Source: an uncultured Acetatifactor sp.
GTDB taxonomy: Bacteria > Bacillota > Clostridia > Lachnospirales > Lachnospiraceae
Reading direction: 5' to 3'
Length of the DNA: 64,000 nucleotides
Assembly: GCA_934436245.1 (NCBI GenBank)
Contig: CAKSAM010000003.1
Span: 62,001 to 126,000, forward strand
The stretch's first letter is position 1. Every line of letters begins with the position of its first letter. Shown here piece by piece: positions 1 through 64,000 of this stretch. Under the pieces are notes generated by a model. That model had not been told where the DNA came from. It ran no database searches and worked only from the letters and a program-made list of their open reading frames with translations. The translations under genes were made by a program, and so were the position numbers.

Positions 1-503
1 AGCGGCTCCGCTCCTGGAGTGATGTACCGGTCATTATCATCTCCGCCCGTACCAAAGAACAGGAAAAGGTCGCCGCTCTGGATCTTGGCGCCGATGATTA
101 CATCACAAAGCCCTTTGGCACAGGAGAGCTCATGGCCCGCATTCGTACCTCCTTACGTCACAGCCATGCGCAGGCTCCCGGTCATATTTATAAAGCTCTG
201 GACCTGGAAATTGATTTTGAGAAACGTCTGATCCGTCTCCGGGGTGAAGAAATTCATCTGACCCAGATCGAGTATCAGCTACTTACGCTCTTAGCAGAAA
301 ATTCCGGAAGAGTCCTGACTTACAGTTATATCATGAATGCCATCTGGGGACCTTACATGGACAATAATAATCAGATCCTCAGGGTTAACATGGCCAATAT
401 CCGCAGAAAACTGGAGCAGAATCCCGCACAGCCGCAGTATGTATTCACCGAAATAGGTGTAGGATACCGCATGCGTGAAAATGAAAATACCGGAAATGTG
501 TAA
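1..503 (+). CDS. kdpE: KdpE-like response regulator, 5' end cut by window
   Basis: This is the last 166 residues of an OmpR/KdpE-family response regulator; the reading frame is open to the left edge. The visible part starts inside the receiver domain: VPVIIISART is the beta-4 strand region with the switch Ser, and the beta-5 Lys is in DDYITKPF. A winged-helix DNA-binding domain follows (LTQIEYQLLTLLAENSGRVL, then the recognition helix and the VGYRM wing that ends the family). KdpE pairs with the KdpD sensor kinase to activate the KdpFABC potassium pump; by family knowledge this gene should follow kdpD or the kdp operon off the left edge. The N-terminal acidic pocket and phospho-acceptor Asp are outside the window. 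The kdpE assignment rests on the winged-helix sequence; another OmpR-type regulator is possible. Confidence 0.8.
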   Translation, partial: RLRSWSDVPVIIISARTKEQEKVAALDLGADDYITKPFGTGELMARIRTSLRHSHAQAPGHIYKALDLEIDFEKRLIRLRGEEIHLTQIEYQLLTLLAENSGRVLTYSYIMNAIWGPYMDNNNQILRVNMANIRRKLEQNPAQPQYVFTEIGVGYRMRENENTGNV

Positions 504-522
504 GGCTGCTCTTTTATCCCTT

Positions 523-552
523 CCTGCGGATGGACCTTCCGGTCTTCCGCAG
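523..552. other. GC-rich hairpin after kdpE
   Basis: CCTGCGGA (523-530) pairs with TCCGCAGG (545-552), and an inner GACC/GGTC stem closes a TTCC loop. It lies 20 bases after the kdpE stop and between convergent genes, where a terminator would be expected. No T-run follows on either strand, so it is not a classical intrinsic terminator; it may protect 3' ends or terminate with help. Confidence 0.4.
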
Positions 553-618
553 GGAACCAGATCACTTTATCCGGATCATAGAAAATTCCTGTTTTTGGGG
601 CACTGTCTCCGTCGTGTT

Positions 619-1758
619 TCAGTGTTTTTCACTTTCCATCAGAATCAGGCGTTTTATCGCTTCTGCTCCATCAGCAAAATCTCCTTCCATGGTATCGTTA
701 TGGACCACGTAATCACAAATTTTACGATTTCTCTTTTCTGCATCAATAGACAGTATCCTCAGAGTTTTTTCCTCGGTATCGTAGTCGGAATCAATGATAT
801 CTGCGATCAGTTTTTCTTTGTCTCTTGCCACGTAAATGATATGGGTTGGGAACGAGCGCTTCATGGCGATGGCGCCGCACATATCCACAGGAATCACAGC
901 AAATTTTCCCTGATCCAGTAAAGCCTGAATGTCTTCCTTCCTCGTACCGTACCGTACACCGGCATATGCCGTTTTCTCAAAAAAGTTCATCCGGTCAAAG
1001 GCTTCCTCCGAAACATATTGATGACCGTAACGTCCCGGTTCCGTACAGTAATTCACCGGACGGACAAAAAGACTCTCCATCTCTGCACTTCCGGTGGTGT
1101 TGTTTCCGGCGATGCTACCGCCTCTGCCGGTGCACAAAGCTTCCGTGATCTCTCTCTTGCCTGAGCCGGAAGGCCCTACCAGTGCCAGTACCGCAGGTGC
1201 TGTGATTTTCTCTGTCCTGGAAGTAGATGCTTTCATGATCTGTTTCACCAGCGATACAAATTCCGCCATAGTATTCACAGACAAAAGTCCTGTCATTTTT
1301 GCGTTCCATGGTTTACGCATCAGCACAGGATATTCCGCTTTGCTGTCCAGAATATTATGAATAGCATCATCCAGTACAATATCGAAATGCACACGATCTT
1401 TGGCACTGCCCAGAATGATATTCTCCGGAGACAGTTCAGGAAACTGCGTCATGATCTGCTCCGCCCGCACTCCCATAAAATGCGGTGACACCGCTGTAAT
1501 AAAAAAAACGTCCGCAATCTGCATCAGCCGGCGGATCCCACGTTTCGTTTCCTCCGTGGGAATCTGCCTCCGGTACAGTTCCGGATCGTTATAAAATTCC
1601 TTGATCACCGACGTCCGTCCCTCATTGGACCAGGAAGTGATCTCTTCCAGGCGGTAAGGCTGCTCCGGATGATATTTTTCGTTTGCCATACGGATGGCGA
1701 TACTGTTAAACGGGGCGGTAACGTCGTCCCAGTCGATACCGATGCTAGGTCTGAGCAT
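619..1758 (-). CDS. 5'-nucleotidase (NT5C-like) fused to guanylate kinase-like domain
   Basis: A 379-residue two-domain protein. Residues 1-170 look like a 5'(3')-deoxyribonucleotidase of the HAD superfamily: IDWDDV carries the nucleophile/acid Asp pair (Asp9 and Asp11), ITAVSP is motif II, and a Lys followed by VLDDA gives motifs III and IV. Residues about 187-379 look like guanylate kinase: a P-loop GPSGSGKR at 195-202, the GMP-binding stretch RPVNYCTEPGRYG, then YVSEEAFDRM and the YGT segment. One half would remove phosphate from (d)NMPs and the other would phosphorylate GMP, so the pairing is odd and may serve nucleotide salvage or sensing. The start has GAGGACT upstream at good spacing. 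The fusion itself is seen in the sequence; catalytic activity of each half is inferred. Confidence 0.75.
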   Translation of the reverse strand: MLRPSIGIDWDDVTAPFNSIAIRMANEKYHPEQPYRLEEITSWSNEGRTSVIKEFYNDPELYRRQIPTEETKRGIRRLMQIADVFFITAVSPHFMGVRAEQIMTQFPELSPENIILGSAKDRVHFDIVLDDAIHNILDSKAEYPVLMRKPWNAKMTGLLSVNTMAEFVSLVKQIMKASTSRTEKITAPAVLALVGPSGSGKREITEALCTGRGGSIAGNNTTGSAEMESLFVRPVNYCTEPGRYGHQYVSEEAFDRMNFFEKTAYAGVRYGTRKEDIQALLDQGKFAVIPVDMCGAIAMKRSFPTHIIYVARDKEKLIADIIDSDYDTEEKTLRILSIDAEKRNRKICDYVVHNDTMEGDFADGAEAIKRLILMESEKH

Positions 1759-1861
1759 ACTGAAGTCCTCTTTGCATTCTCATAATTTAAATCCACTACT
1801 GCTTCATCACAAGAATAACACAAACAGGTACACAACACAATCCATACAGTGCCAGATGTCT

Positions 1862-2461
1862 CTAACCTTTCATAGTCTCTTCCAGAATCTGCAGACAATT
1901 CTGCATGGAAGCTTCGAATTCTTCCTCATTATTATTTTGGAACAGGATCAGGTCATCCTTCACCTTAGGGTCATCCAGATTCTTCGGAATGGAGAAATCA
2001 CAGGAAGCAATATATTCATCCCAGTGTGCCAGCTTCCAGGTATCACGATCGGAATTTCTGGCGATCATGCGCTCATGCACGATTTCCGGAGAAGTCTCTA
2101 CCCATACCACTACCAATGTGGCGTTTTTCTCCGCCAGCTTTGCCTTGAGACTGTTGATATACTCTATATCCCGGATTTCCTGTGTAAAAGGTGCATTGAT
2201 CAGCACAATATCATCATAGTCCAATGCCTCCATGGCCAGATCCACAACACACTCATACTCATAATCACGAATATTTTTCTCAAAGAAATCACTGCTTCTG
2301 TCATAAGGCTGTCCCGCTACTACAAAGATCTGTTTTGATAGTGTGATCAAAGTATCCTTATCCAGATATACCACATGCTGCAGTCTCTTCGCCAGTGCTT
2401 TGGAAATATAAGTCTTTCCACATGCGGGAGGTGAAGTTACAAGAATCAGTTTCTTAACCAT
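1862..2461 (-). CDS. P-loop kinase of the AAA/zeta-toxin-like type
   Basis: A 199-residue single-domain P-loop protein. Walker A is TSPPACGKT at the N terminus, followed by a KDT motif typical of small-molecule or nucleotide kinases, then a beta strand VLINAPF and a lid region with ERMIARNSDRDTWK. This architecture fits the AAA_33/zeta-like kinases that phosphorylate small metabolites; the substrate cannot be read from the sequence. I chose the ATG at 2461 over the one six bases upstream because AAGGAAG sits about seven bases before it. There is no antitoxin-like partner, so I do not call it a toxin. Confidence 0.7.
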   Translation of the reverse strand: MVKKLILVTSPPACGKTYISKALAKRLQHVVYLDKDTLITLSKQIFVVAGQPYDRSSDFFEKNIRDYEYECVVDLAMEALDYDDIVLINAPFTQEIRDIEYINSLKAKLAEKNATLVVVWVETSPEIVHERMIARNSDRDTWKLAHWDEYIASCDFSIPKNLDDPKVKDDLILFQNNNEEEFEASMQNCLQILEETMKG

Positions 2462-2516
2462 AAACATCTTCCTTTCTTATATGTATTGTTTATTATTACC
2501 TGTCCTCTTTTCATTA

Positions 2517-2545
2517 GATATATCGTATTTTTTTGAGATTGTCAA
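2517..2545 (-). promoter_or_regulatory. Promoter for the P-loop kinase gene
   Basis: On the minus strand, TTGACA (2540-2545) and TATATC (2517-2522) are separated by 17 bases. It sits about 55 bases upstream of the kinase start. Confidence 0.6.
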
Positions 2546-2603
2546 CTAATTATCAAAGTATTTTGTGATAATGCACAACTGGCTTTTTCTCTGAATTGCA
2601 CAA

Positions 2604-2632
2604 TTGTTTTTTTCATATTCTGTTTGTACAAT
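2604..2632 (+). promoter_or_regulatory. Likely promoter for the 85-residue helical protein
   Basis: TTGTTT (2604-2609), a 17-base spacer, then TACAAT (2627-2632), about 30 bases upstream of the start at 2664. The -35 box is weak. Confidence 0.45.
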
Positions 2633-2663
2633 ATTTTATATGATACCTACGGAGGACATGTTT

Positions 2664-2921
2664 ATGGAAAAATCAGATAAGCTCGAAAGAATTTTTAACA
2701 AACTCTGTCATCTCAATATTCGCGTACATAACCTTGCATCACGGATATCTTACTATGAACAGGACTCTTCATTGAGTGACCTGTACAACCAACTGAATAG
2801 TATAGAAGCATTAATAGATAAGCTCGACATCCAGATTTCCGCCATTGAAGGATCCAGCATTTCTGATATTGAACATAACGTAGAATTAATTGTAAAAAAT
2901 AAGAGACTTAAAAACTGTTAG
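2664..2921 (+). CDS. Small helical protein of unknown function
   Basis: An 85-residue soluble protein I do not recognise. It is rich in Leu, Ile, Asp and Glu, and heptad-like spacing suggests two or three helices or a short coiled coil. There are no cysteines before the C-terminal one and no membrane segment. The start at 2664 is chosen because GGAGG lies eight bases upstream; an in-frame upstream ATG would read through that ribosome binding site. It has its own promoter and no operon partner. Confidence 0.65.
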   Translation: MEKSDKLERIFNKLCHLNIRVHNLASRISYYEQDSSLSDLYNQLNSIEALIDKLDIQISAIEGSSISDIEHNVELIVKNKRLKNC

Positions 2922-2968
2922 TGCCTGAATTTCTGTCTATAAAGCGTATAACTTTATTCCTTGTTTTT

Positions 2969-2999
2969 TGTTGACTTGTCAACATCAATGTGCTACACT
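2969..2999 (+). promoter_or_regulatory. MarR-gene promoter with palindromic operator
   Basis: TTGACT (2971-2976), a 17-base spacer and TACACT (2994-2999) form a good promoter. The -35 box lies inside the near-perfect palindrome TGTTGAC-TT-GTCAACA (2969-2984). A second, looser GTTG...CAAC repeat follows at about 3007-3020. The position suggests autoregulation by the MarR protein encoded just downstream. Confidence 0.65.
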
Positions 3000-3040
3000 T
3001 CATAAAGTTGCTGTATCAACATTTTACAGGAGGATTGTCC

Positions 3041-3511
3041 ATGCAGGATCGTTTTGAAAGATTTGTAGTATCTATCACAGAATTGCACCGTTATCTACAA
3101 AAATTGAAAGAACTGGAAATGGGACAGATGGACTTAAAAGCCGGTTATACCATGTGTCTATATTATCTGGGAAAGCACCCGGAGGGGCTGACCGCCACAC
3201 AGCTGACAGAGCTGTGCAAGGAAGACAAGGCCGCCATCTCCCGCACCTTAAGCCAGTTAAGTGCCAAGGGACTGGTGTCCTGCGAACTGCCGGGAAATAA
3301 ACGTTCCTACCGTACGCTATATTATCTGACAGCGGAAGGCAGCACTGTTGTCAAAAAAATCGGTTCCCGGATTTATTCCGCACTGGCTCACGGCGGTGAT
3401 GGTATGACTGAGGAGCAGCGTGTAAATCTCTATGATTCTCTGGAACGGATCTCACACAATCTGGAGCAGTATCTCGCTGAATTTTCTGTAGAGCATCCTA
3501 CTGAAAAATGA
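3041..3511 (+). CDS. MarR-family transcriptional regulator
   Basis: A 156-residue winged-helix regulator of the MarR family, which normally act as dimers that bind palindromic operators and release on ligand or oxidant binding. The HTH is at about residues 48-70 (LTATQLTELCKEDKAAISRTL), followed by the wing (SAKGLVSCELPGNKRSYRTLYYLTAEG). N- and C-terminal helices provide dimerisation. The start at 3041 has AGGAGG upstream; a longer in-frame version would overlap the promoter. There is no adjacent efflux pump, so the target may be its own gene or DegV downstream. The palindrome in its promoter supports autoregulation. Confidence 0.88.
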   Translation: MQDRFERFVVSITELHRYLQKLKELEMGQMDLKAGYTMCLYYLGKHPEGLTATQLTELCKEDKAAISRTLSQLSAKGLVSCELPGNKRSYRTLYYLTAEGSTVVKKIGSRIYSALAHGGDGMTEEQRVNLYDSLERISHNLEQYLAEFSVEHPTEK

Positions 3512-3596
3512 TTCATCCGGCAGATGCTCCGGCACATTTCCGCATAGGAGAATATTGCATCGTTATAATTATAGTAGAAAGAACAGGAAATAAATT

Positions 3597-4439
3597 ATGG
3601 AAAAAATACGTTTTATCACGGACTCCGCATCCGATATGAATCATCCAAGAGAGGACGTCACAATCCTGCCTCTGCATATCCGCTTCGGCGATGAGGAATA
3701 TGCAGATGGTGTCACCATCAGTCACAGGGAATTTTACGAAAAACTGATTGAAAGCGATACCCTGCCCACTACCAGCCTGGTGTCTCCCTCCGTCTTCGAG
3801 GAAGCTTATGAAAAAGCTGTGTCTAACGGAGAAACTGTAATCGTTATCACGATCTCCAGCAAATTATCGGGCACCTGTCAGAGTGCCCGGATTGCTGCTG
3901 AAGATTACGAGGGTAACGTCTTCGTTATAGATAGTCTGAATGCCACCATTGGAGAACGGATTCTGGTGGAATATGGCATGCAATTAAAGGATCAGGGAAA
4001 AACTGTGAAAGAAATTGTATGTGCTCTGGAATCGCAGAAACACAAGATCCACACTATGGGGCTCTTGGACACCCTGGAATATCTGAAAAAAGGCGGCCGT
4101 ATCTCCCCTACTGTGGCATTCATCGGCGGTGCTCTTGCCATCAAACCTGTAGTAGCAGTCTCTGACGGTGAGATCATTATGCTGGGCAAAGCCCGCGGTT
4201 CCAAAAATGGCAGTAACTTCCTCATACGTGAAATCGAAAAAGCTGACGGTGTGGATTTTTCCAAGCCCTTCTGTCTGGGTTATACCGGTCTGAGTGATGA
4301 ACTTTTGCAGAAATACATTCACGACAGTGAGCATCTCTGGAAGGATTACGCAAACGATCTTCCTATCAGCACCCTGGGTGCCACCATCGGAACCCATGTG
4401 GGCCCCGGTGCCGTTGCCGTTGCATTTTTCGAACATTAA
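3597..4439 (+). CDS. DegV-family fatty-acid-binding protein
   Basis: A 280-residue full-length DegV/FakB-type protein. Family members bind a fatty acid and present it to the FakA kinase for phospholipid synthesis. Hallmarks seen are the N-terminal ITDSASD, the TTSLVSPS segment, the EYLKKGGRIS motif with the lipid-head-contacting region, and the C-terminal GTHVGPGA. A TATAAT at 3564-3569 is a possible -10 box. No fakA is visible nearby. It lies downstream of marR on the same strand, 85 bases away, and could be separately transcribed. Confidence 0.9.
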   Translation: MEKIRFITDSASDMNHPREDVTILPLHIRFGDEEYADGVTISHREFYEKLIESDTLPTTSLVSPSVFEEAYEKAVSNGETVIVITISSKLSGTCQSARIAAEDYEGNVFVIDSLNATIGERILVEYGMQLKDQGKTVKEIVCALESQKHKIHTMGLLDTLEYLKKGGRISPTVAFIGGALAIKPVVAVSDGEIIMLGKARGSKNGSNFLIREIEKADGVDFSKPFCLGYTGLSDELLQKYIHDSEHLWKDYANDLPISTLGATIGTHVGPGAVAVAFFEH

Positions 4440-4530
4440 ACCTATTATGATTTTTTCCATTTACTCAAAAATTTGATATGGATTTTGAATAGGTTATAAT
4501 TGTTCTGGCAGTTGGCAGCCGCAATCTAAA

Positions 4531-4563
4531 AAATCCCGAAGACCTTGCATGGTCTCCGGGATT
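4531..4563 (-). terminator. Terminator between degV-like gene and cstA
   Basis: AAATCCCGAAGACC and GGTCTCCGGGATT form a stem with one mismatch and a six-base loop. On the minus strand it is followed by a T-run, so it terminates cstA. On the plus strand it is followed by a T-rich stretch and may also serve the convergent DegV gene. Confidence 0.8.
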
Positions 4564-4601
4564 CTTATTATTCTTAACTTATCATTTGTATCCTGAGCTT
4601 A

Positions 4602-6335
4602 TCAAGCTGCCTTTTTAGCTTTCTTCTCTTTCATCTGCTTAACGAAGGTCTGTGCACCTTCCACTACCAGGAAGATAGCCAGAACTGCCATTGCAGCTGC
4701 GAAGAACAGCTGGAACCAGTCACCCCATGCAGCAGTGCCGGCACCGATTGCCTTGCACTTGTTGATCACAGTGATCACCAGGCTGGTCAGGGTTGCAGCA
4801 AGCATGAATACCATAGGGAAGAAGAACATCTTGTTGTTCTTACCGACTTCACCCAGCCATGCAGCTACTGCCATCAAAGCGATACCTGCCAGCAGCTGGT
4901 TCGCAGCACCGAACAGACCCCAGATCTGGCTTAAGGACAGACCGCCGAGGATACAACCGATCACTACCATGGATACGGTACCGAACAGAGGATGAGCCAG
5001 CACCTTACGTGCACCCTTAGCATCCTTGTAAGTAGCCTCGCCTTCCTTCAGGAACAGCTCGGAGAACATGAAACGGCTCAGACGGGTACCGGTATCCAGA
5101 CTGGTCAGTGCAAATACAGATACAGACAGAGTTAACAATGCATAGATGGTACCGTATGCCTTGGAGGTCTCGGCACCGAACATGGATGCAATACCTGCAG
5201 CGAATGCAGCCGCGGGAGATCCAAACTCACCATTTAAGTATTTCTGATATACTGCACCGACTGCTACCAGGGCGATGATACCCAGAGCAGACTCGATCAG
5301 CATGGAGCCGTAACCGATAGCCTTGGCATCCTTCTCGTTCGCCAGCTGCTTGGAAGAAGTACCGGTAGCGATCAGGCTGTGGAAACCGGAGCATGCACCA
5401 CATGCTACAGTAATGAACAGCATGGGGAACAGAGTCTGTCCTGCCTTGGGCTCCCAACTGGTGAAAGCGGGAATATCAAATGCAACCGTACCGGTGAAAG
5501 CACCTGCAACCACACCGATAAATGCCAGGCCGATCATAGCGTACAGCAGGAAGCTGGACAGATAGTCACGGGGCTGTAACAGGATCCATACGGGAACCAG
5601 GGAAGCCACTGCGATGTACACACCTACGAATACGATCCATGCAATACGGTTCATTGCGAAACCAACATTCAGACCAAGAACAGTGATAATTACGATACCG
5701 ATGATACCACCGATGGTAGCGGGCAGGGTCTTAACGCCCATTCTGTTGGTCACATAACCATAAATAACAGCCAGCACGATAAATAACAGAGAGATCATTG
5801 CTGTAGACTGGTTACCGGTAGGATTGGTCACAAAACCGAATGCGGTCTTACCGGCATCGTCTGCCAGGGTCAGGAAAGTACCTGCCACGATATTAACGAA
5901 AGAAGCGATTACCAGGATCAGCACCAGAAGTGCGAAAATGATAAAAAGCTTCTTAGCTCTGGATCCCATGGAATCCTCGATGATCTCACCTACAGATTTA
6001 CCGTCATGTCTGATAGATGCAAATAAAGATCCGAAGTCCTGCAGACCGCCGAAGAAAATACCACCGATAATACACCACAGGAATACGGGAACCCATCCGA
6101 AGATGGAAGCCTGAATCGGTCCGTTGATCGGGCCTGCTCCGGCGATAGATGAAAAATGATGACCCATAAGTACGGCAGGCTTAGCTGCGACGTAATCCAC
6201 ACCATCCTCCTTCTCAATTGCAGGAGTCTTCTTGGTAGGATCGATGCCCCACTGTTTTGCCAGCCAGGAGCCATAGAACACATAGCCGATAAACAACAGT
6301 ACAATAGCGGCTACAACGATTAATAATGCTGTCAT
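4602..6335 (-). CDS. cstA: Carbon starvation protein CstA, peptide/pyruvate transporter
   Basis: A 577-residue polytopic membrane protein of the CstA family. By family knowledge it imports peptides or pyruvate during starvation. It opens with a signal-anchor-like helix (LLIVVAAIVLLFIGYVFYG) and carries the family stretch AAKPAVLMGHHFSSIAGAGPI and the GACSGFHSLIATGTSSKQL segment. More than a dozen hydrophobic helices are evident, and the tail is short and Lys-rich. I chose the ATG at 6335, preceded by AAGGAG, rather than a longer frame that would overlap the upstream gene. It is co-transcribed with the gene at 6365-6880, 29 bases upstream. Confidence 0.93.
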   Translation of the reverse strand: MTALLIVVAAIVLLFIGYVFYGSWLAKQWGIDPTKKTPAIEKEDGVDYVAAKPAVLMGHHFSSIAGAGPINGPIQASIFGWVPVFLWCIIGGIFFGGLQDFGSLFASIRHDGKSVGEIIEDSMGSRAKKLFIIFALLVLILVIASFVNIVAGTFLTLADDAGKTAFGFVTNPTGNQSTAMISLLFIVLAVIYGYVTNRMGVKTLPATIGGIIGIVIITVLGLNVGFAMNRIAWIVFVGVYIAVASLVPVWILLQPRDYLSSFLLYAMIGLAFIGVVAGAFTGTVAFDIPAFTSWEPKAGQTLFPMLFITVACGACSGFHSLIATGTSSKQLANEKDAKAIGYGSMLIESALGIIALVAVGAVYQKYLNGEFGSPAAAFAAGIASMFGAETSKAYGTIYALLTLSVSVFALTSLDTGTRLSRFMFSELFLKEGEATYKDAKGARKVLAHPLFGTVSMVVIGCILGGLSLSQIWGLFGAANQLLAGIALMAVAAWLGEVGKNNKMFFFPMVFMLAATLTSLVITVINKCKAIGAGTAAWGDWFQLFFAAAMAVLAIFLVVEGAQTFVKQMKEKKAKKAA

Positions 6336-6364
6336 TTGTGTTTCTCCTTTTCTTATACACAGAT

Positions 6365-6880
6365 TTAATAATTTATTGCCTTTTTTACGAGCTTCTTCAG
6401 AATCTGTCCGTGGCGGTTGTGGACGATCCGACCCGAAGACAGCTCGGCGACAATCAGACGATAATTGCTCCAGCCATGGAATCCCCAGAGATAACTCTGA
6501 TAATGTTTGCACTTTTTCACCTGTGCAAGGGCATCTTCCTTAGCATGACCGGCCAGAATGATCAGGACGACATCACTGTTACGATGGTTGGAAGACGGTT
6601 GCACATCCGCAGTACCTCTCTCCCAGGCAATGGAGTCCAGCTCCAGAAGCCGTTCCTTTGACAGAGACTCTTCTGTTGCAAAATACACTTTTTCGTTGGT
6701 GTCAATATCTGCCACTTTGGCTTTCTTGATCAGAAAATACTGTTCATTATGAGATCCGAAGACCGCTTCGGCTGCGAATGGCGGTTCTACAGCCTCGGTC
6801 CTGATATTATAGTAAGTCTGATAAGATCGCAGGATGCGTGTTAACGCCTCCGTAGGGGTAAGTGTCTTTTGTAATTCCAT
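6365..6880 (-). CDS. Conserved hypothetical upstream of cstA
   Basis: A 171-residue soluble protein that I cannot name. Visible features are a mixed alpha/beta core with VYFATEE and a hydrophobic VVLIILAGHA strand, then a conserved-looking WGFHGWSNYRLIVAELSSG segment and a basic C terminus. It lies 29 bases upstream of cstA with the same orientation and a good AAGGAAA ribosome binding site. It could be a regulatory or accessory partner of the transporter, but that is inference from position only. Confidence 0.65.
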   Translation of the reverse strand: MELQKTLTPTEALTRILRSYQTYYNIRTEAVEPPFAAEAVFGSHNEQYFLIKKAKVADIDTNEKVYFATEESLSKERLLELDSIAWERGTADVQPSSNHRNSDVVLIILAGHAKEDALAQVKKCKHYQSYLWGFHGWSNYRLIVAELSSGRIVHNRHGQILKKLVKKAINY

Positions 6881-6936
6881 TCTGATTTCCTTTTAAGCAT
6901 GCGTAATCGATTGTATTTACGTTTACGCTGTTTATA

Positions 6937-6965
6937 ACTTTAGCACGCCGAAGCGTTGAATGCAA
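6937..6965 (-). promoter_or_regulatory. Promoter of the cstA operon
   Basis: Minus-strand TTGCAT (6960-6965), a 17-base spacer and TAAAGT (6937-6942). The spacer holds the short palindrome ACGC-TTCG-GCGT, a possible operator. The rest of the 6881-7164 gap is AT-rich; I see no gene in it. Confidence 0.6.
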
Positions 6966-7164
6966 TGGATTTTTTAGCATTACTTTACACTTTTTTAACA
7001 AATACGTGCTTTATCGTTATATAATAGTCCTCCGGAAGCATTTTTCCAAGGTGCAATTTTAACCTAAATACCATTACAAATTTAATCTTTTCGTACCAGT
7101 AAAACGCAGTGTCTGCTTATTCTATCATTCTTCTCCCAAACAGAAGACAGTTTTCCGAAATATA

Positions 7165-7212
7165 ATAAAAAAGGCAGATACCGTCTCATTTTCATGAAAT
7201 CAGTCTCTGCCT
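7165..7212 (-). terminator. Terminator of the DUF1622 gene
   Basis: AGGCAGA (7172-7178) pairs with TCTGCCT (7206-7212) around an internal TTTCATGAAA; on the minus strand six T follow. It begins eight bases after the DUF1622 stop. Confidence 0.75.
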
Positions 7213-7219
7213 CACTGTT

Positions 7220-7549
7220 TTATGAATGGTTCTTCTCTTCCTTGATCTCCCAGTGGATCAGGAATGTCAAAGCTGCCCGGAGTCCGATGATCCCTGCTAC
7301 AGTAACAATCTCCTTCCAGTCTCTGACAATAACTGTTTTCAAAATCTCACTGCACAGCTTGAACTCCAGTCCCACAGCAAGCCCCTGTGCAAGAGTGATC
7401 TTCATATCCGGCACCCGTCGTACATAATTGTAAAAGCCCTTCACACCGGAGAGAATAATAACGATCACCCCGACAAATTCAAAGAATAGTATCGCAATCT
7501 GAACAATATTGTTCATGGTAGTTTCCAGAAATTCCATGATGATCTCCAT
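7220..7549 (-). CDS. DUF1622 family membrane protein
   Basis: A 109-residue small membrane protein matching the DUF1622 pattern. It has an N-terminal helix (IVQIAILFFEFVGVIVIILSGV), then LAQGLAVGLEFKLCSEILKTVI, then WKEIVTVAGIIGLRAALTFLIHWEI. The family has no assigned function. Start choice is uncertain: the ATG at 7549 has GGGGGC upstream, and an ATG twelve bases further in has GGAG. It is monocistronic, with its own promoter and terminator. Confidence 0.8.
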   Translation of the reverse strand: MEIIMEFLETTMNNIVQIAILFFEFVGVIVIILSGVKGFYNYVRRVPDMKITLAQGLAVGLEFKLCSEILKTVIVRDWKEIVTVAGIIGLRAALTFLIHWEIKEEKNHS

Positions 7550-7581
7550 ACGCAGCCCCCGTTTATCGTACATTTGCATTT

Positions 7582-7610
7582 ATTGTAGCGTATCCCCAGA
7601 GACTGTGCAA
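7582..7610 (-). promoter_or_regulatory. Promoter of the DUF1622 gene
   Basis: Minus-strand TTGCAC (7605-7610), a 17-base spacer and TACAAT (7582-7587), about 30 bases upstream of the coding start. Confidence 0.6.
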
Positions 7611-7652
7611 GATACATCTTCATTTCTATTCACATTTCTATTCACATTACCT

Positions 7653-8084
7653 TCACTGCTTCTCTTCTTTCAACAATTCCTGCATGGTATGCCATCCAAG
7701 CACCGCACATTTTACTCTGGCGGGCATATGGGCGATATCCTGCAATACGGAGGCCTCTTCCAGCTCGTCCTTCTCTTCGTCGGTGATACTTCCCTTGATC
7801 ATTTTCAGGAACAGGTCTGCCAGATGCAATGCTTCCTCCCTGCTCCTGCCGATGACCAGTTCCAGCATCATGTCTGCGGAAGCCTGGGAGATGGCACAGC
7901 CGTCTCCTTCAAAAGCTCCGTCCACTACTATGCCATCCTCCACCTTCAGTTCCAGAAAAATATCATCGCCGCAGCTTGGGTTGACACCTTCCAACACCAG
8001 ATTGGCATCCTCCAGCTTGTGTTTGTGATACGGATGCAGATTGTGCTCCGTCAGGATCTCATTATAAAATGTCTTATTCTCCAT
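7653..8084 (-). CDS. sufU: Fe-S assembly protein SufU
   Basis: A 143-residue SufU, the Gram-positive partner that accepts persulfide sulfur from SufS through a zinc-held cysteine. Expected metal ligands are present: Cys in NPSCGDD, Cys in GDGCAIS and Cys in ARVKCAVLGW, together with an Asp. The long insert ADLFLKMIKG between them is the SufU-specific region that separates it from IscU. It is the last gene of the sufCBDSU operon and overlaps sufS by 11 bases, which suggests translational coupling. Confidence 0.95.
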   Translation of the reverse strand: MENKTFYNEILTEHNLHPYHKHKLEDANLVLEGVNPSCGDDIFLELKVEDGIVVDGAFEGDGCAISQASADMMLELVIGRSREEALHLADLFLKMIKGSITDEEKDELEEASVLQDIAHMPARVKCAVLGWHTMQELLKEEKQ

Positions 8085-9297
8085 AGCCCATCTGCCTCCT
8101 TATCTTTGCAAGGCTCGTAAGAAACGCCTGAATCTCTTCTTCCGTATTGTAGACTCCCAGGCTTACTCTGGTGGTGGACAATACTTTCAGATGCTGCAAT
8201 AGCGGCTGGGCACAGTGATGTCCAGCCCGGACTGCGATGTGATCTGCGTCTAAAATAGATGCAACATCATGGGGATGCACGCCATCCAGCTTGAAAGTCA
8301 CGATACCGTGATGATCCTCCGCCTTCTGAGAACCCAGAATGTGTACCGCAGGGATCTCCTTCATGCCCTCCATCAGCAGGGCTGTCAGCTTCGCTTCTCT
8401 CTCTTCGATAAAATCAAAACCTATCTTCTGTATATAGCGAATGGCCTCTGCCAGTGCATAGGCTCCGGCTCCGTTTACCGTACCGGCCTCGAACTTATGG
8501 GGCACCTCTGCCCACACAGCCCCGGTCCGGCTGACGGAATCGATCATCTCTCCGCCACATAAAAACGGGGGCATCTGCTCCAGCAGCTCTCTTTTGGCAT
8601 ATAATACACCGATTCCCATGGGTGCATACATTTTGTGTCCGGAAAATGCCAGGAAATCCACATCCAGATCCTGTACATCCACTGCCATATGAGGAACACT
8701 CTGGGCTCCGTCCGCTACAAAATAAGCACCTGTTTCATGTGCAATCTGTGCAAAACGCTTTATGTCGTTCTTGCAGCCCAGCACATTGGATACCTGCGTC
8801 ATGGCTACGATTTTTGTACGGTCGCTCAATGCCGCCCGGAAAGCTTCCTCGGTATATTTTCCGTCTTCTGTACATTCTAAATATTTTACCACCGCTCCGG
8901 TTCTGACTGCCGCCTGCTGCCAGGGCAGGAGATTGCTGTGATGCTCCATGATGCTTACCAGGATCTCATCTCCTGGCTTCAACACCAGGGTTCCCAGACT
9001 GTAAGCCACCAGATTTAAGCCTTCCGTAGCATTGCGGACAAAGACAATTTCCGCTGCTTCTCTGGCATTCAAAAACTCTCTGACCGTTTCTCTGGCCTCT
9101 TCATATTTTTCGGTTGCTGTTTCTCCCAGCTCGTATAATCCACGCAGGGGATTGGCATTATATTTTTCATAAAATGTTCTCTCTGCCTCCAGAACACAGG
9201 ACGGCTTCTGGGAAGTTGCCGCCGTGTCCAGATAAATCACATCATTGTTCCCAAGCAGAGGAAAATCCTTACGGATCTCGCTGATTGAAGTCGTCAT
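8074..9297 (-). CDS. sufS: Cysteine desulfurase SufS
   Basis: A 407-residue class II PLP-dependent cysteine desulfurase. The PLP lysine is in SGHKMYAP (about residue 222) and the catalytic cysteine is in VRAGHHCAQP (about residue 362), the SufS-type motif rather than the IscS-type loop. It supplies sulfur to SufU for the SufBCD scaffold. The start at 9297 is fixed by AGGAGG immediately upstream; the frame remains open further up across the sufD end without another ribosome binding site. This is one of two cysteine desulfurases in the window; the other is at 61348-62541 and has a different role. Confidence 0.96.
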   Translation of the reverse strand: MTTSISEIRKDFPLLGNNDVIYLDTAATSQKPSCVLEAERTFYEKYNANPLRGLYELGETATEKYEEARETVREFLNAREAAEIVFVRNATEGLNLVAYSLGTLVLKPGDEILVSIMEHHSNLLPWQQAAVRTGAVVKYLECTEDGKYTEEAFRAALSDRTKIVAMTQVSNVLGCKNDIKRFAQIAHETGAYFVADGAQSVPHMAVDVQDLDVDFLAFSGHKMYAPMGIGVLYAKRELLEQMPPFLCGGEMIDSVSRTGAVWAEVPHKFEAGTVNGAGAYALAEAIRYIQKIGFDFIEEREAKLTALLMEGMKEIPAVHILGSQKAEDHHGIVTFKLDGVHPHDVASILDADHIAVRAGHHCAQPLLQHLKVLSTTRVSLGVYNTEEEIQAFLTSLAKIRRQMGYGE

Positions 9298-9313
9298 ACT
9301 TCCTCCTGTTATC

Positions 9314-10408
9314 TTACGATTCCTCTTCTTCCACGGCTCTGCCCAGGAACTTTTGTACCTTTGCCCGTGTGGAAGCGTCAGGGATCTTGCGGCAGACCGC
9401 ATCCACTTTGGCCATGGCCATCATCTCATAGATCTGTTCTCTGTTCATGCCGCGGCTCTCTAAGTAGAACAGCAGCTCATCATCCAGCTTACCGATGGTG
9501 GCGCCGTGATTGCCCTCCACATCTTCCTCGGCACAGAGGATCAGAGGAATGGTCTGGTTCACCACATCGTTGGATAATAAAAGCACATCTTCTTTTTCAT
9601 TGCCTACAGCACCCTTGGCACCCCATTTGAAATCAATGGTACCTCGGTACAGCTTGAAGGCATGGTCTCTTAACACGCCACCGGCCTGCATATTACTCTG
9701 GGTCTTTTTGCCCTCATGCAGTGCCACATAATTCATATCCAGTCTGCCTTCTCCATCTACAATATAAGCAGTATCGGCATTCATGCTGCTCTCTCTCCCC
9801 TGTAAGGTGGTCTTGCATCCAAGGTAGGTGTTCTTCCCACCGAGGATCAGCTGGATCACTTCCAGGGAAGCCTTCTCCTCACACAGGACACCAATATCAT
9901 TCATAAAAGTAAAATCACTGCCCAGTCTCTGCACCTGGATCAGCCGGATCTTCGCTCCTTCTTCCAGATACAGTCTGGTAGATACCGCCGCCTGACCTGA
10001 CGTCTCCCTGTCAGAAGCGAAGTCCTCGATCACGGTGATTTCACTGTTTTTCCGGGCTCTGACCGCTACAGCACCGGCCTGTAAGCTGTTCTGTGCATAG
10101 GCATAATCCAGCAGTAACGGCTGCGCTGCTACGACGCCTGCAGGCACTTCGTAGTGCTGTGCCTTCACGCCTGCTGTGGCAAGCAGACCATCCATCTCCT
10201 CTCCCATACCGGAAGCGATGCCTGCAAAGTCTGTATTCCAGGGACAAATATTTTCATTTTCTATTGTCGCTATCTTCTCCGGCAGGGTCACTTTTGCCTC
10301 TCCTGCCGCAGGTACTTCTATTTTTTCCAACTGCGTCTCGTTCATACGAAGCCAGTTCCAGGTCTTGGAGGGCAGCCGGTTGATGGTCATATTATATTCT
10401 TTTTCCAT
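9314..10408 (-). CDS. sufD: Fe-S scaffold protein SufD
   Basis: A 364-residue SufD-type beta-helix protein. The C-terminal half carries the family pattern: ...GTIDFKWGAKGAVGNEKEDVLLLS, then the E-DVEGNHGATIG segment and FYLESRGMNREQ. It forms the SufBC2D scaffold with SufB and SufC. I chose the ATG at 10408 because GGAG is six bases before it. Upstream in-frame ATGs lack a site. It is shorter than proteobacterial SufD, as is usual in Clostridia. Confidence 0.9.
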   Translation of the reverse strand: MEKEYNMTINRLPSKTWNWLRMNETQLEKIEVPAAGEAKVTLPEKIATIENENICPWNTDFAGIASGMGEEMDGLLATAGVKAQHYEVPAGVVAAQPLLLDYAYAQNSLQAGAVAVRARKNSEITVIEDFASDRETSGQAAVSTRLYLEEGAKIRLIQVQRLGSDFTFMNDIGVLCEEKASLEVIQLILGGKNTYLGCKTTLQGRESSMNADTAYIVDGEGRLDMNYVALHEGKKTQSNMQAGGVLRDHAFKLYRGTIDFKWGAKGAVGNEKEDVLLLSNDVVNQTIPLILCAEEDVEGNHGATIGKLDDELLFYLESRGMNREQIYEMMAMAKVDAVCRKIPDASTRAKVQKFLGRAVEEEES

Positions 10409-10467
10409 ACTAATCTCCATTCCGCAGACGATTCCTTCCATCGGAGGAATTGCGGATCAAATAATCT

Positions 10468-11880
10468 TTAACCGATGCTGCCTTTCATCTCCAGGCGGAT
10501 CAGATTGTTCATCTCTACTGCATATTCCAACGGCAGCTCCTTCGATACATTGTCTGCAAATCCACTGACGATCATGGCTCTGGCGTCCTCCTCGGAGATG
10601 CCGCGGGACATCAGATAGAACACCGCCTCATCGCTGATCCTGCCGATCTTGGCCTCATGTCCGATGTCGGCATCCTGGGTACGGATATCCATCGCCGGGA
10701 TGGTATCAGAGCGGGACTTGTCATCCAGCATTAGGGACTGACAGGATACGGCGGATTTGCTCTTTACCGCACTGTTCTTCACCACCACGGAGCTTCGGAA
10801 GGTACTGATGCCGCCATCCTTGGAGATGGACTTGGTGTTGATATAGGAAGTGGTCTCCGGTGCATTGTGGACCACTTTCGTACCGGTATCCAGGTTCTGT
10901 CCGGCTCCGGCGAAAGTAATACCGGTAAATTCCGCTCTGGCCCCTTTACCGTTCAGCACGCTCATAGGATACAGGTAGGATACGTGGGATCCGAAGGAAC
11001 CGGATACCCATTCAATGGTACCGCCCTCTTCCACCAACGCACGCTTGGTGTTCAGATTGTACATGTTCTTGGACCAGTTCTCGATGGTGGAGTAACGCAG
11101 CTTTGCATTTTTCCCCACGAACAGCTCCACGCAGCCGGCATGGAGGTTCGCCACGTTGTACTTCGGAGCGGAACAGCCTTCGATAAAATGCAGGTATGCA
11201 CCCTCGTCCACAATGATCAGGGTATGCTCGAACTGTCCGGCTCCCGGTGCGTTCAGTCGAAAATAGGACTGCAAAGGGATCGTCACAGACACTCCGGGGG
11301 GAACATATACGAAGGAACCGCCGGACCACACAGCTCCGTGCAGCGCTGCGAATTTGTGGTCTCTGGGTGTTACCAGCTTCATGAAATGCTTCCGCACCAT
11401 ATCCGCATATTCCCCGTTCAAGGCACTCTCCATATCGGTATAGACCACGCCCTGCGCCGCCACTTCTTCCCTGACATTGTGATATACCAGTTCGGAATCG
11501 TACTGGGCACCTACACCGGCGAGTGACTTCCGCTCCGCCTGAGGGATTCCCAGCTTCTCAAAAGTATCCTTGATATCTTCCGGCACTTCAGACCATTTGG
11601 CACTCATTTGGGTATTGGGCTTTACATAGGTTACAATATCTTCCATGTTCAGACCCTCAATGGAAGGTCCCCAGTCGGGAACTTCCATCTCGTTATAGAT
11701 CTGCAATGACTGCAGGCGGAAATTCGCCATCCATGCGGGATCCTTCTTTTTCTCGGAAATCTCCGCCACAATATCGGGAGTCAGTCCCTTTTTAATACGA
11801 TAGACGTCCTTCTCCTCATTACGGATATCATAAATGCTTCTGTTGACGTCTTCCACGTATGTCTTTTCACGTTCACTCAT
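10468..11880 (-). CDS. sufB: Fe-S scaffold protein SufB
   Basis: A 470-residue SufB with the expected length and order. Seen are the YVPPGVSVTIPLQSYFR stretch, the beta-helix with EGCSAPKYN and GSFGSHVSYLYPMS, the conserved NSAVKSKSAVSCQSLMLDDKSRSDTIP region with the candidate cluster cysteine, and the C-terminal GHEAKIGRISDEAVFYLMSRG. SufB is the cluster-building subunit of SufBC2D. It lies between sufC and sufD on one transcript. Confidence 0.97.
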   Translation of the reverse strand: MSEREKTYVEDVNRSIYDIRNEEKDVYRIKKGLTPDIVAEISEKKKDPAWMANFRLQSLQIYNEMEVPDWGPSIEGLNMEDIVTYVKPNTQMSAKWSEVPEDIKDTFEKLGIPQAERKSLAGVGAQYDSELVYHNVREEVAAQGVVYTDMESALNGEYADMVRKHFMKLVTPRDHKFAALHGAVWSGGSFVYVPPGVSVTIPLQSYFRLNAPGAGQFEHTLIIVDEGAYLHFIEGCSAPKYNVANLHAGCVELFVGKNAKLRYSTIENWSKNMYNLNTKRALVEEGGTIEWVSGSFGSHVSYLYPMSVLNGKGARAEFTGITFAGAGQNLDTGTKVVHNAPETTSYINTKSISKDGGISTFRSSVVVKNSAVKSKSAVSCQSLMLDDKSRSDTIPAMDIRTQDADIGHEAKIGRISDEAVFYLMSRGISEEDARAMIVSGFADNVSKELPLEYAVEMNNLIRLEMKGSIG

Positions 11881-11897
11881 TCAGATCGTCAACCTCC

Positions 11898-12644
11898 TTA
11901 TGCTTCCAGAAAACGCTCGAAACCATGCTCGTTGATCTCGTCTACCAGGGAAGCGTCGCCGGATGCCACGATCTTACCATTCACCAGTACGTGGGTCTTG
12001 TCCACATGGAGAGACTCTAAAATTCTGGTGCTGTGGGTAATGATCAGCAGCGCACCCTTTTTGTCCTTCTGGTACTCTTCCACACCCTTGGATACCGTAC
12101 GTACCGCATCTACATCCAGACCGGAATCGGTCTCATCCAAGATTGCCAGAGAAGGCTTTAACATAAGTAACTGTAAAATCTCCGCCTTTTTCTTCTCACC
12201 GCCGGAGAATCCCACGTTCAGATCACGATCACCGTAGGAAGGATCCATCTGCAATACTTCCATGGCCTGCTCCAGTTCCTTTTTGAAGGTCCACAGTTTG
12301 ATGTGGGAACCGCTTCTCTGTTCCACAGCATTACGGATGAAATTCCGAAGAGATACTCCGGGTACTTCCAGGGGATTCTGGAAGGACAGGAAAATGCCGT
12401 CCTTCGCTCTCTGGTCTGCGGTCTCCTCCAATAATTGTTTTCCTTTGAACAGGATCTCGCCACCGGTCACCTCATAACGGGGACTTCCCATGATGGTGTA
12501 GCCCAGTGTGGACTTACCTGCACCGTTGGGTCCCATAAGGACGTGAGTCTCTCCGGGACGAACCTCTAAATCTATTCCATGAAGGATGGGCTTGTCCTCT
12601 ACACTTACGGACAAGTTACGCACCTGTAATAATTGTTCTGACAT
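11898..12644 (-). CDS. sufC: Fe-S assembly ATPase SufC
   Basis: A 248-residue ABC-type ATPase. Walker A is GPNGAGKST, the signature is FSGGEKKKAE, and Walker B is LAILDETDSGLD, followed by the H-loop ITHSTRIL. These spacings are typical of SufC, the soluble ATPase that drives rearrangement of SufB and SufD. It is the first gene of the operon, with a strong AGGAGG before the ATG. Confidence 0.97.
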   Translation of the reverse strand: MSEQLLQVRNLSVSVEDKPILHGIDLEVRPGETHVLMGPNGAGKSTLGYTIMGSPRYEVTGGEILFKGKQLLEETADQRAKDGIFLSFQNPLEVPGVSLRNFIRNAVEQRSGSHIKLWTFKKELEQAMEVLQMDPSYGDRDLNVGFSGGEKKKAEILQLLMLKPSLAILDETDSGLDVDAVRTVSKGVEEYQKDKKGALLIITHSTRILESLHVDKTHVLVNGKIVASGDASLVDEINEHGFERFLEA

Positions 12645-12688
12645 ATACTTCCTCCTATCTCTAGCGCTTGACTAGGAATTACTATATC

Positions 12689-12717
12689 ATTATATACACG
12701 CTTCTGCAAATATGCAA
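12689..12717 (-). promoter_or_regulatory. Promoter of the suf operon
   Basis: Minus-strand TTGCAT (12712-12717), a 17-base spacer and a consensus TATAAT (12689-12694), followed by a roughly 40-base leader to sufC. The leader carries CTAG-N7-CTAG, a loose inverted repeat that could be an Fe-S regulator site; I could not match it to a known IscR motif. Confidence 0.75.
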
Positions 12718-12869
12718 CATATAATTCCTACAAAAGCACCGTACATTCTATCAATATCAGAGTCAAAAGTTATAAAAATCATCCGTAAATAGCAATATCT
12801 GAGCAAAAAACCGGCCACTGCAAGGGAAAGTTCTCTCACTGCCCTTACAATGGCCCATGCATTTTCACT

Positions 12870-14975
12870 TTATACTCCTTTGTCTAACAGATTCTTCATG
12901 CTCTTGGTGCTGATCCACAGGGTGGATGTATTGTGCAACAGTGCGGAAGTAGTGGGGGGAATCACACCTGCCACGCCTAAAACAATAAGTCCGGTATTGA
13001 TGCCGACGATCATACGGTAATTTTTGTGGATCCGTGCCATCAGGGCATTGCTCAGTTCCTTCAGGGCAGCTACCTCGTGCAGATTGTCTGCACCAATAGT
13101 CACATCAGCGATCTCTCTGGCAATCTGTGCGCCGTCACTGATGGCAATGCCTACATCTGCTGCCGACAATGCAGGAGAATCATTGATACCATCACCGATC
13201 ATGATTACCTTGTGTCCGGTCTTTTTCTCCTGTTCCACGAACTTTGCCTTATCCTCCGGCAATACCTCGGAATAGTACTCATCCACACCGACGATATTCG
13301 CAATAGACTTTGCAATTCGGTCGCTGTCCCCCGTCATCATGACGACTTTGCTGATTCCTAAGCTTTTCAGCTGACGGATCACCTCCGGTGCTTCCTCTCT
13401 CAGGGGATCCTCGATACAGATCACTGCTGCCAGCTGACCGTCAATAGCCATGTACAGATGAGAGTACTCTTCGGAAAGGTGGTCAAACAGTTCCTGCTTA
13501 CCTTCCGGAATCCGTGCCTGTTCATCCTCGAATACGAAGTGATAACTTCCGATGATGATCTTCCTGCCTTCCAGTGTAGATGAAATACCGTGCGCTACAA
13601 TATACTCCACCTTCGTATGTAATTCTTCATGTACCAGTTCCCTGTGGGCTGCTTCACGTACCACTGCCTTCGCCATGGAATGTGGGAAGTGTTCCTCCAG
13701 GCAGGCTGCGATCCGGAGCAGTTCATCCGGTGACTGTCCATTAAAAGATATTACATCTGCCACCGTGGGCTGTGCCTTGGTCAGAGTTCCTGTCTTGTCA
13801 AATACAATCGTGGTGGCATCTGCCATAGCCTCTAAGTATTTACCGCCCTTGACCGTGATCTCGTAGGTACTTGCCTCACGGATCGCAGACAGTACCGCTA
13901 AGGGCATGGACAGCTTCAGCGCACAGGAGAAGTCCACCATCAGCACGGATAATGCCTTGGTCACATTTCTTGTAAAGAGCCATACCAGACCGGTTCCCAG
14001 GAATGTATAAGGTACCAGCTTATCTGCCAGATGTTCTGCCTTGCCCTCCAGAGAAGATTTCAGCTTCTCGGATTCCTCGATCATGGTCATGATCTTCTCG
14101 TATTTGCTGGAGCCGCCGGTCTCCTTGACGCAGATGGTCAGTTCGCCTTCTTCTACCACGGTTCCGGCATAGACAGTTCCGCCCACGACCTTTCTCACGG
14201 GAACAGATTCTCCGGTCAGAGAAGCCTGATTCACCATACCTTCTCCGCCCGTCACCGTACCGTCAAAGGGGATCACATTGCCCATATGGATTCTTACCAG
14301 ATCCCCGGCTTTGATATCGGTAGAGGGTACCAGAATCTCCTGCCCACCGCTCATAACCCATACCTTGTCAATATTTAAGGACATACTTCTGGCCAGATCG
14401 CCGACGGACTTTTTGTGGGTCCACTCTTCCAGAATCTCACCGATACCCAACAGGAACATGACAGAACCTGCGGTATTGTAATCGTCACGCAGTACGGATA
14501 CGCCGATAGCTGTAGCATCCAGTACCGGCACTTCAATCCTGCCCCTTGCCAGAGTCTTCAATCCATGCCACAGGTATTTGAAAGATTTCACCGTGGTGAT
14601 CACGGAACGGATATCCATAGGAAGGAACAGCTTGCTGCCGTAGTGCATCACTACCTTGTTGATCAGCTGATCCTTGTACTCCCGGTTCATCTCTCTGCCG
14701 GAATTATCCAGATAATTCTGCGGCACATCCGTGGTCTGATAGCTGAATCTCTCCAGTATCTTCAGCGCCTCTTCTCTGGAACCGCTATAGACCACCGTGA
14801 CATCCTGCGTACGCTCCTGAATTTTGGCACTGACGATATTGTCCTGACCATCCAGATAGTATTGCAGGGTGTCTGCCTGTGCAAAGCTCATGCGGCTTTG
14901 CAAAATGTGAATTCTGAGTCTCCCCTTTATCTCATGTCTGATCACAAATTTCATATTTTTTATGCCTGCTTTCAT
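12870..14975 (-). CDS. Heavy-metal P1B-type ATPase with SCA in place of CPC
   Basis: A 701-residue P-type ATPase. Landmarks are TGES at 254-257 (actuator), DKTGT at about 393-397 (phosphorylated Asp) and a GDGINDSPAL hinge near the C terminus. The N-terminal 80 residues form a ferredoxin-like HMA fold without a CxxC metal site (the HMA_2 type). The membrane metal-binding motif in the sixth helix is SCALKL (350-355), not the CPC of copper exporters. This suggests a different ion, perhaps Mn, Fe or Zn, by family analogy; the ion is not decided here. It lies downstream of the small DUF6110-like gene. A hairpin overlaps its ribosome binding site. An alternative start is at the eighth codon. Confidence 0.88.
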   Translation of the reverse strand: MKAGIKNMKFVIRHEIKGRLRIHILQSRMSFAQADTLQYYLDGQDNIVSAKIQERTQDVTVVYSGSREEALKILERFSYQTTDVPQNYLDNSGREMNREYKDQLINKVVMHYGSKLFLPMDIRSVITTVKSFKYLWHGLKTLARGRIEVPVLDATAIGVSVLRDDYNTAGSVMFLLGIGEILEEWTHKKSVGDLARSMSLNIDKVWVMSGGQEILVPSTDIKAGDLVRIHMGNVIPFDGTVTGGEGMVNQASLTGESVPVRKVVGGTVYAGTVVEEGELTICVKETGGSSKYEKIMTMIEESEKLKSSLEGKAEHLADKLVPYTFLGTGLVWLFTRNVTKALSVLMVDFSCALKLSMPLAVLSAIREASTYEITVKGGKYLEAMADATTIVFDKTGTLTKAQPTVADVISFNGQSPDELLRIAACLEEHFPHSMAKAVVREAAHRELVHEELHTKVEYIVAHGISSTLEGRKIIIGSYHFVFEDEQARIPEGKQELFDHLSEEYSHLYMAIDGQLAAVICIEDPLREEAPEVIRQLKSLGISKVVMMTGDSDRIAKSIANIVGVDEYYSEVLPEDKAKFVEQEKKTGHKVIMIGDGINDSPALSAADVGIAISDGAQIAREIADVTIGADNLHEVAALKELSNALMARIHKNYRMIVGINTGLIVLGVAGVIPPTTSALLHNTSTLWISTKSMKNLLDKGV

Positions 14976-14979
14976 GAAA

Positions 14980-15008
14980 ACACCTGCGATGCCGGAGCAT
15001 GCAGGTGT
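14980..15008 (-). promoter_or_regulatory. Hairpin that covers the ATPase ribosome binding site
   Basis: ACACCTGC and GCAGGTGT form an eight-base stem, extended inside by ATGC/GCAT around CGGA with one bulge. On the minus strand the AGGTG at the 3' side is the only candidate ribosome binding site for the start at 14975, and TTTT follows. It could reduce ATPase translation relative to the upstream gene or act as a weak attenuator. Confidence 0.55.
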
Positions 15009-15028
15009 CTGTTATTCTGTCTTGCAAA

Positions 15029-15340
15029 TTATTCAGCATCTGCTGCGGTGATCTCCGTCTCTGCTGCTTCTGCTTCACCATCATACGCTTTTGCTGCCTG
15101 TGCTGCTCTGTCCTCATTGATCTGCTGGGCTTCTGCGTAGATATCCTCTGCGTTCTCCTGGATGGTGGTCGCAGTCTTCATGACACACTCTTTTGCACGC
15201 AGAACTGCTGCGGTGCAGTTGGTGTACAGCTTCTTCGCATCCTTGCTGGACAGTACTTTGATACCTGCGGTTCCGAACAGAACGCCTGCTGCGAAAATAC
15301 CGGTTTTTGCTTTATCAATCTTTTTTAAACATTTCAACAT
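15029..15340 (-). CDS. Small protein, DUF6110-like, partner of the metal ATPase
   Basis: A 103-residue protein. It has a basic N terminus (MLKCLKKIDKAKT), one short hydrophobic segment (GIFAAGVLFGTAGIKVL), and a long Ala/Glu-rich helical tail ending TEITAADAE. I recall this arrangement as DUF6110, typically next to HMA_2-type P-type ATPases; the name is from memory and should be confirmed. The position directly upstream of the ATPase supports a functional link, perhaps as a membrane-anchored accessory protein. Confidence 0.7.
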   Translation of the reverse strand: MLKCLKKIDKAKTGIFAAGVLFGTAGIKVLSSKDAKKLYTNCTAAVLRAKECVMKTATTIQENAEDIYAEAQQINEDRAAQAAKAYDGEAEAAETEITAADAE

Positions 15341-15457
15341 AATTCATTTCCTCCTGTGAGAATTCTTTGGTTTATTCTATTTATGAATGAATATTATAAG
15401 CACCTGTTTTTCCTATTTCCAGTTTTTTCTCCTTTACTGAAAAATTTTATCATTAAA

Positions 15458-15487
15458 AAGGCCAGTGGATCAAAATCCACTGACCTT
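15458..15487 (-). terminator. Terminator overlapping the J-domain gene stop
   Basis: AAGGCCAGTGGAT (15458-15470) and ATCCACTGACCTT (15475-15487) form a long stem with one mismatch; five T follow on the minus strand. The stop codon at 15470-15472 lies at the edge of the loop. Confidence 0.85.
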
Positions 15488-16498
15488 CTTGTATTCCTGT
15501 AATTTTTCCTTTGCCTGCGGTGTCAATGTCCTTGGCACCTGAATCTGGATCACGACATACTGATCGCCGTGGACATTTTTATCCTTCATGGATACCACGC
15601 CCTTGCCTTTCAGACGGATCTTGCTGCCGGACTGTGTACCTTCCTTCACTTTGCACATAACATCGCCGTACAACGTGGGCACACGGATCTCGCCGCCCAA
15701 GGCTGCTGTGGTATAGGGGATATTGACCGTGGTATAGAGATCCTGTCCTCTACGCTCCCAGCCCGGCTTCTCCTGTACTGTCACCTTCAGATACAGGTCA
15801 CCGCTCTCACCGCCGGAGTAACCTTCACCGCCCTTACCTTTCAGACGGATACTTTTACCGGTATCGATACCTGCCGGAATGTGCACCTGCACGGATTCGG
15901 ACTTGCCGGTAGCCGGATCTCTTAAGGTAAAGGTCTTGTCGCAGCCATGCATGGCTTCGTCAAAGCTGATGGTGATGCCGGATTCCACATCCTGACCTTT
16001 GCTGCGATAGTTCGCCCGGCTGCCCCGTCCGGAGCCCTTCTGCCCCTTGAAATACTGACCGAACAGATTGTCAAAAATATCCTCATCCCCACCAAAATCA
16101 CCGGTTCCGAAACCGCTTCCTCCGGTGCTGTAATGGAACGTACCGTTGCCAAAGCCTCCGAATCCATCGGCACCAAATCCGCCGGTACCTCCATTGTAGT
16201 GGAAACCTCCTCCGTTCTTAAACTGCTCCTGATACTGTCTGGCTGCCTCCTCGTTAAATCCCTCCTGGAAAGCAGCAAAACCGTAAGTATCATATAGTTT
16301 CTTCTTTTTTTCATCCCCCAGCACATCGTAAGCTTCGTTGACTTCCTTCAGCTTCTCCTCTGCCACAGGGTCTCCTGCATTGGTATCCGGATGGTATTTT
16401 TTCGCCAGTTTCCGGTATGCTTTTTTTATCGCTGCGGCATCCGCTGTCTTGCTGACACCCAGTACTTCATAATAATCTCTTTTTGTTGTCTTCGTCAT
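15470..16498 (-). CDS. J-domain co-chaperone (DnaJ/CbpA type without zinc finger)
   Basis: A 342-residue DnaJ-class protein. The J domain (about residues 8-75) carries the HPD tripeptide in KKYHPDTN. A Gly/Phe-rich linker follows (about 100-150), then the C-terminal client-binding domains, with [17 protein letters not shown] and a second-domain LKGKGV. The four CxxCxGxG zinc repeats of classical DnaJ are absent, so it is the CbpA-like type that stimulates DnaK. The start at 16498 has GGAGGG upstream; the longer frame adds residues with no family match. CIRCE upstream places it in the HrcA regulon, although hrcA, grpE and dnaK are not adjacent. Confidence 0.92.
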
Positions 16499-16651
16499 AT
16501 TCCCTCCATTCTGCCCAACCGGTGAGCCACACAACCAAGACGTTCTCCATGTAAAAATCAGGCGACACAGTTCCCTGCGCGGCTGACCACTTCACATCTC
16601 TTTTCAAACAATTGTCTGCTGCTGCAGTCGCTTGTTCCTCTTACAGAGATT

Positions 16652-16694
16652 ATATTATCACTACTGCTTAGCACTCGCAAGAGGTGAGTGCTAA
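16652..16694 (-). promoter_or_regulatory. Promoter with perfect CIRCE operator
   Basis: TTAGCACTC (16668-16676), nine bases, GAGTGCTAA (16686-16694): an exact CIRCE element, the binding site of the heat-shock repressor HrcA. The minus-strand -35 TTGCGA (16675-16680) overlaps it, and TAATAT (16652-16657) follows after 17 bases. HrcA binding would block RNA polymerase. Confidence 0.95.
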
Positions 16695-16710
16695 AATTTT
16701 TATTAAATCT

Positions 16711-17184
16711 TTAATTTTCTTTGTCTTCTTTTGTATACCATGCCCGCGCCTCTGGTGATGTTTCCTGAAGCAAAATTCTATAGTGTGTCCATGATAAAGG
16801 TCGACCAGACTTTGGACTCAGTGAGTCCAAAATTTGAGGAAATTCCTGATGAAATTTTACATATTTATAAAGACTACTAAAATCAAATCCTTTACCATAT
16901 TTTTCTTTTAGTTCCGCTGATAGCTTTTTCATAGTTTTTTTGCCATAGTCTGCTTTTCCATTTTCATCCAGACACTCTATAGCAATTCGTTTCCCCAATA
17001 ACCAGTTCCTTTGAACCAGAATTGTATCGACAGCCGCATACGCAATACTTTGTGCACTCTCCACGATTTCACATGTATCAGCAAATAAATCGCCTGTTTC
17101 ATGGTAAACAATCGTATTTCTATTTAATTTTGGCCTTGTTAAATTCAAACTTGCTTTTCCTTTTTCAGAATGTATCTTTTCCAT
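16711..17184 (-). pseudogene. DUF1016 (YhcG-like) N-terminal fragment
   Basis: 157 residues that match the DUF1016 N-terminal domain (VDTILVQRNWLLGKRIAIECL, then YGKKTMKKLS, LYKYVKFHQEFPQ and PLSWTHYRILLQ). The full YhcG family is roughly twice as long and ends with a PD-(D/E)XK nuclease domain, which is missing here; the frame stops shortly after EARAWY. AT-rich codon use differs from ddl just upstream, a sign of transfer and decay. GAGG lies before the start at 17184, so a truncated protein could still be made. It may also be a split remnant of a mobile-element gene. Confidence 0.7.
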
Positions 17185-17216
17185 CAAAGCAACCTCTTTT
17201 TCAATTAAACCGGCTA

Positions 17217-18398
17217 TTACAATTTGCCACCCTTTGAACCGCCAAAGCTTGCGGAATTCAGGATGTTCGTATCGAACGTAAAGGTCAGTCTCTCCTCGGT
17301 GCGGGCTCTCTTCAAAGACAGCTGGATCATACGGTCCAGAAGCTCTTTGTAAGGAACTCCTACCGGCTCCCACAGATAGAATGCCAGAGATCCCGGGATG
17401 GTATTGATCTCGTTAAAATACAGCTTGCCGTTGTCCTCATCGATCATAAAGTCGATACGGGACACACCGTTACAGCCCAGTGCTTTAAAGGATCTGACTG
17501 CCAGCTCCCGGACTTCCTCTCTCTTCTCCGGAGACAGCTCTGCGGGAATCTTGCGGGATACGCTCGCCATGCCCTTGGAGCCGCTGCCCTTGGCATTGCT
17601 GACATATTTATCCTCATAGCTTAAGATATCCTTGGTATGCAGAGGCTCTTCACATTCGGAAGCAATAGCATCATTCTCATCTCCCAGTACCGAGCAGTTG
17701 ATCTCACGTAAATTGGTGATGGCGTGCTCCACCAGCACTTTGGTCGCATACTTGAACGCATCATCAACGGAGTGGGTCAGTTCCACACGATTTTTAGCTA
17801 CACTGATGCCTACGCTGGAGCCTAAGTTGACCGGTTTTACGATCACCGGATATCCCAGTCCTTTTTCCACTTTGTCAAGCAGAGTCTCTATCTGTGCATA
17901 ATCCGACAGAGTATACAGCTGCGCATCCAGTACCGGAACATCACACTCCTTTAATACAGCTTTCATGATGTATTTGTCCATGCCGATGGCGGATGCGGTC
18001 ACATCACATCCCACGAAGGGGATGCCCATGGTCTTCAGATAACCCTGGAAAGCGCCGTCCTCTACGTTGGTACCGTGGACTACAGGGAAAGCCACGTCGA
18101 TCTCTACCGGTTTCTTCCCGCCGAACAGCTTCACCGGGAAGGGAGTCAGGAATACCTTTCCATCCTCATTGGTCATGATCACTCTCTGGGATTTTTTCAA
18201 CAGTTCGTCGATATTTTTATAGGATTCGATCTTGCCGATCTCCTCACCGATGTACATTTCATTACGCTTGGTCATATAGACCGGGATCACTTCGTATTTG
18301 TCTGTGTCCATGCTCATGACAGCCTGGATGCCGGAGATCACGGATACTTCGTGTTCTACACTCTTGCCGCCAAACAGCATTGCTACTCTTGTCTTCAT
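17217..18398 (-). CDS. ddl: D-alanine--D-alanine ligase
   Basis: A 393-residue ATP-grasp ligase that makes the D-Ala-D-Ala dipeptide for peptidoglycan. The N-terminal FGGKSVEHEVSVISG is diagnostic; KPVNLGSSVGISVAKN is the ATP-grasp region, and the C-terminal GVSRIDFMIDEDNGKLYFNEINTIPGS carries the Mg-binding Glu and Asn. The length is near the upper end of the family. It follows murF on the same transcript, 75 bases away, so the cell makes the dipeptide and its ligating enzyme together. Confidence 0.96.
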   Translation of the reverse strand: MKTRVAMLFGGKSVEHEVSVISGIQAVMSMDTDKYEVIPVYMTKRNEMYIGEEIGKIESYKNIDELLKKSQRVIMTNEDGKVFLTPFPVKLFGGKKPVEIDVAFPVVHGTNVEDGAFQGYLKTMGIPFVGCDVTASAIGMDKYIMKAVLKECDVPVLDAQLYTLSDYAQIETLLDKVEKGLGYPVIVKPVNLGSSVGISVAKNRVELTHSVDDAFKYATKVLVEHAITNLREINCSVLGDENDAIASECEEPLHTKDILSYEDKYVSNAKGSGSKGMASVSRKIPAELSPEKREEVRELAVRSFKALGCNGVSRIDFMIDEDNGKLYFNEINTIPGSLAFYLWEPVGVPYKELLDRMIQLSLKRARTEERLTFTFDTNILNSASFGGSKGGKL

Positions 18399-18473
18399 TT
18401 ATTTTCCCTCCTGAATTTTCCTGCTCTCTGTCAACTATCCGGAACCACTTTCGCAAAATCACACCTGGATCGT

Positions 18474-20051
18474 CTAATAGTTATCCGTCAGGTCATTCTC
18501 TAATAAAATATACTTATGTCCCTGCCCTTTGATGGCATAGGCGTAAGATACAGCTTCCTCCAGCTTGTCGAATACCAGGCATTTCTCTTCCGGGAATCCC
18601 TTCTCCAACACGCCCTCCCTGATGGGCTCGGTATGTCGTCTGCCCACTAACAGGATGTAATCGCAGCAATCCGCTGCGTAGTTACCGAATTTATGATTGT
18701 ATTCTGCTTCCTTGTCACCCAGCTCTACCATACCCGGCGTGATCATGATCCGGATACCGTCAAACATAGCCAACGTCTCCACCGCTGCCTTGGAACCTAC
18801 GGGGTTGGAATTGTAAGCATCATCGATGATCGTCACGAGACCGTGCTCACGCATCTGCATACGATGGGGTACCGGCTCGATCCGGCGTACCGGGATCCGC
18901 AGTTCCTGCAGCGTCATGCCCATCTTATGGGCGACCGCGATAGCCCCCACCACATTGATGACATTGTGGGCACCGATGAGACGCATCTGGAATCTCTCGC
19001 TCTCGCCGTCCGGGGTCACTACGGTGAACTCCGTACCTAACTGGGATACCTTCACATCTTTGGCACAGTATCCTGTCCCTTCCGTCTCGGAATAATAGAA
19101 GATCTTCTCCGGGGTCTGATCATAAACGGGAGAAGCTGCCTGCTGCTTAATATAATCGTTGTCACCGTTTAAGAACAGCATGCCGCCCTCCGGCAGGGCA
19201 TCCGCCAGCTCGAACTTCGTCTTCTGAATATTCTCCATATTAAAAAAGGTCTCTAAATGCTGCGGTCCGATGGATGTGATCACACCGTGATCGGGATGCA
19301 CCATATCGCAGATCTCCTTGATATCGCCCACATGACGGGCACCCATCTCACAGACGAAGATCTCCGTGGTGGGCTTTAAGGAGCCTCGGATGGTCCGCAC
19401 CACACCCATAGGCGTATTGAAACTCTCCGGAGTCACCAGTACATTATATTTTTCCTGTAAAAGTGTCTGTAAATAGAACTTTACGCTGGTCTTGCCGTAG
19501 CTGCCGGTCACACCGATGACGGTAAGTCCCGGGACGCTTTTCAGCTTTCTCACAGCATCATTGATATAATGCTGATTGATCCCCGTCTCCATGGGATGAT
19601 TGATGACATTCGCCACAATATCCAGAAACAGATTCACAGATACCAGAATCAGACACAGCCCCGGGATCCGCTTCATTCCGCCAAATCCACACACCACTGC
19701 GAATATCGCAGCCGTAAGGATCAGCTCCGTAGCGAGCAGTCTCCTGACCCGGGCAGTATACACCAGCTTTTTCTTCGTGTTCATCCGCTTCATGGCACGA
19801 TATACCACGATGATCACGAGCAGCACCAGATACTCGAAGATTTCGAGGGCAAGGTATGGGAACACACAGGTCACAATACCCAGTGCCAGGCCAAAATAGA
19901 GGATCCATTGCAACCGGAACTTCTTCTTCAGCCAATGAAGGTGTTCTTTATTCTTATAGCCGTTCTGCTGGAACATATGAATATTATACCGCATGGTATA
20001 AAAATATGCCGGAACAGCAAGCACGACCGCTATCAGCACACGTATGATCAT
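18474..20051 (-). CDS. murF: MurF-type ligase with N-terminal membrane region
   Basis: A 525-residue Mur ligase. The central ATP-binding loop is TGSYGKTS at about 182-189, followed by the NTPMG segment, the GMV-like carbamylated-lysine region EMGARHVGDI, and the C-terminal domain with DDAYNSNP. These fit MurF, which adds D-Ala-D-Ala to the UDP-MurNAc-tripeptide. The first 150 residues are instead several hydrophobic helices (positions about 3-20, 48-65, 72-86, 106-122, 131-150), so the usual substrate-recognition domain is replaced by a membrane anchor. It overlaps the upstream hydrolase by four bases (ATGA), which signals coupling. A MurT-like activity is a less likely alternative. Confidence 0.85.
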   Translation of the reverse strand: MIIRVLIAVVLAVPAYFYTMRYNIHMFQQNGYKNKEHLHWLKKKFRLQWILYFGLALGIVTCVFPYLALEIFEYLVLLVIIVVYRAMKRMNTKKKLVYTARVRRLLATELILTAAIFAVVCGFGGMKRIPGLCLILVSVNLFLDIVANVINHPMETGINQHYINDAVRKLKSVPGLTVIGVTGSYGKTSVKFYLQTLLQEKYNVLVTPESFNTPMGVVRTIRGSLKPTTEIFVCEMGARHVGDIKEICDMVHPDHGVITSIGPQHLETFFNMENIQKTKFELADALPEGGMLFLNGDNDYIKQQAASPVYDQTPEKIFYYSETEGTGYCAKDVKVSQLGTEFTVVTPDGESERFQMRLIGAHNVINVVGAIAVAHKMGMTLQELRIPVRRIEPVPHRMQMREHGLVTIIDDAYNSNPVGSKAAVETLAMFDGIRIMITPGMVELGDKEAEYNHKFGNYAADCCDYILLVGRRHTEPIREGVLEKGFPEEKCLVFDKLEEAVSYAYAIKGQGHKYILLENDLTDNY

Positions 20052-20818
20052 TTCAGATATGCCTCCATAATTCCCCGGAACTGTGCCGGTTTCTCAAGGA
20101 AAGAAAAATGACCGGTTCCCGGGATCACTGCCAGGCCGCAGTTGGGTATCTTCTCTTCCATAATATGTGCATCCCGGATAGGAGTTGCCGTATCCTGATC
20201 TCCCCAGATCAGCAGCACTTCCTGACGGATCTTCGGAAGCAGCTCCGTCAGATCCTCATTGACCGCCTTCACCATACACTGACGCATCATGGGTGTCGCA
20301 TTGCGGTAGTCTGCCGATCCCTGTCGGCTCCTCCAGTCATCGATCACCTCCGGGAACATGGCATAGATCAGCTTCAGATTCAGGAATTTCTTCAGGATCT
20401 TGTACTTGCGGATCTTCCATTTCTGGGCAGCAGTCCGCACCGGCAGGACACCGGCACTGTCGATCAGGATAATATTCGTGATCTCAAAAGGGATGCTCTC
20501 TCTGGCTGCCAGCTTGATGATCACACGGCCGCCGTAGGAATGCCCGATGAGTGTTGCCTGCTTTACCTGCATAACTTCCATAAATCTGCAGAAAAAGTCC
20601 GCAAATCCGTCCACATTCCAGGGTTCCTTCGGCTCATCACTGCCGCCGAAGCCCGGAAAATCGAACTGGATCACACGGTACCTGCTGCCGTCTATCACGC
20701 CGGCTACGGAATCATACACTCCCAGATCCGTACCCCAGCCCTGTAAGATCACAACCGTCTTATCACCGGTACCGGTTGTTTTATAACATATATTATATCC
20801 GTCTACTACTATATTCAT
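20048..20818 (-). CDS. Alpha/beta hydrolase
   Basis: A 256-residue alpha/beta hydrolase. The nucleophile elbow is GHSYGG, the oxyanion region is LQGWGTD near the N terminus, the acid is in WGDQDTATP and the His is in PGTGHFSFLEKP. The substrate is unknown. Its gene leads the murF-ddl transcript and overlaps murF by four bases, so it is possibly linked to envelope metabolism, but that is inference. The start at 20818 is preceded by TTGGGGATTACC; a longer frame lacks a ribosome binding site. Confidence 0.85.
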   Translation of the reverse strand: MNIVVDGYNICYKTTGTGDKTVVILQGWGTDLGVYDSVAGVIDGSRYRVIQFDFPGFGGSDEPKEPWNVDGFADFFCRFMEVMQVKQATLIGHSYGGRVIIKLAARESIPFEITNIILIDSAGVLPVRTAAQKWKIRKYKILKKFLNLKLIYAMFPEVIDDWRSRQGSADYRNATPMMRQCMVKAVNEDLTELLPKIRQEVLLIWGDQDTATPIRDAHIMEEKIPNCGLAVIPGTGHFSFLEKPAQFRGIMEAYLK

Positions 20819-20858
20819 GGTAATCCCCAATTCAGAGTCATTGATACTACAAGCTTTT

Positions 20859-20887
20859 ATTATAAGCGTATTCCGCCACAATAGCAA
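20859..20887 (-). promoter_or_regulatory. Promoter of the hydrolase-murF-ddl operon
   Basis: Minus-strand TTGCTA (20882-20887), a 17-base spacer and TATAAT (20859-20864), about 35 bases upstream of the hydrolase start. Confidence 0.7.
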
Positions 20888-20890
20888 CCA

Positions 20891-20923
20891 AAAACAACTA
20901 CCGTAATACACGGTAGTTGTTTT
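20891..20923 (-). terminator. Terminator after the GH3 gene
   Basis: AAAACAACTACCG (20891-20903) and CGGTAGTTGTTTT (20911-20923) form a 13-base stem; on the minus strand a T-run follows. It ends the GH3 transcript just before the hydrolase promoter. Confidence 0.85.
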
Positions 20924-20980
20924 GATTATACTGTATTCCAACTGAAAATACTACACATTTCAGCGGATAATTTTGTTCTG

Positions 20981-23269
20981 TTATTCTTCCATGGCATTCA
21001 GACGGTCCACCAACTTCTGTACATCCGCCATGCTGACTCCGCCGCCGAAGCTGACCGGTCCGCGCAGAGGCATATACTGAAGCATCGCTGCGTTCATTTC
21101 ATCGCTGATGGCTTCCTTCGCGGCATCGCCGCCTTCGCTGACCTCGCTGTCCTGACCGAACATTCCTTTGCTCAGAACACTCTGTACCAATTTCCAGGCC
21201 TCCGGACGGCTCATGATATCGCCCATTGTCGTATCTGTGGTATAGTGGAAAGGAATCTTCACAGTGGATTCCACAGTCACGGTATCTCTGAGAGCAATGT
21301 CTCTGGAAGATGCTCCGATAAGGATCTCGAACTCTCCGGTCTCCACCTGCCAGTCATGGATCTGTACATCATAGTAGGCAAAGGCCCTCTTACCGAGTGT
21401 AAAACTCACTGTCTTCGTCTCGCCGGGTGCCAGTTCGATCTTGGCGAAATCCCGCAGCTCTTTCACCGGTCGGATCACAGTGCTATCTTTATCCGCCACA
21501 TAGAGCTGTACAACTTCCTTACCCGTTCTATCTCCGGTATTTGTCACATCCACAGTCACCGTCAGTTCTTCTGTGTCTTTCATGGTCTTTTTGTCCAAAC
21601 GCAGATTGCTGTAGGCAAATGTGGTATAGGACAATCCGTAGCCGAAGGGGAACAATACATCCATTTTCTTCTTATCGTAATAGCGGTATCCTACGAAAAT
21701 GCCTTCCCGGTATTCCACATGGTCGCCCTCACCAAAACCAGACAGATAGGAAGGATTGTCTTCCAACTGCTTCGGGAATGTCTCCGGAAGCTTCGCACTG
21801 GGATTCACCTTGCCGAAGAGGATGTCATACTCGGCACCTCCCACAGCCTGTCCTCCAAGATAGGCTTCCAGAATACCTTTCACACGATCTGCCCATGGCA
21901 TCTCCACCGGTGCACCGTTGTGCAATACGACTATGGTGTTCGGCTGTACTGCTGCCACTCTTTCAATCAATTCATTCTGGCAATCCGGCATCCGCATATG
22001 TTTACGATCAAAACCTTCGGATTCAAATGCATCCGGCAGTCCTGCAAAAATCACGGCTGCCTTTGCCTTTTTCGCCGCCTCCACGGCTTCTGCCAGTAAT
22101 ACCTCATCCGTCTTATCTTCTTTGTCATCAAATCCCTGGGCATACACAATCTGTGTATTGCCTGCTGCCTCTGCCGCATCCAGGGCTCCTGTGATCTTAT
22201 GACTATTGATATGGGAACTTCCTCCGCCCTGATATCTGGGCTTCTTCGCATATTTTCCGATAAAGGCGATCTCTTCGCCCTCTGTCAGCGGCAGCACATT
22301 CTCATTCTTCAACAATACAATGGTCTCTTCCGCCACTTTCTTCGCAACCTCATGGTCGTGATCCAGATCAAACACCGCTTCGGTATCTCGGTTCTCGGTA
22401 TAGCGATATACAATGTTTAAAATACGTTCCACTGCGGTATCCAGTACCTTTTCCTCCAGTGTTCCGTTCTGTACCGCTTCTACGATCAGCTTATCATTGA
22501 CTCCCATAGAAGAAGGCATCTCCAGATCGAGACCTGCTTTTAAGTCTTCCACACGGTCATTGACTGCGCCCCAGTCACTCATGACATAACCGTCAAATCC
22601 CCACTTGTCTCTCAGGGTCTCTGTGAGATATTTGTGATGTGCGGCCGCATAAGTTCCGTTGATCTTGTTATAAGAGCACATAACTGTCCAGGGTTTTGCC
22701 TTCTTCACCGCTCCCTCAAATGCCGCCAGATAGATCTCGTTCAGTGTTCTCTCGTCAATGATCTCATTCACGGACATTCTACGGGTCTCCTGATTATTCG
22801 CCAGAAAATGCTTTAAACTGGTTCCCACATGCTTGCTCTGCACACCGCGGATCAGAGAGCCTGCAATCTCACTTGCCACCAGGGGATCCTCTGAATAATA
22901 TTCAAAATTACGACCGCACAGGGGAGAACGTTTGATATTCACAGCCGGCCCCAGAATAACACTGACGCCTTCTGCCTGACACTCATTGCCCAGGGTCTCG
23001 CCCATATGATACAGCAGATCTCTGTTAAAGGATGCCGCGGTTCCGCAGCCTGCCGGGAAACATACTGCTTTAATACTCTCATTTACCCCAAGATGGTCCG
23101 CCTTGTCATCCTGCTTGCGCAGACCGTGAGGGCCGTCGGATACCATACTTGCGGGAATCCCCTGTCGCTCGCAGCTTTCAGTATGCCAGAAATCCGCGCC
23201 GGAACACATTGCCGCCTTTTCCTCCAATGTCATGTTTGCTATCAGATCTTTGATTTTTTCCTTTGTCAT
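20981..23269 (-). CDS. Glycoside hydrolase family 3 beta-glucosidase
   Basis: A 762-residue GH3 enzyme with no signal peptide, so probably cytoplasmic. The N-terminal TIM-barrel domain holds KHFLANNQE and the nucleophile in VMSDWGA (Asp near residue 232). The alpha/beta sandwich domain follows, with the IAFIGKYAKKPRYQGGGSSHIN region, and the C-terminal fibronectin-III-like domain starts near LTVTVDVTNTGDRTGKEVVQLYV. It would release glucose or a related sugar from beta-linked oligosaccharides. The ATG at 23269 is chosen because AGGAGG lies ten bases upstream. The divergent AraC gene likely regulates it. Confidence 0.93.
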   Translation of the reverse strand: MTKEKIKDLIANMTLEEKAAMCSGADFWHTESCERQGIPASMVSDGPHGLRKQDDKADHLGVNESIKAVCFPAGCGTAASFNRDLLYHMGETLGNECQAEGVSVILGPAVNIKRSPLCGRNFEYYSEDPLVASEIAGSLIRGVQSKHVGTSLKHFLANNQETRRMSVNEIIDERTLNEIYLAAFEGAVKKAKPWTVMCSYNKINGTYAAAHHKYLTETLRDKWGFDGYVMSDWGAVNDRVEDLKAGLDLEMPSSMGVNDKLIVEAVQNGTLEEKVLDTAVERILNIVYRYTENRDTEAVFDLDHDHEVAKKVAEETIVLLKNENVLPLTEGEEIAFIGKYAKKPRYQGGGSSHINSHKITGALDAAEAAGNTQIVYAQGFDDKEDKTDEVLLAEAVEAAKKAKAAVIFAGLPDAFESEGFDRKHMRMPDCQNELIERVAAVQPNTIVVLHNGAPVEMPWADRVKGILEAYLGGQAVGGAEYDILFGKVNPSAKLPETFPKQLEDNPSYLSGFGEGDHVEYREGIFVGYRYYDKKKMDVLFPFGYGLSYTTFAYSNLRLDKKTMKDTEELTVTVDVTNTGDRTGKEVVQLYVADKDSTVIRPVKELRDFAKIELAPGETKTVSFTLGKRAFAYYDVQIHDWQVETGEFEILIGASSRDIALRDTVTVESTVKIPFHYTTDTTMGDIMSRPEAWKLVQSVLSKGMFGQDSEVSEGGDAAKEAISDEMNAAMLQYMPLRGPVSFGGGVSMADVQKLVDRLNAMEE

Positions 23270-23375
23270 GTTGCTATAACCTCCTGTCATTCAACCTTGT
23301 CCGCTTGCTCTTTCTGTTTACCAGTTTAGCAATTTTCCACGTCGATTCCTATATCTGATTATGACTTCTTTTTAG

Positions 23376-23412
23376 GTCAATATTGACTTTTTTCTTCTTT
23401 TTATTCTATGAT
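23376..23412 (+). promoter_or_regulatory. AraC-gene promoter with palindrome in the divergent region
   Basis: GTCAATATTGAC (23376-23387) is a perfect 12-base palindrome. TTGACT (23383-23388) and TATGAT (23407-23412) with an 18-base spacer form the likely AraC-gene promoter. The reverse TTGACC could serve GH3, so one regulator could control both directions. Confidence 0.5.
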
Positions 23413-23460
23413 GTAAATATATCGCCGGGAAATAATATAATTTCAGAGGGAGGCTTTGCC

Positions 23461-24279
23461 ATGCCGCGATTTCCACACGAAGAGGTTGCTTTTGAAAGCG
23501 GAATCAACGTCCGTTTTGCAATCTATAACAGCAATAACGATTACATACCGGAACACTGGCATCGAAGCATGGAAGTCATCTATATCTATGAGGGTTCCAT
23601 GGAACTCATTGAGGGACAGCGGGTTCTGTTGCTGCATGCCGGAGATTATCATGTGGTCAATTCCGCCGCCGTCCATGCTACCCGGACCACGACACCGTCC
23701 CGGGTTCTGTTATTACAGATTCCTTATGCGTTTCTCATAGGTGCCATCCCAGAATATGAAAGCATCCGTTTCCTGTTCTCCCACAGAGATTCTTCTGCCG
23801 ATGCGCAGATTCAGGAGATTCTGACTTCCATGGGCGATCTCTATACAAAAAAACCGCAAAGCTATACTTTGCGATTTTCCGGTCTGCTTTATGATTTTTT
23901 ATACATCCTTATGACCCACTATAAGGTCACTGTCGACAATACTTCCCGGATTCAGAGTCAGAAAAATCTGCATCGCCTCGAGCCTGTGATTCAGTACATC
24001 CAATCCCATTACGCCGAAGCCATTTCTCTGGAAAATGCAGCCTCCCTGGCTCATCTGAACCCAGAATATTTCTGCCGTTTTTTCCGGCGGAACATGGGAA
24101 CCACCCTCACTTCCTATATCAACAGCGTGCGTCTGACGCATGTCTGCAAGGATTTAAAAGACACCGATCTGAACATCAGCGAAATACTGGATCGGCACGG
24201 AGTCACGAACTATAAATTATTCCTGCGCACCTTTAAGCAGGTATACGGCTGTGCTCCGAGGGATTTCCGGAAGCAGTGA
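23461..24279 (+). CDS. AraC-family transcriptional regulator
   Basis: A 272-residue regulator. The N-terminal half (about 1-150) is a cupin-like sugar-binding domain: HWHRSMEVIYIYEGSMEL and the VHAT segment. The C-terminal 100 residues hold two HTH motifs, with SLENAASLAHLNPEYFCRFFRRNMG in the first and the family sequence VTNYKLFLRTFKQVYGCAPRDFR at the end. The start at 23461 has GGGAGG upstream. It is divergent from the GH3 gene and likely activates it in response to a sugar; this is inferred from position and family. Confidence 0.93.
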   Translation: MPRFPHEEVAFESGINVRFAIYNSNNDYIPEHWHRSMEVIYIYEGSMELIEGQRVLLLHAGDYHVVNSAAVHATRTTTPSRVLLLQIPYAFLIGAIPEYESIRFLFSHRDSSADAQIQEILTSMGDLYTKKPQSYTLRFSGLLYDFLYILMTHYKVTVDNTSRIQSQKNLHRLEPVIQYIQSHYAEAISLENAASLAHLNPEYFCRFFRRNMGTTLTSYINSVRLTHVCKDLKDTDLNISEILDRHGVTNYKLFLRTFKQVYGCAPRDFRKQ

Positions 24280-24285
24280 GGAATG

Positions 24286-24888
24286 CTATGATAACTGCTC
24301 CATCTCTGCCTGAATCTCATCCTCGGTTGCCGCCATGGCCTGCAGGGTCATGGTCAGAAGCTTCTCCAAATCCCAGCCCAACTGCTCAGCGCCACGTTCG
24401 ATGACCTCGCGGGAGCAGCCGGCAGCGAAGCCTTTGCTCTTATATTTCTTTTTTAAGGACTTTAATTCCATGTCTTTCGTACTCTTGGAAGGGCGCATCA
24501 GTGCAGCTGCCCAGATCAGTCCGGTCAGTTCGTCTGCCGCAAAAAGCACCTTCTCCATCTCATGTTCCGGAGCCACGCCGATCGTCTCCCCACAGCCTAC
24601 AGTGATGCCGTAACCATGAGATACTACCCCATGAATGATATCCTCTCCCACGCCGGCTTCTCTGAGCATCTCGGGAGCCTTCAGGCAATGTTCTTCCGGG
24701 TATAACTCAAAATCAATATCATGAAGCAGTCCCACAATGCCCCAGTATTCCGCATCCTCTCCATATCCCAGCTCTTTTGCATACCATTTCATCACAGCTT
24801 CCACTGTCAGGGCATGCTGGATATGAAAAGGATCCTGATTGTATTTTTTTAATAAAGTGAATGCTTCGTCTCTTGTAATGTGTTCCAT
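24286..24888 (-). CDS. HD-domain phosphohydrolase
   Basis: A 200-residue protein of the HD superfamily. The metal-binding signature is H in FHIQHALTVE followed by GLLHDID, with further His and Asp ligands in VSHGYG and AADELTG. Such enzymes hydrolyse phosphate esters of nucleotides; the substrate is not evident. It ends seven bases from the convergent AraC gene stop and lies 22 bases after the small gene upstream, so it is probably in one operon with the two small genes. Confidence 0.85.
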   Translation of the reverse strand: MEHITRDEAFTLLKKYNQDPFHIQHALTVEAVMKWYAKELGYGEDAEYWGIVGLLHDIDFELYPEEHCLKAPEMLREAGVGEDIIHGVVSHGYGITVGCGETIGVAPEHEMEKVLFAADELTGLIWAAALMRPSKSTKDMELKSLKKKYKSKGFAAGCSREVIERGAEQLGWDLEKLLTMTLQAMAATEDEIQAEMEQLS

Positions 24889-24910
24889 GTTGAGTACCTC
24901 TCTGTCATCT

Positions 24911-25108
24911 TTATATAGTCATATTTTCCGGCCACAGGGAACCCTCTGTAAGTCCCCGTTCCGTAAGCCAATTATCCTCCACGGAGACATATTTTTCAAC
25001 TCCGGATTCATCCACAAGTGTCACTGATACCTTCGGTCCCTGTCCGGGCAAGCGTTCCTCGCAGCCGTAATCTCCGTCAAAAATCTGTCGGATCTTCCAT
25101 GTCGCCAT
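24911..25108 (-). CDS. Small conserved hypothetical
   Basis: A 65-residue protein, unrecognised. It looks like a small beta-rich fold (WKIRQIFDGDYGCEER, VSVTLVDESG, YVSVEDNWL). It overlaps the upstream small gene by 32 bases. I chose the ATG at 25108 because GAGG lies seven bases before it. The tight overlap indicates translational coupling with its neighbour. Confidence 0.6.
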   Translation of the reverse strand: MATWKIRQIFDGDYGCEERLPGQGPKVSVTLVDESGVEKYVSVEDNWLTERGLTEGSLWPENMTI

Positions 25109-25406
25109 TGTCATCCTCCTCTGTATCAATCCCCAGTCCCTGCATCAGAATACGATTCCACTCCGCATTATTGCTTTCCAGTTCTTTCTTCTGCATAATG
25201 CGATTGCGGTCACTTAAGATCGCCAGCATTTCGTCTGCGATCTCCTCCGGCGGCAGATCAGAATAATGACACAGATAACCGATCATACGGCTCGCCGTAA
25301 AATCCGTATTCAGATTCTTCGTCACCAGATCACAGAAAGATTCCGGATATCCCCTGGCTATGAGCATTTTATATAATTCCATACTCTGCGGTGATCTTTG
25401 TTTCAT
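25077..25406 (-). CDS. Small acidic hypothetical
   Basis: A 109-residue helical, acidic protein that I cannot name. It is rich in Glu and Asp, with the C-terminal stretch EEDDNGDMEDPTDF. No cysteine pairs or membrane helices are seen. AGGGGAAACAG precedes the ATG. It appears to be the first gene of a three-gene group ending with the HD-domain protein. Confidence 0.6.
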   Translation of the reverse strand: MKQRSPQSMELYKMLIARGYPESFCDLVTKNLNTDFTASRMIGYLCHYSDLPPEEIADEMLAILSDRNRIMQKKELESNNAEWNRILMQGLGIDTEEDDNGDMEDPTDF

Positions 25407-25500
25407 CTGTTTCCCCTATAAATATATCTATGATTTTCAGTCTCTTTGGGAAAACCATATAGTAAATATCCTTTTAAGTCAATACCAAAAATTCCTGCGG

Positions 25501-25529
25501 TTGAAACTTTCCGAAATGCTTGTTAGAAT
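25501..25529 (+). promoter_or_regulatory. Promoter directly before the EEP gene
   Basis: TTGAAA (25501-25506), a 17-base spacer and TAGAAT (25524-25529). Transcription would start at about 25536, which is the A of the ATG, and there is no clear ribosome binding site. This predicts a leaderless mRNA. Confidence 0.6.
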
Positions 25530-25535
25530 GAAGAT

Positions 25536-26642
25536 ATGAAAAAGAAAAATTTATGCAAAACGTTACTGAAAATCATAGGCATTGTGCTGGGGATCCTCAT
25601 CCTCGCACTGTTGGCTTACATCGTCTACCTCTATGCCAGTTATTACAGGATTGAGGACAATCAGGAACTGGTGGTGGAGGCACCGGTCGACGATACTACC
25701 ACAGGTGCGGCTGCGGTGCTGGCTACGGATACGGAATATTCCGCAGTGACCTACAACATCGGCTTTGGTGCTTATCTGCCGGATTACAGCTTCTTCATGG
25801 ACGGCGGTACCTCCTCCTGGGCCAAGAGCCCGGAGACCGTACAGTACGCCATAAATGGTGCAGGAGAGCTGGTGAAGTCATTAGACCCGGATTTTGCGCT
25901 GATCCAGGAGATCGATCTGGACTCTACCAGAAGCTATCATACGAATGAATACGAAATGCTGCGTCAGAGCCTGTCCGGGTACACGACGGTATTTGCTCAG
26001 AATTATGATTCTGCTTTCCTGTTTTATCCGTTTACCCAGCCCCACGGCAGCAGCAAATCCGGTCTCGGACTGTTTTCCAGATATCCGGTGACTTCCGCCC
26101 TGCGCAGAAGCTTCCCCATCTCCACTTCCTTCAGCAAGTTCTTCGATCTGGACCGCTGCTACAGCGTCTCCAGGATCCCGGTGGACAATGGCAAGGAGCT
26201 GGTGATCTTCAATCTGCATATGTCCGCTTACGGCAACAGCGATGAGATCCGCAAGGGACAGATTGAGATGCTGTGCAATGATATGGCAAAAGAATACGAA
26301 GCCGGGAATTACGTCCTCTGCGGTGGCGACTTTAACCACGACCTGAAGGCTTCCGAAGAAGATACGGAGAGCTGCGAATCCTGGGCATTTCCTTTTCCGA
26401 GAACGGAACTGCCGGAGCATTTTGCCTTCTGCCTGGATCTGTTAAGTGCAGAGGAGCAGGAAGCGCTCTGGGACAGCGCCAGAAATGCAGATATGGAATA
26501 TGTCCCCGGTGTAACTTATACCGTAACTTTGGACGGATTCATTATCTCCGACAATATCGAATGCCTGTCCTATGAGAATATCAATACCGGCTATTCCTAT
26601 TCAGACCATGATCCCGTGAAGGTGGAGTTCGTGTTAAAATAA
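25536..26642 (+). CDS. Membrane-anchored endonuclease/exonuclease/phosphatase family protein
   Basis: A 368-residue protein. Residues about 10-33 are a strong signal-anchor helix (LLKIIGIVLGILILALLAYIVYLY), which would place the rest outside the cell. The EEP fold follows: AVTYNIGFG, the metal-binding LIQEIDLD, GLGLFSRYPV, NLHMSAYG, CGGDFNHD and the terminal YSDHDPVKVEF. The substrate could be nucleic acid, phosphoinositide or phospholipid; the family covers all. The start is chosen on the signal anchor, although ribosome binding is weak. Confidence 0.87.
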   Translation: MKKKNLCKTLLKIIGIVLGILILALLAYIVYLYASYYRIEDNQELVVEAPVDDTTTGAAAVLATDTEYSAVTYNIGFGAYLPDYSFFMDGGTSSWAKSPETVQYAINGAGELVKSLDPDFALIQEIDLDSTRSYHTNEYEMLRQSLSGYTTVFAQNYDSAFLFYPFTQPHGSSKSGLGLFSRYPVTSALRRSFPISTSFSKFFDLDRCYSVSRIPVDNGKELVIFNLHMSAYGNSDEIRKGQIEMLCNDMAKEYEAGNYVLCGGDFNHDLKASEEDTESCESWAFPFPRTELPEHFAFCLDLLSAEEQEALWDSARNADMEYVPGVTYTVTLDGFIISDNIECLSYENINTGYSYSDHDPVKVEFVLK

Positions 26643-26663
26643 TGTCAAGATTTGCAAAGTCGA

Positions 26664-26692
26664 TTGACAGTGTTTGTCCTTTTTTGTAGAAT
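26664..26692 (+). promoter_or_regulatory. Promoter of the riboswitch transcript
   Basis: TTGACA (26664-26669), a 17-base spacer and TAGAAT (26687-26692). It gives a start just upstream of the yybP-ykoY aptamer. Confidence 0.8.
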
Positions 26693-26700
26693 GAGGGCAC

Positions 26701-26843
26701 AGTTAAGAGGGAGTAGTTCCCGGATGGTTTCTGGTAGAATGGTAACCTGGAATGGTAACCGAATGATACAGGCAGCTGTCCGGAATGATAATCGTCATCA
26801 CGTCCGTCGGACCGGTTATTATTGTAAGCAACGAGACTTTTAT
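26701..26843 (+). ncRNA. yybP-ykoY manganese riboswitch
   Basis: The conserved elements of the yybP-ykoY class are present in order: the 5' AGGGAGTAG (about 26708-26716), the central CGTCATCACG (about 26793-26802), and the 3' CAACGAGACTTTT (about 26829-26841) that closes P1. The class senses Mn2+ and turns on export genes. The 3' side of P1 overlaps the first half of a terminator stem, so Mn binding would prevent termination. Confidence 0.88.
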
Positions 26844-26882
26844 CGATCATTTTTGATGCGGTAAGAGTCTCTATTTTTATAC
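26833..26882 (+). terminator. Riboswitch-controlled terminator
   Basis: GAGACTTTTATCG (26833-26845) pairs with CGGTAAGAGTCTC (26859-26871), extended by GATCA/TGATG, and several T-runs follow. It is mutually exclusive with aptamer P1. Confidence 0.85.
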
Positions 26883-26940
26883 TTTTTTATTTTTATACTT
26901 TTTATAAGAATACGTGAGTCACCGCAGGAAAGGACAGCTT

Positions 26941-27858
26941 ATGGAATACATATTGTTACTCGTAGGATTTATACTTCTGATCAAAGGTGCAGACTTTTTC
27001 GTGGAGGGAAGCTCCTCCCTGGCGGGGATCCTGAAGGTCCCCAGCGTCATCATCGGTCTGACCATCGTCGCCATGGGCACCAGCGCGCCGGAGGCTTCCG
27101 TCAGTATCAACGCCGCACTGGCTGGCAGTAATGATATCGCCATCAGTAATGTCGTCGGCTCGAATATCTTCAATGGTCTGGTGGTCGTGGGTATCTGTGC
27201 ATTTCTGCACAGTTTTATGCCCCACGGAGAGATCCTGAAACGGGATATGCCGTTAAATATCCTGGTAACCTTCGTATTATGTCTGATGTTTTTAGATGGC
27301 AGCTTAAGCCGCATTGAAGGTGCTGTCCTGTTGCTGGGCATGATCGTATATCTGGGATTTATGATCTATTCTGCCCGGAAAAACAGAGAAGAGGGCGAAC
27401 CCGGCAAGATCCTCTCCCTGCCCCGCAGCCTTTTGTATATTGCCGGAGGTCTGGCTGCCGTTATCTTCGGTGGTGATCTCGTGGTAGATAAAGCCTGCAT
27501 CATCGCTACGAATTTCGGTGTCAGCCAGAATTTCATCGGACTGACCATTATCGCCATCGGCACCTCCCTGCCGGAGCTGGTGACCTCTATCGTTGCCACG
27601 AAAAAGGGAGATAGTGGGCTGGCGCTGGGCAATGCCATCGGCTCCAACCTGTTCAACATCCTGTTTATCCTCGGAATGTCTGCGGTGATCAGTCCGCTGC
27701 ATGTCCTCGGAGAGTCCGTCATCGACACCGTACTGCTCCTTGGCAGTGCCATTCTGCTCTTCGTATTCGCCCGTACCGGCAGACGCATGACCCGCAGTGA
27801 GGGGGCTGCGTGCGTGCTTCTGTATGTTGCATATACGGCTTACCTCTTCGTGAGGTAA
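26941..27858 (+). CDS. CaCA-family cation exchanger (YrbG-like)
   Basis: A 305-residue membrane protein with the two inverted halves of the Ca/cation antiporter superfamily. The alpha repeats are VAMGTSAPEASVSINAAL in the first half and IAIGTSLPELVTSIVA in the second, each followed by a SN-containing motif (VVGSNIFN, AIGSNLFN). About ten helices are evident. By family it exchanges Ca2+ for Na+ or H+; the Mn riboswitch upstream suggests that Mn2+ is a real substrate here. AAAGGA lies before the ATG. It is a single-gene transcript ended by the terminator at 27878-27914. Confidence 0.92.
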   Translation: MEYILLLVGFILLIKGADFFVEGSSSLAGILKVPSVIIGLTIVAMGTSAPEASVSINAALAGSNDIAISNVVGSNIFNGLVVVGICAFLHSFMPHGEILKRDMPLNILVTFVLCLMFLDGSLSRIEGAVLLLGMIVYLGFMIYSARKNREEGEPGKILSLPRSLLYIAGGLAAVIFGGDLVVDKACIIATNFGVSQNFIGLTIIAIGTSLPELVTSIVATKKGDSGLALGNAIGSNLFNILFILGMSAVISPLHVLGESVIDTVLLLGSAILLFVFARTGRRMTRSEGAACVLLYVAYTAYLFVR

Positions 27859-27877
27859 CAGTGCGGCTATAGACGCA

Positions 27878-27914
27878 CACAAAAAGCGCACCTGGGGGAG
27901 GTGCGCTTTTTGTG
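27878..27914. terminator. Bidirectional terminator
   Basis: CACAAAAAGCGCACCT and AGGTGCGCTTTTTGTG form a 16-base stem around GGGGG, with A-runs and T-runs on both sides. It serves the exchanger on the plus strand and the toxin gene on the minus strand. Confidence 0.92.
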
Positions 27915-28241
27915 CTAATATGTTCTTTCTAAAATCAATTTCGGTTTTGCATCTACCAACATATGTAATACTCTCAGTACATATACTTTCTTCGCTGATT
28001 CATCAATATAAAAGTATATTTTGTATCTTCGGTAATAGCATTTGCGAATTCCCTTTATTGCAAGTTCTTTATCGTCATCCAATGCATACGCTTCCGGCAT
28101 AAATTCAAGTTTGGCAATTGTCTTATAAAATCCTCTTGCCAATTGCAATGCCGTTTCCGGTGCTTTTTTAGCAAATGCTATATAGTCTGTATTAGCACAA
28201 ATATCCTCTTCCGCCTTGGGAAGAATTTGCACTTTATACAT
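27915..28241 (-). CDS. ParE/RelE-superfamily toxin
   Basis: A 108-residue protein with the ParE/RelE toxin fold: N-terminal VQILPKAEEDICANTDYIAF, a long helix with ARGFYKTIAKLEFMP, then the strand region KGIRKCYYRRYKIYFYIDE and VYVLRVLHMLVD near the C terminus. ParE types poison DNA gyrase and RelE types cleave mRNA; sequence alone does not decide. Its ATG overlaps the antitoxin stop (TAATG). AT-rich composition differs from the neighbours, so it was likely acquired. Confidence 0.88.
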   Translation of the reverse strand: MYKVQILPKAEEDICANTDYIAFAKKAPETALQLARGFYKTIAKLEFMPEAYALDDDKELAIKGIRKCYYRRYKIYFYIDESAKKVYVLRVLHMLVDAKPKLILERTY

Positions 28242-28411
28242 TATTTTCCGTTATACCTACTTTCCAACTCTGCGAAAAAAACTTTGTAATCTCTACCTTT
28301 TCCGTTCAACATATCTTGATAGCTATCCATTACTTTCTGGCGAACTACATTATTATCTACTTTGCTATCCGAATCGACAATATGTCTGTTCCCTTGAGCC
28401 ATTACTTCCAT
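28241..28411 (-). CDS. Antitoxin of the ParE-type pair
   Basis: A 56-residue protein directly before the toxin, with a stop that overlaps the toxin ATG. It reads MEVMAQGNRHIVDSD at the N terminus and ends VFFAELESRYNGK. The short size and coupling are typical of ParD-like or PHD-like partners, although the fold cannot be assigned; the N-terminal DNA-binding region would be very short. GGAGG lies nine bases upstream of the ATG at 28411. Confidence 0.7.
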   Translation of the reverse strand: MEVMAQGNRHIVDSDSKVDNNVVRQKVMDSYQDMLNGKGRDYKVFFAELESRYNGK

Positions 28412-28550
28412 AGCCTACATCCTCCTTACCTTAAAATCAAATCCGATCTAATATGTTCAACGGTATTCTCACACATTCCGATTTTATTATATCCGACTCT
28501 TCACGTTTAATCAACATATAATCACTGAATTCAAAGCTCATGTAATACAA

Positions 28551-28578
28551 AAGAGCACTCCCACATGGGAATGCTCTT
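28551..28578 (-). terminator. Terminator of the bioY-DUF1284 transcript
   Basis: AAGAGCACTCCCA and TGGGAATGCTCTT form a 13-base stem with one mismatch and a two-base loop; on the minus strand TTTT follows. Confidence 0.8.
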
Positions 28579-28580
28579 CA

Positions 28581-28970
28581 TTATTTGTGGCAGATATCTC
28601 TCCACTGGCAGTCGCCGCAGATGACCTTGCCATATCCCGGCTGCAGAATCTTCTCTTCTACGATCCGCTCAAATTCCGCAAAAGTCATTTCCTGGCCTGC
28701 TTTTAATCCGGTGTATTTCAATACACCCGCATCATACCGGTCTACCTTCTCCGCAGACTCGCAGCTGCCACCCTTATTATGGGGGCAGGCGCTGCAGATC
28801 TCATCCGTCGCTCCGACCAGCTGCAGGGATGCCGGTCCATTTTTCCCCAGAAGCCATTCTTTCACTTCCGCCATATGCTTAGTGAAACCCTCACTGTATC
28901 CCTTCCCTTCGAAAAAATACAGGCACATGCCGTGGTGCGGACGGATCCGGTAAGTTGTCGTTACTTCCAT
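28581..28970 (-). CDS. DUF1284 domain protein, probable Fe-S
   Basis: A 129-residue protein. The DUF1284 signature is at the start (IRPHHGMCLYFFEGKGYS). Cysteines in CSACPHN and SCESAEK and in VICGDCQWRDICHK suggest an Fe-S cluster. The family function is unknown. It lies just downstream of bioY (stop codon at 28985), so the two probably share a transcript. A longer frame overlapping bioY lacks family similarity. Confidence 0.82.
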   Translation of the reverse strand: MEVTTTYRIRPHHGMCLYFFEGKGYSEGFTKHMAEVKEWLLGKNGPASLQLVGATDEICSACPHNKGGSCESAEKVDRYDAGVLKYTGLKAGQEMTFAEFERIVEEKILQPGYGKVICGDCQWRDICHK

Positions 28971-28984
28971 ATCCGGTGTATCCT

Positions 28985-29551
28985 TTAGTCCTGTCCGTTC
29001 AGCTTCAGAGCCTTGGACAGTCTCTTGCTCAGTGTCAGTGCCAGTACGATCTTCACCAGATCCGGAATGATGAAAGGAATTACACACCAACCCAGTACAG
29101 TAACCAGACCGACAGCTTCTGAATTCTGCGCATATACAACCATGAACCACACAGTTCCGATAGCATAGCACACGATCAGACCCAGTACCATGGAGATACC
29201 CAGCACCCATGTCTTGCGTCCGAACAGCTTCTCGATCAGCCACATCAGCAGTGCTGAGAATAAAAATCCGATAATGTAACCGCCGGTGTTGCCAAGTAAC
29301 TGACCGATACCACCAGAAAATCCCGCAAATACAGGAATGCCTACCGCACCCAGTAAAATATAGATCAATACCGCAAGGCTTCCTCTCTTGCCGCCCAGTA
29401 CGCCGACTGCCAGGAATACTGCGAAGGTCTGTAACGTAAAGGGAACCGTCATCGGGATGGAGATCCAGGAGCAGATAGCGATCAGAACCGCAAATACCGC
29501 AATATACACCATGTCATAAGTCTTGCTGCGAGTTGTTGTCTGTGTTGTCAT
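28985..29551 (-). CDS. bioY: Biotin transporter substrate-binding subunit BioY
   Basis: A 188-residue ECF-type S component with six membrane helices. It contains the family stretch FTLQTFAVFLAVGVLGGKRG, the GAVGIPVFAGFSGGIGQLLGNTGGYIIGF segment with the biotin-site region, and a long C-terminal pair of helices. It takes up biotin with an energising EcfAAT module, which must lie elsewhere. The BirA operator upstream makes it biotin-repressed. Confidence 0.95.
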   Translation of the reverse strand: MTTQTTTRSKTYDMVYIAVFAVLIAICSWISIPMTVPFTLQTFAVFLAVGVLGGKRGSLAVLIYILLGAVGIPVFAGFSGGIGQLLGNTGGYIIGFLFSALLMWLIEKLFGRKTWVLGISMVLGLIVCYAIGTVWFMVVYAQNSEAVGLVTVLGWCVIPFIIPDLVKIVLALTLSKRLSKALKLNGQD

Positions 29552-29601
29552 AATAAAAAACCATGCCTTTCTGTCAGATGTCTTTTTTAAAAACCTCTGT
29601 C

Positions 29602-29658
29602 AGAATAGCATGGTGGTTTTTAATTGTCAACCATTTTTATAAAATAGTTAACAATTAA
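29602..29658 (-). promoter_or_regulatory. bioY promoter with BirA operator
   Basis: Half-sites TTAATTGTCAAC (29620-29631) and GTTAACAATTAA (29647-29658) match as inverted repeats in 11 of 12 positions, 15 bases apart, as in Firmicutes BirA sites. The -35 TTGACA (29625-29630, minus strand) lies in one half-site, and TATTCT (29602-29607) follows after 17 bases. BirA loaded with biotinyl-AMP would block transcription. Confidence 0.85.
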
Positions 29659-29671
29659 GTGGATTCTCTGG

Positions 29672-31249
29672 TCAGGACTGCTTCATCGTCTTCTTATTCC
29701 GGTACATATCCTCATCTGCACGCTCACGCACCTTCTCCGGATCTGTATCATCCGCCGTGAATACAGCATACCCACAGGCAATTCCCACCGGAACGGGGAT
29801 GATGTTCTTGTGATTCAAGATCTCTACATCCTGGTGGATCTTATGCATCACACGTTCTATCTTAAAATGTCTTCCCTTAGGAATGATACAACAGAATTCA
29901 TCCCCACCAATGCGATAGCATTTCCCATAGCGTTCAAAATTGTCCTCTATGATATGTGCCGCATTGATAATATACTCGTCTCCAGCCCTATGCCCATATT
30001 GATCGTTACACTGCTTAAGATTGTTCAGGTCAAAGGTCACTATGACATACCCTTCAAAATCCTTCTCGTTTTTCACAAAATAATCATAAGCATTTCGATT
30101 GTACATGCCTGTCATGGAATCATTCAGGGCAAACTGTTCCAGCTCCTCTACCCTACGGCCTTTTTTCAGCCGGGCCACTGTCTGTCTGGCGGATTCTATG
30201 CCCAGCACCACAATAAAGAGCAAGAAAGAGCTTCTGCCAAATAAACCTACAACATTGCCGGATTTATAATAGCCACCCACTTCTATAATCGTAGCAAAAA
30301 ATACAAGCAGCAGTGCTCCTACACATGCCTTCAGTCTCTGATCCAGCTGCCTTCTGGCAATTTTGCTACAGATGACCACCAGCAGGTATAGAATCGTCAG
30401 AATGATCAACACATGCGTCATCCACAGGCTTCTCCGGAACTCATATATCTCTGCCGCATTCAATATATGCGTCAGCACAATCAATGCCAGATTGGCATTA
30501 CAGATAATTCTCCAAAACAGGTCATCCCTGATCTCCAGAAAGCTCTTCACAAACAGGATAAAGGACATCGGCAACAGCATGAGCGTAGCAAATGCCAGAT
30601 AAGAGCATCCCTGCCTGTTGGCCAGGAGCAGCGTTGCCACATCCGTCTCATTGGCCGACCATGTCCCCAGCAGGATCGAAAAAATACCCAGATACAATAA
30701 TGTTCCGTCGATCCGGCTGCCGCTGCGGATAACGATCCAATAAATACTAATATACAAGCCTACCAGTATCACCATCATGCTGATGAGAAAGGCAGGCATT
30801 GCCCTGCGCATCACCCCAAGATAGATATTAAAGCCGCTACCGATATAAAACGTCTTCTGCTGACCTGCCGCTTCCGGATAACAGGGTGTGAACTGTACCT
30901 GCAAGCTGCTCGCATTACTTGAAAACCTGACAATATTCCAGGTCCAGCCCGGAGTATTTCCCCATATACCGGGCACAGCATCCAGCCGGTAGATCAGCTT
31001 TCCATCTGCATACACCGCAATCTGCTGATGCGCCGAGTAGAACGCGATCGAGTTCGTCTCACCATCATTTTGATCCAATATAAAATCATACAGTTCCCTG
31101 CCGTCATCCATGATGCGGACTGCGTCCGGCGTACACTCCTGCAATGACCTTACCTCCGGCGCACTGCCTGAGGTGCAGATCATGCACAGAAGCACCATGG
31201 CAAATACAACCGATACGATTATAATAAGCTTTCCCTGTTCCTTCTCCAT
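29672..31249 (-). CDS. Membrane diguanylate cyclase (GGDEF)
   Basis: A 525-residue protein. It has an N-terminal signal-anchor (LIIIVSVVFAMVLLCMIC), an extracytoplasmic region of about 120 residues with a WGNTPGWTWNIVRF segment, about seven membrane helices (150-350, a 7TMR-DISM-like layout), and a GGDEF domain with an intact GGDEF at about 448-452. It would make cyclic di-GMP in response to an extracellular signal. The RxxD inhibitory site is not present five residues upstream. The start at 31249 has GAGGG before it. Confidence 0.85.
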   Translation of the reverse strand: MEKEQGKLIIIVSVVFAMVLLCMICTSGSAPEVRSLQECTPDAVRIMDDGRELYDFILDQNDGETNSIAFYSAHQQIAVYADGKLIYRLDAVPGIWGNTPGWTWNIVRFSSNASSLQVQFTPCYPEAAGQQKTFYIGSGFNIYLGVMRRAMPAFLISMMVILVGLYISIYWIVIRSGSRIDGTLLYLGIFSILLGTWSANETDVATLLLANRQGCSYLAFATLMLLPMSFILFVKSFLEIRDDLFWRIICNANLALIVLTHILNAAEIYEFRRSLWMTHVLIILTILYLLVVICSKIARRQLDQRLKACVGALLLVFFATIIEVGGYYKSGNVVGLFGRSSFLLFIVVLGIESARQTVARLKKGRRVEELEQFALNDSMTGMYNRNAYDYFVKNEKDFEGYVIVTFDLNNLKQCNDQYGHRAGDEYIINAAHIIEDNFERYGKCYRIGGDEFCCIIPKGRHFKIERVMHKIHQDVEILNHKNIIPVPVGIACGYAVFTADDTDPEKVRERADEDMYRNKKTMKQS

Positions 31250-31272
31250 TATTTCCCTCAATATCCAACGTA

Positions 31273-31333
31273 ATTCAACGTACTGCTTGGTACTATTTGG
31301 TACTATGGTACTAATTTTCTTATTATTTGTCAA
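31273..31333 (-). promoter_or_regulatory. Promoter and GGTACTA repeats before the GGDEF gene
   Basis: Minus-strand TTGACA (31328-31333), a 17-base spacer and TACCAT. Three GGTACTA copies on the plus strand (31289-31295, 31299-31305, 31307-31313) overlap the -10 and start site, and ATTCAACGTACT (31273-31284) follows. The same 12 bases occur before the Rpn gene at 38793-38804. Confidence 0.6.
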
Positions 31334-31433
31334 CACAGAGTCGTATCTATCTCACGTTTGAAAATATTGTAATTCTGCCGCCTCTCCATGTTGACCCATT
31401 CGTTTTGCCAGTTCCATACTTCTCGGATAAGCA

Positions 31434-34400
31434 TTATACCGTTGTGATCATACTCACGAATTCTTCTCCTGTAAATTCTCTGCCGGTCAACAATTCCCGG
31501 GCAATCTTCTCAATACAGTGCTGATATTTCTGTATAATCTCAGTAGCATACTGATCTCCCTGTCTGAGAAGGTCTTCCGGCTTTGTAACTCCGATCTCGC
31601 ACATTCCGTACAGATTCAGCATGTTATCCGCAATTTTTTTTGCTCTCTCATAATCAGAAATGCAGCCTTCATCACAGCTGCCGCAGAATACTCTTTCCGC
31701 ACAACGCCCTGCCAGCAGAATAGCAATCTCATTTTGCAGTTCTTCCTCCGTCCGGTTACGACCGTTCTCCTTCAGAGATACTCTGCCCAGGCTGAATGCC
31801 CTGCTCTTGATACTGATCTTCTCTATCTCCATGGCAGAATGCAGTTCGTAGATGGCAATGGCATGTCCCAGTTCATGATATGCGGTGCGAAGCCTGCTCT
31901 CTTCACTGATTTTTTTAGGATCATGCAGACGGATTCCCACAGAATTGGTCTCGATCAATTCTCCGATCTCCGGAATATCACACACTTCAATACGATTGTA
32001 GTTTTCCTTGGTATACTCACGCTCCGAGCGATTGGCTATAATGCGTGAGATCAACTGCTCTACAAACCTTCCGTTTCCGAATTTCGGCATTTCACAGAAA
32101 TACTCCATAATATCCCCGACCTTCGGGTAGACTTCCTCTGCCACCACAAAACCGGCTTCTTCCATCTGCTTTTTAAAGATTCTGATCAATTCCTCCGTAT
32201 TATAATCTTCAAACCGGAATGTGTAACCGATTCTGGACGGAATTCCCGGATTCATTTCCAGAAAATTTCTCATCTCAGCAGGATATCCTGCAAAAACGAA
32301 AATAGTATCTTCCTTATGGTCCACCATTGCCGTCAGAATCGTCTCCACTGCCTCTCTTCCGGCCTCTCCGGCTTCCGCAAGTGCATAAGCCTCATCAATA
32401 AATAGTACACCGCCAATCGCTTTATTGATGAGTTCGTTTACCTGTTTTGCGGTCTCACCACCAAAGGGATTGATGATATCCTTGCGCTCTGCAGCCACCA
32501 GCCGGTTCGTCTTCAATACCCCCAGAGAATACAGGTCATTTGCGATCATCTTTGCCACTGTAGTCTTACCGGTTCCCGGATTGCCCATAAACAGCATATG
32601 CATAAAAGGCTCCGGCATTTTTTTCATTCCCATTTCTTTTATGGCATGAAAATACTTCACCTGGGTACGGAATTTTTCCAACTGCTTTTTCACACTCTCC
32701 AGGCCGATCATATTTTCAATCGTCGGTTCGTTCTTGGCAGGCATTACGTCCAGAAAATGCTTCTTATACAAGATTTTAGGCAGCTCGGCCTTTTCTTTTC
32801 CGTATTTTTTCACCAGTTCATAATATTCCTTGGACCAGCTGCCCTGCACCTCCTGCAGCAGATTTGCCACATCCCTGCCGTTTCCGAAAAATTCCTGCAA
32901 TTTACGGGCTTCCAGGCACTCCTCCAGTGTCTCCTCCGCAGATTCATCCAACGTAAATCCGCTCTGTCTGCACTGCTGCTCAAAAATCTGTTTCAACTCT
33001 TCCACGCTGAAGTCTTCAAATCTGATTTTATAGGCAATACGGCTGCTGAGACCACTGTTTTTCTTCATCAGTTCTTCCATTTTGTCCTCGTAGCCCGCCA
33101 GGATCACCACCAGACGATCCTGATAATTTAACATCTCCTGAATCAGAATATTCAAAGCCTCTGCAGCGCTTTCCGTACCGTTTGCCAGCCCATACGCCTC
33201 ATCTATGATCAACACCCCATCCAATGCCTGTTGTATTTTACTTCTTACTTTTGCGCTGGTACCGTTTTTATAGACAGAAGTCAGATCTCCTACCGTTGCC
33301 TCTACACATTTTCTGGTCTTCAGTACACCGCACTGCCACAGCAGTTCCGCCGTCAGCCTTGCCACCGTCGTTTTCCCGGTTCCGGGATTTCCATAAAACA
33401 TCATGTGATAAGATCCTTTTTTTGCATTTTCCGGATCCGCCAGTTGTTTTTTATAAATCCCGTCAAAGGTCTCCTTGACACTCTGCAGACCTGTCAAAGC
33501 GTTCAATTTTGACAGGACATCCTCCGCCGTGCGGATTTCCTTCCGGTATCTGGGAATACATTTTGCCGTAAGTACATCCGGCTTCTCTTCTGCACAGTGC
33601 CTGCTGAAATGTAGCGCATACACACGGTTTACCGCATCTTCGGCAAATGCCACTCCCTTCAGTTCTGCCCTCTGGTAGATCGTATGCACATATCTCGTAA
33701 ATTCTTCCTCAAAATCCGGTGCCAGTGTAAAGGACGAACTGTGAAATTCGTATAGTGCCATCTTCAGTGCCTGTTCCATGGTAATTTCCGGGATACAGAT
33801 CTTATGACTGAAAATACGATAATTTAATTCATTATTTTTTAAAAAGCTATCCTTGTAAACGTACTCGCTCATGCTGACGATCAACGCTACCTCCGGATGC
33901 TTTTTGGTAAAGTCCACAACATGGTTCCAGAAATTCCTGTATTTCGTTGCTTTCTTTACGGATTCTTCCCTTGCAGCCCCGGTTCCGGCATCTTCATTCA
34001 AAAATGGCTGCGGCTGACAATCACAGATATGGATCGTATCGCACTGTTCCCATCTGGCATCAAAATTCCCTGCAACACGGCCTTTCACTCCGGTGTCAAA
34101 GCTTTCGATGGCCTCTTTTTCCTCCACCACATAATTTATTGTATGCGTTCCCCGGAAAAAATCCGACAACTTATTTGCAAATTTCATGATCTGCTCCGCA
34201 TCTTCCCCATACAGCAGCAGATTATAGTAGGTGCCCATGATTTCCGGATGTCTGACACAGGTTTCAACCTTTGTGCGCTGATATCTGAACGTAACATACT
34301 CAGTAATTGTGGGATAATATTTTTCTGAAATATGAAATTCCCTTGCCTCTTCCAGGACCGCACCCACATATTGCTCTGCACTCCCGGCAAGAAACGGCAG

Positions 34401-34757
34401 CTTCAGTGCCAGCTGTTTCTCAATTTCCCCGTTGGATACTTTCAGAATTTTCACAGCTGCAGGCGTCCCCTCTACCGTATCATAAATACGTACCTCCGCC
34501 TCAATCGTAGCCGCCACGGTTTCAAAATAGCTGTCAGCCTCCCCCGGTTCTATCAGTTCAAAAGCTGCTATAAGTTCGAAGCTCATTCGTTTTTTGTGGT
34601 CGAAAGACTTCTCCTGCTTTATCAGCCTCATTTCCTTCCGCTCAGCACCCAGGATTTCAACATTTCTATAATACGGTCCTGCCAATATATTCGACTGTAT
34701 CAATGTCAGATGATGCCATATAAGATCTTTTATCCTTGTGGTTAAACTTTTTTCCAT
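31434..34757 (-). CDS. Tandem CbxX-type AAA protein with C-terminal M41-like protease motif
   Basis: A roughly 1107-residue protein. The first 400 residues are unrecognised. Two AAA modules of the CbxX/SpoVK type follow: Walker A GNPGTGKTT at 456-464 and at 725-733, and Walker B IDEAYGLA and IDEAYALA about 55-60 residues on in each. The C-terminal 160 residues carry AYHELGHAIAIYE (HExGH zinc motif at about 961-965) and SDYERAKKIA, which fits the third metal ligand of FtsH M41 proteases. FtsH has one AAA domain and membrane helices; this protein has two AAA domains and no obvious membrane helix. It may be a soluble ATP-driven protease or a secretion/assembly factor. The start at 34757 is uncertain. 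Confidence 0.75.
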   Translation of the reverse strand: MEKSLTTRIKDLIWHHLTLIQSNILAGPYYRNVEILGAERKEMRLIKQEKSFDHKKRMSFELIAAFELIEPGEADSYFETVAATIEAEVRIYDTVEGTPAAVKILKVSNGEIEKQLALKLPFLAGSAEQYVGAVLEEAREFHISEKYYPTITEYVTFRYQRTKVETCVRHPEIMGTYYNLLLYGEDAEQIMKFANKLSDFFRGTHTINYVVEEKEAIESFDTGVKGRVAGNFDARWEQCDTIHICDCQPQPFLNEDAGTGAAREESVKKATKYRNFWNHVVDFTKKHPEVALIVSMSEYVYKDSFLKNNELNYRIFSHKICIPEITMEQALKMALYEFHSSSFTLAPDFEEEFTRYVHTIYQRAELKGVAFAEDAVNRVYALHFSRHCAEEKPDVLTAKCIPRYRKEIRTAEDVLSKLNALTGLQSVKETFDGIYKKQLADPENAKKGSYHMMFYGNPGTGKTTVARLTAELLWQCGVLKTRKCVEATVGDLTSVYKNGTSAKVRSKIQQALDGVLIIDEAYGLANGTESAAEALNILIQEMLNYQDRLVVILAGYEDKMEELMKKNSGLSSRIAYKIRFEDFSVEELKQIFEQQCRQSGFTLDESAEETLEECLEARKLQEFFGNGRDVANLLQEVQGSWSKEYYELVKKYGKEKAELPKILYKKHFLDVMPAKNEPTIENMIGLESVKKQLEKFRTQVKYFHAIKEMGMKKMPEPFMHMLFMGNPGTGKTTVAKMIANDLYSLGVLKTNRLVAAERKDIINPFGGETAKQVNELINKAIGGVLFIDEAYALAEAGEAGREAVETILTAMVDHKEDTIFVFAGYPAEMRNFLEMNPGIPSRIGYTFRFEDYNTEELIRIFKKQMEEAGFVVAEEVYPKVGDIMEYFCEMPKFGNGRFVEQLISRIIANRSEREYTKENYNRIEVCDIPEIGELIETNSVGIRLHDPKKISEESRLRTAYHELGHAIAIYELHSAMEIEKISIKSRAFSLGRVSLKENGRNRTEEELQNEIAILLAGRCAERVFCGSCDEGCISDYERAKKIADNMLNLYGMCEIGVTKPEDLLRQGDQYATEIIQKYQHCIEKIARELLTGREFTGEEFVSMITTV

Positions 34758-34897
34758 GTTATCTGCGATGTCCTTTTGCACTCTCCCGGCCGTGCTCCGG
34801 TGTCCCGGCCACCTGCCGATAGTCAAATAGCTGCCAATTATGGCAGCCATTCTCCCAGTTCTATTTTGTTATCTTCTTTGCCTGTAATCTGAACTTA

Positions 34898-35416
34898 TTA
34901 AAAGTTGTATGCTGACGATATTGCCACACCACTGATTGCAGCAATTATGGATATAATAATTACCAGCACGACCGTAATGATAATCCAGCAGAAATAAGAT
35001 CTGGCAAAGTTCTGTAAATTCTTGTTCTTGGTGCCACCGAACGAGAATACCAGCAGCAGAATAAATCCTACACACGGAATAGAAAACAATAACTCATATC
35101 CGAAATATCCCCACATAGTAATGGGCTGATAACCATCCGGAACCATTGCTCCATTATTCTGCATCCCCGGAGCCGGCTGCCGGTTTGCCATACCATTCTG
35201 CGGATACGGTGCCTGCTGACTATAGTTCGGCTGTGGATTCACTGTAGGCTGTGGGTTCACTGTAGGCTGCGGATTTACTGTAGGCTGCGGATTCACTACC
35301 GGATCTGCTTCAGCCACCGGCTGTTCGCTTACTGCTGAGTGCTCTAATGGAGCTCCGCAATTTTTACAAAATGTAAAAACCTCCTCGTTCTGAGTTCCAC
35401 ATTTTTCACATATCAT
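34898..35416 (-). CDS. Zinc-ribbon membrane protein with NPQPTV repeats
   Basis: A 172-residue protein. The N-terminal zinc ribbon has CEKCGTQ and CKNCGAP (two CxxC knuckles). A Pro/Gln/Asn-rich linker with three NPQPTV repeats follows, then two hydrophobic helices (IPCVGFILLLVFSFGG and CWIIITVVLVIIISIIAAISG). The function is unknown; such proteins are often small membrane sensors or adaptors. The start at 35416 has GGGAGG eight bases upstream. Neighbours are the AAA-protease protein and DUF2752 on the same strand. Confidence 0.8.
   Translation of the reverse strand: MICEKCGTQNEEVFTFCKNCGAPLEHSAVSEQPVAEADPVVNPQPTVNPQPTVNPQPTVNPQPNYSQQAPYPQNGMANRQPAPGMQNNGAMVPDGYQPITMWGYFGYELLFSIPCVGFILLLVFSFGGTKNKNLQNFARSYFCWIIITVVLVIIISIIAAISGVAISSAYNF
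35229..35300 (-). repeat. Four 18-base tandem repeats
   Basis: Units start at 35229, 35247, 35265 and 35283 and encode the NPQPTV linker of the zinc-ribbon protein. Differences are mostly at third codon positions, so the linker has probably expanded by slippage and drifted under protein-level selection. Confidence 0.9.
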
Positions 35417-35455
35417 CTTTTGTTCCTCCCTCATTCTTTCGTTTTTATAAAGACT

Positions 35456-35917
35456 TTATTTCATTTTACTACTGTCCAGAATCCATGTCACTATATTTTT
35501 TTCAAAAAATATCATCGGTTCATTTCCGGGGAATACCCTGAGCATTCGATAGATGTAATAACCGATCGTGACAAGTGCCATGATGATAACTACAGGCTCC
35601 CAGTGAATCTTTCTGTGATCTCCCATATAATGCTTGACCATTAACCAGACAATGACCGGAATCCACAGATACGCAGTCACATTATAAGTTGCCGCTGCAG
35701 CAAAATGCCCCGTCAATATAGCCAGACATGCCCTGGTCAGTCCACACGCCGGACACGGGTAACCGCAAAAAATCACCATAGGACATACTGCACCAAAAAT
35801 CAGTTGGGCAGCCACCCAATAAGCGGCAATGATAAGCAGCGGAAAGCATATGGAACGTATATCTGCCTTTAATTGTCTTAATCCCTTCTTACAAAAGTAT
35901 CCTTTTATCTTTGTCAT
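35456..35917 (-). CDS. DUF2752 membrane protein
   Basis: A 153-residue membrane protein with the DUF2752 signature CGYPCPACGLTRA between two hydrophobic helices; three or four membrane segments in total. The conserved cysteines are probably close to the membrane surface. No function is established. It lies 39 bases upstream of the zinc-ribbon gene. Confidence 0.85.
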   Translation of the reverse strand: MTKIKGYFCKKGLRQLKADIRSICFPLLIIAAYWVAAQLIFGAVCPMVIFCGYPCPACGLTRACLAILTGHFAAAATYNVTAYLWIPVIVWLMVKHYMGDHRKIHWEPVVIIMALVTIGYYIYRMLRVFPGNEPMIFFEKNIVTWILDSSKMK

Positions 35918-35943
35918 TTTCTCATCCTGAGTTTATTTACGCA

Positions 35944-36363
35944 TTATATTTTCGAAAGACAGACCGTTCCGTTTTCCAGGTATCCTCCCATGATACCGGT
36001 TATGGTAACCGGTTCTATTGCCTCAAAATGGAGATTTTTGGTATTCACAGCTTCTGCGCCTTTGCCTATGGCTATGGTAATGTGAGGCACCGCAATCTGC
36101 TTTATCATCTCATTCAGCCTGCCATGATCCGTAGTAAGTGTTACCAGCACTCCTTCGTTCTCTCCATCGTTCCCGTAGCCGATTATGGTAATAGCTATTT
36201 CTGTCCCGAACAAGTCTGTATCCACGGTCTCCGGCTTATATGCAAAAGTAACATGCGGATATTCAATATTTTTTTGAAGCGGATGCTTTCTAATGCCGTC
36301 GATATAAGTATGAAACTGTTTGAAATCCACAAAACAGCCAATATATTTAAAGGAATGGCTCAT
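35944..36363 (-). CDS. 2H phosphoesterase-like protein
   Basis: A 139-residue protein with two HxT motifs, PHVTFAY (His37) and PHITIAI (His94), the signature of the 2H phosphoesterase superfamily that opens cyclic phosphate bonds in RNA or nucleotides. The length fits a minimal 2H domain. The neighbours do not decide the substrate. It is co-directional with DUF2752, 26 bases upstream of it. Confidence 0.75.
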   Translation of the reverse strand: MSHSFKYIGCFVDFKQFHTYIDGIRKHPLQKNIEYPHVTFAYKPETVDTDLFGTEIAITIIGYGNDGENEGVLVTLTTDHGRLNEMIKQIAVPHITIAIGKGAEAVNTKNLHFEAIEPVTITGIMGGYLENGTVCLSKI

Positions 36364-36399
36364 ATTACCCCCTATATCCTGTACGAAATGAAACCTATT

Positions 36400-37791
36400 T
36401 TAATTATAATCACTTGTTCGGTCGTTATTCCGTGTCTGCTTCTTTTTGCTCTGTATCTCGCTGATTTTGGCCCCTACTAAATTTTTTACCGTCCACACAG
36501 CTACAAGACTGATTCCAAACACGCAGCTATACTGAATGAATCTGACGACGAACACTGAACTAAACAATCCAAAAAAGGATTCCACAAACTGAAAACTATC
36601 CATCAGCGCTGAAAAAAAGCTTAAAACAGACAGTATTAACAAAGCTCTGTTAACACCGATTTCTCTCTTTTTTTGTTCTTCCTCTGCTGCTTCGCGCCGG
36701 ACATCTGCCAGGGAATTCAATGGTTCATGGACATCCTCGAACATTTCCCTAAGGGCAAAAGACTGTGCCACATTATCATACAATTCCTGATACTGCGGAA
36801 CCTCCGTAATGTAGGAGAATACAAAATCCGTTTCAAAATCATATAGTCTGCGTCTGTATTCTTCAAGCATCTCCAGGTCATTGTATCTACTGACTCCGAT
36901 CTCCGTCAGGAATTGATAGAGCACATATTTCTGATGCAGCAAAAGTACATACATAAAGAGATACTGCGCATTAAAATTGGGATAAAAAGTATTTTGCAGA
37001 AACTTCTTTCTATCCATTTGGGTGCAGGCAAGACAGACTCCCGCCTCCGGGGAAATGCCCCACGTGATATCTTTCGATGGCCGGAAAATTTCCTCAGAAT
37101 TTTTCTCATCATCCTGAATATACAGAAATCCTTCACTATAACATCTTCTTAAGTAAAATAGCTGTCTTTGATAATTTTTCATATCCGGAACTTCAAGGAA
37201 TGTGAAAAAATTCGCCCGCTCCGTAGATGCATTGGCATAAAAGAAAAATTCAGGTTGACGCTCTCTGTTTAATTCCTCTATGACTTTTCGTGAAAGATCA
37301 AGAAATGTAAATTTCTCATTTTCCCGCAAGGATATGGATTCCCTGGATACCTTTTTCAGATAATACTGTGCATTGGCGATCCAGTAGGGATCATTACTCG
37401 CAAAATGGAGATGAAATGCCAGCAGTCCGATACCTGTGCTGAAACAATATAACTGTACATCCAGGATCTGAAAGCGGATGACTTCCTGTCTTCCCTGAAA
37501 CAAATGAGTTTCTGTGGAAAACCAGTCATCTGCTTCTCCCAGTCCATACTGTTCTCTGCTATCCATGTTCAGCCGATAATGAAAGCAGAGGCAGGCATCA
37601 CTGTTATTCTTACTATCGATTTTATCTGCCACGAACTTCAGCATATATTTGATTTCATCATGAAACTGCGTCCATGACCTGCTTTCGTTCAATATCCCCT
37701 GTATATTTTTAAATTGTCTGCCATCTCCATATGTAAAAGGCATAAAAATGTACGAGGTATTCTGTAAATAATTCTTCTCTGTCCCTTTCAA
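36400..37791 (-). CDS. Hypothetical protein with two C-terminal membrane helices
   Basis: A 463-residue protein that I do not recognise. Residues 1-395 are soluble, with a charged helical stretch (about 330-395) leading into two hydrophobic helices (about 398-445) and a short basic tail (IQSKKKQTRNNDR). That topology recalls CorA-type channels, but the GMN motif between the helices is missing. The start is probably TTG at 37791, with GAGGATA ten bases upstream; no ATG has a better site. The function cannot be assigned. Confidence 0.6.
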   Translation of the reverse strand: MKGTEKNYLQNTSYIFMPFTYGDGRQFKNIQGILNESRSWTQFHDEIKYMLKFVADKIDSKNNSDACLCFHYRLNMDSREQYGLGEADDWFSTETHLFQGRQEVIRFQILDVQLYCFSTGIGLLAFHLHFASNDPYWIANAQYYLKKVSRESISLRENEKFTFLDLSRKVIEELNRERQPEFFFYANASTERANFFTFLEVPDMKNYQRQLFYLRRCYSEGFLYIQDDEKNSEEIFRPSKDITWGISPEAGVCLACTQMDRKKFLQNTFYPNFNAQYLFMYVLLLHQKYVLYQFLTEIGVSRYNDLEMLEEYRRRLYDFETDFVFSYITEVPQYQELYDNVAQSFALREMFEDVHEPLNSLADVRREAAEEEQKKREIGVNRALLILSVLSFFSALMDSFQFVESFFGLFSSVFVVRFIQYSCVFGISLVAVWTVKNLVGAKISEIQSKKKQTRNNDRTSDYN

Positions 37792-37822
37792 GATCTGTTA
37801 TCCTCTTTTCTCCCGGTGGTTA

Positions 37823-38725
37823 TCAACATTTTTCTCCATATTTCTTCTGCATTGCATTCATTACTTCCGGATCCTCTAATCGTATAATCTTATCCGCATC
37901 TCCCCCGGCACTCATTTTTGCGATCAGAGCCAGCAGTGACTTTCTCTCTTCCATGCGTCCTTCTTTGCGTCCTTCTTCACGCCCACATTCTCGTTCAGCC
38001 TTACGGAGCTTCTTTTCTTCTTTTTCTTTGTCATACTCAAATATACTCACCTTGTACACCTCCGCCCGATTGTGCTGCAGGAATTCCGTAAGGATTCCTT
38101 CGTTAATGCATTCGGTAATCGCCAGTTCCACCGCCTCATGCAATGACATTTCCGCTGCGTACTTTCTGACTCTTGCCACATACTCTGCATATTCCCATAA
38201 AACATGGCAGTTATTCATCAGTTCCTCATTATGTCCGGCATTGATGTTTAACATCGTAACCTTCAATTCCAGCGCCGGATCCTGCATCGGATTCTCAAAA
38301 GCATCCGACAACCGCAGTTCTGTCCGATCCGGAACGTCCCGGTCTGTCCCATTATAAAACACTAGAAAATTCGGTGTCGGAATCTTTTGAATACCAGACG
38401 AATATAGAGATTTCTCATCCACCAGCTTCTGATATTCGCTGGCTATGTAGAACAGATCCCGCAACGGAATATTTGGGTTATACGTAGACTGATGTTCATA
38501 CAGGTACAATCCCATTTCCAGTACAAATGCCAGATCATTCTTCATGCCCATATAAATGGCATTTTCCAAAGTCACAATCTCCAACTCTTCCGGGTTCTGA
38601 TAATTTTTCCCTGTCACTGCATTATACAGAGATAACAAATTTTCAATTTGCGAAAATATCCATCGAAAAATAGTATCCTTGTATTTGCGGTTAGCAATAA
38701 GCAATTCGTAGCTGCGTTTCTTCAT
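37823..38725 (-). CDS. Rpn/PD-(D/E)XK transposase-like nuclease
   Basis: A 300-residue protein of the Rpn/PDDEXK_2 group. It has KYKDTIFRWIFSQ near the N terminus, EMGLYLYEHQS (E-x-Q type catalytic region), and a C-terminal GREEGRKEGRMEERK stretch typical of the family. Rpn nucleases promote recombination and can act in phage defense. GC content is a little above the neighbouring defense genes. Confidence 0.82.
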   Translation of the reverse strand: MKKRSYELLIANRKYKDTIFRWIFSQIENLLSLYNAVTGKNYQNPEELEIVTLENAIYMGMKNDLAFVLEMGLYLYEHQSTYNPNIPLRDLFYIASEYQKLVDEKSLYSSGIQKIPTPNFLVFYNGTDRDVPDRTELRLSDAFENPMQDPALELKVTMLNINAGHNEELMNNCHVLWEYAEYVARVRKYAAEMSLHEAVELAITECINEGILTEFLQHNRAEVYKVSIFEYDKEKEEKKLRKAERECGREEGRKEGRMEERKSLLALIAKMSAGGDADKIIRLEDPEVMNAMQKKYGEKC

Positions 38726-38792
38726 AGTGTCCTCCTGTTCCCATAGTACTTGAAATCAAGAAGGTACACTTCGCCTGTCCTATCCACTTGTC

Positions 38793-38943
38793 ATTCAACG
38801 TACTATGCTGTGCATGCATGGTTAATGTGGTATAAAAGCATAGAATTCATTGAAATGATATAGATATGTGGATCAGCTCTCGCTGCCGGAATCGTAAGAA
38901 TATATGCTTTGAGATTATAGTACTAACAATTCCGGCACTTGTC
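38793..38943 (-). promoter_or_regulatory. Promoter region of the Rpn gene
   Basis: Minus-strand TTGACA (about 38938-38943), a 17-base spacer and TACTAT (about 38915-38920), followed by a long leader of about 185 bases. The leader contains ATTCAACGTACT (38793-38804), also present before the GGDEF gene. I see no gene in 38726-38953. Confidence 0.5.
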
Positions 38944-38953
38944 AACACAGCAC

Positions 38954-39364
38954 TTATATTATTATTCCATTGCAATGATCAATCTCATGCTGAATAATCT
39001 GTGCTGTCCAACCTGAATACTTTCCATGCTGTTTCTTAAAGTTCTGATCAAGATAGTCCACTTCTATTTCCTGATATCTCGTACATGGTCTTACACCTTC
39101 CAGAGAAAGACATCCTTCCTCAGTCTGATATGCTCCGGATTTCTTTGTTATCACCGGATTTATCATTGCAAACTGAAATGGTCCGGCTGCTACTACAATG
39201 ATATTCTTTTTTACTCCAATCATATTGGCAGCCATACCAACACAGTGTTCTAAATTTGCCTTAAGTGTATCAAGCAAATCAGTCACAATCTGTTTATCTG
39301 CCTCTGTTGCATCCACTGACTTCTGTGCCAGAAACAGCGGATCATGCATTATCTTCTTTACCAT
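38954..39364 (-). CDS. def: Peptide deformylase, Gln-to-Asn variant
   Basis: A 136-residue peptide deformylase, which removes formyl groups from new proteins. Motif 2 is EGCLS (metal Cys at 85) and motif 3 is QHEIDH (His126, Glu127, His130). Motif 1 is GMAANMIG, where the usual Gln is Asn (residue 47). The Cys/His/His ligands are intact, so activity is plausible. It is coupled to the upstream ArsC-like gene: the TAATG overlap gives a start at 39364. It may be a secondary deformylase. Confidence 0.85.
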   Translation of the reverse strand: MVKKIMHDPLFLAQKSVDATEADKQIVTDLLDTLKANLEHCVGMAANMIGVKKNIIVVAAGPFQFAMINPVITKKSGAYQTEEGCLSLEGVRPCTRYQEIEVDYLDQNFKKQHGKYSGWTAQIIQHEIDHCNGIII

Positions 39365-39705
39365 TAATTCCATCCCTTCCATACATCAGGCTGATATCCA
39401 AGTGTAGATTGCTTTCCGTTTCTTACTACCGGTGTTTTAATTACCTGCGGATTCTCAAGTACCTTTTCCAGTTTATCTTCATCTGCAATATACTTAATAA
39501 GAGCAAGTAAATCCTGGTCTTTTCCATCCCAGTTAATCATATTTTCAAGACCGCCATTAGCCTGTGCAACAGAAGTAAACTCTCCCTTGCTCATGCCTTT
39601 TTCTTTCATATCAATGAACTGATACTTTATGCCACGCTCCTTGAAGAAACGTTCTGCTTTCTTTGTATCATTGCATTTCTTAGTTCCAAAAATCTGTATA
39701 TTCAT
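39364..39705 (-). CDS. ArsC/Spx-family protein
   Basis: A 113-residue thioredoxin-like protein. The N-terminal IFGTKKCNDTKKAERFF carries the single catalytic cysteine, and the VIKTPVVRNGKQSTLGY segment is the conserved ArsC-family Pro loop. It may act in arsenate reduction or as an Spx-like stress regulator; no arsenic genes are adjacent. I chose the ATG at 39705 because AGGTG lies six bases before it. Its stop overlaps the deformylase start. Confidence 0.87.
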   Translation of the reverse strand: MNIQIFGTKKCNDTKKAERFFKERGIKYQFIDMKEKGMSKGEFTSVAQANGGLENMINWDGKDQDLLALIKYIADEDKLEKVLENPQVIKTPVVRNGKQSTLGYQPDVWKGWN

Positions 39706-39851
39706 CTGCTTCACCTACTGCAAATCATAAAGTTTCATTTTCTCTGTATTTCTATATTCATTATCTATAAATAATTTTTCTCCATTTTATGGCATAAGCA
39801 ACAATTTTATTGTTTTGTAGAAATATGTCCTTGTATGTATTTTATTTCCAT

Positions 39852-39880
39852 TTGACAAATCCAAGCATATTGCATACACT
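39852..39880 (+). promoter_or_regulatory. Promoter of the orphan small RNA
   Basis: TTGACA (39852-39857), a 17-base spacer and TACACT (39875-39880), on the strand opposite both flanking genes. The predicted start is 39887. Confidence 0.8.
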
Positions 39881-39886
39881 AATTGT

Positions 39887-39977
39887 AGTCAACTTGCGTC
39901 GGATAAAAGCTGGGTTCCCGAATGGGAGTAGGTAATTTCTCACTTAGAATCCTTTGCTCCTGGGGTTGACTTTTTTA
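39887..39977 (+). ncRNA. Putative small RNA, about 90 nt
   Basis: The RNA begins AGTCAAC (39887-39893) and ends GTTGACT (39965-39971) followed by a T-run, so its ends pair and form a terminator. Internally TCCC-GAAT-GGGA forms a short hairpin, and GGAG...AGG can alternatively pair with CCT...CTCC. There is no open reading frame of note. It is in a gene-free gap between minus-strand genes and I cannot match it to a known family. Confidence 0.6.
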
Positions 39978-40002
39978 TTTTGTAATTTAAATCAAATACC
40001 CG

Positions 40003-40467
40003 TCAGCAGTCATACTGCCATTCGCCATCCGTCAGATCAATTCCCAGTTCTTCAAATATTATCTTGCTCCTATCTGCAGCGTCCCATAATTCGAATTCCA
40101 GATGTTTAGCTCCAGACTCCTGAACAATCTCTTCCATAAGATCCTCAAAAAGCTCTATACCAAAGCCTTCTATTGGAGCATTATCCATCAGTTGGATGTA
40201 AAGCTGATATTCCATATCGCTATTCTTATCTAACTGTATAACTCCGCAAAATTGCCCATCTCTTCTGTAAATACACCAAAAATATTTCTTGCCTTGATAA
40301 TGCTCCCAAAGTTCTTCAAAATAATCCGATTTATCCTTATCAGATATTACATTTTGAGCCTCTTTAATTATTTTTGCCCAAGGTCTTGAATCTTCTAACA
40401 ATTTCAAATTATCTTTGTCAGAATGTTTTACCTGATCAACAATAAAATGCTCACTTTCTAAATGCAT
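40003..40467 (-). CDS. GNAT-like acetyltransferase domain protein
   Basis: A 154-residue protein with the general features of a RimJ/RimL-type GNAT: LKLLEDSRPWAKIIKEA, a beta-hairpin with KKYFWCIYRRDGQFCGVIQLDKNSDMEYQLYIQL, and the C-terminal HLEFELWDAADRSKIIFEELG. The acetyl-CoA loop is degenerate, so it may be inactive or specialised. GGAGGAGAG precedes the chosen start. It lies 44 bases downstream of the large Cap4-like gene on the same strand. Confidence 0.55.
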   Translation of the reverse strand: MHLESEHFIVDQVKHSDKDNLKLLEDSRPWAKIIKEAQNVISDKDKSDYFEELWEHYQGKKYFWCIYRRDGQFCGVIQLDKNSDMEYQLYIQLMDNAPIEGFGIELFEDLMEEIVQESGAKHLEFELWDAADRSKIIFEELGIDLTDGEWQYDC

Positions 40468-40511
40468 ACTACTCTCCTCCGACTCAAAATTAAACATAGT
40501 TCTTTCTAGTA

Positions 40512-43500
40512 TTATTCCTCCACCTCTCTTCTAGCTATTCTAATATTACGTGATGCCTCTCTTCGATATTGCTCTGCAATCCCTCTAAGCAACTCCGCAT
40601 ATCTGGAATATCCTTTTTTCTCAACCAAACCAGCTTTCATTTCATAATCGGCTGCCAATTTAAATTCAGGTTTTCCTTCAGGGTCTATAGTATGAACACC
40701 TCTCTGGTTCACTATTCCAATATCATATCCACGACGAAGTTCCTCATTTCCCGCCTTATTTAGTTCCTCCATAATCACTTTAGGAGGAAGCTTTTCATCA
40801 TTAAGCTCAGCATATGCAAACCCAGAGCCAACCGTCTGCATCGCAACCTCATAACGATCATTCTCTAAACTCCATGCTTTTACAAAATCCATCCAGCTTC
40901 GAAATACATTTTCATGAAATTTACCATTCCAGTCTACTCCCGGCGTAACTTTGTATTCAAGCAGAATTTCACATAAACGCTCACCCATGCCCTCATTCAA
41001 TTTGATTTGGTGTTTCTCTTCGGAATGTTTTTTGTAAAACAATTCAATCAAACTGCAAAAATAGTCTGGATCATTACTTAATCTAGTATTTAAAGCATGT
41101 GGCCGCACCTCAGAATACTCATCCAATATAGGTAAATAAATAAATTCGATGTCGCATTTTATTTCCAAGGCAACATCACCTTGTTTCTGTAACCAGCCAA
41201 TCAACTTACGTGCCGCGTAATCATCCACTTTCTCTGCCCCAATTGATTTTTCGGTTCCTGCCAGCCACAACATATCATGTACACGTTGTGCAGTAAATAG
41301 CTTTCCTAACTCAGACCTCCCGACAATGTTGACTACATCAACATATCTTTTACATTTGGTAAAATTTTCAACGATTAATTTTAATTCTTCACTCTCGTCT
41401 TCATTATAAGCATACGGCACAGTCGCAATTTCCCAATATGCAGTTTCATTCGGCAGCAATTGTTTTACTACGTTATAAAGGTCTAATGAAAAAGGAATTT
41501 TTGAAAGTGTTTCTAAAATCTCCTTTGTATCCTTTTGCACCAGTGATGTTTCCATCAATTTCTCTGATCCCTGGTTGTAAACATACGCACTGACACAGGG
41601 AATATAAAACTGTAACGATAATTGACCTGCATAATATCCATCAATTACGCTTGATATTTCTCCCTGATTTAAAGAACCACCAAGTTTTTGTGCAACATCA
41701 TACATATTTTTTACTTCATGTCCAAATTTTTCGATTTCCTCAGCTCCAAATTGATCAAATATGTTTTTAACCGCTATGGCTTTTTTATGTTCCAATGTTT
41801 TCCAGTATGTACTAAAATCCTCATCGGGTACGTATTTATTTTCCAAATATAATTTCTGATACTTCACCCTGATGTCCTTGGGTTCGATTGACTGTATCAA
41901 AGACTGTATTTTGTCAATCTGACTATAAACAACCGTCCCTTCTTTTAAATTAGGTTGTGCTATTTGCTTACGCAGATTTAACCATAGGGTAAACCGTTCC
42001 TTTTCATTAGCAAATTCTATATTTCGGTCAATACAATCTAAATATTCCAACAACGTTGATTCTTTCATATATGCGATTTGCTTAGCAAGAAACGCCAGCT
42101 TTTCTATTTCATTTTCAGAAACCTCTACAGCTAATTCCAAGTTAAAATCATACTGTTCATATACTTCTGCATTCGTTATTTCTATTTTTTCAGGAATCTC
42201 CAATAATAAATACTCCGGCTTAGCATTTCCAGATGTTGTTCGTGTCTGATTCGGCAACAGTTTTACTAACACCTTCCAAAATACCGATGGATTGTCATTT
42301 TTTAAACACCGCAATGCATTTTTTCTCTTTTCCGCATCGGCAAGTGTCTGTGGATGCCATGGAAGTAGAATAGACACTATGGAATTAATTGGTGTATTCG
42401 CCCAATTTGTTTTCTCATAGGGAAGCGCCGCCAGAAGCCCCAGCGCACTAATAGCCGGAATCAAATAATCCGGTGCCCAAGCTAATGCTTCTATTGCCCA
42501 TAGTATATGAGTAATATAATTAGGCCGCATAATACTATCACCGCTCTTAGGAAACAAGCATAATATCTCCTGTGGTTTGTAAATCGTGCTCCATTCAATC
42601 TTTTTCAAAAATTCGTCCGGCAAAAGTTCTGCTATATTCTGCAGGCAGTCCTGAAGGCTTGCCCACATTATCCAATCTCCATCCTTCAATATGGCTCGTA
42701 CTAATTGGTATATTGAACCCTCTATGTCATTTCGATTACATCTTGACAATTCTGGCAGAGATTTTTTTATCCAGCACAAACTTTTTGCCAGGCTTTTCCG
42801 AAGTATCTTAGAATTATCGTACTCACCGTCAGTCTCGATATAATACGGATTTTGGCTTATTACTCTTTGACTCCTCTGGGAAAATACAATTTGTGCTGCT
42901 TGCAACAAACGATTCACACAATCGTCAAAAATCATGTTTTTACATTGCTCAAGCAATTCCTCTTTATGAAGTACTTTCCAAATTCCGTTCTCTAATTTTA
43001 AATATTCAGAGTTTTGACAAAGCATGCTTCGTGCTCTTGATTCAAATTCCGAATATCCCATATTTGATATTTTCTCTACTATCTGCCGGTCAAATCCATT
43101 CTTTTCATCCCAGGAACCAATAAGTGCCAGCATTGGAATGAACAAATCAACTTTTTCAAGAGGCAACGGCAGCGATTGTATACTCTCTTGATTCGAAAAA
43201 AGATCTAGAATTTCTCTATCAACATTTTGCAGACTTATATTTGCTGCTGTCTGGTTACAGCAGCCAGCATATTCCACCAGTCGAGACCATACAAGATCTG
43301 CTTTTTCTGTTGAATTGCATTTTATTAAGGATATAGATAAGGCTCTGTTAATACTTTCCTTACAATCCACATCAAATAAAAGTAATATAAAACATTTACA
43401 AAATTTCCATAGTTCTAAATCCGTAGGCTTCCCATCATTCGCTTTTTCGATACATGACGCTATTGCTTCCAGTGCTTTTTTGTTGTCATCATTCGAAGAA

Positions 43501-43964
43501 TTGGTATGATATACTCTGTCAGCAAATTGTTTTTCATCAGCGGATGCTTCCGCCTGGGCATGTAAAAATCTCAAAGCCTGTTGTGATTTGTAAGCAATCT
43601 GAGCAGTTACTAACGCTATTCTATCATTGTCTCTATCAAAATTATCTTTTTGAAAATCGCTCCAAGCAGCTGTCGTAACTTCTTGAAATGTTTGGTTTGT
43701 TTCACTTATCGTAATACTATGTTTTATTTGACATAGTAATTTTCCTTCTGCCTGTCCCCTATAAGTAAACACAGCCAGGTCATCAACATCATATCGCATT
43801 TTTGCCTGAAACCAGACACTCTTTGTCTGCTCATTCATCGCAGGACAAAATCCGTCTACTAGCAATGAAAGAAGAAACATTGCCTGTATCTGCTGCTCAA
43901 AATTTACTCCACCACCGCCTGTGGAAAAGGCATTACTTATTTTGCTGACTGTGTTTTTGGACAT
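40512..43964 (-). CDS. Large protein with Cap4-like PD-(D/E)XK N-terminal nuclease
   Basis: A 1150-residue protein. The N terminus FSTGGGGVNFEQQIQAMFLLSLL with Glu23, then DVDDLAVF (Asp61/62) and LLCQIKHS (Gln79-Lys81), forms a PD-(D/E)XK core of the DUF4297/Cap4 dsDNA-endonuclease type. The remaining thousand residues are mostly helical and unrecognised; no Walker A is visible. Cap4 nucleases are effectors of CBASS-like immunity, but no CD-NTase is in the window. It is preceded by AGGGGAAGTAT and has the lower GC of the island. The large C-terminal region may sense infection. Confidence 0.7.
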   Translation of the reverse strand: MSKNTVSKISNAFSTGGGGVNFEQQIQAMFLLSLLVDGFCPAMNEQTKSVWFQAKMRYDVDDLAVFTYRGQAEGKLLCQIKHSITISETNQTFQEVTTAAWSDFQKDNFDRDNDRIALVTAQIAYKSQQALRFLHAQAEASADEKQFADRVYHTNSSNDDNKKALEAIASCIEKANDGKPTDLELWKFCKCFILLLFDVDCKESINRALSISLIKCNSTEKADLVWSRLVEYAGCCNQTAANISLQNVDREILDLFSNQESIQSLPLPLEKVDLFIPMLALIGSWDEKNGFDRQIVEKISNMGYSEFESRARSMLCQNSEYLKLENGIWKVLHKEELLEQCKNMIFDDCVNRLLQAAQIVFSQRSQRVISQNPYYIETDGEYDNSKILRKSLAKSLCWIKKSLPELSRCNRNDIEGSIYQLVRAILKDGDWIMWASLQDCLQNIAELLPDEFLKKIEWSTIYKPQEILCLFPKSGDSIMRPNYITHILWAIEALAWAPDYLIPAISALGLLAALPYEKTNWANTPINSIVSILLPWHPQTLADAEKRKNALRCLKNDNPSVFWKVLVKLLPNQTRTTSGNAKPEYLLLEIPEKIEITNAEVYEQYDFNLELAVEVSENEIEKLAFLAKQIAYMKESTLLEYLDCIDRNIEFANEKERFTLWLNLRKQIAQPNLKEGTVVYSQIDKIQSLIQSIEPKDIRVKYQKLYLENKYVPDEDFSTYWKTLEHKKAIAVKNIFDQFGAEEIEKFGHEVKNMYDVAQKLGGSLNQGEISSVIDGYYAGQLSLQFYIPCVSAYVYNQGSEKLMETSLVQKDTKEILETLSKIPFSLDLYNVVKQLLPNETAYWEIATVPYAYNEDESEELKLIVENFTKCKRYVDVVNIVGRSELGKLFTAQRVHDMLWLAGTEKSIGAEKVDDYAARKLIGWLQKQGDVALEIKCDIEFIYLPILDEYSEVRPHALNTRLSNDPDYFCSLIELFYKKHSEEKHQIKLNEGMGERLCEILLEYKVTPGVDWNGKFHENVFRSWMDFVKAWSLENDRYEVAMQTVGSGFAYAELNDEKLPPKVIMEELNKAGNEELRRGYDIGIVNQRGVHTIDPEGKPEFKLAADYEMKAGLVEKKGYSRYAELLRGIAEQYRREASRNIRIARREVEE

Positions 43965-44026
43965 ATACTTCCCCTATACCTGTTCTGCTACATCGCCTTC
44001 GGATTACTATTACTACCCCTTATCTA

Positions 44027-44257
44027 TTATATCCTATCAAGCATGCAGCCCCTAATCTTATCAATCAATGTCACATCCGCCAGAAGCCACTCTACAGAGT
44101 CCAATTCCTCCTTCGTCAGCCACCTAGCAGTTTCCGCCTCAAGAAGCTTCAACTCTCCTGAGACAACCTCGCACCAGAAACAGTCCATGGATAAATGAAA
44201 TGCCGGGTAATCGTACTCTATGGTATCTATCAGATTTCCAACATATGAATGAAACAA
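44027..44257 (-). pseudogene. NUDIX hydrolase C-terminal remnant
   Basis: 76 residues that look like the end of a MutT-type hydrolase (FHLSMDCFWCEVVSGELKLLEAETARWLTKEELDSVEWL). The NUDIX box and everything before it are missing, and the region just upstream holds no matching sequence. It is a relic at the edge of the defense operon, perhaps left from an insertion. Confidence 0.75.
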
Positions 44258-44313
44258 TCAATATTCAGATTACAATCATATTTAAACACTCCATCCATAG
44301 CCTCTACCACCCG

Positions 44314-44973
44314 TTAAAAATTAATAAACATCTTATTTGCAAGATTCTCTGTCTTTATCCAAGCAAGTATTTCATCTGTCAGGTTGAGGATTGTTGCCTT
44401 TCCTTCACTAACTAACTTTAAAAATAACAGAATTTCAGAATCTTCATCTAAATCCAAATCTTCAAGAATTTTGTCAGCCTCTGCAATTCCCTGCTTAAGA
44501 TAATTATAATTGTCAATAGTCGTATTCCAAGACTCAGCTTTTTTTATTTTGTTTGTTGCATATATTGCTTTATTCTCATCCGGAATGATTCCCTTCACTG
44601 TATCCAAAAGACTTAAAATGTTCGTCGTTGCCTTTAGGTAAAACTCTGTCCACTCCTGACCTATAACCGTATATAATTTCTTTGATTCGGAAGAAATATA
44701 CTGTGTGGTAGCATTATTTGCAGCACCGATCTGGACAACCTTTTCGCATGCACCAAGAAAGCTCTTTAATGTATTTATGACATTAGCCGATGGCTTAAAT
44801 TCTGAATTTTCTACAGCAAGATTAACCTCGTCTATCATCTGCTTCAAATTAAGAACCAACTGTTTAAAATTATAATCTGCCATAGCTTGCTTCTTGGTAT
44901 CTGCAGATGCAGTCTCCATCTCATGGACAGTTTTCATATCGATAATGCATTCATTTAAAGTATCTATTAACAT
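44314..44973 (-). CDS. Helical protein at the end of the defense operon
   Basis: A 219-residue, acidic, mainly helical protein without a recognisable domain. It overlaps the upstream ATPase by seven bases, and GGAGGGGACAGT is a strong ribosome binding site. It is the last gene of the operon. It could be a regulator or helper of the ATPase; I do not recognise the family. Confidence 0.7.
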   Translation of the reverse strand: MLIDTLNECIIDMKTVHEMETASADTKKQAMADYNFKQLVLNLKQMIDEVNLAVENSEFKPSANVINTLKSFLGACEKVVQIGAANNATTQYISSESKKLYTVIGQEWTEFYLKATTNILSLLDTVKGIIPDENKAIYATNKIKKAESWNTTIDNYNYLKQGIAEADKILEDLDLDEDSEILLFLKLVSEGKATILNLTDEILAWIKTENLANKMFINF

Positions 44974-47900
44974 ACTGTCCCCTCCAATCTTGCCAAAATA
45001 GCACTGCAGTTAGTAATAGTAGCTTTCTCATTGTCGAATACATTTTCAGAGCCCGATGGATTGCTTCCTCCGCCAAGCTTTGCTTTTCTGACTTCGAGTT
45101 CAGCCTGAATCTTTGCAATATCAGCCGTGACTTTTTTCAATAACTGATCCAACTTCTCAACTTTTCTAATTGGATCCTGTGAAAATGCCATAATGCAATC
45201 CAACGCATTGCTTGTCTTCTGAGCCACAGCAATTTCTTTTATTGCCTTACTAGTTGAAGTTGAATACTTTTTCACTTCATCAAACAATTCCTGATCATAC
45301 TTTCCAGGCAGTTTGCCATCTTCAGCTGTTCTATAGAACTCAACAATCTTCTCCACCATATCTTCTATATCTTCATCATCAACATCTGTTGTGCCGAAGT
45401 TTTCTTTTATGGTAGTCATTATTAGTTCAGCCTTTGCAAGCTCATCCTCTTGTACTTTCTCAAGTCTCTCCAGAATCATGCGAAGATAGTCTCTTGCATC
45501 TCTACGCAGTTTTACCGGATCCACCAAATCTAATACCGCTGAATCTATAGATAGTCTCTCATTTTTAACGGTTCTTACCATTGCGTCAAATTTTTCTCTA
45601 TCTAAGAAAACCTGTGCATGGCTCTCGCCCTGAATAACATTGCAGTACTGTATAACAGTATCTCTGTTTATCTTATCATTCTCACTTCTTGTAATGATAC
45701 CTAGCAGAACATTCCATGCGTCTGAATGCGAATTTACGCCTAATCCTCTAATTCCATTATCTAGAATGTGTTCTGACTTTAATCCTTCTACAGTTGTTGC
45801 CTTTGATGATCCAAATAAAATAACTCTGTAGAATTCTGCCATCATCGCACACTTAAAATAATCAATCTCTCTATTTTCAAATGTTGTGATAGCTTCTATA
45901 AGTGGCTTCTTGATTTTTTCAGTCCAGAGCTGAACTCTGTAAACACGTCTATCAGCCCCGTCAAAATTCCAGCTACGCTTACCAAGAACATTCCACTCCA
46001 GAAAAGCTTCTATTACAGCTTGCGTTTCTCTGTCTGCCGGAAGCTTATAAAACATCATATCTTCGCCTTGCTTTTGGCGTTCGAAACCAACTAATCGATT
46101 TTTTACTTTTTTGATTTTTTCTATGTTATCCATAGAAACACCTTCTGCCTGCCAATCGATTGCTGAATATAAGAAGTTACACATATCCTCTCTTGCCTGC
46201 GAAACCAGAACTACATTTCCAGTTCTTGCACCGACATTTATTGTTCCTCCCAATATCCAATTTTCAATTGCCTGCAACGTATCATTTAATTGTGCTCGTT
46301 TTGCTTGGATTTGTTTTTCAGTAGCAAGTTGTGCAGGTGTCTTTATAACAGTCGAATTTGAGACCACTTGACTACGAGATGTGTTTGCTGGTATCACTTG
46401 TACTGGTTTTCCAATAATTGGCTTTCCATTTATCAACGGAAAGCTCATATCCTCATACACTTGCGTTGCAAGTCCTGCAATATATGTATTACCGCCATCT
46501 TGATAAATGTCGGTTGTAGCATCTCCCCAAATACACATAAATAGATACATTCTCTCAAACTGCTCATTTGAAACACCGGTTTTTTGAATTGCGTCTCTTA
46601 GACTTGAATTGATATTTGTATTAACAATCTTAAATCCTGGGAAGTTATCAAAATTCCAAAGTGCATCTCTAACCGTTTTTTCTACAACATCTCTTAACAA
46701 ATATCTAGGTGTTCTGTAGTTTTCCTGAAGAAGATTATTATATAAATACACAATTGCTCTTCTGGAGAACGGAAACAAATTTAGTTCTTTTCCTTCTTCA
46801 GTTGTTGCAACATCCCAGCCATTTCCTTGCTTTACTTCATGTACAGGCAAAGTATCTCCTGACCCATCCGAATTAGCCCATGTATCGACTTCATCTTTCG
46901 TCAAAGACATCGCATTTAAATATCTTCCAACAAATTCACATAAATCATCTTCACTAGATCCAAATACATCATCCGGAATTACAATAAACTGGGTAACTCG
47001 ATCCTTATAGTTATCACGGAAATTGCTCTTATAATATTCGCTGGTAGTGCCAATAATTGAAGATATCCTACACATACCTTCCTGTTCATAATCTCCGGTA
47101 TGCCAAGTAGTAAGCACATTTAAGAGTGCCTCATTAACACCAGTAAATGCTGTGATATCCTCTATTAATAGCGTTAAAGATTTTCCTTGTTTCTTTAACG
47201 CTTTTCTAATCTCCTTAAATACCTGCTCAAAATCTCCTGGCTCTAGGCCTGCACAACTCTGGATAACTATATCAACCTTTGAGTTCAGATACTTGGCAAT
47301 AGCATCAGCGACCTCCGGCTCCATATACAACTTTTCAAGCAAACGTACAGCTTTTTTGTCTCCTCCATCGTATTGAACTTTGTCACAAAAAGCAATATCA
47401 ACCTGAAAATCTTCGGGAATAAACTCTGCAACAACATCGCAGTTATCCTGAGAGTTGCTTTCTGCAACCTTAGAATAGATTCGTGCAATCGGTCCATCTT
47501 CAGCCATCATCCGAGCTTTAAACAATTCATTATTTAATAGTGGAGCAATTCTCTTCCTATCAGCATTATTAATATAGTCAATGTCTTCCCCTTTATCATC
47601 CTCAATTTCTACAATAAACTGATGATAAATGGCATTCATTAATTTACTCTCACTGATTGTAGATGTAGCATTAACCAAGCGTTCATAAAGATCCTTGTTC
47701 TGTATGAAAGCTACCTCTGGCTTTTCCAACAGCTGCTTTATTGTTCCCTTTAACGTGTTATCACTTCTTCGCACAAAAAGAACGACCTCACTCTCTGGTT
47801 TCTGTCTTTCAATTTTAGCGTCAAACCATCTAATCAAATGAGATTTTCCTGCACCACTGGATCCTATTACCAATACAAATTGATGCTGATCTTTTGGATT

Positions 47901-48086
47901 AAGAACTACTTTTTTGTAAATCTGTTCCTCAGTGTATGTCTTTGATGCTGCAGCTGAATCATATTCCTTTTGCAATTGAATATGCTTAAACGGAACATGC
48001 GTGGCCATAAAATCACCATATGAACTTGTAATAGTATCTATTCTTACGACTTCTGATAATCTTTGCTTAGCAATTTCTGAATTCAT
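44967..48086 (-). CDS. Large defense-island P-loop ATPase (DpdH-like)
   Basis: A 1039-residue protein. Walker A is GSSGAGKS at 75-82; a probable Walker B is LTLLIED at about 304-310; the ITAFTG segment follows. The C-terminal 600 residues are helical with no other motif. The layout and the neighbour genes resemble DpdH, the ATPase of 7-deazaguanine DNA-modification islands; this is inference from size, motif order and context. The gene starts after GGGGG and lies three bases from the 264-residue gene. Confidence 0.7.
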   Translation of the reverse strand: MNSEIAKQRLSEVVRIDTITSSYGDFMATHVPFKHIQLQKEYDSAAASKTYTEEQIYKKVVLNPKDQHQFVLVIGSSGAGKSHLIRWFDAKIERQKPESEVVLFVRRSDNTLKGTIKQLLEKPEVAFIQNKDLYERLVNATSTISESKLMNAIYHQFIVEIEDDKGEDIDYINNADRKRIAPLLNNELFKARMMAEDGPIARIYSKVAESNSQDNCDVVAEFIPEDFQVDIAFCDKVQYDGGDKKAVRLLEKLYMEPEVADAIAKYLNSKVDIVIQSCAGLEPGDFEQVFKEIRKALKKQGKSLTLLIEDITAFTGVNEALLNVLTTWHTGDYEQEGMCRISSIIGTTSEYYKSNFRDNYKDRVTQFIVIPDDVFGSSEDDLCEFVGRYLNAMSLTKDEVDTWANSDGSGDTLPVHEVKQGNGWDVATTEEGKELNLFPFSRRAIVYLYNNLLQENYRTPRYLLRDVVEKTVRDALWNFDNFPGFKIVNTNINSSLRDAIQKTGVSNEQFERMYLFMCIWGDATTDIYQDGGNTYIAGLATQVYEDMSFPLINGKPIIGKPVQVIPANTSRSQVVSNSTVIKTPAQLATEKQIQAKRAQLNDTLQAIENWILGGTINVGARTGNVVLVSQAREDMCNFLYSAIDWQAEGVSMDNIEKIKKVKNRLVGFERQKQGEDMMFYKLPADRETQAVIEAFLEWNVLGKRSWNFDGADRRVYRVQLWTEKIKKPLIEAITTFENREIDYFKCAMMAEFYRVILFGSSKATTVEGLKSEHILDNGIRGLGVNSHSDAWNVLLGIITRSENDKINRDTVIQYCNVIQGESHAQVFLDREKFDAMVRTVKNERLSIDSAVLDLVDPVKLRRDARDYLRMILERLEKVQEDELAKAELIMTTIKENFGTTDVDDEDIEDMVEKIVEFYRTAEDGKLPGKYDQELFDEVKKYSTSTSKAIKEIAVAQKTSNALDCIMAFSQDPIRKVEKLDQLLKKVTADIAKIQAELEVRKAKLGGGSNPSGSENVFDNEKATITNCSAILARLEGTVC

Positions 48087-48088
48087 AA

Positions 48089-48883
48089 TTAACCCCCTAT
48101 TGTAATATGGGTAACTGTAGTCTCAAGATCATGCCCCTCACATGGATGCATAGACCATATTTCTTTAGCGTCCAATCGATGTTCTGCCTTAATAACTCCA
48201 AGGTCATTCAGCATTCTGATTGCATTAGAAAAACCATAATTAAATGTCTTTGTATCAACTGCATTATGCAAAGCAATTCTAGCATACGGCATAACCAAAT
48301 CTACAAACTCATCGATTCGATACTCGGACTTCTTTTTAAGTTTTAAACTTTCAATAATATCTCTTAGAAATACTGCCGTATTAGGCAATAAAATACCTGC
48401 GGCTCCTGCCTGTGAATCGTGCATATATCCAATTCCTAAGAACGCCATCCAGAATCTCCACGCACGCATATCATCCTCTATGACTTTCTCACCAATATTT
48501 AGCCCCATTAAGTCACTCATTTTTGATACGCTATTGTGGGCAAGCACTTCCGTTCCCATATCCAAATATCCTTGAGTAACTTTGTAAAACAAACTGTCAG
48601 AAACAGTTTCAAGATGTGTATTAATATAACGCCTCATGTTATCAATACTTTTAACAACATCCTTATCTACTGCTAAAGAGATGGTATTTTCCTTTGTATT
48701 AATGAGCTGCAACTGCTCTGCCGCTGTTCTTACATTACCAAAATAAGATGTCTTTCCTCCAAGATTTTGTGGCTCAAGCAATAATTTCAACGAATTTTCA
48801 TCTATCGGCTTGCTTGCCACTTCTCTGCATAACGCATACACTCTTTCAGGTATTGCAGATGTTTGCATTCTATTTCCAAACAT
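48089..48883 (-). CDS. 264-residue defense-island protein (DpdG-like position)
   Basis: A 264-residue protein, largely helical, with a possible winged-helix-like region around WRFWMAFLGIGYMHDS. I do not recognise a domain. Its position between the RecQ-like helicase and the large ATPase is that of DpdG in dpd islands. It is separated from its neighbours by only a few bases. AAAGGAT precedes the start. Confidence 0.65.
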   Translation of the reverse strand: MFGNRMQTSAIPERVYALCREVASKPIDENSLKLLLEPQNLGGKTSYFGNVRTAAEQLQLINTKENTISLAVDKDVVKSIDNMRRYINTHLETVSDSLFYKVTQGYLDMGTEVLAHNSVSKMSDLMGLNIGEKVIEDDMRAWRFWMAFLGIGYMHDSQAGAAGILLPNTAVFLRDIIESLKLKKKSEYRIDEFVDLVMPYARIALHNAVDTKTFNYGFSNAIRMLNDLGVIKAEHRLDAKEIWSMHPCEGHDLETTVTHITIGG

Positions 48884-48887
48884 ATTT

Positions 48888-51356
48888 CTACATCCTTTCC
48901 AAAATATAACTATCTATCTTTGGCCCTTCAACCATCGCAGATATAGGTTTTTGCACCTTTTGAACAAAGTAATCCTCTTTAACAATATGTATTAAACGCA
49001 TATCTGTATTCTTATATTTTCTCAGCGTAGAGCAGAATTCATAAGCTTTGTCTACGTCGGAATTATATACGGCTATAACTCCACCGGAAATGTAATACGC
49101 CGATCCTTGACTACATAAATCTCTATATTCCTTAATACCAAGAATCATTAGATTGCTCTGTTTATTCATGTTAAGAATCAAATCAAAGTCACTTTCTATG
49201 CTTGTATCCTCAACAACAATTATGCTTGCGCCTGCGCTTATATATCGATTCATTAATGAATAATCATTCTCTTCTCCAATTACAAGCACTTCATTTTCGC
49301 CCTGGCATAATTTATTTAATTCAGCTGAAATTGTTTTCTTAGGCTCCTTTACAGGCAATAACAAAGGAAATTTTCCCTCTTCCATCATTTCCGGATATTT
49401 ATGCTTTGCACAACCTCCGCAATACATGGAGACTTTATCATATGTGGAATAGAACATTTCAGACCAGCAAATTCTTTCGTTAAAATCTATTGCGTTTTTA
49501 ATCCTTTTAATCTCTTTCTCAAAACCTGCAGATTCCCTATCTCTGATATCTGTTATAATCTGAGGAACATCCAACGCTTCGCTCCTCAACGCATCTTCCA
49601 ATATGTCTATGCGTATCTTATAACTTTCCTTATCCGCATCATAAACCATCGATTTGATGGAAATAAGGTTATGACGTCTAAGCAACAATATTACATAAAC
49701 ATTCCATTGAATATCGAGAGCATTACCATCATCATCTACGCCTTCCTTAGGCTTTACAGAAGTGTCTATTGTTATCATCCCTTTGAACCACGATGTTTTA
49801 GGACTCTTGTACATGTATACCCATCGCTTCCAAATGGTTTCCGGTTTTAATACAACATTCATTCTTCCATACGCAGAGTCTATGTCATCTACAGGATTAA
49901 TACACATAACGCTCAAACTTACTAAACCGTCACGTCCACCTCGACCAAGCTCCTGATAGTACTGATTTGGTGTATCCGGAATATACAAATGCAAAATGGT
50001 ACGAACATCCCCCTTATCAACACCTACACCAAATGCAGAAGTTGCTATAATTAGGTCAATTTTATTATCTGTCCAGTCTTTAATTATTTTTTCTCTCTCA
50101 GCAGATTTCGTATTTCCGGTAAAGGTTTCTAAATTATCAAGTCCTACAGCAATGAGTGCTTTCTTTATCTCCTCAGCCTCTTTAGGCGAATTGATATAAA
50201 CAACCATAGGATGTGGTAATTTTTTTACCAGCTCTACCATTTTATGTTTCTTGTCCAAATAGCTCTTAGCTTTAACAAGTAAATAACGTGGCTCTTTTCT
50301 TAATGCATCACATCTGACTTCAATCCACTTATCAGTTGATGCAAACATCTGCTTGAGCTTCACAACTGCAACTTTCGTATATGTTGCAGACAATAAAACT
50401 GTTCTGAGCTGAGAGTTTATTGCTAACAATTCATTACGCCATGGCTCAAGACATTGATAATCAACTCGAAAGAAATCTCCCCACTCAATTACTATATGAG
50501 CCTCATCTATAATCAGATTCTTCAAATACTTTTTTGCATTAGCCTCATTTATCATGCTGACAAATTCAGTATTTCTAATAAGCGCTTCCGGAGATATAAA
50601 CAACAGTCTTGCAGTTTCACTTCTGATTGCATTTTTTAGTGCGTTTTTTCGTTCTAATTCAATACCACTGTAATAGCAAAAAATTTCATTGTCAGCATTA
50701 TGCTTAATGTTATTTTTAGCATTACGCACCTGATCTATAGCTAAGGATACCGTAGGAACAATAACTATCGTTAGACCCTGCTGCTGGTATGCCATAGTCT
50801 GTGTAATCAAACTCTTTCCTCCTCCTGTTGGAAGAGAAACTAAGGTTGTATATCCCTCTGGGGTATTTAATGCTCCAAATACTGCAAGCTTCTGCTCTAA
50901 TGACTTAAATTCTTTATATTGTGTCAAGCTGTATATATAAGCATTATTTCCGTAAAAAATGTCTTTCTGCTTTTCTGTATCTCCACTAACCTTTTTTCTC
51001 TGAAACGCTTGATCCACAAAAAAGGAATCAACATAATTCGGCAGTTCTAGGTTGGCGTAATACTTACCTTCTGCGTTACACAGGATTCCGTATTCATTCT
51101 CTGTAGGGATTAATCCTTCTGGAACAGCTATTTCATTTTGGAAAACCAGCAAATAATTTCTGAGAGAACATAAAAAGACATCTTTACTTGCTCTCCCAGA
51201 CATAAATTTTTCAAAATAGATTGTCAATCTTATAGCCGTATTATACATAAAATGATTTATTGCATCATTATCCCCTGCAAAGCCAGGGAAGGCACCATTT
51301 GAATTACTATTTATAAAGTTTTCAACATAGCTTTCAATAGCCTTTGTGTCCATCAT
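48888..51356 (-). CDS. RecQ-like superfamily 2 helicase (DpdF-like)
   Basis: An 822-residue helicase. Motif I is SLPTGGGKS at about 175-183, DEAH at about 284-287, LSATYT is motif III, and ATSAFGVGVDKGD with QELGRGGRDG gives motifs V and VI. These are RecQ-type signatures. A cysteine cluster (CW...MYCGGCAKHKYP) resembles the RecQ zinc region but is shorter. The first 170 residues are not RecQ-like. It is coupled to the SNF2 gene by ATGA at 51353-51356. It is likely the DpdF counterpart. Confidence 0.85.
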   Translation of the reverse strand: MMDTKAIESYVENFINSNSNGAFPGFAGDNDAINHFMYNTAIRLTIYFEKFMSGRASKDVFLCSLRNYLLVFQNEIAVPEGLIPTENEYGILCNAEGKYYANLELPNYVDSFFVDQAFQRKKVSGDTEKQKDIFYGNNAYIYSLTQYKEFKSLEQKLAVFGALNTPEGYTTLVSLPTGGGKSLITQTMAYQQQGLTIVIVPTVSLAIDQVRNAKNNIKHNADNEIFCYYSGIELERKNALKNAIRSETARLLFISPEALIRNTEFVSMINEANAKKYLKNLIIDEAHIVIEWGDFFRVDYQCLEPWRNELLAINSQLRTVLLSATYTKVAVVKLKQMFASTDKWIEVRCDALRKEPRYLLVKAKSYLDKKHKMVELVKKLPHPMVVYINSPKEAEEIKKALIAVGLDNLETFTGNTKSAEREKIIKDWTDNKIDLIIATSAFGVGVDKGDVRTILHLYIPDTPNQYYQELGRGGRDGLVSLSVMCINPVDDIDSAYGRMNVVLKPETIWKRWVYMYKSPKTSWFKGMITIDTSVKPKEGVDDDGNALDIQWNVYVILLLRRHNLISIKSMVYDADKESYKIRIDILEDALRSEALDVPQIITDIRDRESAGFEKEIKRIKNAIDFNERICWSEMFYSTYDKVSMYCGGCAKHKYPEMMEEGKFPLLLPVKEPKKTISAELNKLCQGENEVLVIGEENDYSLMNRYISAGASIIVVEDTSIESDFDLILNMNKQSNLMILGIKEYRDLCSQGSAYYISGGVIAVYNSDVDKAYEFCSTLRKYKNTDMRLIHIVKEDYFVQKVQKPISAMVEGPKIDSYILERM

Positions 51357-54300
51357 TTTTTCACCATCCAAACAAAGCATGCTGACTCTAACCTAACTGT
51401 TGGTTTCGCAAGGCTCTCCAGCACAATTTCATATATTTCTTTCAATTTATCATAGTTTTCAAGTTCTTGATTATAGAATTCTGACGTAGCTATCATCGAT
51501 GTAAGAATTCTATCCATTTCCGCCTTAGCCTCTGTGATGTGCGATCTTTCTCTAAGTGCTTTCAGGGCCTTGTCTTTACTAACCTTTCTTGATTTCTTTA
51601 CAAAATCCACCCAACGCTCTTGAGGATAAGCACTTCTAAAGTAGTCGATATTAGCAGCTTTATACTGTGAGAAAATATGTAAAAAACCTTCACTTCTACT
51701 TCTTCGTCCAAGGTGATCAATCTCATCCTTGCTATTCTCAAAATCACGCTGAATCATATTATTGAATTCTCTTATTACCTTATCATCTGAGATTTCGCCC
51801 TCAGCACGAATTCTAACCGGTACTTGAACCTGTTCAACCGCCAGGTAGTTCCTAAACGCACTTAAGTAAGATAAAGGAATTCCTTTCTCAATAAGTAACT
51901 TTTCATTCGGGCATAATGACCACGTATAAACAAATCCTGTCCAATTAATACTTGCTTTCATTGCAAAGGCTGCGGCTTGTCCTCTGCATGATCTCATTGC
52001 ATTGTCTACAATACAATCAAATATATCATCGCCAGGAGCAAAGAAATGAATATAATCATTCTCTATAGCTTTCTTACGACTAAATGTTCCATCAATTGAA
52101 CGACTGTAATGCGAAATATTTTTATCAGCTTTATCCTGTCTAAGTTCATGTATTTTACTAATAAATTGGTTTTGTCTCTGGGCAAAATAAGAGTCCCAAT
52201 CCGGTGGAATCAATAGTGAATTCTCAGCAGATTTCGTTGAAAATGAATTATCATTAAAACTAATAATCTCATCCTTTTCCTCAATATCTCTGAATCCAGA
52301 AAGCATAGCCCACTGCAACATTGCGTCTGTAAACATCTTATTTTCATTACGGTTATAGTATTTAACCAAACTTATCAATTCCTGATTCATTGGTCTGTAA
52401 ATATATGCTGCTGTATCAAAGTGCTGTTCTTCTCGTACTTCTTCTTTTAACTTCGCAGATCTATCAATTACATTTTGAATTTCGTTTGTTAAGCCAAATC
52501 TAAAGTCTTTGATAATAGCAGCTACAATTGCCGTATTAATATCATTCATGATGATCTCAAGTCCACTTAGTGAATGATTAAATATTTTTAATCCATTATC
52601 CCAAAACTTAAATAATTCTTCCTCTAGTGTTTCTTCTGCGTAAGGAACCACTGAAACTATAGGTCTACTACTTTCTCGGCCCATACGATCCAGTCGCCCA
52701 ATTCTCTGTTCTATAGCATTTGCATCCCACGGTAAATCAATATGTACAACATAATCTGCGCACTGAAAATTTCGGCCTTCTCCTCCAGACTCATCGCAAA
52801 GCATGATGGTGCAATTCCTATCATTTTGAAATTTACATACATTGACCTCTAACTCATCTGCTGACATTCCTCGCCTAAAGCAACTAAATCCATCCTCAGT
52901 ATAGAAGTCCGTAAGCATCTCCTCAAAAATATCAAATGTTGCCCTATAATTAGTAAACAAAACTATTTTTGAACCACTCGCATACTCATCCAGATAATAC
53001 ATAGTTTTCACAATTCTTGAAGTATGCTCTTCCGGTTCATCTAGTACATCTACAATATTTTCCGCAATGTCCTGCTCATACATTTTCCATCTGCGAAGAT
53101 TCTCTTTTAAGCTTTCAGGAATAGCTACACCGCCTCCTTCAACAAGCTTAACCTGTTCTTCAAATGCCCACGGAGAACTAAAGAATGCGCCAAATAGCGG
53201 TTTAAATATGTTATCAAACTCTACTTCTGTTAATTCCTTTTCTGTAATCCATGTCACTAAATCCTGATATGCTCCGTATTCATAGAAATTCTTATCTGGG
53301 TCTAGCGCATATGGCAGAGCTGTCAACTGACGTTCTGGCAAATCCTCCAAGGTATCTCTTCGATTACGAATAATATTTTTCTCAATCTGATAGTTCTCAC
53401 ACAAATAAGAAATTGCCACCTTAAAATAATGTAAACCCATATCATCGCCATCAAAATCTGCCTTTTCATACATTTCCTTGAGTATTTCATCTCCAACCAT
53501 TTTGTACAATTTCTTAAAACCGCTCAAAATATCTTCGAAAAAATCTTCACTATCCTCATTATCATGCGGATCTTCTTCTGCCTCTACAGAATCACCAAGA
53601 ACTTCATCTAGATCTTCTATATTTGATAAAACCATTGCAGCATTTTGGGTAATATTTCCTTGTTTTTCAACCAATTCATCAAATTGCTCTTTACTGCAAT
53701 TATCATACTTATCTGGAAGAATAAGACGCAGTAAATCTAAGTAGTCTGATCTTTTTTGTTGAACTGGTGTCGCACTGAGTAATAATAAGTTACTAGAGTT
53801 TTTACTTAATTTATGAAATGCATCATAATAAGCCCTATATCTTAAGAGTCTATGTGCTTCATCAATGATAGTAAAATCCCATCCTCTATTGCATTCTTTT
53901 TCTGCTGCCTTCTCTAATTCAGCAAAAGTAATATGATTATTATTTGCATTCTCGCCTTCAAACAAATCAAACTTCAGGAATAATTCTGTCTTCCATTGTT
54001 CGAGTAATGAACCTGGTACAACAATCAAAGCATTAACATCACTGTGTCTTGAAAAATACACTTTAAGTATTGATGCAGCCTCGATTGTCTTACCCATACC
54101 AACCTCATCAGCCAGCATATACCTACATACATCATTTTGAAGACATCTCATAATAGATTTAAGCTGATGTGGCAAAAGAAAAATTTTACATCCAGCAAGC
54201 TCTTTAAATCCCATAATGGAATTATCAAGCACATTCATTGTCTTTGTGACAATGCTTCTGCCAAATAGCCAACATGGATTTTGAAATTCATAATTTTGCA

Positions 54301-54691
54301 ACTGTGCTGCCGGATCCACCTTTCCCACTGTAAAAGGTGCAATTAATCTGCTTTCCGGAACGTTGATTAATGTCTTATCATATATGTTTTCGATATAGTA
54401 GTCATAATAAGAATCTTCCTTCTTTACGCATGCTACAATCTTATATTTTTCTTTTTCATATATGACAATTGAACTAACAAAAAACTGACAGCGCTGAACC
54501 ATTGATGTTGGAAGAGGTGCTGATTTTGGAAAGCTGTCATAATACGCCCTATAATTGAACGGATCATTAAACACCACTTCTACTGTATCCGCGAAGTTAT
54601 CTATTTTTACAATCTGCCCCATTAAGAAATTGCGTGGATTAATCATGTCATGATCAATCGGACAGCGCACATACATCTTCTCTAACAACAT
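51353..54691 (-). CDS. SNF2/RapA-like helicase (DpdE-like)
   Basis: An 1112-residue protein. Motif I LADEVGMGKT (194-202), DEAH (277-280), LLSATPVQQKRSDYL, and IEQRIGRLDRMGR near residue 680 are the SNF2/RapA signatures. The first 160 residues are unassigned and the last 300 form a helical tail. Such proteins remodel DNA-bound complexes rather than unwind duplex. In context it may work with the RecQ-like helicase. It is likely the DpdE counterpart. Confidence 0.85.
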   Translation of the reverse strand: MLLEKMYVRCPIDHDMINPRNFLMGQIVKIDNFADTVEVVFNDPFNYRAYYDSFPKSAPLPTSMVQRCQFFVSSIVIYEKEKYKIVACVKKEDSYYDYYIENIYDKTLINVPESRLIAPFTVGKVDPAAQLQNYEFQNPCWLFGRSIVTKTMNVLDNSIMGFKELAGCKIFLLPHQLKSIMRCLQNDVCRYMLADEVGMGKTIEAASILKVYFSRHSDVNALIVVPGSLLEQWKTELFLKFDLFEGENANNNHITFAELEKAAEKECNRGWDFTIIDEAHRLLRYRAYYDAFHKLSKNSSNLLLLSATPVQQKRSDYLDLLRLILPDKYDNCSKEQFDELVEKQGNITQNAAMVLSNIEDLDEVLGDSVEAEEDPHDNEDSEDFFEDILSGFKKLYKMVGDEILKEMYEKADFDGDDMGLHYFKVAISYLCENYQIEKNIIRNRRDTLEDLPERQLTALPYALDPDKNFYEYGAYQDLVTWITEKELTEVEFDNIFKPLFGAFFSSPWAFEEQVKLVEGGGVAIPESLKENLRRWKMYEQDIAENIVDVLDEPEEHTSRIVKTMYYLDEYASGSKIVLFTNYRATFDIFEEMLTDFYTEDGFSCFRRGMSADELEVNVCKFQNDRNCTIMLCDESGGEGRNFQCADYVVHIDLPWDANAIEQRIGRLDRMGRESSRPIVSVVPYAEETLEEELFKFWDNGLKIFNHSLSGLEIIMNDINTAIVAAIIKDFRFGLTNEIQNVIDRSAKLKEEVREEQHFDTAAYIYRPMNQELISLVKYYNRNENKMFTDAMLQWAMLSGFRDIEEKDEIISFNDNSFSTKSAENSLLIPPDWDSYFAQRQNQFISKIHELRQDKADKNISHYSRSIDGTFSRKKAIENDYIHFFAPGDDIFDCIVDNAMRSCRGQAAAFAMKASINWTGFVYTWSLCPNEKLLIEKGIPLSYLSAFRNYLAVEQVQVPVRIRAEGEISDDKVIREFNNMIQRDFENSKDEIDHLGRRSRSEGFLHIFSQYKAANIDYFRSAYPQERWVDFVKKSRKVSKDKALKALRERSHITEAKAEMDRILTSMIATSEFYNQELENYDKLKEIYEIVLESLAKPTVRLESACFVWMVKK

Positions 54692-54709
54692 AGTCTCACC
54701 CCTTCATCT

Positions 54710-57373
54710 CTAGTTTTTTCCATATTTATATGGTTCTAAGCATATTTCTCTAACTGCACAATACTGGCACCATTCATCGCAAGATTTAGCATAACCGGTT
54801 ATATTTACCCTATTACTACTCAGTACAGTATCAATTTCATCCTGCGTAACGTCTTTGAAATTACCCGAAAAGCTACCATCTCCATTACCTAACTGAAGGT
54901 ATATGAATTCTTCTCTCTTCTTCATGTAAATATCATCAGTCACACTTATCATTGGAAATGTGGTATTATTTTTTAACACGCTTTTCTGCAAATAATTCTT
55001 GGCGTTCGTAATAATATCCATACGCTCCGTATGCATGTCTTTTACAAATTCAAATTTTCTTTCTAATTTCTTATATTCGTCATTTAATGTAACAAATAAA
55101 ATATCTTCTGTGGCGATCTGTCCTTGAAGAGTTCTTCTGGCTGTATTTTCCAAAAGTATTTCTAAATATTTCAGCAACAAAAAATGATCTCTAAAAACAG
55201 CCCTTTTCTCGATTGTAGATTCTAGCAAAAAGCGGTACTTACAAATTCTGTACCTAAAGAAATCAAATTGGCCATAATTATTTGTAGGGTCAATATCAAG
55301 ACGCAATTGTCTTATTGCTTCTGGGAGCTTCTCTACTGTTTTTTCTTCCGGATACACCTTTTTAGCTTCTAATATTTTCATAAGATAGAACATTTCATTC
55401 TCTTTATCATCTACATTCTTAACAAAGCTCAGTTTAAACTTCACACGATTGAACTGAAGACCATAAATCAAGGCATATCTCTTAAAATTCTTATACTCTC
55501 GTCTAGATTTTATATACACCTGATATTTCCAATCTATTGGATCTTGTGCAACTTCAAAAAAGGTAACATCTAATGGCCAAGGAAAACGATCTCTATTTGT
55601 AACGTTCATATCGTTATCTGACAAACAGGCAAAATGGTATACAATGTCCTTATCCTGCTTTCTACTTTTTAGGATATCTCCATCAATCTGCTCAAAATCC
55701 CTAACAATCCAGTTTGCACTTAAACCCTTCTTAGATTCTTGCTTTAAGTAATATGCCATTGTCTCTTTTAGAACATCGAAGGAGCCTGTGGCATCTATAT
55801 TATCAACCTTTTCTAATCTTATAAGAACTCTTTTTACTACGTCTCTAAAATCATCCTCAAGATCTTCAGCCTCAAGTATTCTTGTTTCAAGAAATTCTTT
55901 TATTCTCTTGTAAAACTTCTTGAAATTATTCTCTGTATCTTCAAAATCTGCATAAAATAGTTTCGTAATCTGATCTAATTGTTCCAATGCAGAAACAAGT
56001 GTATCTATTTCTTCGCTTGTTACATCAAAATAAACTAATCTGCTTCCAATTCGCTTTTCATTTGAATCTTTCTCCGCCTTGCCGATTCTTTTCTTTAATT
56101 TTCCTAATAATTCCGTTATTTGCTCAATCGTCTCGGCACGTACAAAAAACTCTTTAGTCCTGTTAAAAATAGAATACAATTTTCCTGGCGTTTCTTCCTT
56201 AATAAACCCAGAATTCAAGCATTCCACAATATCATTCATGTTTTCAATCCGAATTCCACCTTCATCTGCATTCCACATGGTTGTAATAGATAGAAAGAAA
56301 TGACCTATCGGGTACGTAAGAAAGTGTCTCTCACCAAATTGGCCAGGATAGTATATTTTGAGAATATTATTAACGCTATTATTCGCAGCATAAAACTGCT
56401 CCTGCATATAATATAGGGTAGATCGTTTAGCTTCTTTATCTCTAGCCTGTCTTTTCATTGCATCTTCAAAGACGCTTGCTACATAGCTTGCAAATTCAGT
56501 ATTATTATCAAACTCAATTATTTCAAAAAGACACTCTTCTTCATTCTCCTTAGAACGGCCCTCAATCAAATTAGCCATTCTATCAGCTAATAAATTTCCA
56601 GCATAACTGTTGGCTAATAGTGGATTAGGTCTGAATTCGTTAGTGAACTGGCTCTTTATTGGCAAATCAAAGGATGAATATACATCTATCCACGTCTGAT
56701 AAACATTCTTATACTGCTGCTGGTAATTAAATAAAAGAATAACTCTTTTGTACTTTGCAACTAATTCAATTGTTTGAAGAATCATTGGCGTAAATTGATG
56801 CACTCCATGAACAACAATAGTATCTACATCAACACTACTGATATCTACATTTTCTCTTTCCAATTTCATCCCATCTCTGATTGCATTTTCAATTTCTGTT
56901 TCAGAGAAATGTTTCTTTATCTTAAAAGCCTGAACCAACTCAGATTCTTTTATGATTTTGTATATTCCAACAAGATGTCGTTGTTCCTCTGTCATTAATT
57001 CAGTTCGCATCTCTTCAATACTCATGTCAAGTTCAAACAAAATACGTAAGCTATTACTCAATTGCTTTCTGTTGAATCTTAAAGACTGCTTTATCTTTTC
57101 AGAATTTTCCGCAATATCTAACCTGTTAATAGCCTCATCAATAACGGTGTATTGTTTTATCTTACACTCGCTACTTTCCCAGTAAGCAAAAAGACCTTTC
57201 ACCAAATTTTCAACAGTAGAAACCTTTCCCGCTGTCATTTTCTCATATGTACCCATCATTCCATTAGCCATAGTTTGTGAAACACAAAAATGCGGACAGT
57301 TTTTAATGGAATCCCAATATAATTCCTTATTTATTTCATATGGATTACTGTATGTATAAATAGAAAACGGCAT
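54710..57373 (-). CDS. AddB-like protein with C-terminal Cys cluster
   Basis: An 887-residue protein. Residues about 190-240 (VDTIVVHGVHQFTPMILQTIE, then RVILLFNYQQQYK) resemble the inactive helicase part of AddB. The C-terminal CDEWCQYCAVREIC (C-x3-C-x2-C-x5-C) is like the Fe-S ligand set of AddB and Cas4 nucleases. I could not see the catalytic D-x-K of a RecB-type nuclease. It lies three bases from the UvrD-like gene and may form an AddAB-like complex with it. Confidence 0.65.
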   Translation of the reverse strand: MPFSIYTYSNPYEINKELYWDSIKNCPHFCVSQTMANGMMGTYEKMTAGKVSTVENLVKGLFAYWESSECKIKQYTVIDEAINRLDIAENSEKIKQSLRFNRKQLSNSLRILFELDMSIEEMRTELMTEEQRHLVGIYKIIKESELVQAFKIKKHFSETEIENAIRDGMKLERENVDISSVDVDTIVVHGVHQFTPMILQTIELVAKYKRVILLFNYQQQYKNVYQTWIDVYSSFDLPIKSQFTNEFRPNPLLANSYAGNLLADRMANLIEGRSKENEEECLFEIIEFDNNTEFASYVASVFEDAMKRQARDKEAKRSTLYYMQEQFYAANNSVNNILKIYYPGQFGERHFLTYPIGHFFLSITTMWNADEGGIRIENMNDIVECLNSGFIKEETPGKLYSIFNRTKEFFVRAETIEQITELLGKLKKRIGKAEKDSNEKRIGSRLVYFDVTSEEIDTLVSALEQLDQITKLFYADFEDTENNFKKFYKRIKEFLETRILEAEDLEDDFRDVVKRVLIRLEKVDNIDATGSFDVLKETMAYYLKQESKKGLSANWIVRDFEQIDGDILKSRKQDKDIVYHFACLSDNDMNVTNRDRFPWPLDVTFFEVAQDPIDWKYQVYIKSRREYKNFKRYALIYGLQFNRVKFKLSFVKNVDDKENEMFYLMKILEAKKVYPEEKTVEKLPEAIRQLRLDIDPTNNYGQFDFFRYRICKYRFLLESTIEKRAVFRDHFLLLKYLEILLENTARRTLQGQIATEDILFVTLNDEYKKLERKFEFVKDMHTERMDIITNAKNYLQKSVLKNNTTFPMISVTDDIYMKKREEFIYLQLGNGDGSFSGNFKDVTQDEIDTVLSSNRVNITGYAKSCDEWCQYCAVREICLEPYKYGKN

Positions 57374-57376
57374 CCC

Positions 57377-60300
57377 TTACACCTCCAAAAACTTGCACCA
57401 GCTCATATTGTATTTTTTATCTGTATCCTTCATCCAAATACAGTTTCTAATTGCTCGTGTTAAAGCAACATAAAGAATTCTTGCTTCTTCACAAATTCTT
57501 TGACCAATTTCTTCCTGAGAATCATAATTGGAATTACAATCTTTCTTGTTCTCATCCACCTTAATTGAATAAGCCAGTTTAGAGTTGCTATAATTAACAT
57601 CCGTATTCGCTTTTTTCAAATTATCAATAGCCTGTCCGGTAAACGGTAAGATTACGGTTCCATATTCAAGTCCTTTTGCTTTATGAATTGTAGTACAAAG
57701 AAACTTTATCCCAGTCTCATCTTCTCCAGTTGCACGAGCCAATTCCTGTTGGCCTGTTAAAATGTTTATCTGAATAGAATTGGCTATCACTGTCAGGGTT
57801 AAATAATCCACACTATATGACTTAACAATTTTTTCAATCAGTAGTTCATAGTTCGACTTGTAAAATCTCTGTTTATCCAGATCTTCACTATACTTATTCC
57901 ATGGCTGCAGGGTCTCAAAAATTGTTTTAAGTACCACAAGAACAGGATTAGCTTGTACATATGCAACTAATCCATTCCATGTTTTATTCATCTTTTCCAT
58001 AAAGTATTTATCTAGTGCTTTAACTAATTTAGATGTCTGATTCTGCTTCTCTTCATTTTGTAGTCCTTGATACCACAATGGCATATCAATATAATTTGAT
58101 TCAATAAAGTTCACTAGACAAACTGGATCATCAGGATTTGTTAGCGCAATCAAAAGCTTACAAAAGTCAATAGTTGAATCCAATTGGTACAAGTCTCCAC
58201 CTACTTTTGTTTCGATTTCCACCTCTTCGTCCAGTTCCTTGCAACCTTTTATTATTTCTTTAATCTGCCAATTTTCTCGCACAAGAATAGCGATTGTCTT
58301 TTCTTCTTTGCTAAGTTTTCTTGTTTTCTCTAATTCAATAATCTTGGATTTTTCTCTTTTCAATAACCCAAGCAATACCTCTAATTGTTCATTATTTTTC
58401 CCATGATATGGAACACACTCAAACAATTCGTCTTCATTGGCTCCACCATTCAGGTTGCTAACCAAATGATCTGCATCGTAAACGTATGGGAGCCACGCTT
58501 TTGCACCCATTCCCTGGAATATCTCATCCATCGCTGCAAGAAGCCTTGAGTCTGTTCTATAATTTGTGTTTATTGTATACTCTTCCCATCTGTCAGGAGT
58601 TGCATTAAGTCTCTTGAATGCACTTATTGTTGCCCCACGAAAACGATAGATACTCTGCTTTAAGTCACCTACAACAAATAAGTTACATTCCTTACCTATG
58701 AGCTGTTGGATTTTCAAAAATGAATCAATCTGCGCATCATCGGTATCCTGAAATTCATCTATAAAAATATATTTATAGTCCAAGTGAGTCTTATCTTTAT
58801 CTTTCTGATTAACTACATCATTTAGGACAATCATAGTTTCACGAAGGTCTATCTTATTGCTTTCTTGAATTTTTGTAGCATACTCAATTTCTGCAGCAAT
58901 AATAACCTCCATTATTATTTCATTGAAAAATGGAAGTAATCCCGGAGCATTGCCCAACTCCTCCTCTTTTATCTTTTTAATGTCGATGCTCTTGTTATAA
59001 AGCTGATTTGAAAATTCCACCAACATTCTTCTGAACTGATATAAGGGTAACTTTATTTCATTAATAAAATTAGGATTCTCTGCTTCTTTTTTAGCAATGA
59101 AATCATTTAGATATTTCTCATATATCTGTTCTTTTATATAGTCACCTGATGTAATCGCAAAGTTATCTCCTAGTCCCATTTGCATAGATGCTTCTTTTAT
59201 AATCTCGCGTGCAAACTTATGAATCGTCGAAATTCGCATAAAATCTGTGTTTTCTATGTATTTCAAAAACTTAGGATTCGATGTTAAAACAAAATAGTTG
59301 ATAAACATCTGCTTAAGTCTATTTTTCATATTGTCTGCAGCATCATTAGTAAAGGTAACCATAGCAATATCATCAATTAGGTTAACTGTCGGGTTCTCAA
59401 ACTTATTACAAAGAAAAGCTATTCTTGAAACCATTGAATATGTCTTTCCTGTTCCTGCGCCAGCTCTAACCAAAATATTCTTTGCTGTTGATGCGTGTTC
59501 AATAAAATATTGTTGAATATTAAATTTTGTTTTTTGAGATAACTTTTCCAGAATCGCTCTTTCTTCAGAAGTACAATCACCTTCATATATAGTTATTGCT
59601 TCTTCAAAAAAATTCGACAAATCTTCAACAACATACAATTCAAAATTAAAAATTCTAAATGAATTACACTTTACCGAAAATTCATTGTTGGCATCCTTTT
59701 TTAATCGCAGATTATTCTTTTCAGCATATACTCCTTTATCATTCAACTCTCCCTCTAGAACATAGAGAATCGAGTCTGCCGCATCTTCCGTCTCTACAAA
59801 AACAACGGTTTTCGTTCCTTTTAAATAGCTATCTACAATATCATGAATCTGTTTTTTTGCTATTTTCTTTACATCAGCAATGACAACAGAATACGGAACT
59901 TGATTACTTAATTCCATAGGTTTTTTCATCTGAAAATGAGGCTCAAAATGTTGTCTAATCTTTCCCATTAATTCCTCATCCATCTCTGCATGTGGAATAG
60001 ATTTGCATTGATTATAGGCATTAAGCAATTTATCTCCTAGTCTGATAGGATCAGACAAATCTTCCTTAAAAAGCGTCAGTGCCTCTTCAGATACAATATC
60101 CAGTCTTTTATCGTAGTACTCTTTTTTTGTAATAAACGGATAACAAACCAAATCAAATATTAGTGGGCTGACATTATATTTTTCGCTTATCATATTAAGT
60201 AAGCCAAATCTATATGCTCTGGCTTGTTTCTTAGGCGACTTTTCTGGTTTGTCATAACCTTGAATTATTATTTCATCAACGCCAGCAACATCAAAAATGC

Positions 60301-60493
60301 TGTCAGCAATCCAGCCTTTTACCTCGATAACAATCATGCCTATGTTCTTCATAAGGACACAGAAGTCAAATTCTCGACCATTTACTTCACGCCCGTTATA
60401 TACAATTGCCTCACCTGGAAGATTGTCCGACAAACTTTCCCATACTTTGCCTTCCCCTTTATATTCAGGTTTTTTATCAATCATCATAGCCAT
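57377..60493 (-). CDS. NERD-UvrD superfamily 1 helicase
   Basis: A 1038-residue protein. Residues about 20-150 form a NERD nuclease-like domain: EFDFCV (Asp43) and VIEVKGW (Glu57, Lys59). The UvrD helicase follows: Walker A AGAGTGKT at 344-351, FTNDAADNMKNRL, IFIDEFQDTDDAQ, VGDLKQSIYRFRGA, and a late motif VI with LYVALTRA. It is a probable AddA-like partner of the next gene. GGGGGT precedes the start. Confidence 0.9.
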   Translation of the reverse strand: MAMMIDKKPEYKGEGKVWESLSDNLPGEAIVYNGREVNGREFDFCVLMKNIGMIVIEVKGWIADSIFDVAGVDEIIIQGYDKPEKSPKKQARAYRFGLLNMISEKYNVSPLIFDLVCYPFITKKEYYDKRLDIVSEEALTLFKEDLSDPIRLGDKLLNAYNQCKSIPHAEMDEELMGKIRQHFEPHFQMKKPMELSNQVPYSVVIADVKKIAKKQIHDIVDSYLKGTKTVVFVETEDAADSILYVLEGELNDKGVYAEKNNLRLKKDANNEFSVKCNSFRIFNFELYVVEDLSNFFEEAITIYEGDCTSEERAILEKLSQKTKFNIQQYFIEHASTAKNILVRAGAGTGKTYSMVSRIAFLCNKFENPTVNLIDDIAMVTFTNDAADNMKNRLKQMFINYFVLTSNPKFLKYIENTDFMRISTIHKFAREIIKEASMQMGLGDNFAITSGDYIKEQIYEKYLNDFIAKKEAENPNFINEIKLPLYQFRRMLVEFSNQLYNKSIDIKKIKEEELGNAPGLLPFFNEIIMEVIIAAEIEYATKIQESNKIDLRETMIVLNDVVNQKDKDKTHLDYKYIFIDEFQDTDDAQIDSFLKIQQLIGKECNLFVVGDLKQSIYRFRGATISAFKRLNATPDRWEEYTINTNYRTDSRLLAAMDEIFQGMGAKAWLPYVYDADHLVSNLNGGANEDELFECVPYHGKNNEQLEVLLGLLKREKSKIIELEKTRKLSKEEKTIAILVRENWQIKEIIKGCKELDEEVEIETKVGGDLYQLDSTIDFCKLLIALTNPDDPVCLVNFIESNYIDMPLWYQGLQNEEKQNQTSKLVKALDKYFMEKMNKTWNGLVAYVQANPVLVVLKTIFETLQPWNKYSEDLDKQRFYKSNYELLIEKIVKSYSVDYLTLTVIANSIQINILTGQQELARATGEDETGIKFLCTTIHKAKGLEYGTVILPFTGQAIDNLKKANTDVNYSNSKLAYSIKVDENKKDCNSNYDSQEEIGQRICEEARILYVALTRAIRNCIWMKDTDKKYNMSWCKFLEV

Positions 60494-60514
60494 GATGTTT
60501 ACCCCCGATACTTA

Positions 60515-61336
60515 TTACTCAAAGAAATCCTCGTTGATTTTATAAACCGTATATGTCTGTACTTTCTCAAGTCCGATGCCATATTTAATCATTAATTCTG
60601 CTAATAAATCTCCGTCTATAAGTTTCAAACTCTTTTGTTGCTGCTTTTCAGCATAGTTCCTCGCTTCTTTTGTAAATGTAGATGTTGTGATGAAAACACC
60701 CTTCTGCACATCCTGCATAGCACCTACAAAGGCTTGTAATAATGGTCTTCCAATTGTATTACTACTATCATTCCGCTTTGCTTGGATATAAATCTTACTT
60801 AATCCAAGTTTATCCTCATAGATTACACCATCGACACCGCCATCATGTGATTTTCCAATTACACATCCAGACAGCTCATCAGAACCATAGCCCATCTCTA
60901 AAAGCAGATTGACAACCAATTGTTCAAAAAAGCTAGGGTGGCAATTCAAAATGTGATCTAATATCTGTCGTTTTATATTGTTCTTATAAAACAGATATGT
61001 AAGATCTATCTTTTCCTCTGGTAATAAATCATCCTCAGAAGCAGATTTCTTTTTATTCTTTGGCTCGTCCTCATTCACCACTTCTTGACCTTCTTTAACC
61101 AATGCATATAAGTTCCGTGTGCCTTTTTGTCCTACAATCCTAAAATATTTAACTGGTGAAGCCCCTGGAAAATTTAATCCTTCACAATGGCAACGTAGTT
61201 TTGCATTGACTGCTGCTTCTGGATCTTTAGCTCCAAAATGATATAAGTCTCTTTCCTTTATTTTCAAATACGCTTCTTTATATGTTAAGCTTTCATGCTC
61301 TTTCAGCACTTCAACCAATGCATCTACAATTCTCAT
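60515..61336 (-). CDS. Mrr-type restriction endonuclease with HARE-HTH
   Basis: A 273-residue protein. Residues 1-80 are a HARE-HTH domain (MRIVDALVEVLKEHESLTYKEAY...YFRIV). The Mrr catalytic domain follows: FEQLVV (Glu138), GGVDG (Asp169) and IYIQAKR (Gln185, Lys187). Mrr nucleases cut modified DNA. In this operon it is a candidate for cleaving or sensing modified or unmodified DNA. AAGGTGAGTAT precedes the start. Confidence 0.88.
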   Translation of the reverse strand: MRIVDALVEVLKEHESLTYKEAYLKIKERDLYHFGAKDPEAAVNAKLRCHCEGLNFPGASPVKYFRIVGQKGTRNLYALVKEGQEVVNEDEPKNKKKSASEDDLLPEEKIDLTYLFYKNNIKRQILDHILNCHPSFFEQLVVNLLLEMGYGSDELSGCVIGKSHDGGVDGVIYEDKLGLSKIYIQAKRNDSSNTIGRPLLQAFVGAMQDVQKGVFITTSTFTKEARNYAEKQQQKSLKLIDGDLLAELMIKYGIGLEKVQTYTVYKINEDFFE

Positions 61337-61347
61337 ATACTCACCTT

Positions 61348-62541
61348 CTACAAGTCACTTTTTAGAATATTAATAAGCTGACGAATTTCTTCCTCAGTAG
61401 TGTATTTATTTAACGTAATTCTCAACACCTTTGACACTTTGTCTTCCAATCCCAAAGCTGTTATTACATATGAAGGTTCACCCGCACTACACGCAGACCC
61501 CGTTGATAATGCAAACTTGTCGCTAATATGTTTTATAAATCTCTCATTGTTAAAATCCTTCCTATCAACAACTATGCTTATTATTCCAGGTAGCCTTCTT
61601 TCAGACGGATTAGTTAATGAAATATCAGGAATTGCATTTATACCTCTCACCATAACCTGATCCAACTGCATAATTCTTCGTTCATTTGCTTTCAAATCTC
61701 GTACGGCTATTTCTGCTGCTTTACCAAATCCGACAATATTATGAACAGCTAAAGTTCCTGCCCTAAAACCGTTTTCTTGTTCTCCACCATGCATAAATGC
61801 TGTAATAGGAGGAATACCATATGCATCACTCTTTAAAAAAGCAGCTCCTACTCCTTTAGGCCCATAAATTTTATGTGCTGAACATGATGCAAAATCAATA
61901 CCCAAGTCATGAACATCTATTTCCATTTTCCCAATGGCCTGCGTTAAATCAGAATGAATTGCAATTCCCTTTTTTATGCATAACTTAGCAATTTCAGAAA
62001 TATTACTAATAGCCCCAACCTCATTATTTACATAGATAACCGACACCATTGCTGTATTATCCTTAATTGCCTTCTCAACTGCTGTTGCTAAAATCTCTCC
62101 CGTCTCTGTAATGTCAATGAAAGAAGCTTCATATCCTCTATCAACGGATTTTTTTCCACCAAATAGAGTAACTGTAGGATCATTATTAGAATACAAATCA
62201 CCGTTAAGATATTTACACGTATTTAAAGTTGCTTTATGTTCGGCTACCGATGTGATGATATGGTTTTTTCCATCTCCGTAATATCTGCGATAATCCATAT
62301 ATCCTTTTATGATAAAATTTGTACTTTCGGTTGCTCCTGCAGTAAAAATTATCTCTTCTGGTTTTGCGCCTATGAGCTTAGCCACCTGAATACGAGCTTC
62401 TTCAACAGCATTCCGTGCATTAACAGCCTTGCAATAATACTTGCTTGATGGATTTCCATATTCTTCTCTTAGATAAGGCAGCATGGCCTCGAATACTTCT
62501 TCGTCAACCGGCGAAGTTGCACTATTATCAAAATAAATCAT
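61348..62541 (-). CDS. IscS/DndA-type cysteine desulfurase
   Basis: A 397-residue class I cysteine desulfurase. The PLP lysine is Lys224 in SAHKIYGPKG; the catalytic cysteine is Cys351 in STGSACSAGEPSYV, on the flexible loop typical of IscS, NifS and DndA. Its partner genes are not Fe-S assembly genes but helicases and nucleases, so it probably supplies sulfur to DNA or to a cluster in the neighbouring enzymes. Start and upstream stop are adjacent, which suggests coupling. Confidence 0.92.
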   Translation of the reverse strand: MIYFDNSATSPVDEEVFEAMLPYLREEYGNPSSKYYCKAVNARNAVEEARIQVAKLIGAKPEEIIFTAGATESTNFIIKGYMDYRRYYGDGKNHIITSVAEHKATLNTCKYLNGDLYSNNDPTVTLFGGKKSVDRGYEASFIDITETGEILATAVEKAIKDNTAMVSVIYVNNEVGAISNISEIAKLCIKKGIAIHSDLTQAIGKMEIDVHDLGIDFASCSAHKIYGPKGVGAAFLKSDAYGIPPITAFMHGGEQENGFRAGTLAVHNIVGFGKAAEIAVRDLKANERRIMQLDQVMVRGINAIPDISLTNPSERRLPGIISIVVDRKDFNNERFIKHISDKFALSTGSACSAGEPSYVITALGLEDKVSKVLRITLNKYTTEEEIRQLINILKSDL

Positions 62542-64000
62542 CTAGTCTTTCACCCTCCATTCTGGCGGATTATTTTCTTTAGAATATCTCAGTTCTAACT
62601 TTGAGACTTCTTCTATGTACCTCTTCAATTCTAGTAAAAAATCATTTGTATAATACTCTTTGACAGCTTTTTTTGCTGCCATTTTTGATTTAATTTCATT
62701 AAGGTTTCTAGGGTATTTGCCATTGATAAAAATCTCTTTAGCTTTCTTATAATACTGATATACAAGCTCATTTGCAAAAATAGTCTTGCCTTTCTTATCA
62801 AGCTCCTCTATCTTTTCTACAATGGTTCCATCTCCTAAGGCGCTATTTTCATGTTTATCTAAATATAAATAATTTATGGGATATGAAATAATCTTTTTAA
62901 CCTTTGCAGGACATTTTATTATAGCGACCTCACCTTCTCCATAATGAAACTCATAATTTTCGCTTTGATTTACAAAAAAATGTTCTGCCGAAATTGTTCT
63001 ATCCTCAAGATACTCTTTTAATCGACCTTCATTTGGCACATATAACTCTTTTTTTCCTGCCGTTGGTAAAATATACTGCCTTACAGCAAATATGTGTTTT
63101 GGCAAAAATTGCCCACTTGTTTTTGTAATCATTTTATTAAGTTTTGTTGGTTTATCATATATAATTTTATGAATATCCTCATTATATTTTTGTGTCGCTA
63201 ATTCTCTTAGTTCCTTCATCCAATCTTTACTTAATACTATACGAACCAACTGTGGAGAAGCCTTTTTGCCTTGAGTGGTCACAAACAAAATAGCTAAAAC
63301 ATATATGTAATATATTATTTTATAATCTTGTTCCTCTGCCACTTCCTTATTCATCACCTCTAAAAAATACTTTGTTGCAAGAATTTTGGGGACTTCGTTA
63401 TCCATTTTTAAAATTGTATTTAAAATGTAATATGCTGAATTTGCCACCGCACTATTTTTTCCCCCAAAATATATCAAAAATTCAGGATAAATCATGCCAT
63501 GAGAATCAGATATTGCTTCAAAGCATTTAACACACGCCTCAATTTCTTCCATAGCCGTTTCACAAAAATGAGCATCATCTATAGCCTCAATAATATGTGT
63601 ACCTATCTTGATATCCTCATTATCACTTCCTATATTTTTGGTCAATTTTAACTCTGGTGTTAACTTTGTAAGCTCATATTTAAGATATTTATTAATAACA
63701 CACGCAAAGAAATGGAAATAGAACGTGTTATTAGGATAATTTGTTTCGTTTAGATTCCATCTTTTTATCGCCCTCTGAACATTTTTCCATTTTTCTGTCA
63801 TAAGCTGATAATCTTTTCTAAACAATTCCGCTTTTAATATATCAATACTATCCAATTTTACAGCTTTAGCATTTAAATCTAAGTAATAATCAACGCATAT
63901 TGAATTTGAAGTTATTCCTCCACTTTCATTGCTCAAAATAACATTAAAGCTACTTCTTAACAATTTATCAAGCAAAGTAGCCCTCTTTCTAGGAGACACG
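62542..64000 (-). CDS. DUF262/GmrSD-like protein, 5' end cut by window
   Basis: 485 residues are visible; the frame is open to the right edge and a GTG at 63999 is likely internal. The stretch SICVDYYLDLNAKAVKLDSIDILKAELF matches the end of a DUF262 domain (the lN-x-L-x2-D-x-LK pattern), and the C-terminal half (PINYLYLDKHENSALGDGTIVEKIEELDKKG...) resembles a DUF1524-like region. Together they suggest a GmrSD/SspE-type NTPase-nuclease. No HNH catalytic motif is obvious. The call is moderate because the N-terminal half is off the window. Confidence 0.6.
   Translation of the reverse strand, partial: VSPRKRATLLDKLLRSSFNVILSNESGGITSNSICVDYYLDLNAKAVKLDSIDILKAELFRKDYQLMTEKWKNVQRAIKRWNLNETNYPNNTFYFHFFACVINKYLKYELTKLTPELKLTKNIGSDNEDIKIGTHIIEAIDDAHFCETAMEEIEACVKCFEAISDSHGMIYPEFLIYFGGKNSAVANSAYYILNTILKMDNEVPKILATKYFLEVMNKEVAEEQDYKIIYYIYVLAILFVTTQGKKASPQLVRIVLSKDWMKELRELATQKYNEDIHKIIYDKPTKLNKMITKTSGQFLPKHIFAVRQYILPTAGKKELYVPNEGRLKEYLEDRTISAEHFFVNQSENYEFHYGEGEVAIIKCPAKVKKIISYPINYLYLDKHENSALGDGTIVEKIEELDKKGKTIFANELVYQYYKKAKEIFINGKYPRNLNEIKSKMAAKKAVKEYYTNDFLLELKRYIEEVSKLELRYSKENNPPEWRVKD

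Follow-up and report, generated by a model that had tools for sequence, protein, structure and literature searches.

The closest described counterparts of the locus studied here are the Dnd systems of phosphorothioate (PT) DNA modification and the Dpd islands. In the accessible parts of the published accounts, HARE-HTH-Mrr genes are found adjoining Dnd genes (PMC10853773), and the dpdD-K operon is termed a restriction operon (PMC11888242). PT-bearing strains without known restriction genes are described there as many (PMC11931770) or as nearly half of all such strains (PMC7464106), and in the portions of both papers at hand this absence is taken as a hint of other roles of PT. Modification and restriction parts are also reported to be exchanged between systems, as in the BREX type 4, BRC and BRIGADE hybrids (PMC12839542, PMC12458937); the present locus resembles these in mixing modification and restriction parts but differs in its gene sets from the descriptions in the available text (PglZ and YprA lay outside our separate searches). 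Gut clostridia appear to combine DNA-sulfur genes with a Dpd-related helicase/nuclease set, and no description of Dnd joined to a Dpd-like restriction module was found in the accessible literature, whose supplementary files may list such neighbourhoods. We regard the locus as probably part of a PT restriction-modification system that shares its restriction engine with Dpd.

The window, a stretch of 64,000 nucleotides from an uncultured Acetatifactor sp. (Lachnospiraceae), ends in a block (44314-64000) of ten open reading frames, all on the minus strand and separated by -28 to +21 bases (0 at one junction), which confirms the ten-gene operon proposed in the initial annotation. The block is also, as had been stated, AT-richer than the core, with a GC content of 0.350 vs 0.473 for positions 1-36000, where windows of the same size range from 0.470 to 0.490. 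The earlier domain calls (Mrr_cat, NERD + UvrD, SNF2, RecQ-like DEAD, AAA and a class-V aminotransferase of the DndA/IscS type) agree with ours. The desulfurase is the sole Dnd gene within the window, the edge of which (64000) precedes any further DNA-sulfur gene.

The helicase set had been considered unfamiliar in Dnd and Ssp systems, and its relation to the Dpd restriction genes had been overlooked. Judged by profile matches and gene order, four of the genes are relatives of DpdE, DpdF, DpdG and DpdH, and a fifth is a DpdI relative by position. The DpdE-like SNF2/RapA-type helicase (51353..54691, 1112 aa), the DpdF-like RecQ-family helicase (48888..51380, 830 aa) and the DpdH-like AAA ATPase (44967..48086, 1039 aa; PADLOC DpdH 1.4e-47) score 348.6, 454.3 and 322.6 bits against NF041062, NF041063 and NF041065, under the respective cut-offs of 500, 550 and 450. 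Between the DpdF-like and DpdH-like genes lies a gene for a DpdG-like winged-helix protein (48089..48883, 264 aa); NF041064 (DpdG) matches 12 of 13 members of this family at E <= 10 (best 1.8e-11), the window's own protein not among them. The gene in the DpdI position, following DpdH (44314..44973, 219 aa), has no Pfam family at E 0.001, and a profile of nine sequences finds, at E 4.7e-23, the 222-aa gene that follows the dpdH-like gene of a Dpd island in Paenibacillus; its match to the 282-aa counterpart in Enterobacter is weak (7e-6). Catalytic residues are intact: G198, G200, K201, T202, D277, E278 and H280 are conserved in the DpdE-like protein, and the Walker A residues of the DpdH-like ATPase are kept at no less than 97%. 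The DpdF-like protein keeps three cysteines in 24/24 rows (some of the residue-conservation alignments include two rows per genome, from overlapping stretches, and the DndC reference is L006). The Dpd islands of Paenibacillus plasmid pART37 and Enterobacter pPOL9A share the order and homology of DpdE-F-G-H-I with our loci, and pART37 has an AddB-like gene plus a UvrD gene farther along; in pPOL9A, the gene annotated as dpdG went undetected by our DpdG-like profile. Our loci differ in that a Dnd modification cassette adjoins the engine and in that DpdA was found in 0/16 genomes with the AddB-like gene (search at E <= 0.001; DpdD, DpdJ and DpdK were outside this search).

Upstream of the Dpd-like genes, a NERD nuclease joined to a UvrD-type SF1 helicase (57377..60493, 1038 aa; Pfam NERD 4.8e-8, UvrD-helicase 4.4e-43) is paired with an AddB-like protein (54710..57373, 887 aa). 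The former keeps D43, E57, K59, K350, D579 and E580 in 22/22 aligned rows including that of the window. The AddB-like label was originally a guess; it gains from a Foldseek top match to AddB (4ceh_B, E 4.5e-7), obtained on a low-confidence model, and from four cysteines (Cys711 ... Cys869-x2-Cys872-x5-Cys878) kept in 20/20 aligned rows. AddB binds a 4Fe-4S cluster, and the AddB-like protein is likely, from its sequence, to be a cluster protein too; between Cys711 and Cys869, no D, E or K is conserved in 90% of 18 rows. As in AddAB, RecBCD and AdnAB, a UvrD-type motor stands next to an AddB/RecC-like partner with the C ... C-x2-C-x5-C pattern, but here the nuclease is an N-terminal NERD domain. 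The HARE-HTH + Mrr_cat restriction endonuclease (60515..61336, 273 aa; Mrr_cat 3.6e-32) is encoded in only part of the relatives; HARE-HTH is found in 5/5 members (cut-off E <= 1; 0.018 for the window's protein, 3.2e-6 for the strongest), and this gene beside Dnd genes recalls the Dnd systems with a HARE-type endonuclease in the accessible text of PMC10853773. Plasmids yielded one AddB-like match, in a Geobacillus locus that holds the pair only.

The DndA-type cysteine desulfurase (61348..62541, 397 aa) matches DndA (1.9e-121) and SspA (2.1e-120) in PADLOC, scores 357.3 bits against TIGR03235 (under the cut-off of 480) and keeps K224 and C351 in 25/25 rows. The initial annotation expected its sulfur to go to DNA or to a cluster protein of the set, with DNA-sulfur genes to be sought beyond 64000, and relatives support this: they carry DndC, DndD and DndE beside the block, and the AddB-like protein with its conserved cysteines is the candidate for the second route. 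In 22 loci the genes shared with known Dnd systems, dndCDE-dndA or dndBCDEA, adjoin the module in three arrangements (upstream in 9, downstream and codirectional in 9, convergent in 4); DndB occurs in the downstream and convergent loci and is named by its curated family in the members tested. DndC exceeds the curated cut-off in 15 of the 16 genomes carrying the AddB-like gene (413.5 bits vs 290.4 in L006), the match in G012 being partial and containing a stop; G015, a decayed locus that retains the AddB-like gene, shows no DndC. DndD (TIGR03185) is over its cut-off in 8/8 relatives tested, and DndE (PF08870) in 9/9 dndE genes tested. In L004, L005 and L011 a reading as the helicase set alone was rejected, each having a complete dndBCDEA immediately downstream. 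The dpdF-like gene of L009 and the mrr gene of L015 are each broken into two frames.

The initial genome scan, which gave 15 loci, used two short peptide patterns as query, so divergent members will have been missed. Among 397 Lachnospiraceae genomes, 13 had the AddB-like gene, 20 had DndC and 11 had both (Fisher p 1.5e-14; 4.4e-12 without two previously known genomes), G306 (weak pair-only locus L090) and G022 (contig-edge locus L085) being counted as non-co-occurring. The 20 Dnd islands fall without overlap, in the stretches seen, into 11 with the Dpd-like module, 4 with DndFGH (assigned by DndH + DndG, leaving DndF out) and 5 with PbeABCD, each partner search covering a stretch of some 14-20 kb. 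DndH was additionally sought genome-wide in 13 module genomes and was not found in 12, with one 43-residue match (3.8e-4) in G005; a scan of the module stretches for PbeA at 1e-8 gave nothing. Dnd systems with DndFGH or PbeABCD differ from ours, where the partner in the stretches seen is DpdEFGHI-like genes plus the NERD-UvrD/AddB-like pair. A strong match was found only in the centre genome among 398 genomes of the phylum (with three weak partial ones), and the AddB-like gene only in the centre genome of a second family (157 genomes); two genera gave 2/12 and 1/25 genomes, centres counted. Of the five DndC genomes in the second family, one lacks all three partners on its contig of 13.9 kb. 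Relatives of the AddB-like and DndD proteins carry the names Blautia producta and Lacrimispora sp. Among the proteins listed (120 of 934 AddB-like, 120 of 1093 DndD), 12 equal-sized contigs of at least 10 kb were common to both, vs 0.125 in a shift control.

A single DndC clade of module carriers was rejected (AU p 2.7e-7) in a tree that left out L010 and L013 (cut by contig ends) and L016 (decayed) and that has long branches (L098, L055, L084, L094) and a program warning on one join. L005 and L011 are sisters in the DpdE tree (100/100; simpler model), and their DndC fall in two clades separated by fully supported long branches. As reconstructed from these sequences, the trees show that modification and restriction cassettes were repeatedly re-paired. 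Defence genes generally cluster, and in L001 and L090 neither Dnd nor DpdE-I genes are recognised next to the NERD-UvrD/AddB-like pair, so the Dpd-like module and Dnd might be independent systems that are simply clustered; we hold this to be improbable, given that both lie within 15 kb on one contig in 11/11 co-occurring genomes, that the module was not seen alongside the other two Dnd partners in the stretches scanned, and that the pairing persists through repeated re-assortment.

Another reading assigns the desulfurase to Fe-S assembly of the AddB-like protein (and of DndC), the operon then being a helicase-nuclease defence without DNA sulfur. The AddB-like cysteines, those of DndC (kept in 23/23 rows, L006 counted twice), the capacity of DndA to load DndC's cluster, and the gene other than dndE that precedes the desulfurase in the window and in L010 would all suit it; it is nevertheless very unlikely, because in the 22 Dnd-bearing loci the desulfurase accompanies DndC, DndD and DndE and its gene comes directly after dndE. 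As the set also includes a likely cluster protein, DNA and Fe-S need not be mutually exclusive destinations. PT linkages withstand many nucleases, and RecQ-like, SNF2 and AddAB-like components typically belong to repair, from which one might suppose a PT-tolerant end-processing set that helps PT-marked cells to survive breaks rather than restricting DNA. This seems very unlikely to us, as the module occupies the place of the known restriction partners in other Dnd islands and has kin genes in dpdD-K, called a restriction operon in the accessible part of PMC11888242.

In the PT restriction-modification system that we favour, DndA would supply sulfur taken from cysteine. At short motifs this sulfur would be placed in the DNA backbone by DndC and the scanning pair DndD/DndE, which are encoded in relatives and presumed for the window. 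The DpdE-F-G-H-I relatives might form a complex that scans, unwinds and triggers on DNA, with winged-helix DpdG as the probable DNA reader; self would be told from non-self, and PT-unmarked DNA would be passed to the NERD-UvrD/AddB-like pair and degraded, presumably with an anti-phage effect; the HARE-Mrr nuclease may be an extra cutter at some loci. Less expected, and in our judgement unlikely, is a Dpd engine that is independent of mark chemistry (7-deazaguanine base or sulfur backbone), the NERD-UvrD/AddB-like pair digesting from ends and PT sites acting as Chi-like self signals; if PT were read in end digestion as AddAB reads Chi, sparse PT sites could therefore protect a whole chromosome. 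If one engine is common to two such unlike marks, DpdE-I function would be testable through mark swapping. Since 11 of the 20 Lachnospiraceae Dnd islands carry the module, some "restriction-less" gut Dnd strains may have an unrecognised restriction partner.

The DUF262 protein (62542..64000) would be an optional addition to this PT system. The window holds its C-terminal 485 residues, and the DUF262 domain lies beyond the window edge; the initial label still stands through the database protein P0121 (657 aa, PF03235; on database contigs of up to 133,496 bases), within which the window's residues recur unchanged (100% identity). Neither P0121 nor the AddB-like alignment had a match in viral contigs. 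Against PADLOC, the full-length protein matches HEC-06 (1.6e-14), Orf5 (6.9e-13) and SspE (2.5e-7). A P0121 search of the 397 Lachnospiraceae genomes gave weak DUF262 matches in 62 (best 1.7e-14 at 31% identity), and a relative at 30% adjoins L003. P0140, another database protein of this family, has the N-terminus of a DndD linked to the DUF262 C-terminus.

As described in the initial annotation, ten ORFs on the minus strand fill positions 44314-64000 of the window as an operon, with junctions of -28 to +21 bases, and the block is indeed AT-richer than the core (GC 0.350 in the operon vs 0.473 at positions 1-36000). It also overruns the right edge, where the last gene encodes the C-terminal 485 residues of a DUF262 protein of 657 residues (P0121), which includes the window's part at 100% identity. 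The gene immediately 3' to it, likewise on the minus strand (40512-43964; GC 0.372), encodes 1150 residues without a Pfam family at E 0.001, and the window further encodes, both on the minus strand, a 1138-residue AAA and M41 protease-like protein (31434-34850) and a member of the peptide-deformylase family (38954-39382).

The SNF2, RecQ-like and large ATPase genes were identified by PADLOC and NCBIfam as DpdE, DpdF and DpdH of the 7-deazaguanine (Dpd) system, with strong E-values and scores below the NCBI curated cut-offs. The 264-residue gene between DpdF and DpdH has no PADLOC or NCBIfam match of its own; NCBIfam DpdG is matched by 12 of 13 members of its family (best 1.8e-11). The 219-residue gene takes the place after DpdH that is the DpdI position of Dpd islands, and its profile (nine sequences) matches the counterpart in a Paenibacillus island at E 4.7e-23, with a weak match (7e-6) to that of an Enterobacter island. 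Nuclease and helicase residues of the NERD-UvrD protein are kept in 22/22 aligned rows, and four cysteines of the AddB-like protein in 20/20, with a C-x2-C-x5-C spacing that we take to be that of the AddB iron staple. The operon also encodes a HARE-HTH-Mrr nuclease and a desulfurase of DndA/IscS type (Lys224 and Cys351 in 25/25 rows).

Because the window ends before any DNA-sulfur gene other than the desulfurase, relatives were used to ask for a DNA-sulfur system. A pattern scan built on the AddB-like alignment, covering one genome per species in 84,980 species, gave 15 loci. In nine, dndC-dndD-dndE-dndA lie upstream of the helicases (the Dnd genes standing behind an HTH gene in L003 and L006); in three others dndB-C-D-E-A, codirectional or convergent, directly follow the 219-residue gene, which ruled out classing these three as Dnd-free. 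L010 and L013 end at contig ends, and L016 is decayed: its AddB-like, DpdF and DpdH genes are truncated or fused, DndA is retained, and DndC was not found in its genome. DndC exceeded the curated cut-off in 15 of the 16 genomes with an AddB-like gene; the match in genome G012 is partial, with an internal stop. Among the window's kin, the AddB-like and DndD matches listed (120 each) share 12 longest-contig sizes (10 kb or more), where a control with shifted sizes gave a mean of 0.125 and a maximum of 3, and protein P0140 fuses DndD with a DUF262 of the window's family.

Among 397 Lachnospiraceae genomes, DndC was over cut-off in 20 and the AddB-like gene present in 13 (one weak), with both in 11 (Fisher p 1.5e-14); without the previously known G005 and G010 the co-occurrence is 9 of 11 (p 4.4e-12). 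In all 11 co-occurring genomes the two genes share a contig, less than 15 kb apart, and DpdE- to DpdI-like genes are found. The stretches around DndC in the 20 Dnd islands carry the module (DpdE- to DpdI-like genes with the NERD-UvrD/AddB-like pair) in 11, DndG and DndH in four, and PbeA/PbeC/PbeD in five, with no overlap, and DndH was not found elsewhere in 13 module genomes searched, except for a 43-residue match (E 3.8e-4) in G005. In a second family, sampled at 157 genomes, the centre genome of the sample is the sole carrier of the AddB-like gene; the five DndC genomes of this family include one with the module, two with Pbe, one with DndH, and a fifth with none of these on its 13.9-kb contig.

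In the DndC tree (31 rows), where long branches are present, the 22 module-bearing rows are not monophyletic (AU p 2.7e-7). The DpdE tree (22 rows) places L005 and L011 together as sisters (100/100), whereas their DndC proteins (L055, L054) fall into two clades separated by long, fully supported branches; the upstream-type rows, with Dnd genes before the module, form a single clade by DndC (100/99) and require at least three changes by DpdE. By these trees, the restriction and modification cassettes changed partners several times while the pairing itself was retained, which argues for a functional link.

DpdA was found in none of 16 genomes. The Paenibacillus pART37 island, a close outside relative of the module, carries dpdA, dpdJ and dpdK; module profiles match its E, F, G, H and I genes at 915.7, 540.8, 129.9, 586.4 and 72.1 bits, and further along lie an AddB-like gene (4.4e-14) and a UvrD gene (1.6e-61) that, by eye, begins directly with the helicase part. 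In the Enterobacter Dpd island the profiles match E, F and H, give a weak match to I and miss the annotated dpdG; in the Deinococcus island they match E, F, G and H. The AddB/NERD-UvrD pair is absent from the stretches examined of both. The simplest history would be that a Bacillota Dpd-type engine became coupled to a different mark, the order of events being a proposal. The pair also occurs without recognised Dnd or DpdE-I neighbours in L001:13562-18873 (a Geobacillus plasmid) and L090:5080-10210, where it may be a free-standing defence unit of two genes that served as the source of the pair in the module.

Rakesh et al. 2024 (PMC10853773) report many nucleases adjoining Dnd, a HARE-HTH-REase directly downstream among them; 'RecQ', 'UvrD' and 'AddB' are absent from its main text. 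No paper joining Dnd with DpdE-H was among the matches listed, as judged by titles, abstract beginnings and passages, with supplements and most subscription journals outside this scope. The operon most likely belongs to a Dnd restriction-modification system whose restriction module was not found reported within the literature searched.

Several minor features accompany these loci. Four database proteins have DUF262 joined in frame, in operon order, to parts of the same operon, namely DndD (P0140), DndA (P0170), Mrr and DpdE (P0131) and DpdH (P0129); either assembly errors or genuine deletions may account for them. Another DUF262 protein, P0128, ends in an unrelated stretch. A DUF262-like protein lies directly upstream of dndC in two Pbe-type islands (L094:6026-7852, L099:5315-7219), in the slot occupied by dndB in other islands. 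In L010:2-703 the desulfurase is preceded by the tail of a 233-residue frame that has no Pfam family and matches neither DndE nor the compared DUF262 proteins; as in the window, the gene before dndA here is something other than dndE. The upstream-type locus of G005 has a DndB-like protein of 439 residues after the DpdI-position gene (L060:10511-11830; 22.7% identity, E 7e-15). Directly after dndA in downstream-type loci, L052:12990-14195 encodes an HNH_4-domain protein (the domain was tested in L052 only), with relatives directly after dndA in L078, L079 and L087, and L054:11051-12193 a protein similar to it, with relatives in L100 and L101. In Lacrimispora amygdalina (L004:1516-5390 and L053:2665-12639), a topoisomerase III, a tyrosine recombinase and a 3324-residue ORF adjoin the module, which suggests a mobile element.
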